Shown one piece after another: positions 1 to 64,000 of a stretch of DNA of 64,000 nucleotides; the stretch's first letter is position 1, and each line of letters begins with the position of its first letter. Origin of the DNA: Roseibacillus persicicus (GTDB lineage Bacteria; Verrucomicrobiota; Verrucomicrobiia; Verrucomicrobiales; Akkermansiaceae); NCBI RefSeq assembly GCF_014651675.1, contig NZ_BMXI01000001.1, positions 437,968-501,967 of the forward strand. The letters run 5' to 3'. The notes under the pieces were generated by a model. That model was not told the origin of the DNA. It saw only the letters and a program-made list of their open reading frames with translations, and ran no database searches. Made by a program: the position numbers and the translations under genes.

Positions 1-336
1 TTTGGGTGAATACTTGTCAGCAAAGGCCAGCTCCACCTTCACCCCCTCGGGCAAATCGTCACCATGGCGAACGGACATGAATTTGGCGACCTCACTGGTC
101 GCCGATTCCATCATCTCCCCGACTTCCTGATTGAAGGAAACCTCAAAGCCCGTGCCGCTGCCTTTGACCACAGTTCCGTTCATCTGGGAAGCGGTCCCCG
201 CATGAGAGCCATCTCCAAGCTCCACGACCAAGAGCCCCTTGATCATGGCCTGCCGCAGGGCGGGCTCTTCAGCCACCGCCACCTGAAACAAACTCCCCGT
301 CAACAGGCAAACAAGTAACTGAACAGATCCTTTCAT
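1..336 (-). CDS. Secreted protein with Lon-protease-like (S16) domain, N-terminal part
   Basis: The reverse strand is open for 112 codons from an ATG at 336 to the left edge, so the C-terminal end is missing. Residues 1-22 (MKGSVQLLVCLLTGSLFQVA) form a good signal peptide. The following segment, with SFNQEVGEMMESATSEV and then LPEGVKVELAFADKYSPK, resembles the start of the Lon proteolytic domain, where a GQLGDVMKESA-like helix precedes a PEGAxPKDGPSAG motif. The catalytic Ser/Lys would lie outside the window. I infer an exported S16-like protein without an ATPase; this rests on motif resemblance only. It is divergent from the DUF5060 gene that starts at 466, so the 129-bp gap should hold both promoters. 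Confidence 0.6.
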   Translation of the reverse strand, partial: MKGSVQLLVCLLTGSLFQVAVAEEPALRQAMIKGLLVVELGDGSHAGTASQMNGTVVKGSGTGFEVSFNQEVGEMMESATSEVAKFMSVRHGDDLPEGVKVELAFADKYSPK

Positions 337-465
337 AGACAACTTTCACTATCCATCTAACTGACCATTTGGCCAGCCTATTCAGGCAAAGCCATCTGGT
401 TTCGCCCCGCTCGACTTTCTCCACGGCAGATTTCACAAACTCCTCCCGACATACATCTCCCTCTC

Positions 466-2259
466 ATGCATCGCATTCTCCTTCCTCAGCTATTGGCAGT
501 CTTGACGCTCTCAGCCGAACCGGTGATCACAGGCGAGCTGAAGCAATGGCACAAAGTGAGTCTCACCTTCGAAGGCCCCGTGAGCGCTGAAACCGCCGAG
601 CCAAACCCCTTCAGTGACTACCGCCTCAACGTCACCTTTCGGTCAGGTGAACGAAGCCTCATTGTTCCGGGATATTTCGCTGCGGATGGCGATGCCGCAA
701 ATTCTTCCGCGTCCGAGGGAAACAAATGGCGGGTTCACTTCTCGCCTCCTTCGACTGGCGAATGGTCATGGAGTGCGTCCTTTCGGACGGGGGAAAACAT
801 CGCCGTTTCCGAAGCAGCCGAAGAGGGATCGGCAATTTCGTTCGATGGCCAAAAGGGGAGCTTCACCGTCACCGAGAGCGACAAAACCGCACCTGACTTC
901 CGTGCGCTAGGACGCCTCGTCTACGACGGAACTCGTTACCCGAAGACCCTCGGGAACAACCAAATCTTTCTCAAGGCCGGGGCAGACGCACCGGAAAATT
1001 TTCTCTCCTATACTGACTTCGACGGCGATTTTGCCACTGACGGAATCAAAGACCATTTGGTTAAAACCTGGGAACCCCACGTTCGCGACTGGAACGAAGG
1101 CGACCCCGTTTGGCAGGGAGAAAAAGGCAAAGGCATGATCGGTGCCCTCAACTACCTTTCCTCAAAAGGACTCAATGCCTTCTCCTTCCTGACTATGAAT
1201 ATTGAGGGCGACGATGCCAACGTCTTCCCCTATCTTGACCAGCAGCAACTCGATCGCTTCGATATCTCGCGGCTCGCGCAGTGGGAGATCGTCTTCAGTC
1301 ATGCCACTGCCAAAGGACTCTTTCTGCACTTCAAAACTCAGGAAACCGAGAACGAGCTTCTCCTCGATAAGGGAGATACAGGCCCTCTTCGCAAACTCTA
1401 TTACCGCGAACTAATTGCCCGCTTCTCCCATCACCCCGCTCTCAATTGGAACATGGGGGAAGAAAATGGGCGCTGGAAAAACAAACCCGAGAAGCCCTAT
1501 CAGACCACCGCCCAGCGGCTCGCTATGGGTCGCTATTTCGAGAAACACGATCCCTATCAACACCCCATCGTGATTCACAACGGACAATGGTTCGACGACG
1601 TCTACGGGCCGGACTCCCCCTACTGCGGAGCCTCATTGCAAACCGGACAAGCTGATTTCAAGAACGTCCACCGCTCTACGAAGGGAATCCTCGAAGCCAG
1701 CGCCAAAAAGGGAAAACAATGGATGGTCGCCTGCGACGAACCGGGTGACGCCCAGCACTCCCTGGTACCCGACAAAGTGGATCCAGACCACGACCACGCC
1801 CGCCAAAATGCCCTCTGGGGGAACTACCTTGCTGGCGGCTGGGGCGTGGAATGGTACTTCGGCTACAAGCACGCCCATTCGGATCTAACCTGCCAAGACT
1901 ACCGAAGCCGCGACCTCATGTGGGACCAATGTCGACATGCGCTTGAGTTCTTTCGCTCTCAGCAACTCCCCCTTGGCAAAATGAAAAATCACAACAGCCT
2001 GCTCTCTCACAAGGAGGCGTTTTGTCTAGCACAGCCCGGACGGCACTACCTCATCCTTCTCAAAGACGCTTCCCAAGAGACTCTCCTCGACCTCGCCAAA
2101 CACGAGGCAGAATACGAGGTCCGGTGGTTCAATCCTAGACAAGGCGGTAACTTCCAAAAAGGCACGCAACCTCTCATCGCCGGAAACAACCAACAAGACA
2201 TCGGATTCCCTCCAAACGAACGGGATAAGGACTGGGTCGTCTTCGTGAGTCGCAAGTAA
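466..2259 (+). CDS. Secreted DUF5060-domain glycoside-hydrolase-like protein
   Basis: A 597-residue protein with a short signal peptide (about residues 1-18). Residues 20-125 match the DUF5060 Ig-like domain, with the typical order WHKVSLTFEGP, NPFSDYRLNVTF, then a W-containing strand WSWSASF. Residues 140-520 look like a TIM barrel; two acidic candidates for catalysis are in LNWNMGEENGRW (near 325) and MVACDEPGD (near 425). The C-terminal 80 residues (YEVRWFNPRQGG to DWVVFVSRK) resemble the collagen-binding-like beta domain that ends this family. Relatives are exported enzymes acting on plant or algal glycans; the substrate is not predictable here. It converges with the sulfatase at 2379, leaving 119 bp. 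Confidence 0.8.
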   Translation: MHRILLPQLLAVLTLSAEPVITGELKQWHKVSLTFEGPVSAETAEPNPFSDYRLNVTFRSGERSLIVPGYFAADGDAANSSASEGNKWRVHFSPPSTGEWSWSASFRTGENIAVSEAAEEGSAISFDGQKGSFTVTESDKTAPDFRALGRLVYDGTRYPKTLGNNQIFLKAGADAPENFLSYTDFDGDFATDGIKDHLVKTWEPHVRDWNEGDPVWQGEKGKGMIGALNYLSSKGLNAFSFLTMNIEGDDANVFPYLDQQQLDRFDISRLAQWEIVFSHATAKGLFLHFKTQETENELLLDKGDTGPLRKLYYRELIARFSHHPALNWNMGEENGRWKNKPEKPYQTTAQRLAMGRYFEKHDPYQHPIVIHNGQWFDDVYGPDSPYCGASLQTGQADFKNVHRSTKGILEASAKKGKQWMVACDEPGDAQHSLVPDKVDPDHDHARQNALWGNYLAGGWGVEWYFGYKHAHSDLTCQDYRSRDLMWDQCRHALEFFRSQQLPLGKMKNHNSLLSHKEAFCLAQPGRHYLILLKDASQETLLDLAKHEAEYEVRWFNPRQGGNFQKGTQPLIAGNNQQDIGFPPNERDKDWVVFVSRK

Positions 2260-2378
2260 CCGCCTTCAAGAGGATTCGCCCGTCTCTGCGACTACGTGCG
2301 GATCTCCGACCAGAATACTCACGTTCTCCAAACTGCTTTCGCAAGCCACTGAAGAATTAACTCCAGAGCATCGTTAGA

Positions 2379-3809
2379 CTACTTTCGGAGGTAGTCCTCG
2401 CCATTGAGACTACGAATCACCGAACGCATCCACCCGCTCAACTCAGCTTTCATTCGTTCGACTCGCTGCGCATGCATCGGCTTCTGGGACAAATCAGTCG
2501 TCTCCATGGGGTCATCAACCAGATTGTATAACTCGAATTTCTTGCCATCGATGCGGTGCAGCTTCCATGGCCAGTCATTCCATGCGGCATGCCCTGTTGC
2601 CGTGTCTTCCGGGAATTGGGGAAACTCGTCAACGTCTTTGCGCATCCGGTGAGCATTGTGGGGCGTCTCTAGCCCATGCTGCTGCTTTTCCATAATGTCT
2701 TTCAGAATTCGATCACTCCAAGTGGCTTCTCCGGATTGAAGGTCGTGCCAGAACCCGATCGGTTGACTCCGCTCTTCCTCTTTCCCAGTAATGATCGAAC
2801 TGAGATCGATTCCATCGAGCGGATGCGGGGCCATTGACTCCACCCCGGCCAGCGCGAGTAGCGTCGGATAGAGATCGGAGGTTGAGGCCGGAACCTCGGT
2901 GCGCCCCCGAAGCTGGCGCTTCGGCCATTCCAAAATCGCAGGGACACGAAGCCCTCCCTCATAGATGCTGCCCTTTTTCCCGCGTCCCCCCGAGGTCTCT
3001 CGGACGAGCCCTCCATTGTCACCGCAGTAAAATAGAATCGTGTTGTCCGCAATTCCCACACTACGAAGTTCCTGACGCAGGCGCCCGACTTGCTGATCAA
3101 GCAAGGTGATCTCGCGGAAATATCCCGCATTCTTCTGGCCATCATACAGACCCGGACCATCGGGAACTTCGTGGTGAGGATCATGGGGAGAGGGAAACCA
3201 TGCCACTACGAACATCGGCCTATCACTGTCTTTGTGCTTTTTCAAAAAGGCAATGGTATCGTCAATCAACAGAACAGAGCCCTTGCCCTTACGATGTTCG
3301 ATCGTTCCCATTCTGCTCAAATACGGGTCATTGTCGAAAAAGTTGAGCCCAATCACCCACTCCTGAAAACCCATTCCGCTAGGATTGCAAGGCGAGTCTG
3401 CCTGCCCCGATCCAAGGTGCACCTTTCCAAAAATACCGGTAACATATCCAGCGGCAGAAAGGGTTTCGCCAATCGTCTGCTCGTGCGGTCGCATGTAGCG
3501 CCCATGGTTGGTTACCTTCGTGCGAATTGGACTGCGCCCGGTCATGACGCTGGCACGGGTCGGCGAACCAACGGGAGCTCCGGCATAGAACCGATCGAAT
3601 ACAAAGCCGCTCCGGGCCAAGGCATCCAAGTGCGGCGTCTCCACGAACGGGTGACCGTTATACCCGGTATCCCCCCAGCCATGATCGTCCGCCATCACCA
3701 GAATGATATTTGGCCGCTTGGTGAAAAGGCTCGACTCACCTGCGGCCAATAGACTGCCTGCGACCAATGCGCTCACGATGATCGTGAGAAGTGGGATTCG
3801 CTTTTTCAT
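2379..3809 (-). CDS. Sulfatase-family protein with glycine at the formylglycine position
   Basis: Exported protein of 476 residues (signal peptide MKKRIPLLTIIVSALVAGS). Sulfatase landmarks are present: metal ligands in NIILVMADDHGWGD, GKVHLG (usual GKWHLG), SPHDPHHE and FYCGDNGG. The active-site stretch reads APVGSPTRASVMTGR where active type I sulfatases read APVCSPTRAS-LTGR; the cysteine (or serine) that becomes formylglycine is glycine, codon GGT instead of TGT. All other ligands look intact, so it is either a pseudoenzyme, a subfamily with another chemistry, or a sequence error. The ATG at 3809 is chosen over a TTG at 3812; an AGGAGG lies 14 and 11 bases upstream, respectively. Another sulfatase at 58743 has the normal CSPSR. 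Confidence 0.85.
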   Translation of the reverse strand: MKKRIPLLTIIVSALVAGSLLAAGESSLFTKRPNIILVMADDHGWGDTGYNGHPFVETPHLDALARSGFVFDRFYAGAPVGSPTRASVMTGRSPIRTKVTNHGRYMRPHEQTIGETLSAAGYVTGIFGKVHLGSGQADSPCNPSGMGFQEWVIGLNFFDNDPYLSRMGTIEHRKGKGSVLLIDDTIAFLKKHKDSDRPMFVVAWFPSPHDPHHEVPDGPGLYDGQKNAGYFREITLLDQQVGRLRQELRSVGIADNTILFYCGDNGGLVRETSGGRGKKGSIYEGGLRVPAILEWPKRQLRGRTEVPASTSDLYPTLLALAGVESMAPHPLDGIDLSSIITGKEEERSQPIGFWHDLQSGEATWSDRILKDIMEKQQHGLETPHNAHRMRKDVDEFPQFPEDTATGHAAWNDWPWKLHRIDGKKFELYNLVDDPMETTDLSQKPMHAQRVERMKAELSGWMRSVIRSLNGEDYLRK

Positions 3810-4015
3810 CAACCCGACTTACGCCTCCTCCTAACAGACACTTTCAGATGAAGACCGTTGCCTATGTGAAAGCCTGAAAACTCCGAGGACATCTCGAAGA
3901 ACCGTTCGGTCGCGAGTCAATTTTCTGAGCAAGGGCAACTTTTTCCCAGAAAAATACCCGCCTCCTCTCTCGAAAGAATTCTTGAGTCCGTCGGCGAAAA
4001 AAACCAACAAAGAGC

Positions 4016-4288
4016 ATGCACATTGGACAAAAGGTAGTTTGCGTGGACGACCAGAATTTTCTCGCTCCACAGCTCATGAGCGAATTCCCCAAGAAGGGCG
4101 TCATCTACACCATTCGAGGCTCCTTTCCCGCCATCGACAAATACGGGGAAACCAAGAACATTCTACTCGAAGAACTCAATAACCCGATTGCAAACAACGG
4201 ACTGGAGCACGGCTTCAATCAAAAGCGATTCCGCGAGCTGCAAAAAGACGAGACAAAGCTTTCGAAATCAGAGGAAGCAACTCTCTAA
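4016..4288 (+). CDS. Small conserved-looking hypothetical protein
   Basis: A 90-residue acidic-basic protein with no signal peptide. It reads MHIGQKVVCVDD, then PKKGVIYTIRGSFPAI, then ILLEELNNP and HGFNQKRFREL, a pattern of short beta strands seen in small SH3-like hypothetical proteins of phage and bacterial genomes (VYTVR and FRxxRFR motifs). Codon use fits the neighbours, supporting a real gene. No function can be assigned. It stands alone between the sulfatase, which is divergent, and a 560-bp non-coding stretch. A palindrome AAGAATTCTT lies 33 bp before the ATG. Confidence 0.65.
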   Translation: MHIGQKVVCVDDQNFLAPQLMSEFPKKGVIYTIRGSFPAIDKYGETKNILLEELNNPIANNGLEHGFNQKRFRELQKDETKLSKSEEATL

Positions 4289-4715
4289 GTCGCCAGCTGA
4301 GAATGAGAGCCTGAGCCGGTTCCATTTCCCCGGGACACGGTTTGCGATGGGAGCGCGCGCTCCAAACGGAAGGTCCAACCGGTTGTTCTCTTATCTTATT
4401 TCTAACAGCCTGGGTTCACTTTCTTCTTCAAAGGGATTTCAGTGGTGCTCCTGAGTTCACGAACGAACCCAAACGCACTCACGAAGGCTATCAGGAGTGC
4501 CAAGACAGGCCCCCTCACCTCTCGGCGCGCACAGACAACTGCTCATCAAACGGAGACCAGAAGAAGCTCCCAGCTCTTAACCAAGTGCCGGCTCGCTATT
4601 GCCGCGCGCCCCTGCTCTTTTCCCCTCTCGAAAGACATCGCCTTCTCATCCCTCTTGGATCTTTTTCCATAGCACGCCCGACCTCAAAGGACTGATGCAG
4701 AGCTCGAAGTTCAAA

Positions 4716-4745
4716 AATTGTACAATTGCAAAAACGTTGCGCAAC
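4716..4745. promoter_or_regulatory. Pair of palindromes upstream of PEP-CTERM gene
   Basis: AATTGTACAATT (4716-4727) and GTTGCGCAAC (4736-4745) are perfect palindromes 8 bp apart, 107 bp before the PEP-CTERM start codon. A direct repeat AGTGACA follows at 4746 and 4763. They look like binding sites for a dimeric regulator; the protein is unknown. Confidence 0.4.
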
Positions 4746-4764
4746 AGTGACAAAATCATTGAAG

Positions 4765-4779
4765 TGACACGGGAATTGC
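4765..4779 (+). promoter_or_regulatory. Candidate sigma-54 (-24/-12) promoter
   Basis: TGACACG-N4-TTGC matches the RpoN consensus TGGCACG-N4-TTGC at 10 of 11 fixed positions; the mismatch is in the -24 GG, which is a strongly conserved base. The start site would be near 4791, giving a leader of about 60 nt. Sigma-54 control of PEP-CTERM genes is known in other bacteria, which raises the plausibility. Confidence 0.35.
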
Positions 4780-4851
4780 GAATCTGAAGGTCAATACTCG
4801 ATGTTTTACCAGTCGATCGCAACTAAACATAAACACCAAAAACTAAATATA

Positions 4852-5616
4852 ATGAAACGTTTAATAGTCACAATGTCGGTTGCCATGAGTGCGGTGAGTG
4901 TTGCTGCTGTTGTAGAATCTTTCGACTATCCTGTCACTGGACCCGTTGCAGGCCAAAGCGGAGGAACCGGCTTATCTGGCTCTTGGAGCTTGACCACGAT
5001 TGGATCTACGGAAGTGAAGGCCGGCAATACATACACTGACTCCTTGGGAGCATCCCTTCTCGTTTCAGGTGGAAGCGCCGACCTGATCACCGACAACACC
5101 ACAGCGAGATTGTCCAGAAGCCTGGAGACTCCATATACCTCTGGTATCGTTTATGGCTCAATTTTGATCAATCACTTCGTGGAAACGAGTTCCTTGGACG
5201 CAGGATTCGCCGTGGGCAATGTGGGTCTCTATTGGCGTGGCTGGTCGAGCAATTGGGTCTTGGGCGAGGGCGGCAACAACTTCAGCACCGTCCCGAAGCC
5301 AGCTGAAGGCGACGTTGACCTCATGGTTTTCGCGATTGATATCGATAATGATACATTGAGTGTTTGGAAAAATCCTGATCTTGGTATTGAGGATACTCCT
5401 GACTACACAACCTCCATCGATCCGGTGACGAGCATCGATTCCCTTGAGATTTGGCAGCAAGGTGCGGACGAGAACAATCATCCTCAGCAGACCGTGCTCT
5501 TTGATGAATTCAGGCTCGGAACGTCCTTTGCTGAGGTCACACCAATTCCTGAACCAACTACCGCATTACTGGGATTTGTAGGACTGTTGACGTGCTTCTC
5601 TCGAAGAAGAAAGTAA
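4852..5616 (+). CDS. PEP-CTERM sorting-domain protein
   Basis: A 254-residue exported protein. The ATG at 4852 is preferred over the in-frame 4801 because it begins a standard signal peptide (MKRLIVTMSVAMSAVSVAA). The body is beta-rich, with ESFDYPVTGPVAGQSGGTGLSGSW typical of secreted verrucomicrobial surface proteins of the LamG-like type. The C-terminus, IPEPTTALLGFVGLLTCFSRRRK, is a classical PEP-CTERM signal (PEP motif, hydrophobic helix, basic end) recognised by an exosortase, which is not encoded in this window. The protein is therefore probably processed at the cell envelope. A strong terminator follows at 5641. Confidence 0.85.
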   Translation: MKRLIVTMSVAMSAVSVAAVVESFDYPVTGPVAGQSGGTGLSGSWSLTTIGSTEVKAGNTYTDSLGASLLVSGGSADLITDNTTARLSRSLETPYTSGIVYGSILINHFVETSSLDAGFAVGNVGLYWRGWSSNWVLGEGGNNFSTVPKPAEGDVDLMVFAIDIDNDTLSVWKNPDLGIEDTPDYTTSIDPVTSIDSLEIWQQGADENNHPQQTVLFDEFRLGTSFAEVTPIPEPTTALLGFVGLLTCFSRRRK

Positions 5617-5640
5617 CTGCGGCCTAAGAATTTCTCTAAG

Positions 5641-5672
5641 ATCGGCATCCACAAAGGGTGCCGATTTTTTTT
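5641..5672 (+). terminator. Rho-independent terminator after PEP-CTERM gene
   Basis: ATCGGCATCC, loop ACAAA, GGGTGCCGAT followed by eight T. The stem has one bulge. It begins 24 bp after the stop codon at 5616. Confidence 0.85.
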
Positions 5673-6306
5673 GCCTGCGGAGCTCACCTATCCTGAGTGA
5701 AAACGCGGGCGAGAAAGATAGACCTGAAGCCTGCTGCCTACCTTCGACACGAGATGAGAAAACAAATTTTTCCAGTCAGACTCGACCCTTTTTCCACCCT
5801 TGGAAAACCCGAATTCGTGAAATTGACTCATGAAAATTATGAGGGTTTTTACTAGGAACCAATAATCAAAACCTCCTCATCTCTACGATAAACCAAAACC
5901 CCTTCATCCGGGCAACACCGGAGATATACAATTCCTGTAATCCTTTGATTTTGGTTGGAGTTCCAACAGACGAGAGCAATCATCCCAGTTGGAGTAGAAG
6001 TGTTTCCTTGGGGAGCCCTCGAACTGCCGATGGAAAAAATTCAGCCGCGAACACTCTCTGACTATGAACTGTTTACCACTGCAATCGCCTTCACGTCTTC
6101 ACGCCACAAAAAAGAGCTCGCCAAAAGGTTTCATCATCTTTGACGCGACTCTAAACAGCATCAACACCAAAAATATCGAAGCCGTTTCCAGTCACATCTT
6201 CAGGTCATCCATTCGGCTAAATCCAAGTTAAACAAACACAATCACCCAATCGAAAAGAGACAACTTTCGAACTATCGGAATCAATAAACAATCATCACAC
6301 CTCACA
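5673..6306. other. AT-rich non-coding region with a palindrome
   Basis: A 630-bp gap, clearly richer in A+T than the rest of the window. A 62-codon open frame at 5955 lacks any protein-like feature and is not accepted. GTTGGA-GT-TCCAAC at 5954-5967 is an inverted repeat that could bind a regulator of the gene at 6307. CTCAT and ATGAG around 5830 form a weak 5-bp stem before a T-run. Confidence 0.4.
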
Positions 6307-7779
6307 ATGAAAAATATAATTCATATTTTCCTATTATCTTTAGCGCTTTCGGGCACTTCCGCCCGCGCGGAATTAATGGCATACTATGGTAGCGGGACGG
6401 AAGTGGATGCGGCCGCGCTCCTCAACCTCGCTCCCACAATCGCCAATGTAACCGTCTCCGATCTATCTGATCTCGGAGCCCAGACCGGGGACACCGAGCG
6501 AATCACCCGCCCTGCATTTTCCACCGACACTCCAGCAGGTCCCACTGCCAACAGCGCGGTCGGTTCAGAATGGTTTGAGGCCCGGAGTACCGAGAACCAG
6601 GGCGACCCCGGCACAACCGACAACTATTTCTTCTTCACCGCCACAGCCGCAGACGGCTTCTTGATTGATCTGACTTCTTTGAAATACGACTTCTGGGTCT
6701 CGGATGCAGGAGGAGGAGCGACAACAGCGGCGGCGGAGGGTTTCGTCTCAGTCAATGGAGGAGAGTTCGTTTCTTTTGGCTCCATCACTGCCACCGATAA
6801 TCTTGGGATGGGCGTTTCGGCACCTGTTGCCTCGGCCGATCTGGACCTGAGCTCCATCAAAGGCGCCCAGTCGGTCGAGATTCGAATTGGGATTGGCTAC
6901 TCGGAGGGCAACGCCTTTAGCATCTCAGGATTTATGCAAGGGATCCAACTCGATGGCGCGATTGTTCCCAACACCTTTCCCCTCGTCATCACGCAAAATG
7001 AGACGAATCCCGCCAACTATGACTTCGTTTGGGAAAGTAAGGACGGCTTCCTCTACGACTTGGTGAGCAGTACCGACCTTGCGTCACCGATCAGCACTTG
7101 GGCCGTTTGGGAAGGCAATGAGGACATCGATGGCACCGCACCCGAAAACAGTTTGAGCAATATCCCGGGGGGATCTGACTCAAAGCGATTCTTCGCGATG
7201 GTTGAGAAGACTCCCCCTCCCTTGCTCGAAGAAGACTTTGACTTGGATGATGGCGGCTTCACCGCTCCCCTGATTGCCGGAGTCACCGAAGGCACTCTCT
7301 GGGAATGGGGCACCGCAGATTCTGACAACTCCTTTGGAGTCTCTGTTAGCGGCAGCTGCTGGGCTGTTGGTCTTGGTTCTTGGGATGGAGGGAATGGCGA
7401 TGCTGGTTTCTACGATATCTCGAATGCCAGCAATGCAACGACCACCTACCTACGCTCCACCCCGATAGATCTTAGTGGCATTGCGGGCGCGGAACTGAGC
7501 TTCTCGGAAGCCATCGATGCGGAGGACGGCGATGTAGCGGAAGTCTATCTAATTGACGCCAATGATGCCATCATCGGGGAAGGTCCCATCCACACCGCGA
7601 CTCTATCCGGCATGTCTACCAGCTACTCATGGGCAGCTGCCAACGGAGGAACCCCGATTGCTCTTCCCGCTGCAGCCATGGAGCAAACAGTGCGCATTGA
7701 ATGGCGCTTCACAGGTTCGGGCACCGACTACCTTGGCTGGTATATTGACGACGTGGTCGTGAGACAAACAACCCCTTGA
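6307..7779 (+). CDS. Secreted paralogue of PEP-CTERM protein with anchor replaced
   Basis: A 490-residue exported protein (signal peptide MKNIIHIFLLSLALSGTSARA). Residues 20-220 are closely similar to the next gene product: DAAALLNLA, SDLSDLGAQTGD, TENQGDP-TDNYFFFT, KYDFWVSDAGGGA, RIGIGYSEGN. Where the neighbour has its PEP-CTERM signal, this protein instead carries a beta module (about 225-300, with LYDLVSSTDL and KRFFAMVEK) that resembles the tail module of other secreted proteins here. A final domain (305-490) follows, ending LGWYIDDVVVRQTTP, typical of MAM/immune-inhibitor-like jellyrolls. No anchor is visible, so it may be released. It probably arose by tandem duplication and domain swap. 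Confidence 0.8.
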   Translation: MKNIIHIFLLSLALSGTSARAELMAYYGSGTEVDAAALLNLAPTIANVTVSDLSDLGAQTGDTERITRPAFSTDTPAGPTANSAVGSEWFEARSTENQGDPGTTDNYFFFTATAADGFLIDLTSLKYDFWVSDAGGGATTAAAEGFVSVNGGEFVSFGSITATDNLGMGVSAPVASADLDLSSIKGAQSVEIRIGIGYSEGNAFSISGFMQGIQLDGAIVPNTFPLVITQNETNPANYDFVWESKDGFLYDLVSSTDLASPISTWAVWEGNEDIDGTAPENSLSNIPGGSDSKRFFAMVEKTPPPLLEEDFDLDDGGFTAPLIAGVTEGTLWEWGTADSDNSFGVSVSGSCWAVGLGSWDGGNGDAGFYDISNASNATTTYLRSTPIDLSGIAGAELSFSEAIDAEDGDVAEVYLIDANDAIIGEGPIHTATLSGMSTSYSWAAANGGTPIALPAAAMEQTVRIEWRFTGSGTDYLGWYIDDVVVRQTTP

Positions 7780-7821
7780 ACCCAAACTTTCTCCTAGGAA
7801 AACCTAACACCTAAACGAATA

Positions 7822-8562
7822 ATGAGATTAGCAATGAAGAACCAAACCAAATTCGCACTGCTGGTAGCGACCACCGCCTTCACCGGCACGAGTGTCAATG
7901 CTGCTGTGCTCGCACAATATAATGATGGAACGGACGAAGACGCCGCCGCGCTCCTCAACCTCGCCACCACCGTCGGGATCACAGTATCAGACTTGTCTGA
8001 TGTAGGAGCCCAAACTGGAGACTCCGCTAGGATTACCCGCCCAGGCTTTAGCACCCCCACTCCAGCAGGTCCGGCTGCCGGCAGCGCGGCAGGTTCGGAG
8101 TGGCTCGAAGCCAGAAGTACAGAAAATCAGGGTTCCCCAAGTTCCACCGACAACTACTTCTTCTTCACCGTCAATGCCGACCCAGGTACCACAATTAATC
8201 TGACTTCCCTGAAGTATGATTTCTGGCTCTCGGATGCGGGCGGAGGTGCCGCTACGGCTTCAGCAGAGGGTTTTATTTCCGTGGATGGCGGAGCATTCAT
8301 TTCCATTGGCAGCATTACTGCGACCGACACTCTCGGAGCCGGTGTGGCTGCTCCCGTAGCACCGGCGAATTTCGATTTGAGTTCCATTACTGGTGTTGAG
8401 TCGCTCGAAGTTCGCATTGGCATTGGCTACTCCCAGGGGAACTCAACCGGCACAAGCGGCTTTGTGCAAGGGATTCAACTTGACGGCTCGGTTATCCCCG
8501 AGCCATCGACAACGCTGCTCGGTTTGGTTTCGGCCATTGGCCTACTTCGCCGCCGTCGCTAA
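7822..8562 (+). CDS. PEP-CTERM sorting-domain protein
   Basis: A 246-residue exported protein; translation could also start at the ATG at 7834, which gives a more standard signal peptide (MKNQTKFALLVATTAFTGTSVNA). The body matches the N-terminal 200 residues of the preceding protein. It ends IPEPSTTLLGLVSAIGLLRRRR, a clear PEP-CTERM signal, so it should be handled by an exosortase. The gap to the upstream paralogue is only 42 bp and the strand is the same, so they may be cotranscribed; a palindromic TCCTAGGA sits between them. A strong terminator follows at 8595. Confidence 0.85.
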   Translation: MRLAMKNQTKFALLVATTAFTGTSVNAAVLAQYNDGTDEDAAALLNLATTVGITVSDLSDVGAQTGDSARITRPGFSTPTPAGPAAGSAAGSEWLEARSTENQGSPSSTDNYFFFTVNADPGTTINLTSLKYDFWLSDAGGGAATASAEGFISVDGGAFISIGSITATDTLGAGVAAPVAPANFDLSSITGVESLEVRIGIGYSQGNSTGTSGFVQGIQLDGSVIPEPSTTLLGLVSAIGLLRRRR

Positions 8563-8594
8563 AGAAGCGCTTCTAGACGACTATCGCTCGCCCC

Positions 8595-8631
8595 ACGCCT
8601 TCGCCCCTCCTGGTGCGGAGGCGTTTTTTTT
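8595..8631 (+). terminator. Rho-independent terminator after paralogous PEP-CTERM pair
   Basis: ACGCCTTCGC, loop, GCGGAGGCGT followed by a run of T. One G-T pair within a 10-bp stem. It ends the 6307-8562 pair. Confidence 0.85.
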
Positions 8632-8866
8632 CTGACTGTTAGGCGCGACGATTTTTTTAAGTCTATGCCAATTTTTCATTTAGTCGAACAGCAAGACGCT
8701 TTTGCCGCAACAGTTTCGACAAGGGCATTCCACTGGAAACGAGGCTCAATCATCGCTCATTCCATCCAAACAGGAGGACTGATCAAAACTAATGGGATTC
8801 TATAGAATGAAAGCGAATTGAATGGATAGGACTTCCCTTGAAAGGATTCGGCTCGATTTCTCGTGA

Positions 8867-8886
8867 GAACTACGGCTAGGTAGTTC
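8867..8886 (+). promoter_or_regulatory. Inverted repeat directly before start codon
   Basis: GAACTAC (8867-8873), loop GGCTAG, GTAGTTC (8880-8886): a perfect 7-bp stem ending five bases before the ATG at 8892. No Shine-Dalgarno sequence is present. It could be a translation-controlling hairpin or an operator. The rest of the 8563-8891 gap shows only the terminator. Confidence 0.5.
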
Positions 8887-8891
8887 GCGGA

Positions 8892-11800
8892 ATGAACAAC
8901 AGAAATCTGATCCTATCCGTCATTTTAATCAGTTGCTCGAACTTGATGGGACAGGTTCTGGGAACGGACTCATTCGGTTACGAAATGTCGAGAATGGGTA
9001 GCGCCACTTGGGTTGACATCACGGAGTTTGGCGAAGAGGTCATTAGTTCGGGTAACGAGACGTCATCGAACGCGGCACCACCCGAGGGAATTGGGGAGCC
9101 GGTAACGCTGGAGCATCCTTTCTTTTTCTACGGAGAAACGGTTCGGGAAATGGTCCCTACGGTGAACGGTTATCTCTCCACCAACCTCTCGGAATCCGGC
9201 AGTGATGATACTCCCGACTGCACGCTTCCTACCCCTGTGAGTTCGGCTGGAAGTCGCATCTACGTCGCTCATCGCGATTGGATTCTCAATCCCGCGCCGA
9301 ATGCTCGTGTGCTCTACCAATATTTCCCGGAAAGCCCCCACCCCCATGCCGAGTGCGGGGTCAATGTGTTTTCATGGGAAGGAGCGATACCTGCCCAAGG
9401 CTCAATCTCGCAAAGTTTTCAGGCTCTTCTTTTCAACAATGGTGATTTGATCCTCACTATCGCTCCCTTCGCCACAGGGTTCGGCAGTAGCGAGATGCTG
9501 GGCATCCAGAACGATGACGGAACAGTAGGAATCGGTCTGAACTGCAATTCGCCACTCACTGAAACCGGAAGGCAGAGTTTTCTCTTTCAAGCCCCAACCC
9601 ATTTTTCCAACAACACCGAAAGCGCACTCCTCAGTGCCATCGCAGGCGCGGTCGCCGGAGAGCGTATCGAGCTGAAGACTGCCCAAATCGACCTCAGCAG
9701 CCCGCTCCACATCACCAAGCCTCTGACCATCGCAGGCACCCCCACGGATAACATCGATCCCGTGCTGAGACGGGGGCTCATGCTCGACGGGCAGAAAGTT
9801 GTCATCGACGGGGTTCACGTCAACTTCATCGACTTTCGCAGTTCGGACTCTCCCGATTCTGCGATTGAGCTCATTAACGGCGGTTCGGCTTCCTTCTATG
9901 GAAGCACACTCTTGAACGCGGAGGAATCACTCATTAGCGCTGGAAACAATAGTGATATCTGGCTGAGCAATTGCTCCTTGGAAAGTGTTCGGTTCGGCAG
10001 TAGCCATCTCATCGAAATGCTCGGGGCAGACTCGTTAATGATTGACCGCAGTGTCCTCTCGGACAGCCGGGGAGCAGCGGTTTCCATGGTGGGCTCAAGC
10101 TCGGGTACCACTTTGCAGGTTCGCTCCTCCAGTATCTTCCGAAATCGCGGGCCCGCCTTTAAACTCGCTGGGGTTGAGGCCCGCATTACCAATTCCACCA
10201 TCTCTTCCAATGTCGCTCGCGGCATCGAAGTGGTCGACAGCCAACTGGATTTGCATCACTGCACGATTGCCGATCACGGCAGCACCGCACTCTTGGTGGA
10301 AGAAAGCGCGGTCACTCTATCCCACAACATCTTCGCCAGAAACCAAGGAACAGACTCCGATGCGAATTTGATTGTCGATCAGGATAGCAGCTATACTTCG
10401 GAAGGCGCCAACTTGATCGACTCTCCCTTTGCGGGCCCGAATCAGGCCAGTGACCTCATCAACACTGCTGCCCGCATCAGTCCCCTCGGTGCCTATGGTT
10501 CACCCAACGTGGGCGCTCGCCGCTCCGATCTGCGCATGCCTCTCCTCTGTCATATGCCCTTCTACGATAGTCCGGCCATTGGCGGCGGAATCGATACCGA
10601 CGCTCTAAAGACAAAAAAGGATCAACGGGGAAAAGCGCGAACCTTCAGCGCGACCGGTAGCGCCACTGAAGGAGTCGATATCGGATCAGTAGAAGCCTCG
10701 CGAATTGTCTACGTCACTACTGCAGCTGACCAGCTCGATACCCCTCCGGGCGCTCAGGTTTCGCTGCGAGAGGCTTTGTTGGAAGGAGATCATATCGTGA
10801 TTGACCCGACTCTTTCCGGCTCGACTCTCACCCTTTCTAACAACGCCGCTACTCTCCCAACCAATAACTTGTCCTTCATTGATGGATCCGGCCTCAGCAA
10901 TCCCTTTACGGTATCTGGCGGTGGAACGCGAACGCAGCCCCTCTTTTCCAGTGACCTTCACGCTCACAATCTCACATTCCGTGATTCAAAAGGATCGGTG
11001 CTCAGGGGAAGGTTCGTCAGTCTTTCCAACTGCTTGGTCAAAGGAATTTCCTATCAGGACACGAACACCGTCGTAGGCTCGGGGACCTCGGGCTTCATCA
11101 GATACCGCGAACGAGACGGCGGTGCCTTTTACGTCGAAAATTTTGGCATCTTCACTGATTGTGTCTTCGAGGACAATCGAGTGATCGCTCCCTTGGTCGA
11201 GCGCGCCAATGAAGGTTTCGCCGCCCGAGGTGGTGCCATTTGTGCCGCCTATGCTTCCGAACCCGTTGCCTTCCTCGGCATCAAGGTCCCCCGGGGCCTG
11301 TACCTGCTGGGCTGCCGCTTCGAAGGGAATCAGAACCAACTCAGCGCGGAAGAAGCAACCCCGACCCAAGGTGCCGGGGCGGTAGAATCCCTGGCAATGA
11401 AGACCATCGTAGAGGATTGCGTTTTTACTGGAAACGCCGGAACGACAGGCGCGCTTTCCGTCAGTGCTGGCGATCTCCTTGAGGCCGCACTGGGAGGAGG
11501 CGCCGTCCTCAATGTGAAGGGCGATCGATTCGCCGAAGTTTCCCGTTCCAGTTTTGATAAAAATCAGGTTGGTAGCACGGGCGGAGCTTCTGTCACCGCA
11601 GGAGCACTCCTTCTCGGAGCAAGCTCTAACAATGCCGCGGTCATCGAATCTTGCTATCTTGGCAGCAATGAGTGCAACACGGAAGCGACTGCAGACAATG
11701 GATACACGGCGGGAGCAGCGTTTGTCGCAGGCAACGTGGTCGTGAATCATTGCACCTTCCAAGACAATGAAGCTGTCGATACCGGCACCCGCCCCCAAGT

Positions 11801-13487
11801 GGTTTCCTCTGGAGCGCTAGTGACCAACGGACCAGTCCAAATGCTCAATAGCCTCTTGACCAGAAATGTGGTGTCAACCGAGGGAAACCAGGAGATCAAC
11901 CTCTCTCTGAATGTTGTAAACACCGAGTTCATTTCGCTCGGGAACAATCTGAGCATCGCTCCCAGTGTCTACCTCGACCACCCTTCCGACCTGACCGGCC
12001 TCTCGGCGGAACTAGCCCCTTCCTATCGCGATAGCTCGGGAAAAATCGTTACCGTCCCCTTTTCCAACAGCCCAATTCTCGACGCCGCCAACTCGATGGC
12101 CAGACCTCCTCTCGACTTGCATGGCGGGCTCCGATTGCAAGACCTCCAACCTGATATCGGCGCGACTGAGTCAATCTTTTCCGTCACCGTGACCACCTTG
12201 CAAGACGAGATTTCCAACAACGGAACAACGTCCTTGCGAGAAGCTCTCGCCCTCGTTCACGACCAAGGTCGGATTCGCTTTGATCCTGCTCTCAATTCTC
12301 CTTCCAGCGAGCCGATCATTCTTCTCGAGGACTCCTATGGTCCCCTCGTCATCGACAAGAGTCTCTACCTCGACGGTCTCACCTTCGACACCGCTCCGAT
12401 CATAGTCAGCGGTCCCAAAGAGGGCGTCTTCGAAATCATTGGGAGCAACACAGTCGCCAACCTCACTGGCATTCACATCAGTGGGACCGATTCGTTGTCC
12501 GATGTATCGCCCATCACCTTGACCGACGGGGCTCACCTCAGTCTCTCACGGAGCCTTGTTGCGGGCTTTTTACTCCAAAAAACCCCAGCCTTGTCAGTCG
12601 CGGATTCCTCCTTGACCCTCGAGAACGTCACCATCACTGAGGTCTTCTCCACTCAGACGAGTTCGGTCATCGAAGCGGATAACTCTCTGGTCGAATTGAG
12701 TTTCGTGTCCATCGCTCACAACACCTGCGAAGATGGTGGAACCATCTATCTGGACGACTCTCTCCTCACAAGCTCCACCAGTGTGTTGAGCCAGAACCTG
12801 TTCACCACCGGAAGCGATATCGTTGGGCCTTCCGCCAATCAGCTGGAGATCAAAAACTCCACCGGCTTCGAAAGCGAATTCAATCAGAATCTCGACACCC
12901 TCCGCTTCACGGGGGGACATCTGCCCGTGCTGCCTCCTCTGCCGGGAAGTCAAATCGTCAATGCGGTTGCCGGCCTTTCCACTGCGGAATTGCCCGTTAC
13001 TGATTCTCGAGGCTTAGCGCGTCGCTATGGTGCCGGAGTCGACTTGGGCGCCTTCGAACTCGGCTCCTTTCTCCCGGGACGGATTCCTCCTTTTGACCAA
13101 GACAACGACTCGATGGACGACTTCTGGGAAGACTTCTATCGGCTCGACCCGACAGAACCTACAGACGCGGGCGAAAACCCGGATATGGACGCCTTCACCA
13201 ACGTGCAGGAGTATCGCTTCGAGACGAACCCATTCGGTTTCGACCAAGGGGATGGCAGTGTTTTTCTCAGCATCTTGAGTCGGGACGACAATCAGCTCAT
13301 CGTGCTCGTTGAAACCTCGGGAGCGAGACCCTTCCAACTTTTTCAATCCCTTAGTCTTGCTTCCGAAGACTGGGTTCTCCTCCTGGATGGAAGTACTGGA
13401 GTCGATGGGCGAGCTAACGTCACCCTCGGAAACACCCAGCTTCTTTCAACCGAAACACTTTTCCTTCGGGCCGAAATCGCGAACTAA
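8892..13487 (+). CDS. Very large secreted right-handed beta-helix surface protein
   Basis: A 1,531-residue exported protein. The N-terminus MNNRNLILSVILISCSNLMGQ is a signal peptide; LISC fits a lipobox, so it may be a lipoprotein. Residues 60-240 form a globular domain with WEGAIPAQGSISQSFQALLFNNGDLILTIAPF, reminiscent of nidogen-like domains. Residues 250-1390 are parallel beta-helix repeats with many Asn/Ser ladders. Two LREAL motifs (near 622 and 1113) and DIGATE/DLGAFE endings mark choice-of-anchor-Q-like units, three in total. The tail (from about 1402) has an acidic, calcium-binding-like DQDNDSMDDFW stretch and a beta module ending TLFLRAEIAN. Probable adhesin or polysaccharide-binding/lyase-like protein; no catalytic site identified. 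Confidence 0.85.
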   Translation: MNNRNLILSVILISCSNLMGQVLGTDSFGYEMSRMGSATWVDITEFGEEVISSGNETSSNAAPPEGIGEPVTLEHPFFFYGETVREMVPTVNGYLSTNLSESGSDDTPDCTLPTPVSSAGSRIYVAHRDWILNPAPNARVLYQYFPESPHPHAECGVNVFSWEGAIPAQGSISQSFQALLFNNGDLILTIAPFATGFGSSEMLGIQNDDGTVGIGLNCNSPLTETGRQSFLFQAPTHFSNNTESALLSAIAGAVAGERIELKTAQIDLSSPLHITKPLTIAGTPTDNIDPVLRRGLMLDGQKVVIDGVHVNFIDFRSSDSPDSAIELINGGSASFYGSTLLNAEESLISAGNNSDIWLSNCSLESVRFGSSHLIEMLGADSLMIDRSVLSDSRGAAVSMVGSSSGTTLQVRSSSIFRNRGPAFKLAGVEARITNSTISSNVARGIEVVDSQLDLHHCTIADHGSTALLVEESAVTLSHNIFARNQGTDSDANLIVDQDSSYTSEGANLIDSPFAGPNQASDLINTAARISPLGAYGSPNVGARRSDLRMPLLCHMPFYDSPAIGGGIDTDALKTKKDQRGKARTFSATGSATEGVDIGSVEASRIVYVTTAADQLDTPPGAQVSLREALLEGDHIVIDPTLSGSTLTLSNNAATLPTNNLSFIDGSGLSNPFTVSGGGTRTQPLFSSDLHAHNLTFRDSKGSVLRGRFVSLSNCLVKGISYQDTNTVVGSGTSGFIRYRERDGGAFYVENFGIFTDCVFEDNRVIAPLVERANEGFAARGGAICAAYASEPVAFLGIKVPRGLYLLGCRFEGNQNQLSAEEATPTQGAGAVESLAMKTIVEDCVFTGNAGTTGALSVSAGDLLEAALGGGAVLNVKGDRFAEVSRSSFDKNQVGSTGGASVTAGALLLGASSNNAAVIESCYLGSNECNTEATADNGYTAGAAFVAGNVVVNHCTFQDNEAVDTGTRPQVVSSGALVTNGPVQMLNSLLTRNVVSTEGNQEINLSLNVVNTEFISLGNNLSIAPSVYLDHPSDLTGLSAELAPSYRDSSGKIVTVPFSNSPILDAANSMARPPLDLHGGLRLQDLQPDIGATESIFSVTVTTLQDEISNNGTTSLREALALVHDQGRIRFDPALNSPSSEPIILLEDSYGPLVIDKSLYLDGLTFDTAPIIVSGPKEGVFEIIGSNTVANLTGIHISGTDSLSDVSPITLTDGAHLSLSRSLVAGFLLQKTPALSVADSSLTLENVTITEVFSTQTSSVIEADNSLVELSFVSIAHNTCEDGGTIYLDDSLLTSSTSVLSQNLFTTGSDIVGPSANQLEIKNSTGFESEFNQNLDTLRFTGGHLPVLPPLPGSQIVNAVAGLSTAELPVTDSRGLARRYGAGVDLGAFELGSFLPGRIPPFDQDNDSMDDFWEDFYRLDPTEPTDAGENPDMDAFTNVQEYRFETNPFGFDQGDGSVFLSILSRDDNQLIVLVETSGARPFQLFQSLSLASEDWVLLLDGSTGVDGRANVTLGNTQLLSTETLFLRAEIAN

Positions 13488-13550
13488 AACGCGGGGTGTC
13501 CCTTTCTTTTCCATGCGAATGAGGATGCCCTGGGGAATCTCCTTAGAATC

Positions 13551-13571
13551 ACCTCCGACTTGATCGGAGGT
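13551..13571. terminator. Hairpin between converging genes
   Basis: ACCTCCGA, loop CTTGA, TCGGAGGT: a perfect 8-bp stem in the gap between the converging genes ending at 13487 and 13619. There is no long T-run, so a bidirectional terminator is likely but not certain. Confidence 0.5.
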
Positions 13572-13618
13572 CGCCAGAGAGATCATCAAATACCAGGCTG
13601 GAGATACTCTCATCCCAC

Positions 13619-14632
13619 CTACGCACCGAGGCGATAGGAACGCGGGGTCTTGCCTGCCCAGCGCTTGAAGGCACGGTTGAAGGCGCTTTGCTCGGAGAAT
13701 CCTGTTAGAAACGCAATCTCAGTGAGAGCGTAGTCGGTCTCCTCAAGCAGGCGTTCGGCAAGCTCGCGACGAGAATCATCGACTAGGATTTTGAAGGAAA
13801 GATCCTGTTCGGAAAGACGCCGCTGCAGGGTTCTCCCGCTCATCCCCAGACGTCGGGCAATCTCGGTAACGGTTGGAACACCCTCGCTCAGCGCTTGCGA
13901 AATCTGAATCCGCACCCGCTTGCTCAACCCGCTATCGTCCGAGAGTTCGCGAAGCTCCTGCTCCATGTGGGTATCGAAGAATTTCGAGAGCGCGGGATCG
14001 CCGAGCCGATTGGACTTTCCAAGAGCTGACTCGGACACAAGTAGAGCGTCACGATCAGCTCCGAAGTGAACAGGACAGCCGAAATACTTCTCATGAGCTG
14101 CGGTGCTACCTGGTGATTGATGTTTAAAGTAGACCGCCTCGGGAGCGAAACTGTGGGGGCACACCTCGCGGCTCAGTTTGACAATTTCGGCCATTGTTTG
14201 CTCATTGGATAACCGGAGTCCAAGACTTCGACTCCCCTCCCAGTGCATCATGAGGTAGGTCTTCGCCCCATCGGGAACGACTTCGAAAATGGCGACACTA
14301 CTGAGTACGCGGGCGTATCGTTCGGCTCGCTGATAGGAGCCTCGCAGGTTGATAGCTGACTTCCAGGCCAACCCGAAAGCACCGTAGTCGTCACAACAGA
14401 CCGACCCGCCAGCCTTCAAGGGAAGCGTCATCCCCAGGTCGCTTTCGCGGGCGATCCGCTCACAGAGCTCGTAGTAGACCAGGTCTCGGATCATGCACTT
14501 CGGGTCGACCGGAGAATTGGGATCAAGCCCCACGCTCTCGAGCCAGTCACGACGTTGCGAGTGATTGGCTGCCTCGCCCTCCAGAGCGACATCCACGAGC
14601 TTGTGCACGAACAGTGTCGAGATCTGTTCCAT
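13619..14632 (-). CDS. AraC-family transcriptional regulator (arabinose-binding-like N-terminus)
   Basis: A 337-residue cytoplasmic regulator. Residues 1-205 match the AraC-type 'arabinose-binding' domain of OruR/ArgR-like regulators (DLGMTLPLKAGGSVCCDDYGAFGLAWKSAINL). Residues 235-337 carry two helix-turn-helix units: VTEIARRLGMSGRTLQRRLSEQ and LTEIAFLTGFSEQSAFNRAFKRWAGKTPRSYR, the AraC signature. It is divergent from the NmrA-like gene at 14803 over 170 bp, which suggests that it controls that operon. The effector is not known. Confidence 0.9.
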   Translation of the reverse strand: MEQISTLFVHKLVDVALEGEAANHSQRRDWLESVGLDPNSPVDPKCMIRDLVYYELCERIARESDLGMTLPLKAGGSVCCDDYGAFGLAWKSAINLRGSYQRAERYARVLSSVAIFEVVPDGAKTYLMMHWEGSRSLGLRLSNEQTMAEIVKLSREVCPHSFAPEAVYFKHQSPGSTAAHEKYFGCPVHFGADRDALLVSESALGKSNRLGDPALSKFFDTHMEQELRELSDDSGLSKRVRIQISQALSEGVPTVTEIARRLGMSGRTLQRRLSEQDLSFKILVDDSRRELAERLLEETDYALTEIAFLTGFSEQSAFNRAFKRWAGKTPRSYRLGA

Positions 14633-14763
14633 TGCTTCAGGAAAGACCGATTTCGTGGGAGTTTCAATCCTTCATTGCCCTTCTGTGCCTCTGGCGTGCG
14701 AAGTCAATTCTTTGGCACCGCCCGGCAAGATTCTGAGACTGGAACACGCCATTGTGATGCCGT

Positions 14764-14775
14764 TCCTCATGAGGA
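14764..14775. promoter_or_regulatory. Palindrome in AraC/NmrA divergent promoter
   Basis: TCCTCATGAGGA is a perfect 12-bp palindrome 27 bp before the NmrA-like start. The GAGGAGG in it is too far away to serve as a ribosome binding site for 14803. Operator candidate. Confidence 0.4.
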
Positions 14776-14802
14776 GGACGAAACACATATCTAACTAATC
14801 AG

Positions 14803-15660
14803 ATGAAATCAGAAGAATCACACCAAGCCAATCAGAGTGACCTCACTCTCGTCATCGGAGCGACTGGCAAAACCGGAAGCCGGGTCGCGTCCCGATTGAC
14901 CGCACTCGGCAGAACCATTCGCAAAGGCTCACGCAGTACCACTCCTGCGTTCGATTGGAACAGGGAGGCCAGTTGGGACGCCTGCCTGGATGGCGTCACC
15001 TCCATCTACATCAACTACGCCGGAGACCTCGCGATCGACGGGTCGACCGACACCATCCGCACCTTCGTGAACAAGGCCAAGAGTCACGGCGTGCGCCATC
15101 TCGTGCTGCTGTCCGGTCGCGGCGAAGAGGAGGCACAAGCCTGCGAGAGAATCGTCCAAGAGAGCGGGATCGATTGGACGATCGTTCGCGCGAGCTGGTT
15201 CAACCAGAACTTTTCCGAAGGTGCCTTCATCACGATGGTGCAAGCCGGGAAGATCACACTGCCTGCCGGAGATATTGCGGAACCCTTTGTCGATGTGGAC
15301 GACATTGCCGACGTCGTGGTGGCAGCCCTCACGCAACCCGGGCATGCCGGACAAGTCTATGAAGTAACGGGGCCGCGCCTGCTCACCTTTGCCGACGTCG
15401 CAGCCGAACTCTCCCGAGCCACTGGCCAACCGGTCGAATATGAAGAGGTTTCCCACGATGAGTTTCTCAAGTCGGTGGAGAATTCAGGCGCGCCGAAAGA
15501 GGTTGTGTGGATCATGGACTACTTGTTCTCCACCGTACTCGACGGCCGAAACGCTCATCTCTGCGATGGAATCGAGCGTGCCCTGGGGCGGCCGCCAAAA
15601 GACTTTGCTCAATACGCCCGCGAAGTCGCCACAACCGCAACTTGGAGGAAGTCCGCATGA
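14803..15660 (+). CDS. NmrA-like NAD(P)-binding atypical SDR protein
   Basis: A 285-residue cytoplasmic protein with the dinucleotide motif VIGATGKTGSRVASRL near residue 17 and the NmrA-type pattern HLVLLSGRGEEEAQACERIVQESGIDWTIVRASWFNQNF (residues 97-140), then DVDDIADVVVAAL. It is closest to NAD(P)H:quinone-oxidoreductase/NmrA-type sensors, which bind NAD(P)H and act as redox enzymes or sensors. The stop overlaps the next start (ATGA at 15657), so translation is coupled. It is first in an operon with two small membrane proteins and divergent from an AraC regulator. Confidence 0.88.
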   Translation: MKSEESHQANQSDLTLVIGATGKTGSRVASRLTALGRTIRKGSRSTTPAFDWNREASWDACLDGVTSIYINYAGDLAIDGSTDTIRTFVNKAKSHGVRHLVLLSGRGEEEAQACERIVQESGIDWTIVRASWFNQNFSEGAFITMVQAGKITLPAGDIAEPFVDVDDIADVVVAALTQPGHAGQVYEVTGPRLLTFADVAAELSRATGQPVEYEEVSHDEFLKSVENSGAPKEVVWIMDYLFSTVLDGRNAHLCDGIERALGRPPKDFAQYAREVATTATWRKSA

Positions 15661-16109
15661 AGACAAAATCTGTCGCCATCTTCACCTTCGCTTCCGGACT
15701 CATCCTGCTCGGGATTGGAAGCGCAATCCTGCTCACGCCCGAGGGGTTCCACGCCAGCAACGGCATCGCCCTTCAGAAGAACGCCAGCCTGATGTCGGAA
15801 ATACGCGCCCCTGGTGGGCTGCTCTTCGCCTGCGGGCTCCTGATCACAATCGGCTCGTTCCGCGACAGGCTCCGATCTCAATCGGTAAAGTTGGCGACTC
15901 TCGTCTATGGCACGTTCGGACTTGCGAGACTGCTCAGCATGATTCTCGACGGCATGCCATCGCAGGGAGTCATCGGGGCGACAGTCATCGAACTGACCGT
16001 CGCAGCCCTGGGCCTCGTGATCCTGGCTCGAAAATCCAATCCTCTAACAGGTCCAACGCCAATCGCAACCACGGCACGACGCAATCCCAAACAACTTCCC
16101 AACATCTAA
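15657..16109 (+). CDS. DUF4345-family integral membrane protein
   Basis: A 150-residue protein with four hydrophobic segments (about 5-28, 48-68, 78-98, 104-128). The order LLGIGSAILLTPEGF, then RAPGGLLFACGLLI, then YGTFGLARLLSMILDG fits DUF4345. The ATG at 15657 has GGAGGA nine bases upstream and overlaps the preceding stop, so the longer upstream open frame is not used. Function unknown; the context suggests a membrane partner for the NmrA-like oxidoreductase. The C-terminal 20 residues are hydrophilic. Confidence 0.85.
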   Translation: MKTKSVAIFTFASGLILLGIGSAILLTPEGFHASNGIALQKNASLMSEIRAPGGLLFACGLLITIGSFRDRLRSQSVKLATLVYGTFGLARLLSMILDGMPSQGVIGATVIELTVAALGLVILARKSNPLTGPTPIATTARRNPKQLPNI

Positions 16110-16123
16110 CCTTCCCCTAATTC

Positions 16124-16618
16124 ATGACCACATTCTCTGTTCTTCTCACCATCGCCACCCTCGGCTGCTCTCTCGTTGCCGGCATCACACTCATCTTCGC
16201 AATCGTCATCATGCCAGGGCTTCAAACATTGGGTGATCGCCAATTCCTTGAGGCCTTCAAAGCCATCGACCGGGTCATTCAACATAACCAACCGCTCTTC
16301 ATAATCGTATGGCTTGGGTCCGGCTTGGCACTCATCGCCACGACCGTGCTGGGTTTCCAATTACTAGAGGGAATCGAGCTCGTATACCTGATCGCGGCGC
16401 TCCTCATCTACATCCCGGGCGTGCAAATCACTACCGCTGTAGTCAACGTTCCGCTCAACAACCGCATTCAAGAACAGGAGTTCGAGCAGCTTGACGACGA
16501 TGAAATTCACCAAGCCGCGACAGACTTCGGTCCTCGCTGGATATTCTGGAACAACATCCGCACCTGGCTAGCCATGCTCACCTCGCTGCTTCTCTTGGTC
16601 ATCCTTCTCAGGCTCTAA
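16124..16618 (+). CDS. DUF1772-family integral membrane protein
   Basis: A 164-residue protein with four transmembrane segments and the DUF1772 features: an N-terminal helix with GCSLVAGITLIFAIVIMPGL, a central pair of helices, and the VNVPLNNRIQ motif before the last helix. DUF1772 proteins are related to fungal anthrone oxygenases, but bacterial members have no proven reaction. It begins 14 bp after the DUF4345 stop and belongs to the same operon. It converges with the FG-GAP gene at 16758. Confidence 0.88.
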   Translation: MTTFSVLLTIATLGCSLVAGITLIFAIVIMPGLQTLGDRQFLEAFKAIDRVIQHNQPLFIIVWLGSGLALIATTVLGFQLLEGIELVYLIAALLIYIPGVQITTAVVNVPLNNRIQEQEFEQLDDDEIHQAATDFGPRWIFWNNIRTWLAMLTSLLLLVILLRL

Positions 16619-16757
16619 GGCCAGAACAGTCTCCGGCTACAATGAACAGAGAAGACCATGAAACAATCTTTGCCACCGCTTGGAATCGCGTTGAGACCTG
16701 ATCTTCGCCTCACTAAAGGTTGGTAGCTCGTCGAGCCTCCCCCTATCCGAACGCGCC

Positions 16758-26423: not shown

Positions 26424-27188
26424 ATGCCACCTGAGAAATTGAGCACGCTAAACAACCGTTTGCGCAAAGCCGTTTTCGAAGCCGTGCCAGGCTTGGAAGT
26501 CTGCGAGTCACTCTTCGAACTCATCAACGACGTTCGGTTTTGTATCAAAGATCGGGAAGGCCGTTACATCGCGGCGAACCCCGCCTTCGTCGTCCGCACC
26601 GGATTGCAACATCGCGCGCAATTGCTGGGCCGTTCTGCTTCCGAACTCTTTCCCGCCCTCCTCGCCGCAGGATACGAGCAACAGGATGAAGAGATTTTTT
26701 CGACCGGCGTTTCCGTGCGGGACCGGATGGAAATGAGCACGCTAGCGGATGGTCGGATTGGTTGGTTCATCACCCAGAAGATTGCCATCCGCTCGGAAGG
26801 AAAGGTCATTGCCCTGGCCGGAATCTCACAGGACCTCGACTCCCCCGTCGAAAAGAGCCGCGACCTTGGCCCCCTCGGCCAGGCCCTCAACGCCATCCGC
26901 AGCTTGAGCTCGGAGGGACTGCGCATTGCCGAACTCGCCGACGAGGCGGGGCTCTCCGGCAGCCAATTCACCCGACGGGTCCGCAGCCTCACCGGCCTCA
27001 CTCCCCGACAACTGCTTACCAAGGCTCGCGTGGAAGCCGCAGCCGACAGCCTGAGGGAAAGTTCGAAACCGCTCTCGGAAATCGCAGTCGAATGCGGCTT
27101 CTACGACCAGGCCGCATTCAGCCGACAATTCCGCCAAGCCACCGGTCTCTCGCCCAGCGAATACCGCCGCGAGCTCCTCCGCTCTTGA
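26424..27188 (+). CDS. AraC-family regulator with PAS sensor domain
   Basis: A 254-residue cytoplasmic regulator. Residues 25-145 form a PAS domain (VRFCIKDREGRYIAANPAFVVRTGL; FITQKIAIRSEGKVIALAGISQDL), which binds a small ligand or cofactor. Residues 150-254 are the AraC DNA-binding domain: LRIAELADEAGLSGSQFTRRV and LSEIAVECGFYDQAAFSRQFRQATGLSPSEYR. Divergent from the EamA-aminotransferase operon, its likely target. An inverted repeat TTTCGC...GCGAAA covers the start region. Confidence 0.9.
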   Translation: MPPEKLSTLNNRLRKAVFEAVPGLEVCESLFELINDVRFCIKDREGRYIAANPAFVVRTGLQHRAQLLGRSASELFPALLAAGYEQQDEEIFSTGVSVRDRMEMSTLADGRIGWFITQKIAIRSEGKVIALAGISQDLDSPVEKSRDLGPLGQALNAIRSLSSEGLRIAELADEAGLSGSQFTRRVRSLTGLTPRQLLTKARVEAAADSLRESSKPLSEIAVECGFYDQAAFSRQFRQATGLSPSEYRRELLRS

Positions 27189-27273
27189 GAGCCTAACAAC
27201 CGCTTCGGCTCCCGCGTCTTTTATCTGATTCCTTGAAAGAAACACCAATTCTCGATACGAAGGAGACTAGGCC

Positions 27274-28419
27274 ATGAAGTCGACAACCCATCCATCCACG
27301 CAATCGCTCCTCAAGATCTCCCGCCGAAGCGTCCTCAACACCTTTGGCCTAGGGTCAGCAGCCATCCTTCTCCTCGGAACCTCGGGCATCAGTGCTCAAG
27401 AAGAAGAGAAAGAGCCTCAACCCATCCGCTGGGGTTTTGTCGGCACGGGTTCGATCGCCAATCAGATGGCCCGCGCCACGAAAGACTCTCCCAACGCGGT
27501 CTTGACTGCCAGCTCCAGCCGAACCCTCGAAAAGGCCGAAGCCTTTGCCGCCAAATACGAAGCTTCCAAGGCCTTCGACTCGTGGGCCGAGATGTGCCAA
27601 TGGGACGGAATCGACGCCATCTATGTCGCGACCCCGACCTCGGTGAAAGAAGAAATCTCCATCGCCGCGGCCAAGGCCGGCAAGCACGTCCTCTGCGAGA
27701 AACCTCTCCCCAGCCTCCCTGCCACCCAACGGATCATCGCAGCCTGCCGCGAGAACAACGTCGCCTTCATGGACGGGACCCACTTCTCCCACCATCCCCG
27801 CACTCTCCAACTCCAGAAGGAGATCGACACGCTGGTCGGCAAGCGACGCACCCTCGACTCTATCTTTCAGTTCCGAATCGGGGACAAGACCAACATCCGG
27901 ATGAGCACCGAGCTCGAGCCCATGGGGGCATTGGGTGATGCCGGTTGGTATAACATGCGAGCCATCGTCGACTACCTCGACCCCACGGCCGAACTGCAGT
28001 CCGTCTCTGCCATTATTCGACGCGAACCCGAGACCCAAGCCGTCATCGGCAGCACCGGTCTTCTGGTCTTCAGCGACGGTTCCAGCTCTACCTTCAGCTG
28101 CTCCTTCGATGCCGGCGAGTCACGAAACGAAGCACGGATTGTCGGAAACCAAGGCAGCCTCGATATCCCCAACTTCCTTGGCCACGACCGCGACAATTCC
28201 GCCAGCTACACGCACTCCGCGAGAACGAACAAGTCTGGGAAGGAAACGGTTAAAGTCGAAGCCGACCGTCCCGATGCCGCGCTCATGTTCGAAGACTTCG
28301 CCGCCCAAGTCCACGACCCCTCCTTGCGGAAAAATTGGGAAACCAAGAGCGAACGAACCCAAGCCCTGTTAGACGCCGTCTGGGCCAGCGCGCTCGCGAA
28401 CGAAGACTCCCAGGAATAG
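27274..28419 (+). CDS. Gfo/Idh/MocA-family oxidoreductase with Tat-like signal
   Basis: A 381-residue protein. The N-terminus has a twin-arginine signal (KISRRSVLNTFGLGSAAILLL), so it is likely exported folded with its cofactor. Rossmann motif: IRWGFVGTGSIANQMARA near residue 50. EKP motif: VLCEKPLPS; the second domain has GDAGWYNMRAIVDYL and ASYTHS. The family oxidises or reduces sugars and inositols with bound NAD(P). An AGGAG nine bases before the ATG supports the start. It stands alone 85 bp after the PAS-AraC gene. Confidence 0.9.
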   Translation: MKSTTHPSTQSLLKISRRSVLNTFGLGSAAILLLGTSGISAQEEEKEPQPIRWGFVGTGSIANQMARATKDSPNAVLTASSSRTLEKAEAFAAKYEASKAFDSWAEMCQWDGIDAIYVATPTSVKEEISIAAAKAGKHVLCEKPLPSLPATQRIIAACRENNVAFMDGTHFSHHPRTLQLQKEIDTLVGKRRTLDSIFQFRIGDKTNIRMSTELEPMGALGDAGWYNMRAIVDYLDPTAELQSVSAIIRREPETQAVIGSTGLLVFSDGSSSTFSCSFDAGESRNEARIVGNQGSLDIPNFLGHDRDNSASYTHSARTNKSGKETVKVEADRPDAALMFEDFAAQVHDPSLRKNWETKSERTQALLDAVWASALANEDSQE

Positions 28420-28989
28420 AGAAGTTCACTCCAGTTGAGGGAAAGTCTCCCAGTCCTTCCTGTTAGAATTCACACAAATCCGTTTGCCCCTTTTCCTCAA
28501 CTTTTCCAATGGTTCTTCCGAGTTCAATGAAACAGACGACGAACAGCAACCTTCTCATCAATCGGCATTGCGAGGGGAAGAGCTGCGGATTTCATACTGA
28601 TGACTCTCTTTCCGGATGACCCTGATAGCTATCAAGGAGGTGAATTGGGGGTCGAGTCCCCCGGGGGATGCGACAGGCAAACCTGAAAGCTGGAGACGCC
28701 TTCATCCATCAGACCCACGCTCTGCATCAGGTCAAGAAAGTGATAGCGGGAGTTCGTCAGGCGGCAGTCTTGCGGACTCAGAGTATTGTTTCCGACGATG
28801 GAATCAGGCAGGGCTTGTTCGACCTCTTACCCGCGGCTTCTTCCCTGGAAAAGCCGGGAGTCAAGGGACAGGAACCACTCTTGCAAGAAAAGGCTCACCA
28901 AAATCTCACCCGCAATTTCGCCCAACTTTGAGCCACACTTTCCCCCCTCACCCTCGACCAAAGAGGCCAAGCCGGAACACGTTCATTCT
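28420..28989. other. Non-coding, hairpin-rich region of unknown nature
   Basis: Open frames here (28616, 28668) have no protein-like character. From 28623 the sequence has a perfect palindrome TGATAGCTATCA, a hairpin GGGGG-TCGAGT-CCCCC (28647-28662) that looks like a tRNA T-arm, GGCAAACC, a hairpin AGTC-TTGCG-GACT and GGCTT...AAGCC. A 30-codon frame precedes it (28527-28619). On the reverse strand a 65-codon frame without a start reads through. It could be a structured RNA, a riboswitch-like relic or a remnant of a mobile element; I cannot decide. Confidence 0.35.
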
Positions 28990-31900
28990 CTATTTTAAGG
29001 TTCTCAAGTACTCAAAGAGATCGGCCACTTGCTGGTCCTCCATCCCGAGAAGAAGCCCTTCGGGCATCAGGGAACGCTTGGAAACCGCATGGGACTGAAT
29101 CTCTGACCGAGCGATCACCCGATCGTCGGCTCCGATGAGACGAATAGTCACCTTCTCGTCATCTTCCTCTGCCAGAAATCCACTTATAAAACTCCCATCA
29201 CGCAGTTTGAGATCATGGCGATTGTAGCTGGCCTCCAGAGAAGCATTGGGGGTTAGAATATTGCGCAAAAGCGAAGTATCCCCCATCGCACCTGCTCCGC
29301 TCAGGTCTGGCCCTATATTGCCCCCAACCCGATTGACCATGTGGCAGGCACTACACGCTTGCTGAAACATCACCTTGCCCGACTCGACATCGCCACCAGC
29401 TTGAACCATGGACTGGTATTTCTGAAAGGTCTCCGCAACGCGGGCTGCTTCTGCCCTCGTCATAAGGGCGGGAGCACTGCTGGATGGAGCGACCTGCGCT
29501 CGACCTGACAAAGAGAGCCCGGGGAGATCTCCGCTGATACGCTTGGTCAGCCCATCTGGGAGGCGCCCCTCAGCATAACTCACCTTCATCCCATCGTGGA
29601 TCACTTTTTCATCCAGCGCCTTGTTCCATACCCGAAATTCCATCAAGTCCACTAGGGCGCTGCTATCCTTACGAAGCCCAAGTTCGAGGTCGGTCAACTC
29701 GGCCTGATATGGCTTCTTCCCTGTTGCGTTCAGAACTCCATCGAGAAAAATTCGATGGATGCCCTTTTCATCCCGAGTGATGGCGAAGTGCGTCCATTGC
29801 TCAGGAGTATTCGCAATCTTGGCAACGACGAGGTTTGCGTCTTTCTTTCCCTTCCCCGAAAGGGCGAGCTTGCCGTTCTTGAAAGAAACCTCGCCATTTT
29901 GACTCGAAAAGACTTTCTCGTGGGGCCCCGGCTTTCCCGCACAGCGGATCCAACCTTCGATAGTGAACGGGCCTTTCAGTGTAAAGTTGGTATCAACTGC
30001 CCCTCCGCTCAAACGCACGACCATCGGCACCTTGTCCCCGAGTTTCTTGAGGAGCTTCTTTGCATTCGGATGCTCCCCAAGAGCGATAATCAGCTTCTCG
30101 ATGGACCCGCTATCAATGCCCTCGAAATCTCCAGCCAAAACCGAGCTGGCGAAAGCTTCAGCCTTCTCACTGGAGTTGATCAACCCATCTATTGCTGCCT
30201 GCTTTCCGGTTGCGCTGAGAAGCTCCCAGCGTTCGGCAAGCTCTGTAATCGTCTCGGCACCCGGAGCGGTTGAGAGGGCGACGACAGCCTCTTGCTGCAC
30301 CGCATTGTTCTCACTTTCAACTAGCTTCAGGGCGACCTCGGAATCCACCGGTCCCAGCTCTCGCAGGCAACGAAGTCCTGCAATGATCATCTGGGCATCA
30401 TCGCTTGCCAATAACCAGCCTCCAACGTCTTCCCGGAGAAGCTCGAGCCGATGACGTTGAGCCATTTTCATCACAACCCTCTGATTCGATGGGCTATTCT
30501 CACGTGCAATCAGTTGCCGGGAGGCCTCGCCCAACAGCTCTGTTAGAGTGTGATTTCCAGGTTGGGGTTCAACGCGGGAGAATGCGGACAAGAGTCCCTT
30601 CTGCCGGACAGGGTTGCTCAAGATAGCCTCGAATCCTGCGAGCACTTCGGGCTGGTGGAGCTCGCTCGTGAGCAAGGAGAGCTCCGTCGCAGTGAGGTCG
30701 CGCTCCAGTTTGGCGGCCAAAGGCAAAAAGGCTCTAGCGGCCTGCGCTGGCTGGAGTGATTGCATGGCGAGAAGACGGTTTTCAGTAGGCAGGTCCTCGG
30801 CATCACCGAGCATTGCTGCAGTGATTTCGGCATTTTTCTCCATCGCCCAACGGGCAAGAAAGCGTTCGAACTCACGTTCGTAGACCGAAAGGCGATCTCC
30901 ATTCACGAGGGCCTCTTTGCCGAGAAGCGCCGCGGAATACATGGCTTCAGGGTCCACCTCTTCTCGGCTAACAAGTGCTTCACCTAATGCCGAGCGAACG
31001 CGAACAGCGGAATCGACTGCAGCAGCTTTGGCAATCTCGGAAAAAGTAGGGGCGTCGCCCTTCCGACCCGCAATGCGCACAACCTCAGCCCTGAGGTTAG
31101 GCTCGCGATCGAAAGCCAAAGCGAAAAGCAATTCGGAGTCAATCCCTTGCAAGCCTTCCAAAGCCCAGAGCGCGGCCAAACGAACATCAAGGCGCTCATT
31201 TGCATCCACCGTCAAACCTTTCAACTGGGGAACAAGTTCGGTGGCCTGACGGTCGATCATCTCCATCCAACTCTGGCGCTGAATGAGGGCGTTGCCACTT
31301 CGCAGATAGTCAAAAAGTTTCCCGCTGGCAGCCTGAGCCAGATTCGGTGCCGCTGCATGAGACTGATCACGATGACGAATACGCCAGATGCGCCCGCGCA
31401 CTTTGTCCCGCTCGGGATGGTTTTGAGGGACCTCTCCGTGCGAGATGATCTTATTGTACCAATCAACGATGTAGAGGGCGCCATCGGGACCGAACTTGAT
31501 ACCAACTGGACGGAACCACTTGTCCCCTGCAATTAGGAAATCCTCTTCCTTTTGCCACTTGAAACGATTGTTTCCGAGAGGTTCGGCAGTCACCACCTGA
31601 ATCCGACTGGTGAGAGGATTCGCGAGGTAGAAGGTCTTCACCCCTTTCCGCGCGAAGGGACTCGCAAAATCCTCTGCGAGAACCAGACCACTCAACCCGG
31701 TCCCGCCCATAATTGCTTTGTCGAAAATGGGAGGGAGGATCGGTTGGTAGGGTTGTAGCTTCGACGTTCCACCGGTATCCAAATAGACTCCAAAATCATA
31801 TTTGGCTACCGGATACCCTTTGTCGTTGGCTTCCTGGATGAACCACTCGCCATCGCGTCCAGCGACAATTCCCCAGACATTATTCGGTCCGGTGGTAGTC

Positions 31901-33249
31901 ACTTGGAAATCACTGCCATCCAGCTGCATCCGGGCGATGCGGCAACGGTCCATCCTAACTGACTCTTCACCATTGGCGAAGACATCGCCATTGGGACGCC
32001 GAACCTGGGAGTAGTTTCCCAGCCCCTGATTGAGATACATCCATCCCCCCGGACCGCGGGTGAACTGATGCGGAAAGAGGTGAGAATCCTGGGTCCCAAA
32101 CCCTTCCAACAAGACCTCGTGCCTGTCGGCCTTTCCATCTCCATCAGTGTCCCGATAGTAACGAATCTCTGTTCCATACTGGGCGATAGCTCCATCCTTG
32201 TATGGGAGAACTCCCAAAGGAATAGCCAAACCGTCAGCGAATACCCGAGGGGTCTGCAGACCGGAAGCCGTGGGAGTATCGAAGACGAGCAACTTGTCCG
32301 TTCCTCCCTCTTGAAACAGGTTCTCTGCTTTCGCTTTTTCCCGATTTGCATCCACCGGATAGTTCAGTGCAGTCATCGTCCACATTCGCCCCTTGTGATC
32401 AAAGTCTATCGCCACGAATTTCCCAATTCCCTCACTCTCTTGAGCGACTAGTTCGGCAACAAAACCATCCGGCAACTCGAAGGACCTCAGTTGCTCCTCA
32501 GGATTCTGCGGAGTATTTGATACGTTGAGTTGTTCGTATGCTACTCTTGCCTTATCAGCCCACCAGGCTTTGGTATCCTTAGGATCCAGCCCTCCATCCA
32601 GAATTCGAAGAGTCATCCTCTTGAACTCAATCCTCCCTTTTCCTCCACGGGGTAGTTCTAGCGCAAGGTATCCTCGATACGGAATTGCAGGTTCCGTCTC
32701 CAAAAAATTTACAGTCTCCAGACCATTGAGAAAGACTTGGATCCGGGGCCCGTTGGCACGGATGACATATTCGTTCCAATCGTCTTCCTTGAGAAGGCCG
32801 GCCTTCTGATTTGGGTTCGCCTCCGCCAATTGCCCGCGCCCTTGCTCTTCCACGATCCCTCCCCAGCCTGCGGAACCTCCGAGGTCGGCCTGGTATCCCT
32901 TGGGTCGCCCATCCAAACTCTCCGAACGAAACTGAATACCACTATCAAGCGCCTCCGAACCCGGATCCCGCGTCAGCCGGAACTGACAGCGAAACTCAAA
33001 GTGGTCATACTCCTTTTCGCTAAACAAATAGGGATGAGTGGACCTTCCCTCCTGCGAGCTCTCCCCAACAAGAACCCCGTTTTCAACTTTCCAAACCCCT
33101 TGTTCATCTTGTCCGAACTGCCACCCCTTCAGACTCTCCCCATCGAACAACGATATCGCTGGATTCTCGTCGGCGGCGAGGTGCGTCAATGGAAGGAAAG
33201 CGCAGAGGCAAAAGAAAGAAACAGGAGCCGTCTTCACTAAGAGATTCAT
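28990..33249 (-). CDS. PVC-type multidomain cytochrome: DUF1080, beta-propeller, HEAT, LamG and haem c
   Basis: A 1,419-residue exported protein; the start at MNLLVKTAPVSFFCLCAFL gives a proper signal peptide, while the longer frame adds 26 non-signal residues. Domains: DUF1080 (30-220; LFDGESLKGWQF, SGIQFRSE), a PVC-type membrane-bound dehydrogenase/propeller domain (265-640; DFDHKGRMWTMTALNYPV, GPDGALYIVDWYNKII), HEAT-like repeats (680-1010), LamG (1090-1250) and a cytochrome c domain with CSACH at about 1298. Such fusions are typical of Planctomycetes and Verrucomicrobia and probably oxidise sugars in the periplasm. DUF1080 relatives cleave 3-keto-glycosides. An inverted repeat precedes the start. 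Confidence 0.9.
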   Translation of the reverse strand: MNLLVKTAPVSFFCLCAFLPLTHLAADENPAISLFDGESLKGWQFGQDEQGVWKVENGVLVGESSQEGRSTHPYLFSEKEYDHFEFRCQFRLTRDPGSEALDSGIQFRSESLDGRPKGYQADLGGSAGWGGIVEEQGRGQLAEANPNQKAGLLKEDDWNEYVIRANGPRIQVFLNGLETVNFLETEPAIPYRGYLALELPRGGKGRIEFKRMTLRILDGGLDPKDTKAWWADKARVAYEQLNVSNTPQNPEEQLRSFELPDGFVAELVAQESEGIGKFVAIDFDHKGRMWTMTALNYPVDANREKAKAENLFQEGGTDKLLVFDTPTASGLQTPRVFADGLAIPLGVLPYKDGAIAQYGTEIRYYRDTDGDGKADRHEVLLEGFGTQDSHLFPHQFTRGPGGWMYLNQGLGNYSQVRRPNGDVFANGEESVRMDRCRIARMQLDGSDFQVTTTGPNNVWGIVAGRDGEWFIQEANDKGYPVAKYDFGVYLDTGGTSKLQPYQPILPPIFDKAIMGGTGLSGLVLAEDFASPFARKGVKTFYLANPLTSRIQVVTAEPLGNNRFKWQKEEDFLIAGDKWFRPVGIKFGPDGALYIVDWYNKIISHGEVPQNHPERDKVRGRIWRIRHRDQSHAAAPNLAQAASGKLFDYLRSGNALIQRQSWMEMIDRQATELVPQLKGLTVDANERLDVRLAALWALEGLQGIDSELLFALAFDREPNLRAEVVRIAGRKGDAPTFSEIAKAAAVDSAVRVRSALGEALVSREEVDPEAMYSAALLGKEALVNGDRLSVYEREFERFLARWAMEKNAEITAAMLGDAEDLPTENRLLAMQSLQPAQAARAFLPLAAKLERDLTATELSLLTSELHQPEVLAGFEAILSNPVRQKGLLSAFSRVEPQPGNHTLTELLGEASRQLIARENSPSNQRVVMKMAQRHRLELLREDVGGWLLASDDAQMIIAGLRCLRELGPVDSEVALKLVESENNAVQQEAVVALSTAPGAETITELAERWELLSATGKQAAIDGLINSSEKAEAFASSVLAGDFEGIDSGSIEKLIIALGEHPNAKKLLKKLGDKVPMVVRLSGGAVDTNFTLKGPFTIEGWIRCAGKPGPHEKVFSSQNGEVSFKNGKLALSGKGKKDANLVVAKIANTPEQWTHFAITRDEKGIHRIFLDGVLNATGKKPYQAELTDLELGLRKDSSALVDLMEFRVWNKALDEKVIHDGMKVSYAEGRLPDGLTKRISGDLPGLSLSGRAQVAPSSSAPALMTRAEAARVAETFQKYQSMVQAGGDVESGKVMFQQACSACHMVNRVGGNIGPDLSGAGAMGDTSLLRNILTPNASLEASYNRHDLKLRDGSFISGFLAEEDDEKVTIRLIGADDRVIARSEIQSHAVSKRSLMPEGLLLGMEDQQVADLFEYLRTLK

Positions 33250-33255
33250 CGCTGA

Positions 33256-33270
33256 GAAATTGAAAATTTC
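33256..33270 (-). promoter_or_regulatory. Inverted repeat just upstream of PVC cytochrome start
   Basis: GAAATT, centre GAA, AATTTC: a perfect 6-bp repeat ending six bases before the ATG at 33249. Same placement as the repeats at 8867, 19572 and 39675. Confidence 0.4.
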
Positions 33271-33771
33271 GAACGCTGGCAGGAAATGGCGGATGCCGTT
33301 GAAATTGGCGAATGGGTTGCGGCTCATGGCTAGACAGTAATGCGTGTGGGAAAAAGGCGGCTGATTCTGCAGGCGGGTTACGGAAAGCCACGTAGAATCG
33401 TTTCAGCTAAATCTACAAATGATAGGTAAAACCACAAAAAAAGCGATTCTCAGGGAAGTTCTGCTTCGCTCTAGCTCTCGGCCTAATAACGATGTCCGCG
33501 CGAATGGAAAACGAGTAAATATCAGGCCTTGCGCCCGCTCGGTGACGTCATCCTGAGTCGAAGAGCAGGAACCCACCATCTCTCATTTCCGCCCAAAATA
33601 TCAAAAACACACAAAGACCTATTCAAATCTCCACAGACTTCCTTCCAACAAGAATTCTGGAAAAATCGCTCATTTGAGTCGCTTCATCGTTCGCGTTTCC
33701 TTTTGAAAACCAAACCGAGTGAGCCTTGACCTAAAGCCCATCTCAGTTTCGTATTGCTGCCTTCCCTTGTT
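33271..33771. other. Non-coding gap
   Basis: About 500 bp between divergent genes. No gene-like frame. A TTGACC at 33727 with TATTGC at 33753 is a weak promoter-like pair (20-bp spacing) for the small gene at 33772. Otherwise nothing distinct. Confidence 0.3.
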
Positions 33772-34023
33772 ATGGAAATCACCAATCTCACCAAAAAGCC
33801 CCTCAGCGTTCCCCTTCCAGCTGGAAAGAGGCTTTTTCTGGGACCAGGCAAGTCAGGTCAGATCAATTGGAAAGCTGCCGAGCGCCCTGCTGTGCAAGCA
33901 CTGATTGAATCCGGTGAAGTCAAAGTCTCGCAGGAAGGCAAGAAGGGCACGAAGGCGAAAGGGGTCGCCCGCATCGACACCCATGCGCCCAGCTACACGG
34001 GTTCGTTTTACTCGAATCACTGA
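33772..34023 (+). CDS. Small basic hypothetical protein
   Basis: An 83-residue protein: MEITNLTKKPLSVPLPAGKRLFLGPGKSGQI, then a lysine-rich segment and a Ser/Tyr-rich end (APSYTGSFYSNH). The ATG at 33772 is preferred to 33754 because the family-like motif begins there. The first 45 residues look like a small beta fold as found in phage-associated hypothetical proteins. No neighbours on this strand until the formyltransferase 208 bp downstream. No function assigned. Confidence 0.6.
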   Translation: MEITNLTKKPLSVPLPAGKRLFLGPGKSGQINWKAAERPAVQALIESGEVKVSQEGKKGTKAKGVARIDTHAPSYTGSFYSNH

Positions 34024-34230
34024 GCCATTGCGATAGCTCCCGAACGCCTGCGCTCCCCCGCCCGAAAGATTCAGTCAAAGTTCTGCGGAAAAGGTCTCAG
34101 GACCAATGGTCTGCCATCCTGCCCCATTTATATTTCCCTTGGTTTCTCCGCGCCAGTGACTCATTTTTTGCCAAGTAGAAACGCGCTCTACCATAGATAC
34201 CGCTGAAGCCCCACCACCAACACCCAACAC

Positions 34231-35169
34231 ATGAGAACTAAACGCATCGTCATCATCGGCACCCGAACTTGGGAACTCACCTCGATTCACATGGAATACT
34301 TTGTGAAGAATGATGCGAATATCGTGGGCATCTTGGAATCTCCGACCGAAGGCATCACCACCACCACTTCTGGCGGCAGCTCCAGCAAGGCGATCCATGA
34401 AGTAGCGGAAGAACGCGACATCCCCATCATCTGCGGCAAGCCAAAAGGGGCCGGCGTGATGGATCAGGTGCGCGCATGGAAACCGGACATCGTGGTGGTG
34501 ATCGGTTATCAGTTTTTCCTGCCGGACGAGTTTCTCCAAATCGCTCCAATGGGCGTGGTGAACTTCCATACCTCTCTTCTTCCCCGCCATTGCGGCCGGC
34601 ATCCCGGCTTTTGGACCATTTGGTATGGCGACAAGCAATCCGGGATGTGTGTGCACTTCATGGACTCTGGCCTCGACACTGGAGAGATTGCCTACAAGTC
34701 CTACGTGCCGGTGAAAAATGGCGACACCGTGGACACCCTCTATGATCGCATCTGGAAAAATGATGAGGCGATCGTCAAACAGCTGTTAGACGATATCGAA
34801 ACCGACAGTGTCCCCCGTATCCCCCAGGACAAGAGCGAATACACCTACAACTACGTCCCGCATGAAAAGGACTTTGAGCTCGACTTCCGACAGACCGCCC
34901 AGCTCTTGGTCAACCGGTGCGTGGTGAAGCCGAACAAGTTCTACCTCGTGCTCAATGGCACCCGGTTTCCGGTCGCGTCCTGCACCGCTATCGACGAACC
35001 CACGACCTCGCGGAACTTTAAACTCAATACGCCTTACAACCTGGCAGGCAGTCTGGTCTACATGACCCCGAACCAATGGCTACGGGTGGACGAGCTCATC
35101 GTGGACGACCAACCAACTACGGCGCTAGAGGTCGCTCAAAAAGAGCTTGGCAAGATTGCTGAGATCTAA
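34231..35169 (+). CDS. Formyltransferase-family protein
   Basis: A 312-residue cytoplasmic enzyme of the formyl_trans_N fold. The catalytic pattern is present: VVNFHTSLLPRHCGRHPGFW (Asn-x-His) and MDSGLDTGEI (Asp). The order differs from Fmt in the N-terminal part (IVIIGTRTWELTSIHMEYF), and the C-terminal 90 residues do not match the Fmt tRNA-binding domain. The likely reaction is transfer of a formyl group from 10-formyl-THF to an amino sugar or similar acceptor; the acceptor is unknown. Its stop (ATC TAA) lies in a TCTAACAA motif. Confidence 0.85.
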   Translation: MRTKRIVIIGTRTWELTSIHMEYFVKNDANIVGILESPTEGITTTTSGGSSSKAIHEVAEERDIPIICGKPKGAGVMDQVRAWKPDIVVVIGYQFFLPDEFLQIAPMGVVNFHTSLLPRHCGRHPGFWTIWYGDKQSGMCVHFMDSGLDTGEIAYKSYVPVKNGDTVDTLYDRIWKNDEAIVKQLLDDIETDSVPRIPQDKSEYTYNYVPHEKDFELDFRQTAQLLVNRCVVKPNKFYLVLNGTRFPVASCTAIDEPTTSRNFKLNTPYNLAGSLVYMTPNQWLRVDELIVDDQPTTALEVAQKELGKIAEI

Positions 35170-35170
35170 C

Positions 35171-35186
35171 AAGCGGGCGACCGCTT
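35171..35186. terminator. GCGA-loop hairpin between converging genes
   Basis: AAGCGG-GCGA-CCGCTT, a perfect 6-bp stem with a GNRA-type loop right after the formyltransferase stop. There is no T-run, so the terminator call is weak. Confidence 0.35.
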
Positions 35187-35239
35187 CGTCCTGCTGGCAC
35201 GAGCACATAGAGTATGTCGGAGATGGCAGGACCTGCCTT

Positions 35240-38011
35240 CTAGTCCACTTCGATCCGGATAAACTTCCGCCCACTTTCCAAAGGCACAGACGCGGACATG
35301 AATTCCACATCTCCCTCAACTCCCTGCGAAGATTCAACGAAGCCATCGCCATGCCCCTTCCAAGTGCCGCTGCCTAGCGACGACGACCAGGTAGCCCGCA
35401 CCCGGAGACCGCTACCAACCCGACGGACATAATTTACGGTGAAGAGCTCTCCTTGGGCAGAGAACGCCATCTCAGGTGAATCGGAAGCCATCGGGTCAAG
35501 GACCAACGCCCACTCCTCGAGGTTGGTAAAGTGATCTCCATCAGGATTGCCCATTTCAGACCAATCGACACTTTCCCTCTCACTCCCGAAGCTGGCCTCG
35601 GCCCAGAGTTCGTATGGCGTGGCCGTATCGACAAGCTGTATCGCGTCAATCGCAGTATCGGCGGCATGCCATTGGCGTTGCTTGGAACGGAAACGAATTG
35701 TCACGAGATCGTTTCCGGCAAAGGCAGAAAGCCCAACCCGGGCGGTCGCCCAGTCATCCTCATTGCTGGATTGCTGTTGCCCTGACTTTTTCCATACATC
35801 CAAATGCCACTCAGAACCGGAGTGAACATCCACGGACAAGAAGTCGATGTAGGGGCCAAACATGTGGTAGTCGAAGGTCAGCTCCGGGTGCACCGCTGTG
35901 CTCAAATCGAACCTCCCCTCCACAGAAGCCGACTTGTAGTAGGCTCCATTGGAATGATTTTCGACGTAGAGATACCAGTCGCCATCGGATGAACCACTCG
36001 GCCCCGTATTGGTCGTTGCGGTTCCTCCCGTATGGTGACTCCAATCGATATCATCTTCAGCTGACTGGGCCCACCCTCCCAGGCCATTTTCAAAGCTCTC
36101 GGCATATGGCAAAGTCTGCGGAGGCTCGGCGAAGAGAATATTGTCTACCGCCACATCGGATGCATGCCAAACGCTCTTCTTCGTCCGAAAGCGAACGGTC
36201 ACCTCCGACAGCCCGGCATAGTCCGAAAGATCAACTATGGCTCTATGCCAGGGGTCCTCGCTCATGGCTTGCTGAGCACCCTCTCTAATCCAAACGCCTT
36301 CCACCCATTCGGCCCCGTCATAGACATCCACCGCCAAGTGGTCGATATAAGCCCCACACATATGGTAGTCGAATCTCAGCTCGGCACCCGAAACATCACT
36401 CAAATCAAAACGCTTCTCCAAGAGCGCCTCGTAGTCCGGAGCATTGGCGTTATGCCCCTCCGCATAGAGATACCAGTCCCCTTGAGAAGCACTGCTCGGG
36501 CCACTCCCCGAGGTGCCAGTCGCAAAGACATTTCGTGACCAGTCAAAGTCATCATCCTGGACCTGCTTCCATTCTCCAAAGCCACTCTCGAATCCCTCGT
36601 AGTAGGGAAGCTTGCGTGCTTCTTGAGCTTCGATATCAAAGAGAAAACAACTGATGCTCTGCGCCGCGATATCCACCTGAAAGCCGGTTCCTGACCCAAT
36701 GATGGTTTCACATACTCCCTCGAGGTCTCCCTCCTCAGTCCAGACGGTTTCGTCGATTTCCAAACCGCTCAAAGAAGAGTCCAAGTTGACAGAAACGGAG
36801 GAATGGCCGGCATCCCCTTCATTGATAACCCACAAGACCACCTGATCGTTCTTACGAAACGCCATTGTATGAACACCCGGCATGTCGCTGGCCTCCGAGG
36901 GAAAATAACAACTATCGACCACATGATTCGCGAAATGCTTCATGATGTAATAGGCCCGCATCTTCCGTCCTGTTCCTCCCCATGGACAATAGATGGGGCG
37001 AGTTTCGTTGTTGAGACCCCGAGACCAAATCTCAAAGAAAATCTCCCCCTTCACCCCCGCTTCATACATATGGCAGCGCTCGACATATGCCGCAATGGGA
37101 GTGGTAATTGGACGTTCCACCCCTGAGGTAGGCCCTCCCCCACCATGGCTGCTCTCATCATTGTAAAGCACTTTGCCCAACGCGAGCGCCTTAGCATTGA
37201 TTCCGTGCCAAAGAGAATGATCGCTCGTTCCATAGTTGTGATTGCAAAAGGACCAATACAGGTCCTCCGTGCCCAAGCTGGCAACGTCGTCCAGATACTT
37301 GTTGCCCTGCGCCGTGCTCCAAAACCCCTGATCCGAGATCAGGGGCATGGCAACACCACGGGCATCCAGTTCGCTTTTTAGCTTTGTAATCACACCTGCC
37401 GAAACCGTCGCATTCACAAAAGTGGTCCACTCCTTGGCAACCGACATCATTGCGATGGGAACGCCCTGCTGCTCCATATACTCAACATAGTCCGCCAGAA
37501 AAACACCGTATTTCGCAACCTCAATTGCCTTGGTATTATAGTTGCAGATCCAGTCCGGCAGATTGTTGTCGTTCCCATAACCATCGTAGTCTGAGCGTAA
37601 GGTAGCAAAGAACAGAATATCCGGATTGATCGCCCGTATCTCCCTCATCGTAGTCACCTGCTTTTCATAGAAAGCCCAGTTCTTCACCCCCTCTGCCAGC
37701 TCCTGCTTCTTGTCGTATTGAACCCGGCAAACATTAAAATTGATGTCGCCAAAGCCCCACTTCAGGATCTCCGCTTTGTTTTGGGTATTCTGAATGGCCC
37801 CCGAGCTTCGCTCCATATCCCCACCCATCATGTCAACTTCCTGCCTCAGATCCGAGCTCCTCAGCTCAATGGACTGGGCAACAGAGCCAGATGGAATCAG
37901 CCAGAGAAATAACAGCAATAGGGAACCCAGGCGCCACCGCATGGCTTCGCGGTACCCCGGCACAACGGAGCCCAAAGGCCGCGATGACAGCCGCTTTCCT
38001 CTCTTCTTCAT
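35240..38011 (-). CDS. Secreted GH-A clan (GH30-like) exoenzyme with two MAM domains
   Basis: A 923-residue exported protein. The ATG at 38011 is supported by GGAGG eight bases upstream; the signal peptide is then preceded by a basic 25-residue stretch. Residues 45-480 form a TIM barrel with a beta side domain; likely catalytic Glu in MMSVAKEWTTF and in VLYNDESSHGGG; the barrel region ends AAQSISCFLFDI as in GH30. Two MAM/jellyroll domains follow (485-655, 660-815), both with WHASD/WHAAD motifs. The tail has GNPDGDHFTNLEEW and ends GRKFIRIEVD. Probably cleaves a polysaccharide outside the cell; substrate unknown. Confidence 0.82.
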   Translation of the reverse strand: MKKRGKRLSSRPLGSVVPGYREAMRWRLGSLLLLFLWLIPSGSVAQSIELRSSDLRQEVDMMGGDMERSSGAIQNTQNKAEILKWGFGDINFNVCRVQYDKKQELAEGVKNWAFYEKQVTTMREIRAINPDILFFATLRSDYDGYGNDNNLPDWICNYNTKAIEVAKYGVFLADYVEYMEQQGVPIAMMSVAKEWTTFVNATVSAGVITKLKSELDARGVAMPLISDQGFWSTAQGNKYLDDVASLGTEDLYWSFCNHNYGTSDHSLWHGINAKALALGKVLYNDESSHGGGGPTSGVERPITTPIAAYVERCHMYEAGVKGEIFFEIWSRGLNNETRPIYCPWGGTGRKMRAYYIMKHFANHVVDSCYFPSEASDMPGVHTMAFRKNDQVVLWVINEGDAGHSSVSVNLDSSLSGLEIDETVWTEEGDLEGVCETIIGSGTGFQVDIAAQSISCFLFDIEAQEARKLPYYEGFESGFGEWKQVQDDDFDWSRNVFATGTSGSGPSSASQGDWYLYAEGHNANAPDYEALLEKRFDLSDVSGAELRFDYHMCGAYIDHLAVDVYDGAEWVEGVWIREGAQQAMSEDPWHRAIVDLSDYAGLSEVTVRFRTKKSVWHASDVAVDNILFAEPPQTLPYAESFENGLGGWAQSAEDDIDWSHHTGGTATTNTGPSGSSDGDWYLYVENHSNGAYYKSASVEGRFDLSTAVHPELTFDYHMFGPYIDFLSVDVHSGSEWHLDVWKKSGQQQSSNEDDWATARVGLSAFAGNDLVTIRFRSKQRQWHAADTAIDAIQLVDTATPYELWAEASFGSERESVDWSEMGNPDGDHFTNLEEWALVLDPMASDSPEMAFSAQGELFTVNYVRRVGSGLRVRATWSSSLGSGTWKGHGDGFVESSQGVEGDVEFMSASVPLESGRKFIRIEVD

Positions 38012-38089
38012 CTGCAGGCCCTCCAGCAGTTCACCTGCCAGAAAAAGGACGATAGCCGGTTATTTTCCAAAAACGACTAGAACGTCTTC

Positions 38090-38107
38090 TCGAGCCCTTG
38101 GGCTCGA
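38090..38107. promoter_or_regulatory. Inverted repeat between the two exoenzyme genes
   Basis: TCGAGCCC-TT-GGGCTCGA, a perfect 8-bp repeat 79 bp upstream of 38011 and 74 bp after the stop of the 39665 gene. Operator for the downstream gene or end hairpin for the upstream one; no T-run directly follows. Confidence 0.4.
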
Positions 38108-38180
38108 AGTGTATAGGGCATCCCCCCCGGTCCGTCTGATTACTCAGAAAGAATTTCTCCTTTTTCCAAGAACTTCTCGC

Positions 38181-39665
38181 TCAAGAGTCTCCGGAAAGAA
38201 TTGGAGTCATTGGCTGTGAGTCGTCGCCAAACCCTTCCACTCCCTCCTTAAAGAGGTGAATCTTGTCGAGACGATAGCCTCCAGAACGTCCCATGATGAA
38301 AAAATATTGGTCTCCGGCTTTCAACTCATAGCTCGGCTTGGAGAACTCACCATCAGCGTGGGCAACGGGTCCATAATTGTTATGGGTCGTGCTGTAGGTG
38401 AAGCCGACTCCGCTCTCGAACTGCTCCCGTGTGACGGAGTGGTAGGTCTTGCGCACGCTACCCCAAGGATGAGGATCAATTCCTATCAGGGTCCAGCAGT
38501 CGTTCCATTTGTCTCTCTCGGGAGCGCCTTTGTGCGAATGCTTGAGAGCAAGACGATAGGTTCCGGGAGTAGTGATGCGTAGCTTATATGTCAGCACGCC
38601 ACGGGTCTGGCTGGTGATCGCGTGAATGTAATCAGGCATATAGCGAAGATAACCCTTTCCAGTGTAGCCCTCCTCGGTGGTGTCGAGGACCCAGTCGCCG
38701 GTGGGCTCAACACTCTCAGCCTCGATGACCAGCTTCCCATCAACTTCCTCAAAGATACTTTCAGTGACGGGATAGTTGATTTCAGGAGTGACAGCAGGAG
38801 GTGCGGACGGTGCATCGGAACTGCCTCCATTCGCCGGAATGGGATCGGAACCGAACCAACTGACCAGCTCGGGAATGGAGATTTTCTGGTCCTCACCGCT
38901 CAATCCAATCAACCAGCAAATCATCCCTGAATCCGAGACATCGGGGAGACCCTTGCGCATCCGCTCGTAAACCCACTTGAGATTGGGATCCTCATGATCA
39001 CGCAGCCAATTCCATGGCTCATAGTCCTTGTGCGTCCGCAGTCCGGCATTCTGATCGGGAATTTTGATATAGTTGAGATTCGGAACCAGAGACCGAATAT
39101 CTTCCAGATTACGAAGCCAAGGCCGCGGCCGATAAAAATCATTATATCCACTATGAGAGACCAGGGTAACGTGCTCGCGCGCTCTCTCATCCGCAGCTTT
39201 CAGAGCGCGGTAAATCAGATCAGCGGGTCCAGCTTCAATAATATAGAGAGGATCATCCGCGGTGGACCGATCGATTTCCCGGGTCAGATTTTCTACCGCT
39301 GCAGCTGGGTCCTGGGACACATCAAAGAAGTCTTCCCGATCAAAACCCCAACGAGCCTGACCACCCATCGCTCCCCGCCACATTTCATTCTTCTCCGGTG
39401 GAATCGGCTTGTATTCCATAAAGTTGTTGAAGTCGTAGTGAACGAGATTGTCCTGTAAACCGGCTTTCGCGAGCACCGCGAGAGTGAAGGGGGTGGCTCC
39501 AATGTCATCAGGATCGGCATCGGGATTTCCATCGGCACTGATGGCGATCCGTTCTTCATTCTTCCATGCGCTCTCCTGCGCAGGAAGCGAGTTCGAAAGC
39601 GCAAGGGACGAATAAGTTAGCAAACCAAACAAGAGAGTCCGTTGAGTATTTTTGGGAGAAATCAT
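38181..39665 (-). CDS. Secreted nucleoside-hydrolase-like protein with carbohydrate-binding C-terminus
   Basis: A 494-residue exported protein (signal peptide LFGLLTYSSLALSNSLPAQ). IAISADGNPDADPDDIGATPF resembles the Asp-rich ligand loop (DxDxxxDD) of inosine-uridine nucleoside hydrolase folds, with further motifs LYIIEAGPADLIYRAL and VTLVSHSGYNDFY. The C-terminal 180 residues (VIEAESVEPTGDWVLDT, GTYRLALKHSHKG) resemble a CBM6/malectin-type jellyroll. Homologues sit beside agarase- or carrageenase-like genes, consistent with its neighbour at 35240. It probably handles a cleaved sugar derivative; the reaction is inferred. A palindrome precedes the start. Confidence 0.7.
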   Translation of the reverse strand: MISPKNTQRTLLFGLLTYSSLALSNSLPAQESAWKNEERIAISADGNPDADPDDIGATPFTLAVLAKAGLQDNLVHYDFNNFMEYKPIPPEKNEMWRGAMGGQARWGFDREDFFDVSQDPAAAVENLTREIDRSTADDPLYIIEAGPADLIYRALKAADERAREHVTLVSHSGYNDFYRPRPWLRNLEDIRSLVPNLNYIKIPDQNAGLRTHKDYEPWNWLRDHEDPNLKWVYERMRKGLPDVSDSGMICWLIGLSGEDQKISIPELVSWFGSDPIPANGGSSDAPSAPPAVTPEINYPVTESIFEEVDGKLVIEAESVEPTGDWVLDTTEEGYTGKGYLRYMPDYIHAITSQTRGVLTYKLRITTPGTYRLALKHSHKGAPERDKWNDCWTLIGIDPHPWGSVRKTYHSVTREQFESGVGFTYSTTHNNYGPVAHADGEFSKPSYELKAGDQYFFIMGRSGGYRLDKIHLFKEGVEGFGDDSQPMTPILSGDS

Positions 39666-39674
39666 AGTTGGCGA

Positions 39675-39690
39675 AGTTTAAGGTTAAACT
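39675..39690 (-). promoter_or_regulatory. Perfect palindrome directly before start
   Basis: AGTTTAAGGTTAAACT: two perfect 7-bp arms with centre GG, ending nine bases before the ATG at 39665. Operator or leader hairpin. Confidence 0.5.
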
Positions 39691-39787
39691 GGCACCTTGG
39701 GTGACGTCTCCAGAATGGCCTGATGTGTAAAATTCCTAGAGAATTCAATCCGCCTCGTAGACAAGGGACCCACCAAATTTTCCCAAC

Positions 39788-41023
39788 CTATTTCTGCCGA
39801 TTCTTAGCCTCAATCCATTGGGACATATATTGGGTCGCCTTCATCGTCTGGTGCTGCAGCATTTGACCAATGAAGTTTCTTCTGCGGTGGGACTGCAAGT
39901 TGCGGAGGCAGGATTCGACCTGTTCGAGGACTCTGCGACCAATCTTTTCCCGGTGAAAACGCTGCTCTAACAACTCATACCCGCACGTCTGTCGCAGCTG
40001 CCATTCGCGCTCATCGCGATAGAGTGCGACAACTTGCCTCGCGAACTCTTTCGGTTCTTCGGCTAACGCTCCGGGCCAAGGGAGCGACCCCTGAATTCCT
40101 TCCGCCCCGACCGGCGTGGTCACACTTGGGGTTCCGCAGAGCATCGCCTCGGTGAGCTTCCCTTTCAACCCCGCCCCGAACCGCAGAGGGGCCACACACA
40201 AACGGGCGCGAGCCATCACTGCGCGCGAGTCTTCCGCCCACCCCTTGATTAAAAATCCCTCCCGCGGCTGATGAAGCTGCATGGCTTTCGGCGGTGGATA
40301 GGCTCCGTAGACATGGAGCTCGACCTCGGAAAGTTCCCTACGAATCTTCGGCCAAATCTCGCGCTTCAACCACAAGACCGCATCCCAATTGGGAGCATGG
40401 CGAAAGTTCCCTATCGAGATCAGATGCTCCCGTTCGCTGTAGGCCGGAGTTCTTCCCGTAAATGGTTCCAACAGGAACGGGCACCAGACCAGAAGTTCTT
40501 CCGGAACCTGATAGCTCGAAACCAATAGGTCTCTCTCAAATTCCGAAATCACCAAACTCAAATCACAGCGAAAAATTGCCGCCACCTCCCGTTGGGCTTT
40601 CTCGGTAAAGAGGTCGGCCTCTCGATAGTTTTGACCCTTCTTCACTGCCTCATGACGAGCTTGCCGCAGACTGTGAAAGTCCTCCATGTCGAGGATGCGC
40701 AGAGCGGCGGGACAGGCTTGCTCCACTCGCCAGCCGAACTGTTCCTCCATCATGAAGCGGTCGAACAAGACGGCGGTCGGATTCAACTCGGCAACAAAAG
40801 TATCAAACGAGCTGCAATTCAGCGCAATCTCGGAAGAAGAAATCCCCTCCTCAGTCAAGTCACACTCATGCTCCCCCCGCGCAGCCGGACTGGCAAAATG
40901 AATCTGCCACCCATTGGATTGAAACAAGCGCATCAAGCTCAGCAGATGGCCCCCTGCCGCCGACGAATTCGGCTCCGGCCACACGTAGCCAATGACTAAC
41001 AGGGTGCGCGCGGTGTTGTTCAT
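39788..41023 (-). CDS. GT4-type glycosyltransferase
   Basis: A 411-residue cytoplasmic GT-B enzyme. The N-terminal Rossmann half begins LLVIGYVWPEPNSSAAGGHLLSL. The C-terminal half has HLISIGNFRHAPNWDAV, VELHVYGAYPP, and the nucleotide-sugar site APLRFGAGLKGKLTEAMLCGTPSVTTPVGAEGI with the glutamate-containing GT4 motif. It transfers a sugar from an activated donor, likely in surface polysaccharide synthesis. It stands alone, with no other glycan synthesis genes adjoining. The C-terminal 60 residues are basic and not part of the fold. Confidence 0.88.
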   Translation of the reverse strand: MNNTARTLLVIGYVWPEPNSSAAGGHLLSLMRLFQSNGWQIHFASPAARGEHECDLTEEGISSSEIALNCSSFDTFVAELNPTAVLFDRFMMEEQFGWRVEQACPAALRILDMEDFHSLRQARHEAVKKGQNYREADLFTEKAQREVAAIFRCDLSLVISEFERDLLVSSYQVPEELLVWCPFLLEPFTGRTPAYSEREHLISIGNFRHAPNWDAVLWLKREIWPKIRRELSEVELHVYGAYPPPKAMQLHQPREGFLIKGWAEDSRAVMARARLCVAPLRFGAGLKGKLTEAMLCGTPSVTTPVGAEGIQGSLPWPGALAEEPKEFARQVVALYRDEREWQLRQTCGYELLEQRFHREKIGRRVLEQVESCLRNLQSHRRRNFIGQMLQHQTMKATQYMSQWIEAKNRQK

Positions 41024-41154
41024 TTCGAGAAATCAAAGGCGGAAGCCTCATCAAAAGACAGCCAAAACTGAAATTGGAGAACCTTTTACCCCTCGGAAGA
41101 TTATTTACCACCATTGCATTGTTTATTGGAAACAGGAACTCTCGTTGGCCTCCT

Positions 41155-42060
41155 TCATTTCTCGAGCACCAATCCCCCTACCGCTCCCGGGTTGGACTGG
41201 CTCCAAATCTTGGGAGACTGCCCATATCGTTTTTTGAAGTCGCGGCTGAATTGGGAAGAACTTTGATAGCCGACTTCTTGGGCAGCTTCGTTCACAGTCA
41301 TCCCCTGGGCGATCCTCATGGCGGCCTTGTTCAGTCGCATGGACTTCACAAACTGAATGGGCGACATCGCGGTAGCCTGTTTGAATTTGCGGTGAAAAAC
41401 AGCCCGGCTCATTCCCGCCCGCGCCGCCAACTCTTCAATCGTGACCACTTCGCTCAGGCGAGACGACAAGTGGTGAATGGCTCGCCCGACCTCATTCCCG
41501 ACCCCAAAGGAATGCCTCAGAGACTCCCCCGCCTCTCCCTTTAGAATTGCATAGTAGAGCTCACGAAGACGTCCCTCCCCCAGCACCGAAGCCTCCTCTT
41601 GCTTTCCCTCCAACTCCAGTAATCGAAGTAGAGCATCGGTAAATTTTTCGTCCCAAGACGCCAGCGCCAACCCTGGAGGCTGGGAGCCAACCTGACTACC
41701 TCGGCGACCATCAGATACACTCCCCATCGCAATGGTGAGCTCGGTCAGGACTCGCGTATTAAGAGAGAGATAAACTCCTAACAGAGGATTCTTCGGTGAG
41801 GCCTCCGGCGCTCCCGCCTCAACCGGCATCGACAGGGTGCAGCAGAAATACTTCTGTTGGTCATAGCGATAACGTTGACTGTCCACGATAGCCTCTTTGG
41901 AACCACTCACGATGGCAACCACACACGGCTCATACACTGCCGGGGCGCAATGAAGCGGAGTAGTCAGCCGAAAGAGTTGCACCCCCTCGACCCCTGTTTC
42001 GACGAATCCGTCGGCGCTGGTTCTCCTCGCAACGATTTCTCGAATTCGCTCTTTGCTCAT
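41155..42060 (-). CDS. AraC-family regulator (AraC_N, YqhC-like)
   Basis: A 301-residue cytoplasmic regulator. Residues 15-150 match the AraC N-terminal domain of YqhC-like regulators (PCVVAIVSGSKEAIVDSQRYRYDQQKYFCCTLSMPVEA). Residues 195-290 have the HTH pair VVTIEELAARAGMSRAVFHRKFKQATAMSPIQFVKSMRL and VNEAAQEVGYQSSSQFSRDFKKRYG. It is divergent from an SDR gene at 42230, the common arrangement in which this regulator type controls an aldehyde or ketone reductase. Confidence 0.9.
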   Translation of the reverse strand: MSKERIREIVARRTSADGFVETGVEGVQLFRLTTPLHCAPAVYEPCVVAIVSGSKEAIVDSQRYRYDQQKYFCCTLSMPVEAGAPEASPKNPLLGVYLSLNTRVLTELTIAMGSVSDGRRGSQVGSQPPGLALASWDEKFTDALLRLLELEGKQEEASVLGEGRLRELYYAILKGEAGESLRHSFGVGNEVGRAIHHLSSRLSEVVTIEELAARAGMSRAVFHRKFKQATAMSPIQFVKSMRLNKAAMRIAQGMTVNEAAQEVGYQSSSQFSRDFKKRYGQSPKIWSQSNPGAVGGLVLEK

Positions 42061-42229
42061 GGAACCAGACTATCACAACGAAGGCGAAAAGTAACCCCAT
42101 CGATACAAATGGGCATGTTTTCGAAACAAACACCCCTAGTTCCCTCCCTTGTCGAGAGCTATGATACATCTCAACAAAAAAGAGACGGACTTCCGATTCG
42201 AGGACCTCCCTCTCTCGACAACACGACCA

Positions 42230-43186
42230 ATGAAAACCAAAAAACCAAAACAACAGTTTGGACCCAAAGGGTGGACCCCCGACCAATTGGACTCCCTTTC
42301 CGGAAAAACCTACCTCATTACCGGTGCCAATTCAGGGGCAGGATTCGAGGCCACTCGCGTTCTTTTGTCGAAAGGCGCGGAGGTCGTAATGCTCAACCGC
42401 AATGCGAAAAAATCCGCCGCCGCCATCGCGACCTTGCAACAAGAATTCGGCAAAGAGGCTCAGGTGAAGTTTCTCCATTTGGATCTCGCCAGCTTGGATT
42501 CAGTGCGGGAAACCGCCGCTCGAGTCTTGGAAAGTATTCCCCGCATCGACGCCCTCATTTGCAACGCCGCCATCGCCCAGGTCGCCAAGCAAGAGCTCAC
42601 CGTGGACGGGTTCGAAAGTCAACTGGGGGTCAATCACTTCGGCCACTTTCTCCTGACCGGATTGCTCTTCACTCGTATTGAACAGTCGAAGGGGCGCATC
42701 GTGGTGGTGGGCAGCAACGGCTATCGAATGGGTCTCAAACGAATTCAATTCGAAGATCTCAATTTTGACCAAAACTACACCGCCTGGAATTCCTACGCCC
42801 AGAGTAAACTTGCCCAAATGATGTTCGCCTACGAACTGCAACGCCGCGTCCAGGCAACGGGAAAAGAGGTTATCGTCCAAGTCTGCCATCCCGGCGCCTC
42901 CCGAACCAATCTCCTGAATGATACCGCCAGCCCATTGAACAAGTTGGTCTGGTCCCTACTCTCCCCGATCATTGCCCAGTCTGCGGAGAAAGGCTCATGG
43001 CCCGAAGTGCTCTGTGCGACCGAACAAGCGGTTGAACCTGAAAGCTACTACGGACCCACCAAACGAGCCCAGATGGTCGGCCCCGTCGACAAATGCCCTC
43101 TCGACCCTCTGGCCCTCGACCGGGAAGCAGCCAGCCGTCTTTGGAACATCTCCGAAGAAAAAACATCGCTGAGTTGGACTCCCTAG
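42230..43186 (+). CDS. Short-chain dehydrogenase/reductase
   Basis: A 318-residue SDR. Start at MKTKKPKQQFGPKGW rather than 42149, since the first 27 residues of the longer frame are not family-like. The cofactor motif is TYLITGANSGAGFEATRVL; NAG-like ICNAAIA; catalytic Ser in VVVGSNGYRMG and YAQSK. The longer form of the family (retinol-dehydrogenase-like) is consistent with the C-terminal extension. Reduces or oxidises a carbonyl/alcohol with NAD(P)H. Divergent from the YqhC-like regulator. Confidence 0.9.
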   Translation: MKTKKPKQQFGPKGWTPDQLDSLSGKTYLITGANSGAGFEATRVLLSKGAEVVMLNRNAKKSAAAIATLQQEFGKEAQVKFLHLDLASLDSVRETAARVLESIPRIDALICNAAIAQVAKQELTVDGFESQLGVNHFGHFLLTGLLFTRIEQSKGRIVVVGSNGYRMGLKRIQFEDLNFDQNYTAWNSYAQSKLAQMMFAYELQRRVQATGKEVIVQVCHPGASRTNLLNDTASPLNKLVWSLLSPIIAQSAEKGSWPEVLCATEQAVEPESYYGPTKRAQMVGPVDKCPLDPLALDREAASRLWNISEEKTSLSWTP

Positions 43187-43328
43187 TCGACCCCGTAGCG
43201 GTGTCGAACCAGCTCACCCTTGCTGGCTGCTGGAATTTGACGAAAGGAACGATGGTGAAAAACCGAAGGGACACTTAGGATGCGCCCTACACTGATTAGC
43301 CTTCCTCTCACCGCGTCCTAGCCATCAG

Positions 43329-45857
43329 ATGAAAAACACCCTTTTCGAATTCACCGTCCCCGCGAACTTTCAGCATCAGGTCGATAAGCACGCGAGCGTG
43401 CGCTACGAAGTCAGGGAAGGAAGCTTCGAAGTTCAGCCTCCCTTCCTCACCTGCTCGCTCTGCTCCCTCACCGATTTGGAAGAACAAACAGGTGACACCC
43501 AAATCGAGAAGTATGCCACCTGGACCGAGGGCTACCAGACCGAGGTCTACGAACAAGAGGAGAGCCAGTTCCAAGGTCGCACCGCCTACCGCATCAACGC
43601 GAAATCAGACGCGGAATTCGCCGGACAGGAACTGAAAGTGACGTATCAAAACTTTGCCCTCATCCTGAACGAAGACTGGTTCGTGGACCTTCAGCTTGTT
43701 TACGAGACCAAGGATGCCGAGAGTTTCTCCTCGGTTTTGGACGAGGTTCTCGCCTCCCTACAAGTGAAAGGAACGGCCAAAGACTGGGAAACGGCCATCG
43801 CGGAGGACGAGCAAGAGATCGACCAGCAATTCGCTGTTCAACAAGCCCTTGTGGATGAACCAAAGCCCGCCGCCGAAGTTCCGTCCTTTCAAATCCCCTC
43901 CAATGGAAAAGAACAGATCCAAATCGGAGACTTTGCTTTCGAGTTTGCTGAAGAAGAGTGCAAGTGGAATACGGTCGAGTTCAGCAAGAAACTCTACGTG
44001 CAGGTGCAAGCCAAGACCGGGCAAGTGAAGCAAGCCGAGGAAGCCGGCCTGACCGCATACGCCTATCAGCTGAATGACGGGGAGGTGAAACTCTCCTTCG
44101 ATTGCAGCAATATCTTCCAGGCGGGAGTTCCCACGGGCGAGCTCAACTTCGAGGATGGAAAAACGGGGCACCCGCAATTCATTCACTTCCGGGCCGAGGG
44201 AATCGACTTGGATTTCTCAGGCAAGGTCACGCTAAAGGAAGGCTGGGTCGCCATGGAAGGAGTCTTGAAAAAACCCTATCAAGACGAGCCCTCCTTCCCA
44301 ATCCGTCTCTGCAAAAAACTCCCGACACAAGGCCTCGATTGGACTCTCTACCAATTCACCTTAGCTGAAGCGCTCCAAACCGACCCGGAGACTGTGCTGC
44401 ATCTTTGGGTGGACTCGGCAGAGGAGGCCACACTCCCGACTGAAGTTCTCGACTTCCAGAATCTCAAGCGGCTCATCATCAACAGCAACACGAACAACTC
44501 GCTGGACGAACATTCCCCTCTCGAAACGATCCCCGCCGAAATCGGTCACCTGAAAGACCTCACCGAGCTCACCATCACAAACACTTCCGTCGAGAGTCTT
44601 CCTGAGAGCTTGGGTGATTTGCAGAACCTCACACAGTTTCAAATCTCTAACAACAAACTCGCCGCCCTCCCCAAAGGCATATTCAATCTCCCCCGACTCA
44701 AATACCTTTGGGCCACTCGCAATGCCATCACATCGCTTCCGGACGAGATTGAACTGCCAAGCTTAGAGATTCTTTATCTGGAAAGAAACGCCCTCACAAC
44801 CCTCCCCGCCAGCCTTGGGCAGCAGCCCAAACTGCGACGCCTGGCACTGGACCAGAACCCTTGGAGAACTCTCCCTATTGAAGTGGAGAAGATCAAAGAG
44901 ATTGACCTCAACATCAATGACAAGAGGCGGCTTCTGGACTTCACCTATCCTGGAGCAGACGGCAAAGGAACAATCGCATGGGAGAGCGAATCCTTCCTCG
45001 CGACTAGCGACTCCAAACTCACAAAAACACTGCAAAAAGCCCTCAAGGGAACCGTTCTCGCGAAGTATCAGGACGGACTGAAGAGACTCGCCTTGAAGGC
45101 CCTTGCCCTCAAAACAACGAAGAAGGATCTCTACCGGGAGTCTGGCAACACCCGCTTCGGTGGGCTCCCTGACTTGCCGGCCGATTTGCCCTATCCCACT
45201 TGGCAATCCGGAGATGACGAGGCTGACGCTTTGCACCACATCTTCATCGCTCAGCTCAACTGCGCCGACCTCGCGCCTCATCAAGACTACCTGCCGCGAG
45301 CCGGGATTCTCTACTTCTTCATTCAAGACGAACAAGACTTCGCCCCCAAGGTGATCTACAACCCCGGCACCGAGAATCTGATTTCGGCACAGACTCTTTC
45401 AAACGAGAGCTTTTCCTTTGATGATCTGGACGAGCCCTACTTGCCCTATCTGGCCAAGGCGCAGCCCTTCGTATCGTTGCCCCATTTTTATAGCGACGAC
45501 TATTGGTATCAGTGGGCGAACCAGCCTGAACTGAGCAACCTCGAAGACTACCAGCATCCCGATCACAACGCTTTCTCCGAAGAACTGCGCGAGCGAGTTC
45601 AAAAAATTCTTGGAGATGTGAGCTCATCGAATTCCATCAATAGCTACGTCTTCACCCAACACGAATCCCCCCAGGAACAGGCCGCCCTCAAGCTGAAAGG
45701 AAATCCTGAGGACTGGGTTGTTCTGCTGAAAGTGACTTCAGACAGCAATTGCGGCTTCTGCTTTTGGGATGCTGGCGAACTCTTTTTCCTGATTCACAAA
45801 AGCGACCTCGCGAAGAGAGACTTCAGCAACATCTACGCCTCCATCGAAACCAGTTAG
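43329..45857 (+). CDS. Three-part fusion: DUF1795-like, leucine-rich repeats and DUF1963
   Basis: An 842-residue protein with no signal peptide. Residues 1-150 resemble the DcrB/DUF1795 fold (LFEFTVPANFQ, ALILNEDWFVDLQLVYETKDAESF). Residues 185-345 are a beta-rich domain without a name. Residues 375-545 hold six to seven leucine-rich repeats (LKDLTELTITNTSVESLPESLG, LPRLKYLWATRNAITSLP). Residues 595-842 match DUF1963/YwqG (FGGLPDLPADLPYPTW, HHIFIAQLNCADL, LPRAGILYFFIQD). DUF1963 and LRR proteins are often found in toxin-immunity settings, but no toxin gene adjoins. Its job is unknown. Confidence 0.75.
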   Translation: MKNTLFEFTVPANFQHQVDKHASVRYEVREGSFEVQPPFLTCSLCSLTDLEEQTGDTQIEKYATWTEGYQTEVYEQEESQFQGRTAYRINAKSDAEFAGQELKVTYQNFALILNEDWFVDLQLVYETKDAESFSSVLDEVLASLQVKGTAKDWETAIAEDEQEIDQQFAVQQALVDEPKPAAEVPSFQIPSNGKEQIQIGDFAFEFAEEECKWNTVEFSKKLYVQVQAKTGQVKQAEEAGLTAYAYQLNDGEVKLSFDCSNIFQAGVPTGELNFEDGKTGHPQFIHFRAEGIDLDFSGKVTLKEGWVAMEGVLKKPYQDEPSFPIRLCKKLPTQGLDWTLYQFTLAEALQTDPETVLHLWVDSAEEATLPTEVLDFQNLKRLIINSNTNNSLDEHSPLETIPAEIGHLKDLTELTITNTSVESLPESLGDLQNLTQFQISNNKLAALPKGIFNLPRLKYLWATRNAITSLPDEIELPSLEILYLERNALTTLPASLGQQPKLRRLALDQNPWRTLPIEVEKIKEIDLNINDKRRLLDFTYPGADGKGTIAWESESFLATSDSKLTKTLQKALKGTVLAKYQDGLKRLALKALALKTTKKDLYRESGNTRFGGLPDLPADLPYPTWQSGDDEADALHHIFIAQLNCADLAPHQDYLPRAGILYFFIQDEQDFAPKVIYNPGTENLISAQTLSNESFSFDDLDEPYLPYLAKAQPFVSLPHFYSDDYWYQWANQPELSNLEDYQHPDHNAFSEELRERVQKILGDVSSSNSINSYVFTQHESPQEQAALKLKGNPEDWVVLLKVTSDSNCGFCFWDAGELFFLIHKSDLAKRDFSNIYASIETS

Positions 45858-45969
45858 ACTGAGTACGGCAACAATCAGTTGAGTGGCACCCGATTGCAGA
45901 CACTCCTTTGAATGCTACAGTCCGAAACAGCGGTTTGGGATTAGCCTATCTGACGGGGTGTTAGACAGA

Positions 45970-47190
45970 TTACTTCGTCGGCTTCTGGAGGTTCTCCAAG
46001 ATAGAGGGAATTTCATGCAGACCGGGATACTTGTCCCGCAATCGCGCAGCCTCGCGTGAAACCTTTTTCGAAGTGTGCTTCTTCAGAGTCCCCACGCCAT
46101 GTTCAGATAGATCCTTTTCCGAAAGCTCATCCAAATCTGCGAGCGCTTCGAGATACAACGCGTTCTGCGGATTGGACTGCAGCTTCGAGAAAAGGGCATC
46201 AGCGCGAGACTGATTCGCGGAAGAGATCTCGTAGTCATCACGAATAAAGGAGAGCAACATGAAGGCCCGGTGGGAAGCGCCATCGGGAAGGCCCTCGAGA
46301 AAGTCGAGGAGGTTCCGCTCGAAATCAGAGGCCTGCTCCGCATACTCGCGATCTTTGGTGGAGGCATAGAAACGCGCGTTCAGCCAAAGCATGCCGTCCT
46401 GAACCAAGGTATCCGGGCCATTGTTGTGACCGCCGGGGTGAAAGCGGTGAAAGGCATTCCGGCCAAGGTTCTTCCGCGCCGCGGCCGTCCCGTAGCGGTT
46501 GTAGTCCTGGGCTCCGCCGATGAAATAGTAATGACCCTTCGAGGGCACTTCCTCTCCATCGAGAATGCCATGATAAATGATCGGGATTGCTCCCGCACCC
46601 TTGTAACCCGCCGCGTTCATCATTGCTCTTTGTCCCCCTCCCGAAGCCCCCGTGAAGTAGAGACGGTTCGAGTCAACGGGCAACGTTGTTTCCAGATGCT
46701 TCATGCAAGCCAAGACATGCGGCAGACTGTTCTGATTGTTTCGGGTCTCCTTGCTCACCGCCACAATCCAGCCTCCCACTTCAGCCGCCTGGATATACCG
46801 ATCCAGCATCTTCAGATTGCCGCCACCCGAGCCGGTGAAAAAGAGCAGGGGCGCTCGTCGACCCGCGACCAAGGACTTGGGCAGGTAGAGGAAGTAGTGC
46901 GAGTTCTCGGCCTTGATGGGACCGACCGCTCGACCCAGCGGATGAGGCAGATTGTCCGGGGGACTGGCTTTCTCCTTTTGAGAATACTCACGCAGAAATT
47001 TCTGATCGGCCTCGGAGAGACTCGCGATTGGAGCAGTGATTTCTTTCCCATCACTGCGCTTGAGCGTCACCTTATCGCCAGCAACCTCAACGACCTCCGC
47101 TTCGATTTTCGAACCCGCTTGGGAAGTCCAGGTTCGCACTTCTGCAGTCAGTGAGGTTGCGAGAAGGAGGAGAGGGAGGATCAGTTTCAT
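45970..47190 (-). CDS. Secreted alpha/beta-hydrolase (esterase) with SHD1 domain
   Basis: A 406-residue exported protein (signal peptide MKLILPLLLLATSLTAE). Residues 18-75 match SHD1 (RTWTSQAGSKIEAEVVEVAGDKVTLKRSDGKEITAPIASLSEADQKFL). Residues 85-290 are an alpha/beta hydrolase with oxyanion region FFTGSGGGN, nucleophile motif FTGASGGGQRA and His in HPGGHNNG, as in feruloyl-esterase or PHB-depolymerase-like enzymes. The C-terminal 100 residues are helical with GVGTLKKHTSKKVSREAARL. Downstream of the tricorn-like gene on the same strand, with a 155-bp hairpin-rich gap. Confidence 0.85.
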   Translation of the reverse strand: MKLILPLLLLATSLTAEVRTWTSQAGSKIEAEVVEVAGDKVTLKRSDGKEITAPIASLSEADQKFLREYSQKEKASPPDNLPHPLGRAVGPIKAENSHYFLYLPKSLVAGRRAPLLFFTGSGGGNLKMLDRYIQAAEVGGWIVAVSKETRNNQNSLPHVLACMKHLETTLPVDSNRLYFTGASGGGQRAMMNAAGYKGAGAIPIIYHGILDGEEVPSKGHYYFIGGAQDYNRYGTAAARKNLGRNAFHRFHPGGHNNGPDTLVQDGMLWLNARFYASTKDREYAEQASDFERNLLDFLEGLPDGASHRAFMLLSFIRDDYEISSANQSRADALFSKLQSNPQNALYLEALADLDELSEKDLSEHGVGTLKKHTSKKVSREAARLRDKYPGLHEIPSILENLQKPTK

Positions 47191-47255
47191 GATGAGGTGA
47201 TTGAGCGAGTCAAGCCTAACAGCGATAGGCTCATCTTACAGATAAAGGGTTATCT
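47191..47255 (-). promoter_or_regulatory. Leader with competing hairpins before the esterase
   Basis: Reading the minus strand: AGATAA-CCCT-TTATCT, then AGCCTA-loop-TAGGCT, and GATGAG that can instead pair with CTCATC directly before the start at 47190. The AGCCTA stem and the GATGAG stem share bases and cannot form together. This resembles an attenuator-like switch or an end hairpin of the tricorn gene. Confidence 0.4.
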
Positions 47256-47345
47256 TGAGCTTTGTCGAGACCTCTCGCTCTCGCTTCCCCTCTTCGAACC
47301 GTGTCTTTCCTAAAAAGAGCTGAACTTTATAGACCCAGCTCCCTG

Positions 47346-50300
47346 CTACTTCTTCTCGTCAGGATAAACGAAGGCCTTGTTGGGACGCGGCGGAGCTTGG
47401 GGAGTCTGCGGCGGGTCGCTGGCAATCTTTTCCTGGAGATAAGCGATGGCAGCCTCGAGTTGGGCGTCTTGACCCTGATAACTGGCGTGAGGCTCGTTCA
47501 TCACGGAGATATCGGGATCAACTCCGGAGCCTTCGATCACCCAGCCATCCTCGGTAAAGACACCGGTCTCAGGCGAACGCGCCAAGCCACCGTCCTTCAG
47601 ATAGGTATGGCCCCGCAGCCAGATTCCCCCACCCCAAGTGCGCGACCCGATGAGAGGTCCAAGCCCCAGACGACGGAACCCCTCCGAGAAGGCCTCCCCA
47701 TCGGAGATGGTATAACCATCGATTAGGACAGCCATGTGACCGTTGAAGGCATAGGGCATGTTTGGAAAGGCTTCTCCGGTGCGCCCCTGCCAATACATCC
47801 AGCGCTGGCGAATCAGCCGGGCCAAGATCCAGCTATCGATATTGCCGCCATAGTTCTGACGCATATCGATGATAAGACCTTTGCGATTGGAAACGGGATA
47901 ATAGCCCCGCACGAATTCCGAGAAATTACCGCCGCCCATGGCCCGCATGTGGAAGTAGCCGAGCTCACCTTCGCCCTGCCTCTCTGTCTCCATGCGGCGG
48001 GTGTATTCCCAATCAGTCAGCTTGAGCGAGATAAAGCCACGCAAATCAATCGGAACAACCGTAGCCAAGTGTCGCTCTGCCCTACCGGGCCGCTGCAATT
48101 CTAACAACACCTTCCGGGAAGAAGTATTTTCTAACAAAACTCCGAGGTCAGGCTCGGTAAGCGCCTCTCGTCCGTTGACTCGAGTAATAATATCACCTGC
48201 TGCAATATCGAGTCCGGGCTGAGCCAGCGGTGACAAACTTTCGATCAGATCGGGCTCTCCCTGATAAATGGACGCAATCTGATAACCCTCGGCCACGCGG
48301 GTAAAGCGGCCCCCTAGATAACCTCTTCCTCGGCCATCCTTGGCATCCCTGATTTCACCGGGCCGAATGTCTGTATGCATGGCCGATAGCTCTCCCACCA
48401 TCTGACCGATCAGATCGTCGAGTTCCTTGCGGGCAGTAATGCGCGGCAAGAGCACCTCATGCTTTTTGCGCTGGGCCACCCAATCGACCCCATGCATATC
48501 AGGGTCGTAGAAGTAGTCGCGATGCAAACGCCAGGCGTCAAGAAAGAGATGCTCCCACTCCTCCGCAGGACTGATACGAATCCCAATCGCCGAGAGATCG
48601 ACCTCATACTTGGAAAGGTTCTCCGGAGCTTTTCCATTCGCGGGAAAAACAGAAACGGTGTCCTTCTTTCTCACCGCGCAGTGGCTGTGATCCGCACTCA
48701 GCTGATACTCCCTCACATCGCTTGCGATAGTTCTGCGCCTGCGCTCATGGGTTTCATCCAAGATGGGGAAAGCGGCAAGTTCACGGTCGGAGTCAAATCC
48801 CAATGGCCGATGAAAGAAGTAGAGATGCTTCTTGGTCACGGTGAGTCCGGAATAGTTGCCAGCTTCCAGTGGAACCCGGTGGAGACGACCTTGCAGTCCA
48901 TCCCACGAAATCTCCACGGCCTTCATTTGCTTCTTCTCTTCCTTCTCCCGTTCCTCGGCCCCGTCCTCTTCTTCTTTCTCTTCGGACTTCTTATCGTCTT
49001 TTGAGGGGTCTTTCGGCAAAGAGGAGAGAGGATCTCGCGGAGTGCTCTGGAACGGGGAGGCCTGCCCCCCAACCAGGTCGAGCAAGAAAATGCTGGCAGT
49101 TCGATCCAGATAAGCTTCCGGCTGCCTCGGCCCCCAGGGAGACCGCTGCACCGAACGGAAAGTCCGGTCGGAAAGGAAGTAAAGCCACTGCCCGTCCGAC
49201 GACCAGGCTGGTGAGTAGCTATCCATCCGATCGGTTGTCACAGCAACTGGCTCGCCATCCTCGAGGGTATTGAAAAGGTAAACCCGGTAGATGGAATTCT
49301 CCTCCTTTGCCGAAAAAGCGATCCAACGACTATCAGGGGACCAAGCGAGGTCAATGCGATCAAAGTCGTTGGGATCCCGCGCCTGAATCACTTCCTTTTT
49401 CTGCCCTGTCTCCAGCTCGAGAACAAAGAGCCGCTGGTCACGATCGGCATATGCCAACCGCGCCCCATCAGGAGAAAGAATTCCGGGGTAAAGCCGGGTG
49501 GTGGAATCCTCGGTCACCAAGTGACGCTCATCCGAACCATCAATCGCCTGTGTTGCGAACTCGAATTCGCCAGTCTCATCGGAGAGAAGAAGAACACGTT
49601 CCCCTTCGGAAAAAAACTGCACATCCCGCACCCGCGACTTTGCTGTCTGGGGAATGGCCGCCAATCGACCGCCTTTCACCGGAGCAACAAAGCCCTGTCC
49701 GCGGACTGTCACCGCGAGCTTGTCGCCCTTGGGACTGAGAGCGAATTGACTGAGAAAGCGCGCGGGCTTGTCGATCCAACGTCTGCGCTTTTGATCAAAG
49801 TCGGAAGCCAAGCGAATCGGTACCATCTTTGCCGCATCCTCCGCGATGGAATAGATCCAGAGGTCAGCCTGATTGCGATAGATGATGCGCCCTTTATCCA
49901 GATAGGCATCGAGGATGTCCCACCCGCTCACGGACGTGTGCTGCTTCAGGTCTTTCCCTAACAAGTCGGAAGACCAAATATTCATCGTCCCATCCCGGTC
50001 CGAAACAAAATAGAGCCGGTCCTGCCAAACCATGGGTGAGCGGCTCGTTCCCTCGTAGTCCGCAGTGAGCGGGACAGCGGCAGGAGCTCCAGTGTCGTAG
50101 CGCCAAATCTTCTCGATAAATCCTCCGGTGTAGCGCTTGGCGAAGCTGCGTTGGCGAGGCAGGCGGGTGAAGAAGAAGCTCTGTCCATCGTCGGAATACC
50201 GCCCATCGCTAGCTTGCTCGAGAGGAAGAATCGTCTTCTCCCCTGTCTCGATATTCAGTTCGACGATCTGGAACGTGTCGCGTCGCGAGAAAAACCAAGT

Positions 50301-50675
50301 GGCATAGAGCAGAGTTTTCTCGTCCTTCCAAGCGACCGGAAACGGAGAACGCCCCCCGGACACTCCTTCATAGGTCAGGCGCTGGGGGCGGCCTCCAGCG
50401 AGAGGCATCTGGTAGATCTCGACAGGGCCTTCGTAGGATGCGGCAAAGGCCACCATCTGACCGTTGGGAGAGATGCGGGGTCGGCTTTCAGTTTTCAGGT
50501 GGGTCGTCAGTCGGTGAGCTTGCCCTCCCACAGCAGGAACTTTCCAAAGGTCTCCCTCGGCCTGAAAAACGACGGTGTCATTGTGAAGAGCAGGCTGCCG
50601 GTAATAGCCCAGCAAATCCTCGGCCAGAACTGGCAGAAGCGAACAAAGAAAAAGAAACGTTGTTAGAGTTTTCAT
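47346..50675 (-). CDS. Tricorn-like S41 protease with PD40 propeller and PDZ domain
   Basis: A 1,109-residue exported protein (signal peptide MKTLTTFLFLCSLLPVLA). Residues 25-540 are PD40/TolB-like propeller blades (SRPRISPNGQMVAFAASYEGPVEIY; YSPAWSSDGQWLYFLSDR). A highly acidic lysine/glutamate insert at about 555-595 interrupts the second propeller. Residues 690-1090 follow tricorn protease: C1 with LSAMHTDIRPGEI (His), PDZ (810-900), C2 with LIDGYTISDGEAFSEGFRRLG (catalytic Ser near 990) and a Glu-containing IEGSGVDPDI. It probably degrades peptides in the periplasm. Length and order fit tricorn (about 1,070). Confidence 0.92.
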   Translation of the reverse strand: MKTLTTFLFLCSLLPVLAEDLLGYYRQPALHNDTVVFQAEGDLWKVPAVGGQAHRLTTHLKTESRPRISPNGQMVAFAASYEGPVEIYQMPLAGGRPQRLTYEGVSGGRSPFPVAWKDEKTLLYATWFFSRRDTFQIVELNIETGEKTILPLEQASDGRYSDDGQSFFFTRLPRQRSFAKRYTGGFIEKIWRYDTGAPAAVPLTADYEGTSRSPMVWQDRLYFVSDRDGTMNIWSSDLLGKDLKQHTSVSGWDILDAYLDKGRIIYRNQADLWIYSIAEDAAKMVPIRLASDFDQKRRRWIDKPARFLSQFALSPKGDKLAVTVRGQGFVAPVKGGRLAAIPQTAKSRVRDVQFFSEGERVLLLSDETGEFEFATQAIDGSDERHLVTEDSTTRLYPGILSPDGARLAYADRDQRLFVLELETGQKKEVIQARDPNDFDRIDLAWSPDSRWIAFSAKEENSIYRVYLFNTLEDGEPVAVTTDRMDSYSPAWSSDGQWLYFLSDRTFRSVQRSPWGPRQPEAYLDRTASIFLLDLVGGQASPFQSTPRDPLSSLPKDPSKDDKKSEEKEEEDGAEEREKEEKKQMKAVEISWDGLQGRLHRVPLEAGNYSGLTVTKKHLYFFHRPLGFDSDRELAAFPILDETHERRRRTIASDVREYQLSADHSHCAVRKKDTVSVFPANGKAPENLSKYEVDLSAIGIRISPAEEWEHLFLDAWRLHRDYFYDPDMHGVDWVAQRKKHEVLLPRITARKELDDLIGQMVGELSAMHTDIRPGEIRDAKDGRGRGYLGGRFTRVAEGYQIASIYQGEPDLIESLSPLAQPGLDIAAGDIITRVNGREALTEPDLGVLLENTSSRKVLLELQRPGRAERHLATVVPIDLRGFISLKLTDWEYTRRMETERQGEGELGYFHMRAMGGGNFSEFVRGYYPVSNRKGLIIDMRQNYGGNIDSWILARLIRQRWMYWQGRTGEAFPNMPYAFNGHMAVLIDGYTISDGEAFSEGFRRLGLGPLIGSRTWGGGIWLRGHTYLKDGGLARSPETGVFTEDGWVIEGSGVDPDISVMNEPHASYQGQDAQLEAAIAYLQEKIASDPPQTPQAPPRPNKAFVYPDEKK

Positions 50676-50753
50676 AAAAAATAGTTCCGGCTCAATGACG
50701 AGTAACGCGCCGCGATGGTCCCCTTACCATAGAGGCGGGCAGAGACTTTCACG

Positions 50754-50773
50754 TTTTACCCAATTGGGCAAAA
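50754..50773. promoter_or_regulatory. 20-bp near-perfect palindrome (operator candidate)
   Basis: TTTTACCCAATTGGGCAAAA is symmetric at 9 of 10 base pairs, with CCCAATTGGG at its centre. It lies between the divergent tricorn and alginate-lyase genes, 79 bp from the first and 232 bp from the second. Typical of a dimeric repressor site. Confidence 0.5.
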
Positions 50774-50784
50774 GCGTTCTCTAA

Positions 50785-50806
50785 AACTCTTCCCACAAGA
50801 AGAGTT
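50785..50806. promoter_or_regulatory. Second inverted repeat before alginate-lyase gene
   Basis: AACTCTTC, centre CCACAA, GAAGAGTT: perfect 8-bp arms, 12 bp downstream of the palindrome at 50754. A second operator or a leader hairpin. The rest of the 50676-51005 gap shows no gene. Confidence 0.45.
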
Positions 50807-51005
50807 CATGAGATCAAAGAGTCCACAGAAGGAACGAAGCGCACTTGCACCCAAGGCAAGACCAGCCAACACGCTCTCCCAAATCTTTGATGAAAAACGG
50901 AAAGCATTTTCCCTCGAAACTGGTTGAGAATGTGGGATGTTATCAGAAGTCTCTCTATTTTTTCCCGACCGGAATAGATGCTGCTAAAAGCCCCCCTCCC
51001 TTAGA

Positions 51006-54000
51006 ATGCAAAAGCTCTCTCTTCTCTTGGCCTGCCTCGCGATGGCCAGCCTCCCTGCCGACGAAATCATCTACACCGGTGTGGAGGGTGGCGAGTGGGC
51101 TACGAACGCCAACTGGTCCACCGCGAGCTACCCCTCTGGAGCGGATTATGCGACCTTGGACACCACCGCCAATCTCAGCGTGGTGGCACCCAACAGTATC
51201 CGAGCGATTCGGATTGGGACCAGTGGTTCAGGCACTCTCAATATCGCCAGTCAAGCCACCCTGGATGTCGGCTCCCATGCGTCTTGGGATAGCCATCTGG
51301 GGGACGGCAGCGGCAACCTCGGCACCGTCCATCAAGAGGGAGGCTTCGTGGATATCAACGAACTGGAAATCGGACGCAACTCCTCCACTGGGGTCTACCA
51401 TTTGCAGGATGGAAGCCTGACCATCATTCGCGGCCTCAAGGACAACTCCCTCTATCTCGGCACCGACGATAGCAAGGGCTCGGCCGGGGAAGGCCACTTC
51501 ATCATCCGCAATGGCGAGTTCAAAACCCGCGTCGGGGTCTACCTTGGCTCGACCTCGGGAGGCATCGGCCACTTCGAGGTCATCGGCTCCCACGCCAACC
51601 TCATCGGCATCGGTAGCCATGGAAATGGCGATGGCTCCTGGACCCAGAATTCGGGTTCCACTCTAAAGGTGCAAATCGACAAGACCACGCAAGGCCTCAC
51701 CCCTATCTTCATCGACGAGGTGGGCGATGATGGAGGCGGGAATGTGGTCTTTGAAGACGGGTCTCTTCTGGATGTCAGCTTTACTACCAACTTCGTCAAC
51801 GGCGGCACCTATACCGTCATGGAATGGGAGGGGCAGGTCACCGACAATGGCCTACAGTTCGCCCCCAGTGTCGACACCAACATTTGGAGCTTTCAAGTCG
51901 ATGCAGCTAATAAGAGGCTCACGGTCACCGCCTCAGCACCAGCCCTTACGAGAAGCTTCGTTCACCCTGGCCTCTCGCACAAGCTCTCCGACCTGGAGCG
52001 AATGCGGGACATGGTCGCGGCCAACAAGGAGCCCTACGCCTCCACCTTCGCCAAGCTCAGCGCCACCGGCTTTGCCCAACACACCTATCAGCCCAGCAGC
52101 GCCGCCGCAGACCTCGCAACCAATGGGGGCACTGCCAACAACAATGCCCTTAGGAACGATGGCGTGGCGGCCTACTTCAATGCCCTGATGTGGTTCATTA
52201 CTGGAGACGAGCGGCACGCGGAGGCTTCCATCCGCATCTTCACCGCTTGGTCAGGGGTGAAGAATATCGATGGAATCCCCCTCAATGCGGGACGTCACTG
52301 GCGCCTCATCGAAGCGGCCGAAATCATCAAAAGCACCTACAACGGCTGGGAGCCCGCCGACTTGCAAGCCTTCAAGGATATGCTGGTCTACCCCGGTTAC
52401 TCCAGCACCACCGCCCCAACCGGTAGCGACCAGAGTCTTTATTGGAGAGCCTATCAGGGCGATCCCGCCCGACACGGCAATCAGGGACTCTTTGCCTTGC
52501 GCGTGGTGATGGCGATCGGGGTCTTTCTGGACAATGAAGTGATCTATGACCGTGCGGTGCGCTACCTTCAGGGAGCCCCCGCCCGAGCTGACGACCTGCC
52601 CTACGAATCAGGGCCCTCGATCGCAAATCAGCAGATTGCTTCCTACGAGCACTTTAATGAATTCTCCCGCACCGGGCAGGAAAACACCATACCGGATTAC
52701 GGCTACAACGAGGTCATCCACAACTACATTTGGCCCAATGGACAAGGTCAGGAATTCTCCCGCGACATGGCCCACGGTCTCGCGGGAATCTCCATCATCT
52801 GCACCATGGCCGAGATGGCGTGGAGCCAGGGCGACAACCTCTATGGTCACCTCGATAACCGTCCCTTGCTCGGGCTCGAGTATTTCTATCGCTACAATGT
52901 CAGCTACGAAAACTCCTACCTCGACCAAACAAGCCCGTGGGAACCAACAGTAGAAAACGGAGAGTTCATCCAACGTCTTGATCGCTCGGGCCGCTGGTTT
53001 TCGCTCAAGGCCAATCCCTACCTGGCGCAGAATGTGGGTGAGACTTACATCCACCGGGGCCGGACCGACATCCTGGAGGAACCGGTCTACGAGATGAACC
53101 TGGCACACTACCGCGATCGGATGGGTGTCCCGGCCGAAGAGACCAAGTGGTTGGAACGTGGCCAAGAACTCTTGACCGCAGCCATCGGAGTCGAGGACGG
53201 AGGTACGGCATGGGACCACCCTTCTTTCGGCAGCTTGACCTTCCATCGCGTCAGTCCCGGGGATCCCGTGCAAGGCTTCAGCAATGGCAGCCCGGACTTC
53301 GCGATGAACGTCCTCCCCATGACAATCGAAGCCGAGAACTTCGACTATTTCGTCCTCAATGAAGAGGAAAAGACCTACTCCGATCTCTCGACCGGCAACA
53401 GCGGTCTCTCCTACCGTCTGGGTGAAAACGTGGACCTCAGCTCAGCGTCGGTGGGAGGCTATGCCGTCTCGGATATCGAAGCCGGTGAGTGGCTGAGCTA
53501 CACCATCTCCGTTCCCGCCGACGACAACTACGACCTCTCCATCCTCTATTCCTCCACCGCGCCGGGAGGCACCATCCAGTTCAGCGTGGATGGCACCGAC
53601 CTCACTGGTGAGGTCTCCATTCCCCATGGATCGCCCGATTCAACTGGCGCCTCCGACTGGCAGTCTCTCCTCGTTGCCGCGGACCTTCCCCTCACCCAAG
53701 GGGTGCAGCAATTGAGAATTACTTTCGGCGGCACCTCACAGAGCTTTCTCCTCAATAGTTTCTCTTTGACCACTCCCATCCCTGACCCGGTGGCGCACTG
53801 GCGCTTCGATGAGGGAGCAGGAAGCCTTGCCTACGATTGCTCGGGGAACGACTTTCACGGCACCATCAACAATCCCTCTTGGACCACCCGGCCCGATGGA
53901 GGCAATGCCCTCGTCTTTGATGGCAACTCGACCAACGTGACTCTCCCCAGCAGCGCCTTCGCCTCACTCACCGATGAAGTTACCCTCGCCTTCTGGGCCT

Positions 54001-55001
54001 TTGGCGACGAAGCCAGCCTCCCGACCGAAACAGTGGCCTTTTTCGCCGGCAATTCGGGCGGAGGACGCATCCTGAACATCCATCTGCCTTGGAGCACTTC
54101 CGAGATCTATTGGGACGCCAGCGACCGCATTAGCAAGGCCGCCAGCGAAGCGGAATTCGAAGGAGCCTGGACCCACTGGGCCTTCACCAAAGACGCGCAC
54201 GAGGGAACGATGAAGATCTTCCGCAACGGCATCCTCTGGCACTCCGGCACAGGGAAGACCAACTCCATCGGAACCATTGCCCAAGCATACATCGGCAGCG
54301 AAAACACCTCCCGCCACTACTCCGGCCTCCTCGACGACTTCCGTCTTTTTGATACCGCGCTCACTGACGCCACCATTTCCAAGCTCTACACCAACGCCCT
54401 CAATTCCCACCTCCTCACCTATAGCGCGGGGCCCGGAGGATCGCTCTCTGGAGTCACCTCCCAGACCGTGGACGACACCACCAACGGCTGCCCCGTCACC
54501 GTCATTCCGGATACCAACCACAGCTTCGTCAATTGGAGCGACGGGAGCACGGCCAACCCACGCACCGACCTCTTCCTCACTGGTGACTTGAGCGTCACCG
54601 CCAACTTCGTCGCCAACTACACCGCTCTGGAGAACTGGCGCTTCCTCCGCTTGGGCACCTACGAGAATAGTGGAATCGCCGCAGATGATTTTGATGCCGA
54701 CGGGGATGGATTGCCGAACCTCATCGAATACGCAACCGGGCTGGACCCCAACGATTCCACCGATTCGCTCGCGCTGGAAATCAAGGAATCCACCACTCTT
54801 CCCGACGAACTCGAAGTCCTCTTCAACCGCATCGACGACCCGGGCCTCACCTACATTTTGGAAGGAAGCGCCACCCTCCTCGAAGAGGACTGGACCTCGC
54901 TGAGAACCGTCAACGGAACCAGCGTCGGGCCCGTCATCACCACCCAGTCGGAATGGCCCTCGGCGGACTACTTCTTCTTCCGACTCAAGGTCGAATACTA
55001 A
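51006..55001 (+). CDS. Large secreted alginate-lyase-family enzyme with CBM and LamG modules
   Basis: A 1,331-residue exported protein (signal peptide MQKLSLLLACLAMASLPA). Residues 20-310 contain glycine-rich beta repeats of the PEP-CTERM-associated type. Residues 318-720 match the alginate_lyase fold: an (alpha/alpha) toroid with ALTRSFVHPGLSHKLSDLERMRD, NNNALRNDGVAAYFNALMW, GRHWRLIEAAEII and DYGYNEVIHNYIWPNGQGQEFSRDMAHGLAG, where Asn, His and Tyr candidates lie. CBM6-like (770-925), LamG (930-1130), a bacterial beta repeat (1140-1200), then DADGDGLPNLIEYATG and a tail ending YFFFRLKVEY. It probably cleaves uronate-containing polysaccharide by beta-elimination. Confidence 0.85.
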   Translation: MQKLSLLLACLAMASLPADEIIYTGVEGGEWATNANWSTASYPSGADYATLDTTANLSVVAPNSIRAIRIGTSGSGTLNIASQATLDVGSHASWDSHLGDGSGNLGTVHQEGGFVDINELEIGRNSSTGVYHLQDGSLTIIRGLKDNSLYLGTDDSKGSAGEGHFIIRNGEFKTRVGVYLGSTSGGIGHFEVIGSHANLIGIGSHGNGDGSWTQNSGSTLKVQIDKTTQGLTPIFIDEVGDDGGGNVVFEDGSLLDVSFTTNFVNGGTYTVMEWEGQVTDNGLQFAPSVDTNIWSFQVDAANKRLTVTASAPALTRSFVHPGLSHKLSDLERMRDMVAANKEPYASTFAKLSATGFAQHTYQPSSAAADLATNGGTANNNALRNDGVAAYFNALMWFITGDERHAEASIRIFTAWSGVKNIDGIPLNAGRHWRLIEAAEIIKSTYNGWEPADLQAFKDMLVYPGYSSTTAPTGSDQSLYWRAYQGDPARHGNQGLFALRVVMAIGVFLDNEVIYDRAVRYLQGAPARADDLPYESGPSIANQQIASYEHFNEFSRTGQENTIPDYGYNEVIHNYIWPNGQGQEFSRDMAHGLAGISIICTMAEMAWSQGDNLYGHLDNRPLLGLEYFYRYNVSYENSYLDQTSPWEPTVENGEFIQRLDRSGRWFSLKANPYLAQNVGETYIHRGRTDILEEPVYEMNLAHYRDRMGVPAEETKWLERGQELLTAAIGVEDGGTAWDHPSFGSLTFHRVSPGDPVQGFSNGSPDFAMNVLPMTIEAENFDYFVLNEEEKTYSDLSTGNSGLSYRLGENVDLSSASVGGYAVSDIEAGEWLSYTISVPADDNYDLSILYSSTAPGGTIQFSVDGTDLTGEVSIPHGSPDSTGASDWQSLLVAADLPLTQGVQQLRITFGGTSQSFLLNSFSLTTPIPDPVAHWRFDEGAGSLAYDCSGNDFHGTINNPSWTTRPDGGNALVFDGNSTNVTLPSSAFASLTDEVTLAFWAFGDEASLPTETVAFFAGNSGGGRILNIHLPWSTSEIYWDASDRISKAASEAEFEGAWTHWAFTKDAHEGTMKIFRNGILWHSGTGKTNSIGTIAQAYIGSENTSRHYSGLLDDFRLFDTALTDATISKLYTNALNSHLLTYSAGPGGSLSGVTSQTVDDTTNGCPVTVIPDTNHSFVNWSDGSTANPRTDLFLTGDLSVTANFVANYTALENWRFLRLGTYENSGIAADDFDADGDGLPNLIEYATGLDPNDSTDSLALEIKESTTLPDELEVLFNRIDDPGLTYILEGSATLLEEDWTSLRTVNGTSVGPVITTQSEWPSADYFFFRLKVEY

Positions 55002-55037
55002 ACGGGCGCGCAATCATCAAAGGATGGGAGACTGTTC

Positions 55038-55084
55038 GCCACTGCTCGAATCGAAGCACATCGAAGACAGTGGCAGCGCCCCCT
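55038..55084 (+). terminator. Probable terminator between converging enzymes
   Basis: GCCACTG (55038-55044) pairs with CAGTGGC (55068-55074) over a 23-nt loop, followed by a C-run and TTTT. In the 87-bp gap between the converging genes. Confidence 0.45.
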
Positions 55085-55088
55085 TTTC

Positions 55089-58000
55089 TCAGTCACTTTC
55101 TTCGCTGTAGCTAGGAGATGCGGACACTCCCAAGCGGAAGAATTGCCGTTCGTGAGTGGGATCCTCGTAATCGAAAAGAACATCGATTTCGAGGAGGGCT
55201 CCCGTGCCGCTATGCACAGGTCCTAGCTCTTCCCAATCATCTGTGAGAAGGGTGTCACTGGTGTAGAGTTGGTAGTCGTAACCCAATCCGGAGGACTCGA
55301 TGGTGAACGACAACAGCTTGGCTCCAGAGCCATCAACGCTCATTTCCAGATCCGAGATGGCAAGGTTTTCAGCGGAGATCGGCTCGGGCTGGGTGGTGGC
55401 ACTGGCCACCGACGAAACCGGTCCGACCTCATCGCCGAAGTTGCCCGTGATGCGATAGAAGTATGTGGTGAAAGGACTGAGACCGGTGTCAGAGAAGGCA
55501 GTCCCTTCTATCCCGGTGGAAATCTCGCTAAACGGCCCGCTCGCCGAAAGCGCTCTACTGAGATTGTAGCTCGAGGCTTCGGCTGCCGCCTCCCACGAAA
55601 TAGCAATTTCGTTCGCACTGACCGCATTGGCAGTCAAGCCAGAGACCTCGACCGGAGTGGGCGCGGGAAGCTCGTTCACGGTAAACCAATTCAAATTCAC
55701 AAAGGCAGCATTGGTCGTCGTTTCGGCGTCCTCTACAAACTTGAGGTAGAGGTTATAGATTCCCGCATCGACATCCAGAGTAGTCGAAACCGTTTCATAG
55801 CTTTGCCAACCGTTGGTATTCGGTACGTCGACTTGTCCGAGGACAGGGCCATCCGCGCTACCTTCGCGAACCTCGATAAAGCCATCGGGACGCCCATTGG
55901 CGCGAGCGACGCGGAAGGTCATCAGAGAGTCTTCAACCAATGCGACGTCACCATATCGCACGAAATCGCCGTTGCTGATATTCTGCAAGTTCAACCCTCC
56001 CCCGGTGTCCCCGGTATTCTGGGTGCTCAAGCCCCAGGAGTGGTCGAAGTCTTCGCCTTGAATCAGGTCGTTCGAGAAGTCCTCGCCATCGAGCACAATC
56101 TCGAAACAGCAGACCGACGCCCCGGGGACCAAGGTATTGAAATGAGAACCACCGACCACAGGCTCGAAGGTGACAAAGCCTTCCACCTGGCTCGGGTCCG
56201 TCCAACGGGTGCGGCGAACGGAGGTCTCGGCAATCGTCCGTCCATCGGGAGAGATGTCGAGAGACACGGGAACTTGGTTCTCATTGATGACCCACACCGT
56301 CATGAGGTTGCCTTTGATAAAGGCCGCAACGTTGCGGGGAATCGCATCGTCATTGGAGCCCAACGGAGCATTCAGAACGCCCGGCTCAGGCTCGGCAAGA
56401 ATGTCGAGGGCATGGCCATAGTTGGAGGTCGAGCTGAGCTTGCGATAGATGTAGTATTTCACGTTTCGCGTGGCGGAACCACCGGGGTTCAGGATGTAGG
56501 AGTGCCCTTGGTTCGTTGTTCCGATGGCCAACCAGCCATTGATTCCTCCAAAGCCAGCTCGAATCGCTTCCAGATAGTAGTAGAAGGAAGTGGTCTCATT
56601 TTCGCTGGAGGTGCTCTTCCATCCGTGGACTTCGGTGTTCCAGATCTCGGTCTCGGAGCCCAACCGGCTCCGAACGGCATCTGCAAAGGACTGGGCATCG
56701 CCGTCGCGGTCGGTGTTGTGGGACGCCGCGATCGAGATCGCCTCGCGGTCCCCCGAATCCAAATTGTTGATCCAAGACGTTCCCTGCAAGTAGTTCCAAG
56801 AAGAAGGAGCCACGATTTCGGGAATGTCCTCTGGCTCTAACAAAATAGAAGAATCCACTTCGGAATAGGTCCAGGGATCCTGGAAGTAGGTCACGTTGAG
56901 GTATTCATGGATGTTCTCCATGTCGCCTTGAGTGACGCGGCCCCCACCGACATTGCTCTGCCACTCATTGGTGATATCCAGAAAGCTGATCTGAAAGTCG
57001 TAGGACTTCATCAGCAGCAGGTAGCGCACGAGATACTCCGCGCACTCTTGCCAATCGAAGTCAAAGCTTCCACTAATCGGAGTAGGCGCACCACAAATCC
57101 AAAAGGGATAAGGCTGCCAGCGCACGTCTTCGCCTTCCCACTTTTTGCTCGGGTAGGACTCGTTGAGAGGTCGGGGAGAGGCGAAGAATTTGATGTCCGG
57201 GTTGGCCTGCTTCATCTCCTGCATCAGGGGGATGATTTTGCTCGTGTAGGCGGAGAGGTCATAGTCCCCTTTGAAGTCACGTTCATACCCACCGTTGACC
57301 GCAACCCGCACAAAGTCGACATCGGCATCCACTGCAGTCCAGCGGGCAATCTCATCCCGCTCCGCCCCGTCAAGGTTGCTCGACCAATACCAGAGGCGCT
57401 CGTAGTCCATTCCGTAGCGCATCTTTTGCTGGAGCGTGCTCCCCACCGTGAGAGGAAGAGCGACCATTTGCTCGAAGGAAAACCAGTTCACGTTGAAAAG
57501 TGCGCCTTCTCCCCCAAGATAGTTCAACCGAATCGTCTTGGCTCCCGCAGTCGCAAAGTTCACTTCGATGCTGACTGTGATCCAAGTCTGCCAACCATTG
57601 GTATTTGGAACCGTAATTTCGGCAAGGGGAACGCCATCGACGACCATCTCGATTCGCCCCCCCAGATCATTGTCGGAAGCCACCCGAAAGTTCGCGATAT
57701 ACTCTCCTGCAACAGGAACGACCACCGAATACTCGGTCCAGTCGCCATTGTCGATGTAAGCGACCGCTTCACCCGCATCGGTGTCAGAATTCACCTGCAC
57801 CCGAATACCCGACATGGAACTGAATTCCTCAGCCTCAACAAGTATCGGCCCGGGTCCGTAGCTGAACCAATTCAGATTGAAAAGGTAGGCGTCGGCAGAT
57901 CCAGAAAAGTTCAGGCGAATCGTCTGCGTCCCCGCGCTGCTGAAAGTAAAGACTCCACTCACCGTGGACCAGGACTGCCAACCACCGGTATCCACCACCG

Positions 58001-58421
58001 TTGCGCTGCCAAGGGGGGTACTTCCCACCACGCCCTCGATGCTTCCGCCCTCCCCATCGGAGGCGACTCGGAAGTTGAAACGATAATCTCCCGCCACAGG
58101 AATATCGACGGTGTATTCCGCCCAGTCCCCCGTATTCGTATAGCCCAAATTCTGACCGCCACCGGAGTCACTGGTCGTTTCCACGCGAAGACCACTTTGC
58201 GCGGTAAAGCCCTCTGCCTCCACTTGCACGAATTCCGCTTTAGCATTCGAGGCGAACAAGAGGGTGCACCCAAAGACAAGTAAGAGAACCAGCAACGAGT
58301 GACGGCCAGACCGGCGAATTGCTCGCTGACTCGTTGTGGATTCTCCGCCCCGCACGTTGGCAAAAGGCAGTGAGTTGAAGGGGGCGGAAAGGGGGTGGGC
58401 TTGTTGACAATCAGCTGGCAT
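55089..58421 (-). CDS. Secreted GH-A clan glycoside hydrolase with three CBM6 modules and FN3
   Basis: The ATG at 58421 (1,110 residues) is preferred to a TTG at 58475, which abuts an operator-like site. A long basic leader precedes the hydrophobic signal helix (RRSGRHSLLVLLLVFGCTLLFASNAKA). Residue numbers here count from the ATG: two CBM6 domains (65-190, 197-317; VQVEAEGFTAQSGLRVETT, ILVEAEEFSSMSGIRVQVN), a TIM barrel (325-780) with Glu candidates in FLDITNEWQSNVGG and IWNTEVHGW, a side domain ending SVCCFEIVL, a third CBM6 (797-925), FN3 (932-1020) and a tail ending RQFFRLGVSAS. GH30- or GH86-like; CBM6 suggests agar- or xylan-type binding. Substrate not proven. Confidence 0.8.
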   Translation of the reverse strand: MPADCQQAHPLSAPFNSLPFANVRGGESTTSQRAIRRSGRHSLLVLLLVFGCTLLFASNAKAEFVQVEAEGFTAQSGLRVETTSDSGGGQNLGYTNTGDWAEYTVDIPVAGDYRFNFRVASDGEGGSIEGVVGSTPLGSATVVDTGGWQSWSTVSGVFTFSSAGTQTIRLNFSGSADAYLFNLNWFSYGPGPILVEAEEFSSMSGIRVQVNSDTDAGEAVAYIDNGDWTEYSVVVPVAGEYIANFRVASDNDLGGRIEMVVDGVPLAEITVPNTNGWQTWITVSIEVNFATAGAKTIRLNYLGGEGALFNVNWFSFEQMVALPLTVGSTLQQKMRYGMDYERLWYWSSNLDGAERDEIARWTAVDADVDFVRVAVNGGYERDFKGDYDLSAYTSKIIPLMQEMKQANPDIKFFASPRPLNESYPSKKWEGEDVRWQPYPFWICGAPTPISGSFDFDWQECAEYLVRYLLLMKSYDFQISFLDITNEWQSNVGGGRVTQGDMENIHEYLNVTYFQDPWTYSEVDSSILLEPEDIPEIVAPSSWNYLQGTSWINNLDSGDREAISIAASHNTDRDGDAQSFADAVRSRLGSETEIWNTEVHGWKSTSSENETTSFYYYLEAIRAGFGGINGWLAIGTTNQGHSYILNPGGSATRNVKYYIYRKLSSTSNYGHALDILAEPEPGVLNAPLGSNDDAIPRNVAAFIKGNLMTVWVINENQVPVSLDISPDGRTIAETSVRRTRWTDPSQVEGFVTFEPVVGGSHFNTLVPGASVCCFEIVLDGEDFSNDLIQGEDFDHSWGLSTQNTGDTGGGLNLQNISNGDFVRYGDVALVEDSLMTFRVARANGRPDGFIEVREGSADGPVLGQVDVPNTNGWQSYETVSTTLDVDAGIYNLYLKFVEDAETTTNAAFVNLNWFTVNELPAPTPVEVSGLTANAVSANEIAISWEAAAEASSYNLSRALSASGPFSEISTGIEGTAFSDTGLSPFTTYFYRITGNFGDEVGPVSSVASATTQPEPISAENLAISDLEMSVDGSGAKLLSFTIESSGLGYDYQLYTSDTLLTDDWEELGPVHSGTGALLEIDVLFDYEDPTHERQFFRLGVSASPSYSEESD

Positions 58422-58477
58422 ATCGGTTCTTTGGGGAGGGAAGAGGGTCGTGGTGGCTGACACGCTCGACTTCAATG

Positions 58478-58491
58478 TGAAAACGATTTGA
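58478..58491. promoter_or_regulatory. LacI-like operator candidate
   Basis: TGAAAACGATTTGA fits TGNAANCGNTTNCA at all but one fixed position. It lies between the divergent GH-A and sulfatase genes, which could therefore share a sugar-responsive repressor. No LacI gene is in the window. Confidence 0.35.
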
Positions 58492-58742
58492 AACCTTTTT
58501 CATTAGGAGAGAGAAGAGGCTCCACCCTGTTGAAGATCAGCGTGCGGGCGCTCCTTATTGGAAGCACAACGAATTTAAAAAGAAGAAAGCAGCTCGGTGA
58601 CGACTTTCGCCAAACTTATGAGTCGATCGGATGAAAGGCCGCATGCATCAGGGCCAATGAGTTCCCCTAGAGCTCCTTTAGTTCAGACAATTTGCGAATG
58701 AACTTGGTTCCCTCGCAGACCGGACAATAATTTGGCGAATCA

Positions 58743-60320
58743 ATGTCCAAACCAGCACTCTCCATCTTCCTCGCACTCACCACCTGCGCCTGCGCCCAGC
58801 TACCGAACATCGTCATCATCTATGCCGACGACCTCGGCTACGGCGACCTCTCCTCCTACAATCCCGACGCGGCTTATCAGACCCCGCGTCTCGATCAAAT
58901 GGCGGCGGAAGGGATTCGCTTCACCGATGCGCACAGTCCTTCGACCATTTGTTCTCCTTCGCGCTACGGTCTCTTTTCCGGCCAGCAGATCTACCGTTCG
59001 ACAGGTCGCGGCGGCGGGGCCTTCGAGGGTCCGGGCGGCCCGAGTTATCTCAAACCCGGGGACCTGACCCTGGGCGGAATGCTTCAGGAAAAAGGCTACC
59101 AAACAGGAGTCTTTGGAAAGTGGCATGTGGGACTGACTTGGCTCGACAAAGACGGCAAGCGACTCGGGGGCGGCTTTAAGAATTCCCCCCTCATTGATTA
59201 CGAAAAGAGCACCCCGCTCATCGACGGCCCCAACGAGCGCGGCTTTCACGAGTCCTTCATCACCCCCAATTGCCCGACCACCGACCCGCTCTATGTCTAT
59301 ATCGAAAACGGGATGGTCCCCATTCCCGCCGACCAACGCTACAATCCCGAGAGCACCCCGAACCCCGGGGGAAAGTGGCGTTGGGATAACGACGCGGGCT
59401 GGATGGCGCCAGACTATCAGTTCGTCGGCGTGGATGAGCTCTTCTATGAAAAGACCAAGTCCTTCATCACCACCCATCGCGAAAAGACTCCGGAGAAACC
59501 TTTCTTCGCCGTTCTCTCCACCCAGATCGCGCACGCTCCCGTTCTTCCTTCCGAGGAATTCAACGGGGCGACCGAGGCCGGACCACGGGGCGACTTTGTC
59601 TTTCAACTCGACGCCATCGTCGGGCAGGTCATCGACCTCATGAAGGAGCTGGAGATCGACGAGGAAACTCTCATCCTCTTCAACGCCGACAACGGAGCCG
59701 AGACCGTGCACGTGGACTGGATGCGCCAGGACCACGATCACGATGCCTCGGGCGGATTCCGCGGAATGAAGCGAGATGGTTGGGAAGGCGGTCACCGCGT
59801 GCCCTTCATTGCGAGATGGCCGGGCCGCATTCCTGCCGGACAAGTCTCCGCCCAGATGACCAATACCACCGACATCTTCGCCACCCTCGCCTCCTTGGTC
59901 GGCTATGAACTACCAGACGAAGCCGCCACCGATAGCTTCGATATGCTCCCCGCTATGCTTGGCACCCAGCCAGCGGAAAAGTCGATCCGTCCCCACCTGC
60001 TGACCCAGAGCTTCCGCGGCGAATTCCAAATCCGTCAGGGAGATTGGAAATACCTCGACCACCAGGGCTCCGGCGGAAATGGTTACAAGGACAACGTGCT
60101 GGAAAAATACGTGCTCGAAGAAAACGAACCCGATGCCCCGGGCCAGCTTTACAACCTCAAGACCGATCCCGGCGAGACCACCAACCTCTACTTCAAGGAA
60201 GCCGCCAAGCGCGAAGAGCTCCAAGCCCTTCTCAAGAAGCTCAAGGAAAGCGGCCGCAGCGCTCCAAAGAATCGCAAGCCCCTCGGAATGGAGAACATTC
60301 CCAAGGTGAAGGAGAAATAA
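58743..60320 (+). CDS. Secreted sulfatase (type I, cysteine active site)
   Basis: A 525-residue exported protein (signal MSKPALSIFLALTTCACA). NIVIIYADDLGYGD and FNADNGAETVH give the metal ligands; TICSPSRYGLFSGQQIYRS is the formylglycine motif CxPSR, intact; FGKWHVGL is present. The C-terminal 30 residues are lysine-rich. It removes sulfate ester groups from a carbohydrate, needing maturation by an FGE or anSME enzyme not seen here. Divergent from the CBM6/GH-A enzyme and close to the alginate-lyase-family gene, which supports a role in sulfated algal glycan breakdown. Confidence 0.93.
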   Translation: MSKPALSIFLALTTCACAQLPNIVIIYADDLGYGDLSSYNPDAAYQTPRLDQMAAEGIRFTDAHSPSTICSPSRYGLFSGQQIYRSTGRGGGAFEGPGGPSYLKPGDLTLGGMLQEKGYQTGVFGKWHVGLTWLDKDGKRLGGGFKNSPLIDYEKSTPLIDGPNERGFHESFITPNCPTTDPLYVYIENGMVPIPADQRYNPESTPNPGGKWRWDNDAGWMAPDYQFVGVDELFYEKTKSFITTHREKTPEKPFFAVLSTQIAHAPVLPSEEFNGATEAGPRGDFVFQLDAIVGQVIDLMKELEIDEETLILFNADNGAETVHVDWMRQDHDHDASGGFRGMKRDGWEGGHRVPFIARWPGRIPAGQVSAQMTNTTDIFATLASLVGYELPDEAATDSFDMLPAMLGTQPAEKSIRPHLLTQSFRGEFQIRQGDWKYLDHQGSGGNGYKDNVLEKYVLEENEPDAPGQLYNLKTDPGETTNLYFKEAAKREELQALLKKLKESGRSAPKNRKPLGMENIPKVKEK

Positions 60321-60343
60321 GAAGACCGTCGCTGCCAGATTGC

Positions 60344-60365
60344 GTCCATGCCAAGCCGCATGGGC
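60344..60365. terminator. Hairpin between converging genes
   Basis: CCATGC-loop-GCATGG, extendable by two pairs, after the sulfatase stop and before the converging gene ending at 60394. No T-run; weak call. Confidence 0.3.
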
Positions 60366-60393
60366 CAGTCTAACAGACAGTTCGTAAAGTCCT

Positions 60394-63300
60394 CTATTCC
60401 GGCCGCTCGACCACGATGCTGAGAAACTTTCTCGCTTCCGCAGCGGAGACCGGAAGGGACACCGCCATGGTCTCGAAAACGCCGTCGTCTCCTGCCAGTT
60501 CTTCGGAAAGTCCGTCCGTGAACCATGGGTCCTTCAGGTCTCGCGACCACTCCGCGTAGACGTTCACCCCGTCGACTTTCCGCCGGGAATAGGAAACCGT
60601 GATCTCCTCATCGCCCGTCGACAGAATGACCAAGGGTGAGTCGGCCTTTCCGGGATCGGTGCCCAGGATAAACTCCGCGTAGTTGTCCAAAGAGTCACCA
60701 TCCGGATTGCCATCATCAGCCGCTACTCCTTCCCCAACCACCGTCTGGAAGTAGGACGACCTCCACATCTCAAGGTCGCTGAAGACTTCTCCTGTTAGAA
60801 AAAAGTCATCGAGATAGACCCTCGATTCCGAGCTGCTCGCAGGCCCCCCTTGCCAATAGATCCGAAACTCCACTGAGGCGTCAGTGACGAAGTCGGGAAA
60901 ATCATAAATCTCGAAATTCCCCTCGTCTTCCAGTCCACCTGCGCTCACCGCGCCACTGGTCAAGAAAACCTCTTCCCCACCCTCAATGCGATAGCTGAGC
61001 TGATAGCTGCGACTGGCCTCCTTGGCAAAGGCATCCACGAACAAGCTTTCGTACCCAATTGAACTTCCGTTCGGTTCGACGATGTAGGAAAGGAAATAGC
61101 CGTAATCGTCTTCCGCCACCTCACTTGGCAGCCCGGTCCCTTCCGCGACCGAAAGCTGGTCGATGGTGGTCGCGATCTCGCCCCCAGCCAATCCTCCGCC
61201 CAAGGTCACCACGGAGCTGACGCTACCATATTCGTAGTCCGGACTGGTCGCACCCGCCGAATGCCCGTAACCCACCAGCACATTGCCCACGAACAGCGCG
61301 ACTGTCACCTCACCGCTGTCCACATTGCCATCGTCCACCTTGAAGATGAAGCTGTCCGGCCCCACGTAACCCGCATCGGGGGTATAGAGGAGCTCCGGTG
61401 CCGTTCCGCTCAAACTCCCGTGGCTGGGCGGGGTTATGATGGTGTAGTTCAAGCCATCATCATCAGCATCACTGGCAGCAAGCAGCACCGCCGTTTCGCC
61501 GCGGACAACAGCGCTTCCCCCAATCGCCTCTGGAGCGGTGTTGGTATCCTCAAGGATGAGATTGTCGATGGCGGTATCGGCAGCATGCCACTGCTTCTGC
61601 TTGGAGCGGAAGCGAAGGGTCACCTCCGCAAGACCCGCGTAGGTGGAAAGGTCGACTTCCGCAGTCGACCACGCCTCCTCACTGCTGCTGTGTTGCTGAT
61701 TGTTTCGGATCCAAACATCGTTCGTCCAACTGGTCCCGTCGTGAACATCGACTGCGAGAAAGTCGATGTAGACTCCATACATATGATAGTCGAAGAAGAG
61801 CGTCGGCGCGGCCGCTCCCGTGAAATCGAAAAGCGCCTCAAGGGAAGACGTCTTGTATTGCGCACCCGTTCCGTGATTTTCCACATAGAGATACTGCACC
61901 CCGTCGGATGCCCCAATTGGTCCCGTCGCGCCGGTATCAGTCCCTCCGCTATGCCAGGTCCAATCCCAATCATCATCCGAGGACTGCTTCCAGGCTCCCA
62001 AGGCAGCTTCGAAACTTTCCGCATAGGGCAAAGACTCCGCCACCAGAGCCGCGGTCGTCGCTGCAGTAGCCGCCGACTCCACACTCTCATTCTGATTGGC
62101 GGAGAGATCCCGAACCTTCACCGTGTATTCATAAGTCGTGGCGGGGTCCAAGCCGGTATCGGTATAGCTGGGGCTGACTTGCCATCCGCTGTCGTGGGAC
62201 CCGTCCGCGACAGTCTTGTTAGAGAAATAATACTGAACCCCACCAGAGTCCGCCACCCACTCCGCCTCCATGCTCACCTCGCAAACAGCGCTTTCCTGTG
62301 GAGGGCTGACCCACTCGAGGGGCTCGGCCGAAGGAGAGGCAAAGTCATAGGTCACCCAGATGCCCGGATGGTCCGACAAACCTGCCGCCACGGCCGCATA
62401 GAACCCACTGTTGCTCTTGCTTTCCACCGAGGCCACATGGTCCAACCCGTTGCTCGTCAGAACCGGCGGATCGAGAACCTCGGTCACATCCAGATAGGCC
62501 GCGCCATTGCGGAGATTGAAGTCCCCCAGCATCACCACATTGTCGTCCTCAGCCTCGGACCACTGCGTGATGTCGAGTCGGTCGAAGACGTAATCCTTGA
62601 ACTTGCTCATCCCCGCCTTTTCCGAGGCATAGTCATCATCGCCGAAATTGTAGGTATTGTGAAAATTGAATATATTGATTTGTTCGCCCCCAACCTCAAT
62701 CACCACGTGCTGCGCGAAACGGGACCACTCGTCACCCTGCGGATCGATCTGGATGAGCTGACTGTGCGTGTCCACAAAGGGATAGCGCGAAAAGATTACG
62801 AGTGAAGACTCCAGCGCAGACTGATACCACGCGCGGTCGGTGGCCTCATAGATCGTTTGATAGGAGTAAGGGTAGTCCGCCGAAAAGACATCCTTCGCCG
62901 CTTGATACTCATCGCTGGCCGAAGACCCTTCTCCCACTTCCTGCAGGCAAAGGACATCCTCCCCTTGCATGAAATCCTCGTAAAAATCGCCCAGATTGTC
63001 CGCCGGGGTTCCCTGGCCATTTGGGCCGTAGCCTCCGTGGATATTGTAAGTCAGCACCGCGATCTCATCGACGGTTCCAGTCACCGCCACATTGTCGAGA
63101 AAGAGGGCCTGCGTCGGATTCGACGCCGTATCCCCCTCCAGAAGAAACCGGGCCGTTTCCCCCACCCCCAGGCACCGGTCCGTGAGCGCGGTCAGGTCGA
63201 TCTCCACGTCCTCGTAATCTGCCGAAGCCGAAATGCCATTGTGCACCGCGCTTCGACTCCAAATCACGGTCCCGTTGGCATTGCTCAGGTCTCCCTGCTG

Positions 63301-63714
63301 ATAGGTCAGGGTCAAGTTCTGCGGCGAGTTTCCATTGATACTCGCAAAGTCGAAAAGAATGCGCTGCAAGCCAATCGCCCGCACACTGTTGTTGGTGACG
63401 GTGAAGGAGATGCCCGCACTATCGGTCCGCACGCTCATGGCACCATCGATCGCCGCACTCCCTACCGGAAAGCTCTCGCCAAAAGTCCCATCGTTGCATC
63501 CCTGCGCCGACACCCGCGCCCCGTCTCCACCCCAGAGCGATCCGCTCACTTTGAAATAGGACGCATCCGCCTTCTTGGCCGACCCCTGGTTTCGAAAGGC
63601 TCCATAGCTCCCCGAAAAATCGTGCCAGCCGGCCAGAATCATTTCTTCGGCCGAAGCACCGACGCTCGAAATGAGTAAGACAACAAAGGGAAATGATCGG
63701 AAAGGAGATATCAT
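60394..63714 (-). CDS. Secreted endonuclease/exonuclease/phosphatase protein with MAM and cadherin-like modules
   Basis: A 1,106-residue exported protein (signal MISPFRSFPFVVLLISSVGASA). Residues 25-215 are a beta domain (ILAGWHDFSGSYGAF). Residues 218-455 are an EEP domain with LTYNIHGG, LCLQEVGEG (metal Glu), NIFNFHNTY, VVMLGDFNLR and GLSDHPGIWV, the full catalytic set. FN3-like (460-555), a MAM domain (560-715) nearly the same as those in the 35240 enzyme, a cadherin/VCBS-like repeat (720-805), another beta domain, and a tail with DDGNPDGDSLDNYAEF ending RKFLSIVVERPE. It could hydrolyse DNA, lipid or sugar phosphates outside the cell. Confidence 0.88.
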   Translation of the reverse strand: MISPFRSFPFVVLLISSVGASAEEMILAGWHDFSGSYGAFRNQGSAKKADASYFKVSGSLWGGDGARVSAQGCNDGTFGESFPVGSAAIDGAMSVRTDSAGISFTVTNNSVRAIGLQRILFDFASINGNSPQNLTLTYQQGDLSNANGTVIWSRSAVHNGISASADYEDVEIDLTALTDRCLGVGETARFLLEGDTASNPTQALFLDNVAVTGTVDEIAVLTYNIHGGYGPNGQGTPADNLGDFYEDFMQGEDVLCLQEVGEGSSASDEYQAAKDVFSADYPYSYQTIYEATDRAWYQSALESSLVIFSRYPFVDTHSQLIQIDPQGDEWSRFAQHVVIEVGGEQINIFNFHNTYNFGDDDYASEKAGMSKFKDYVFDRLDITQWSEAEDDNVVMLGDFNLRNGAAYLDVTEVLDPPVLTSNGLDHVASVESKSNSGFYAAVAAGLSDHPGIWVTYDFASPSAEPLEWVSPPQESAVCEVSMEAEWVADSGGVQYYFSNKTVADGSHDSGWQVSPSYTDTGLDPATTYEYTVKVRDLSANQNESVESAATAATTAALVAESLPYAESFEAALGAWKQSSDDDWDWTWHSGGTDTGATGPIGASDGVQYLYVENHGTGAQYKTSSLEALFDFTGAAAPTLFFDYHMYGVYIDFLAVDVHDGTSWTNDVWIRNNQQHSSSEEAWSTAEVDLSTYAGLAEVTLRFRSKQKQWHAADTAIDNLILEDTNTAPEAIGGSAVVRGETAVLLAASDADDDGLNYTIITPPSHGSLSGTAPELLYTPDAGYVGPDSFIFKVDDGNVDSGEVTVALFVGNVLVGYGHSAGATSPDYEYGSVSSVVTLGGGLAGGEIATTIDQLSVAEGTGLPSEVAEDDYGYFLSYIVEPNGSSIGYESLFVDAFAKEASRSYQLSYRIEGGEEVFLTSGAVSAGGLEDEGNFEIYDFPDFVTDASVEFRIYWQGGPASSSESRVYLDDFFLTGEVFSDLEMWRSSYFQTVVGEGVAADDGNPDGDSLDNYAEFILGTDPGKADSPLVILSTGDEEITVSYSRRKVDGVNVYAEWSRDLKDPWFTDGLSEELAGDDGVFETMAVSLPVSAAEARKFLSIVVERPE

Positions 63715-63905
63715 GGGAGGTGGGTTAGTCTCGCGACGAAAGCACGCTAGGTCAGTTTCGTGAAAGACGCCACCAACTTTACAGAATCTCTTTCGAAGCA
63801 GGTCCCTTCTCGGGTGATGGGATCGCCGTGAAAAGGGCCTTCATCTCACCTCTTTCTCGATTGACTTCGCGAACCCTCATCTGAAAGATTCGCGAGGGAA
63901 CACCA

Positions 63906-64000
63906 ATGAAAAAGTTCATTTCTACACTCGCTGTTGGACTTCTTCTTACCGCCACTTCTTGGGGAGAAGAAGCTGCTGTCACTTCGAACATCGAAGCCAA
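63906..64000 (+). CDS. Secreted protein, N-terminal fragment
   Basis: An ATG at 63906 with GAGGG seven bases upstream opens a frame that runs off the right edge: MKKFISTLAVGLLLTATSWG is a standard signal peptide, followed by EEAAVTSNIEA. Only 31 codons are visible. TTCGCGA occurs twice upstream (63867, 63889), and TTGACT at 63861 with AAAGAT 17 bp later is a weak promoter. Function unknown. Confidence 0.7.
   Translation, partial: MKKFISTLAVGLLLTATSWGEEAAVTSNIEA

Follow-up and report, generated by a model that had tools for sequence, protein, structure and literature searches.

Do six large exported proteins encoded close together in Roseibacillus persicicus, differing in their catalytic or binding domains, share one C-terminal domain, and what would such a domain be for? 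The window analysed here, that is, the whole 64,000-nt stretch (NZ_BMXI01000001.1, 437,968-501,967, forward strand), raises this question. How Verrucomicrobiota place large polysaccharide-degrading proteins outside the cell is, in our judgement, poorly known. A recent genome paper only suggests the possible involvement of a type II system (PMC13274419), and an Akkermansia outer-membrane proteome paper mentions PEP-CTERM proteins (PMC4960237). The original prediction was that the six proteins end in a common tail, that a related module lies inside a further protein (6307) in place of the PEP-CTERM signal of its paralogue, and that the tail is an alternative targeting or surface-retention signal. 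On re-reading the sequence, the coordinates and endings of the six tails were as predicted, and these and the related features are listed in Table 1 (proteins are named by position).

Table 1. Positions of the tail modules and related features in the window, with the proteins that carry them (E-values from the leave-window-out profile unless stated otherwise).
Feature	Position	Strand	Evidence	Protein
C-terminal module, 60394	60397..60771	(-)	E 1.6e-22; sandwich in AlphaFold model	1106 aa; endonuclease/phosphatase-like, MAM, cadherin-like domains (Pfam)
EF-hand-type 12-residue loop NPDGDSLDNYAE in 60394 tail	60673..60708	(-)	read from tail alignment	
C-terminal module, 35240	35243..35608	(-)	E 5.8e-19	923 aa; MAM and XynC-like glycosidase stretch, the latter below cut-off
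C-terminal module, 51006	54636..54998	(+)	E 5e-18	1331 aa; alginate-lyase-like, CBM6, LamG, B-repeat (Pfam)
C-terminal module, 16758	16761..17189	(-)	E 2e-6	936 aa; FG-GAP; short extension beyond end motif
Beta part only, end of 55089	55125..55346	(-)	E 2.1e-4, profile positions 51-123	1128 aa; three CBM6 (Pfam)
Probable divergent module, end of 8892	13122..13484	(+)	E 0.074, linker only; A3 E 0.004	1531 aa; beta-helix, choice-of-anchor Q
Possible internal beta module, 6307	6979..7215	(+)	not significant, E 1.2 / 0.69	
Paralogue of 6307 with PEP-CTERM ending	7822..8562	(+)	67% identity to 6307 over 223 aa	

A profile was trained on 51 R. persicicus tails, with the window genes excluded, and the window tails were scored against it (E scaled to 5000 proteins). 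Five of the six tails (60394, 35240, 51006, 16758 and 55089) are one family beyond chance, with E-values from 1.6e-22 to 2.1e-4, so that the prediction of common tails holds for these five, whereas 8892 was only marginal (0.074). The 55089 tail scored 19.8 bits, above the maximum of 12.7 bits reached by 4900 shuffled tails; 8892 (11.6 bits) and 6307 (7.6 bits) fell below this maximum, and five other window proteins used as controls gave no listed match. The match in 55089 covers the beta part only, in agreement with no acidic stretch having been noted there. With the wider 26-row profile A3, 8892 was matched across positions 11-129, and its tail is a probable family member. Pairwise BLAST among the window proteins supported only some pairs (35240/60394, 1.7e-15; 51006/60394, 1.4e-8; 16758/35240, 2e-4).

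The module inside 6307 fared less well. Its paralogy with 7822 was confirmed, and the two proteins diverge at the PEP-CTERM of 7822, but the module match itself was not significant. The internal copy is a possible candidate for the family, and as an example of one end replacing another the pair is weak. Nearly 190 residues follow the module in 6307, among them a choice-of-anchor-J-like region (choice_anch_J, E 0.0099, below cut-off).

The complete tail comprises about 125 residues: a linker with an EF-hand-type loop and a predicted sandwich, whose last strand carries the end motif. The consensus reads W-x(3)-[YF]-F-G or similar, then D-P-D-G-D-G-L-S-N-L-L-E-Y-A-L-G-L-D-P and a variable stretch; this is followed by G-L-T-Y-x-V-E-W-S-T-D-L-x-x-W, a variable hairpin and the terminal K/R-F-x-R-[LVI]-x-[VI]. 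Columns of A3 conserved at 90% or more were W, D, D, N and E in the linker and L88, W91, F126 and R128 in the sandwich, F126 and R128 lying in its last strand. The EF-hand loop pattern (D/N at positions 1, 3 and 5, an acid at 12) was present in 60 of 68 terminal tails, compared with a mean of 5.84 and a maximum of 12 in 200 rounds of shuffling; in the same analysis the end-motif R formed part of the anchor, which makes the 62/62 for that residue true by construction, and conservation is taken from A3. Among the best 60 of 154 listed PDB sequence matches of the tail profile the hits were to such loops, with calcineurin B at 5.6e-5 (two weak loops) and calmodulin loops at E 0.008 and above, and PF18884 (bacterial TSP3 repeat) matched 5 of 26 tails (best E 0.00091). 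The acidic loop is thus predicted to be calcium-binding-like, of EF-hand type.

The sandwich had no Pfam or NCBIfam model match, and a comparison of 26 tails at E <= 1 listed no Pfam FN3 or Ig model. AlphaFold models, both built from the same 13 sequences, gave a six-stranded sandwich for the 60394 tail (pLDDT 82-92 by blocks of ten, residues 61-130) and a seven-stranded one for a Luteolibacter marinus tail. The structure comparison (VIA) returned Ig/FN3-like matches for the former (6nmy_D, Z 8.2, rmsd 3.0, 84 aligned) and the latter (6gf7_A, Z 7.3, rmsd 2.9, 79 aligned); as all Z-scores were at or below 8.2, they may reflect a mere common arrangement with no clear relative. The tail sandwich is accordingly only predicted to be Ig/FN3-like.

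Across the R. persicicus genome, a profile from three window tails matched 113 places at E <= 1, and A3 matched 109 places at E <= 0.01. A refined profile, derived from 55 terminal tails, was then run over all ORFs in stretches around the A3 matches, and the gene counts given here apply to these profile-positive stretches, not to an exhaustive gene list. Seventy-nine domain rows reached the model end, in 79 ORFs, which is one full copy per ORF; three genes fetched in two pieces were counted twice, leaving 76 genes. The module was followed by at most 20 residues in 68 of these 76, and since the profile does not contain the position of the stop codon, terminal placement is an independent result. 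In the other eight genes the module was internal (L206, before a sulfatase-like start; L203, whose C-terminus we take to be DUF1800-like; L163; L207; L208; and three giant proteins); to the question whether it is always C-terminal, the answer is a strong bias rather than a rule. A further 29 rows ended before the model end, 21 of them covering the loop part only (model position <=61), often as internal repeats. The tails align across proteins, as the leave-window-out profile found for five of the six window tails. We regard them as a real, large C-terminal domain family. It is apparently undescribed: no published description was recognised in the literature searched, which lay mostly outside subscription journals.

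The carriers appear to be mostly exported, judging from their N-termini. Of the 67 terminal-tail ORFs whose 5' end is closed, 49 satisfied a crude signal-peptide rule, compared with 4 of 67 after shuffling and 45 of 177 other ORFs, spurious ones included. On visual inspection, most of the 18 carriers that failed the rule nevertheless showed something resembling a signal peptide, in many cases downstream of a later start (the most hydrophobic stretch was viewed for 17, the N-terminus for window gene 55089), and the check for cytosolic carriers thus found proteins that look exported. The tail ORFs are large, with a median of 1118 aa, and 64 of 68 exceed 500 aa (one of the other four being cut by the stretch end). 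In 66 carrier stretches of up to 420 residues before the tail, the upstream families, among those listed (25 of 40 and 25 of 45), included PATR (8), LTD (5), He_PIG (5), Big_9 (5), MAM (3) and LamG (3), with single occurrences of sulfatase, M14 peptidase, rhamnosidase and cyclophilin.

Such carriers also fit a ligand-binding module, in which the sandwich would bind LPS, substrate glycans or the exopolysaccharide that the cell itself makes, keeping enzymes in the matrix with no role in secretion. The Ig/FN3-like sandwich, the CBM, LamG and glycosidase proteins among the carriers, and the occurrence of internal copies all agree with this. Binding modules, however, can usually sit anywhere in a protein and often occur in several copies, whereas the tail is terminal in 68 of 76 genes with one full copy per ORF, and the last strand holds two of the four sandwich positions with the highest conservation. 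We consider a binding role somewhat unlikely, and the strongest rival to sorting or retention.

A group of paralogues in another genome (G140) bears on which part of the tail matters. Five long ORFs there have tails whose 369 bp of DNA are 82-96% identical. Three of these tails follow IPT/TIG-like neighbours and two B-repeat-like ones (names given by eye), and between the three and the two the preceding 150 bp show an ungapped identity of only 34-37%. A near-identical tail thus sits on different neighbours, within proteins that are related mosaics with common repeats elsewhere. In all five tails the calcium-loop ligands have been lost while the last 17 residues are identical, which suggests from sequence that calcium is less important than the end strand. 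This observation weighs against the idea of the tail as a structural cap, in which a domain stabilised by calcium at the chain end would protect long secreted chains from proteolysis or help them to fold, with no sorting role. The loop in 60 of 68 tails, the calcineurin- and calmodulin-like profile matches and the length of the carriers (median 1118 aa) speak for a cap, but the loop has decayed in the five paralogues while their end is identical, the match in 55089 consists of the beta part only, and a cap leaves the conserved F-x-R at the chain end unexplained. We therefore regard it as distinctly less likely than a binding module.

The family extends well beyond Roseibacillus. A3 matched in 88 of 145 Verrucomicrobiota genomes (E <= 1e-5); as the profile comes from one genome, distant lineages may escape it, and single matches may not all be complete modules. 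Per-genome tail counts in this survey are lower bounds (at most ~29 candidates scored per genome). Full scoring of three genomes at E <= 1e-3 gave 69 matches in G140, 77 in G081 and 3 in G113, some loop-only. For 29 other genomes the top-scoring locus was read, and in all 29 the chain ended within 15 residues of the match. A further 27 loci, from G140, G081 and G113, were terminal in 26 cases, the exception (L281) being matched at positions 26-93 only. All 20 weaker full-length matches in G140 and G081 were terminal as well, a set that includes four close paralogues. When the 51006 tail was compared with genome contigs, seven loci were found, all titled Verrucomicrobiota (Verrucomicrobia, Verrucomicrobiales, Akkermansia, Luteolibacter, Opitutales and Kiritimatiellae), one of which (L074) was an internal, loop-only match. 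Neither viral contigs scanned with the tail nor plasmids searched by tblastn with one tail yielded a relative.

The original prediction further asked whether tail counts track a sorting gene. Exosortase was found in 103 of the 145 genomes, and tail and exosortase occurred together in 78, tail only in 10, exosortase only in 25 and neither in 32 (Fisher p 1.4e-8). Genomes with at least five counted tails (tail-rich) numbered 58, and every one of them had exosortase, but all 58 also had the exopolysaccharide exporter family Poly_export, so that the association with exosortase may not be specific. The tail-rich association over the 145 genomes, uncorrected for relatedness, was p 2.7e-12 for exosortase versus p 1.1e-8 for Poly_export. 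Where Poly_export was present, none of the 14 exosortase-free genomes was tail-rich, versus 58 of the 100 that have exosortase. In one genus (g2), tail counts differed with exosortase (10 versus 5 genomes, p 0.039), and the exosortase-free genomes tended to be smaller. Secretin occurred in 141 of 145 genomes, the four without it having no counted tail, and its near-universality makes it uninformative on the tail machinery; sulfatase, taken as a lifestyle control, was missing in no fewer than 6 of the 58. We read the association of tail and exosortase as a common matrix-building lifestyle, a functional link also being possible, and the 58 of 58 for Poly_export likewise suits a ligand-binding module.

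An exosortase-dependent alternative to PEP-CTERM would account for exosortase in 58 of 58 tail-rich genomes, for the Fisher p and for the contrast among Poly_export genomes. Against it, the tails, whose endings were read, have no PEP motif, transmembrane helix or basic end; ten tail-positive genomes have no exosortase match, among them G113, a single contig with two strong tails, so that a tail can exist without exosortase; and Poly_export is also present in 58 of 58, though the association is looser, with relatedness and genome size uncorrected. We consider this dependence very improbable.

Within the R. persicicus genome, which has two exosortases, tail and PEP-CTERM mark different proteins. 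PF07589 matched at least 57 places, an undercount because 7822 of the window is missing from it, and the ORFs concerned are short (median 270 aa; 2 of 57 above 500). The fetched PEP-CTERM proteins had no match to the tail profile or the beta profile. Twelve of the 57 had a domain in common with some tail protein (E <= 1e-4), and in three pairs (L243/L144, L251/L175 and L262/L123) the common domain stops 16, 54 and 16 residues before the tail. Such sharing is the pattern expected of alternative end modules, though two exported sets might share domains anyway. The notion of an alternative to PEP-CTERM is thus only half supported: tail and PEP-CTERM mark different proteins with some common upstream domains, but across genomes the tail is no stand-in for exosortase.

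Taken together, these results lead us to favour, with a probability of roughly 0.45, the tail as a C-terminal sorting or retention domain of large exported Verrucomicrobiota proteins. As we infer from sequence, an N-terminal signal peptide would take the protein across the inner membrane; in the periplasm, the EF-type loop would bind calcium and stiffen the link to the last domain, and the Ig/FN3-like sandwich is predicted to fold. The last strand, with its near-invariant F-x-R at the chain end, might then be read by an outer-membrane receptor or translocon, which would export the protein or keep it on the surface, working like the C-terminal domain of type IX cargo but outside that system. 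Terminal placement (68/76, 29/29, 26/27 and 20/20), one full copy per ORF, signal-peptide-like N-termini, unrelated upstream domains, the conserved F126 and R128, the near-identical G140 tails on different neighbours, two AlphaFold tail models with the same kind of sandwich and the signal at the end of T9SS CTDs argue for sorting or retention, while the 8 of 76 genes with an internal module argue against a strict sorting signal. In a partial run of the checks that could have refuted it, the sorting idea survived in alignment, exported look and terminal bias, with these eight genes on the other side. The F and R of the end motif may serve structure alone, Ig-like folds are so common that the fold match weighs little for sorting, and no receptor, protease or translocon for the tail emerged from the analysis. 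A broader and more doubtful proposal is that Verrucomicrobiota possess an outer-membrane route of their own, for secretion or surface attachment, which would recognise a C-terminal Ig-like domain via its F-x-R-L end strand independently of T9SS, exosortase and sortase and serve dozens of cargos in some genomes. A widespread tag whose sandwich has no Pfam or NCBIfam match offers a handle for the hunt for machinery, and a model of the tail would improve the annotation of many exported proteins.

Several known systems resemble the tail in part. The bacterial TSP3 repeat (PF18884) and the EF-hand loop share its acidic D-x-D-x-D-G loop, a pattern kept in 60 of 68 terminal tails and lost in the five G140 paralogues, but the TSP3 repeat is short and leaves the sandwich unaccounted for. 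Fibronectin III and Ig domains are alike in predicted fold and unlike in that the 26 tails compared have no Pfam FN3 or Ig match and that the tail is strongly C-terminal. The choice-of-anchor domains of NCBIfam are domains with alternative C-terminal signals after them. One of these, choice_anch_Q, lies before the 8892 tail, yet it was found in only 1 of 66 upstream stretches and was the sole such family among 25 of 40 listed.

The T9SS cargo C-terminal domain (TIGR04183/PF18962) is similar in being a C-terminal Ig-like sandwich (predicted for the tail) on signal-peptide proteins, with unrelated upstream domains and a conserved end; T9SS CTDs are Ig-like sandwiches whose domain end or C-terminal strands carry the signal (PMC4804311; PMC11285876). 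It differs in having no sequence match to the tail, which has an EF-type loop first, a minority of internal copies and a different phylum. A divergent T9SS domain secreted by T9SS would share the general fold class and C-terminal placement, but SprA_N gave no match in the R. persicicus genome at E <= 0.1 (nor in the control genomes), the best Por_Secre_tail match there had E 0.013 and 18.3 bits against a cut-off of 27, with background matches in four control genomes, and no T9SS model was among the matches of 26 tails. A T9SS origin is thereby largely refuted for this genome, and we give it hardly any credence. No T9SS CTD structure was among the VIA matches listed for either model, which says little either way. 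Poribacteria, according to one report, have domains that are potentially TIGR04183 without structural Por genes (PMC3909097), a precedent for orphan end domains.

PEP-CTERM, itself first noticed in Verrucomicrobium spinosum as a C-terminal homology that was then new (PMC1569441), resembles the tail in being C-terminal, in many copies per genome, on exported proteins with some common upstream families. The two nevertheless differ in build: PEP-CTERM has about 24 residues with a transmembrane helix and a basic end (PMC1569441), and sits on small proteins (median 270 aa), whereas the tail, about 125 residues long, looks like a soluble domain and belongs to large proteins (median 1118 aa).

Exosortase was present in all 58 tail-rich genomes (those with five or more counted tails) among the 145 Verrucomicrobiota genomes, as was Poly_export (58/58), and this co-occurrence may reflect either function or lifestyle. 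In G140, one of the genomes scanned, five long ORFs (on stretches L324–L328) carried tails with 82–96% DNA identity over 369 bp, while the repeat neighbours upstream differed among the ORFs and the calcium loop was decayed in all five tails. This looks like cassette-like copying of the tail.

Modules at internal positions were found in the window's own genome. In the L206 ORF, a sulfatase-like start directly followed the tail module; the ORF may be the product of a fusion, or it may encode a genuine enzyme of two parts. The C-terminus of the L203 and L205 ORFs is presumably of the DUF1800 type. For the 55089 protein, a clear signal-peptide-like stretch, RRSGRHSLLVLLLVFGCTLLFASNAKAEF, is preceded by a long N-terminus, which suggests that the listed start is too early.

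Coordinates of ORFs and proteins carrying internal modules, and of two window proteins
Feature	Location	Strand	Basis
1208-aa ORF with mid-chain tail module	L206:2160-5783	-	ORF scan with tail profile
Loop/beta modules 5' of DUF1800-type-looking C-terminus	L203:2260-5391	+	
Loop/beta modules 5' of DUF1800-type-looking C-terminus	L205:2098-7071	-	
55089 protein, listed TTG start	window 55089-58475	-	
1445-aa protein: 3-keto-disaccharide hydrolase, DUF7133, LamG and cytochrome c domains	window 28990-33327	-	

The model of the pilus-like protein Amuc_1099 weakly matched 9 of the 26 tails in the A3 alignment (best E 8.7e-5). As the match, in the one case displayed, fell on the acidic loop of the tail linker, a similar loop may occur in the Amuc_1099 system.
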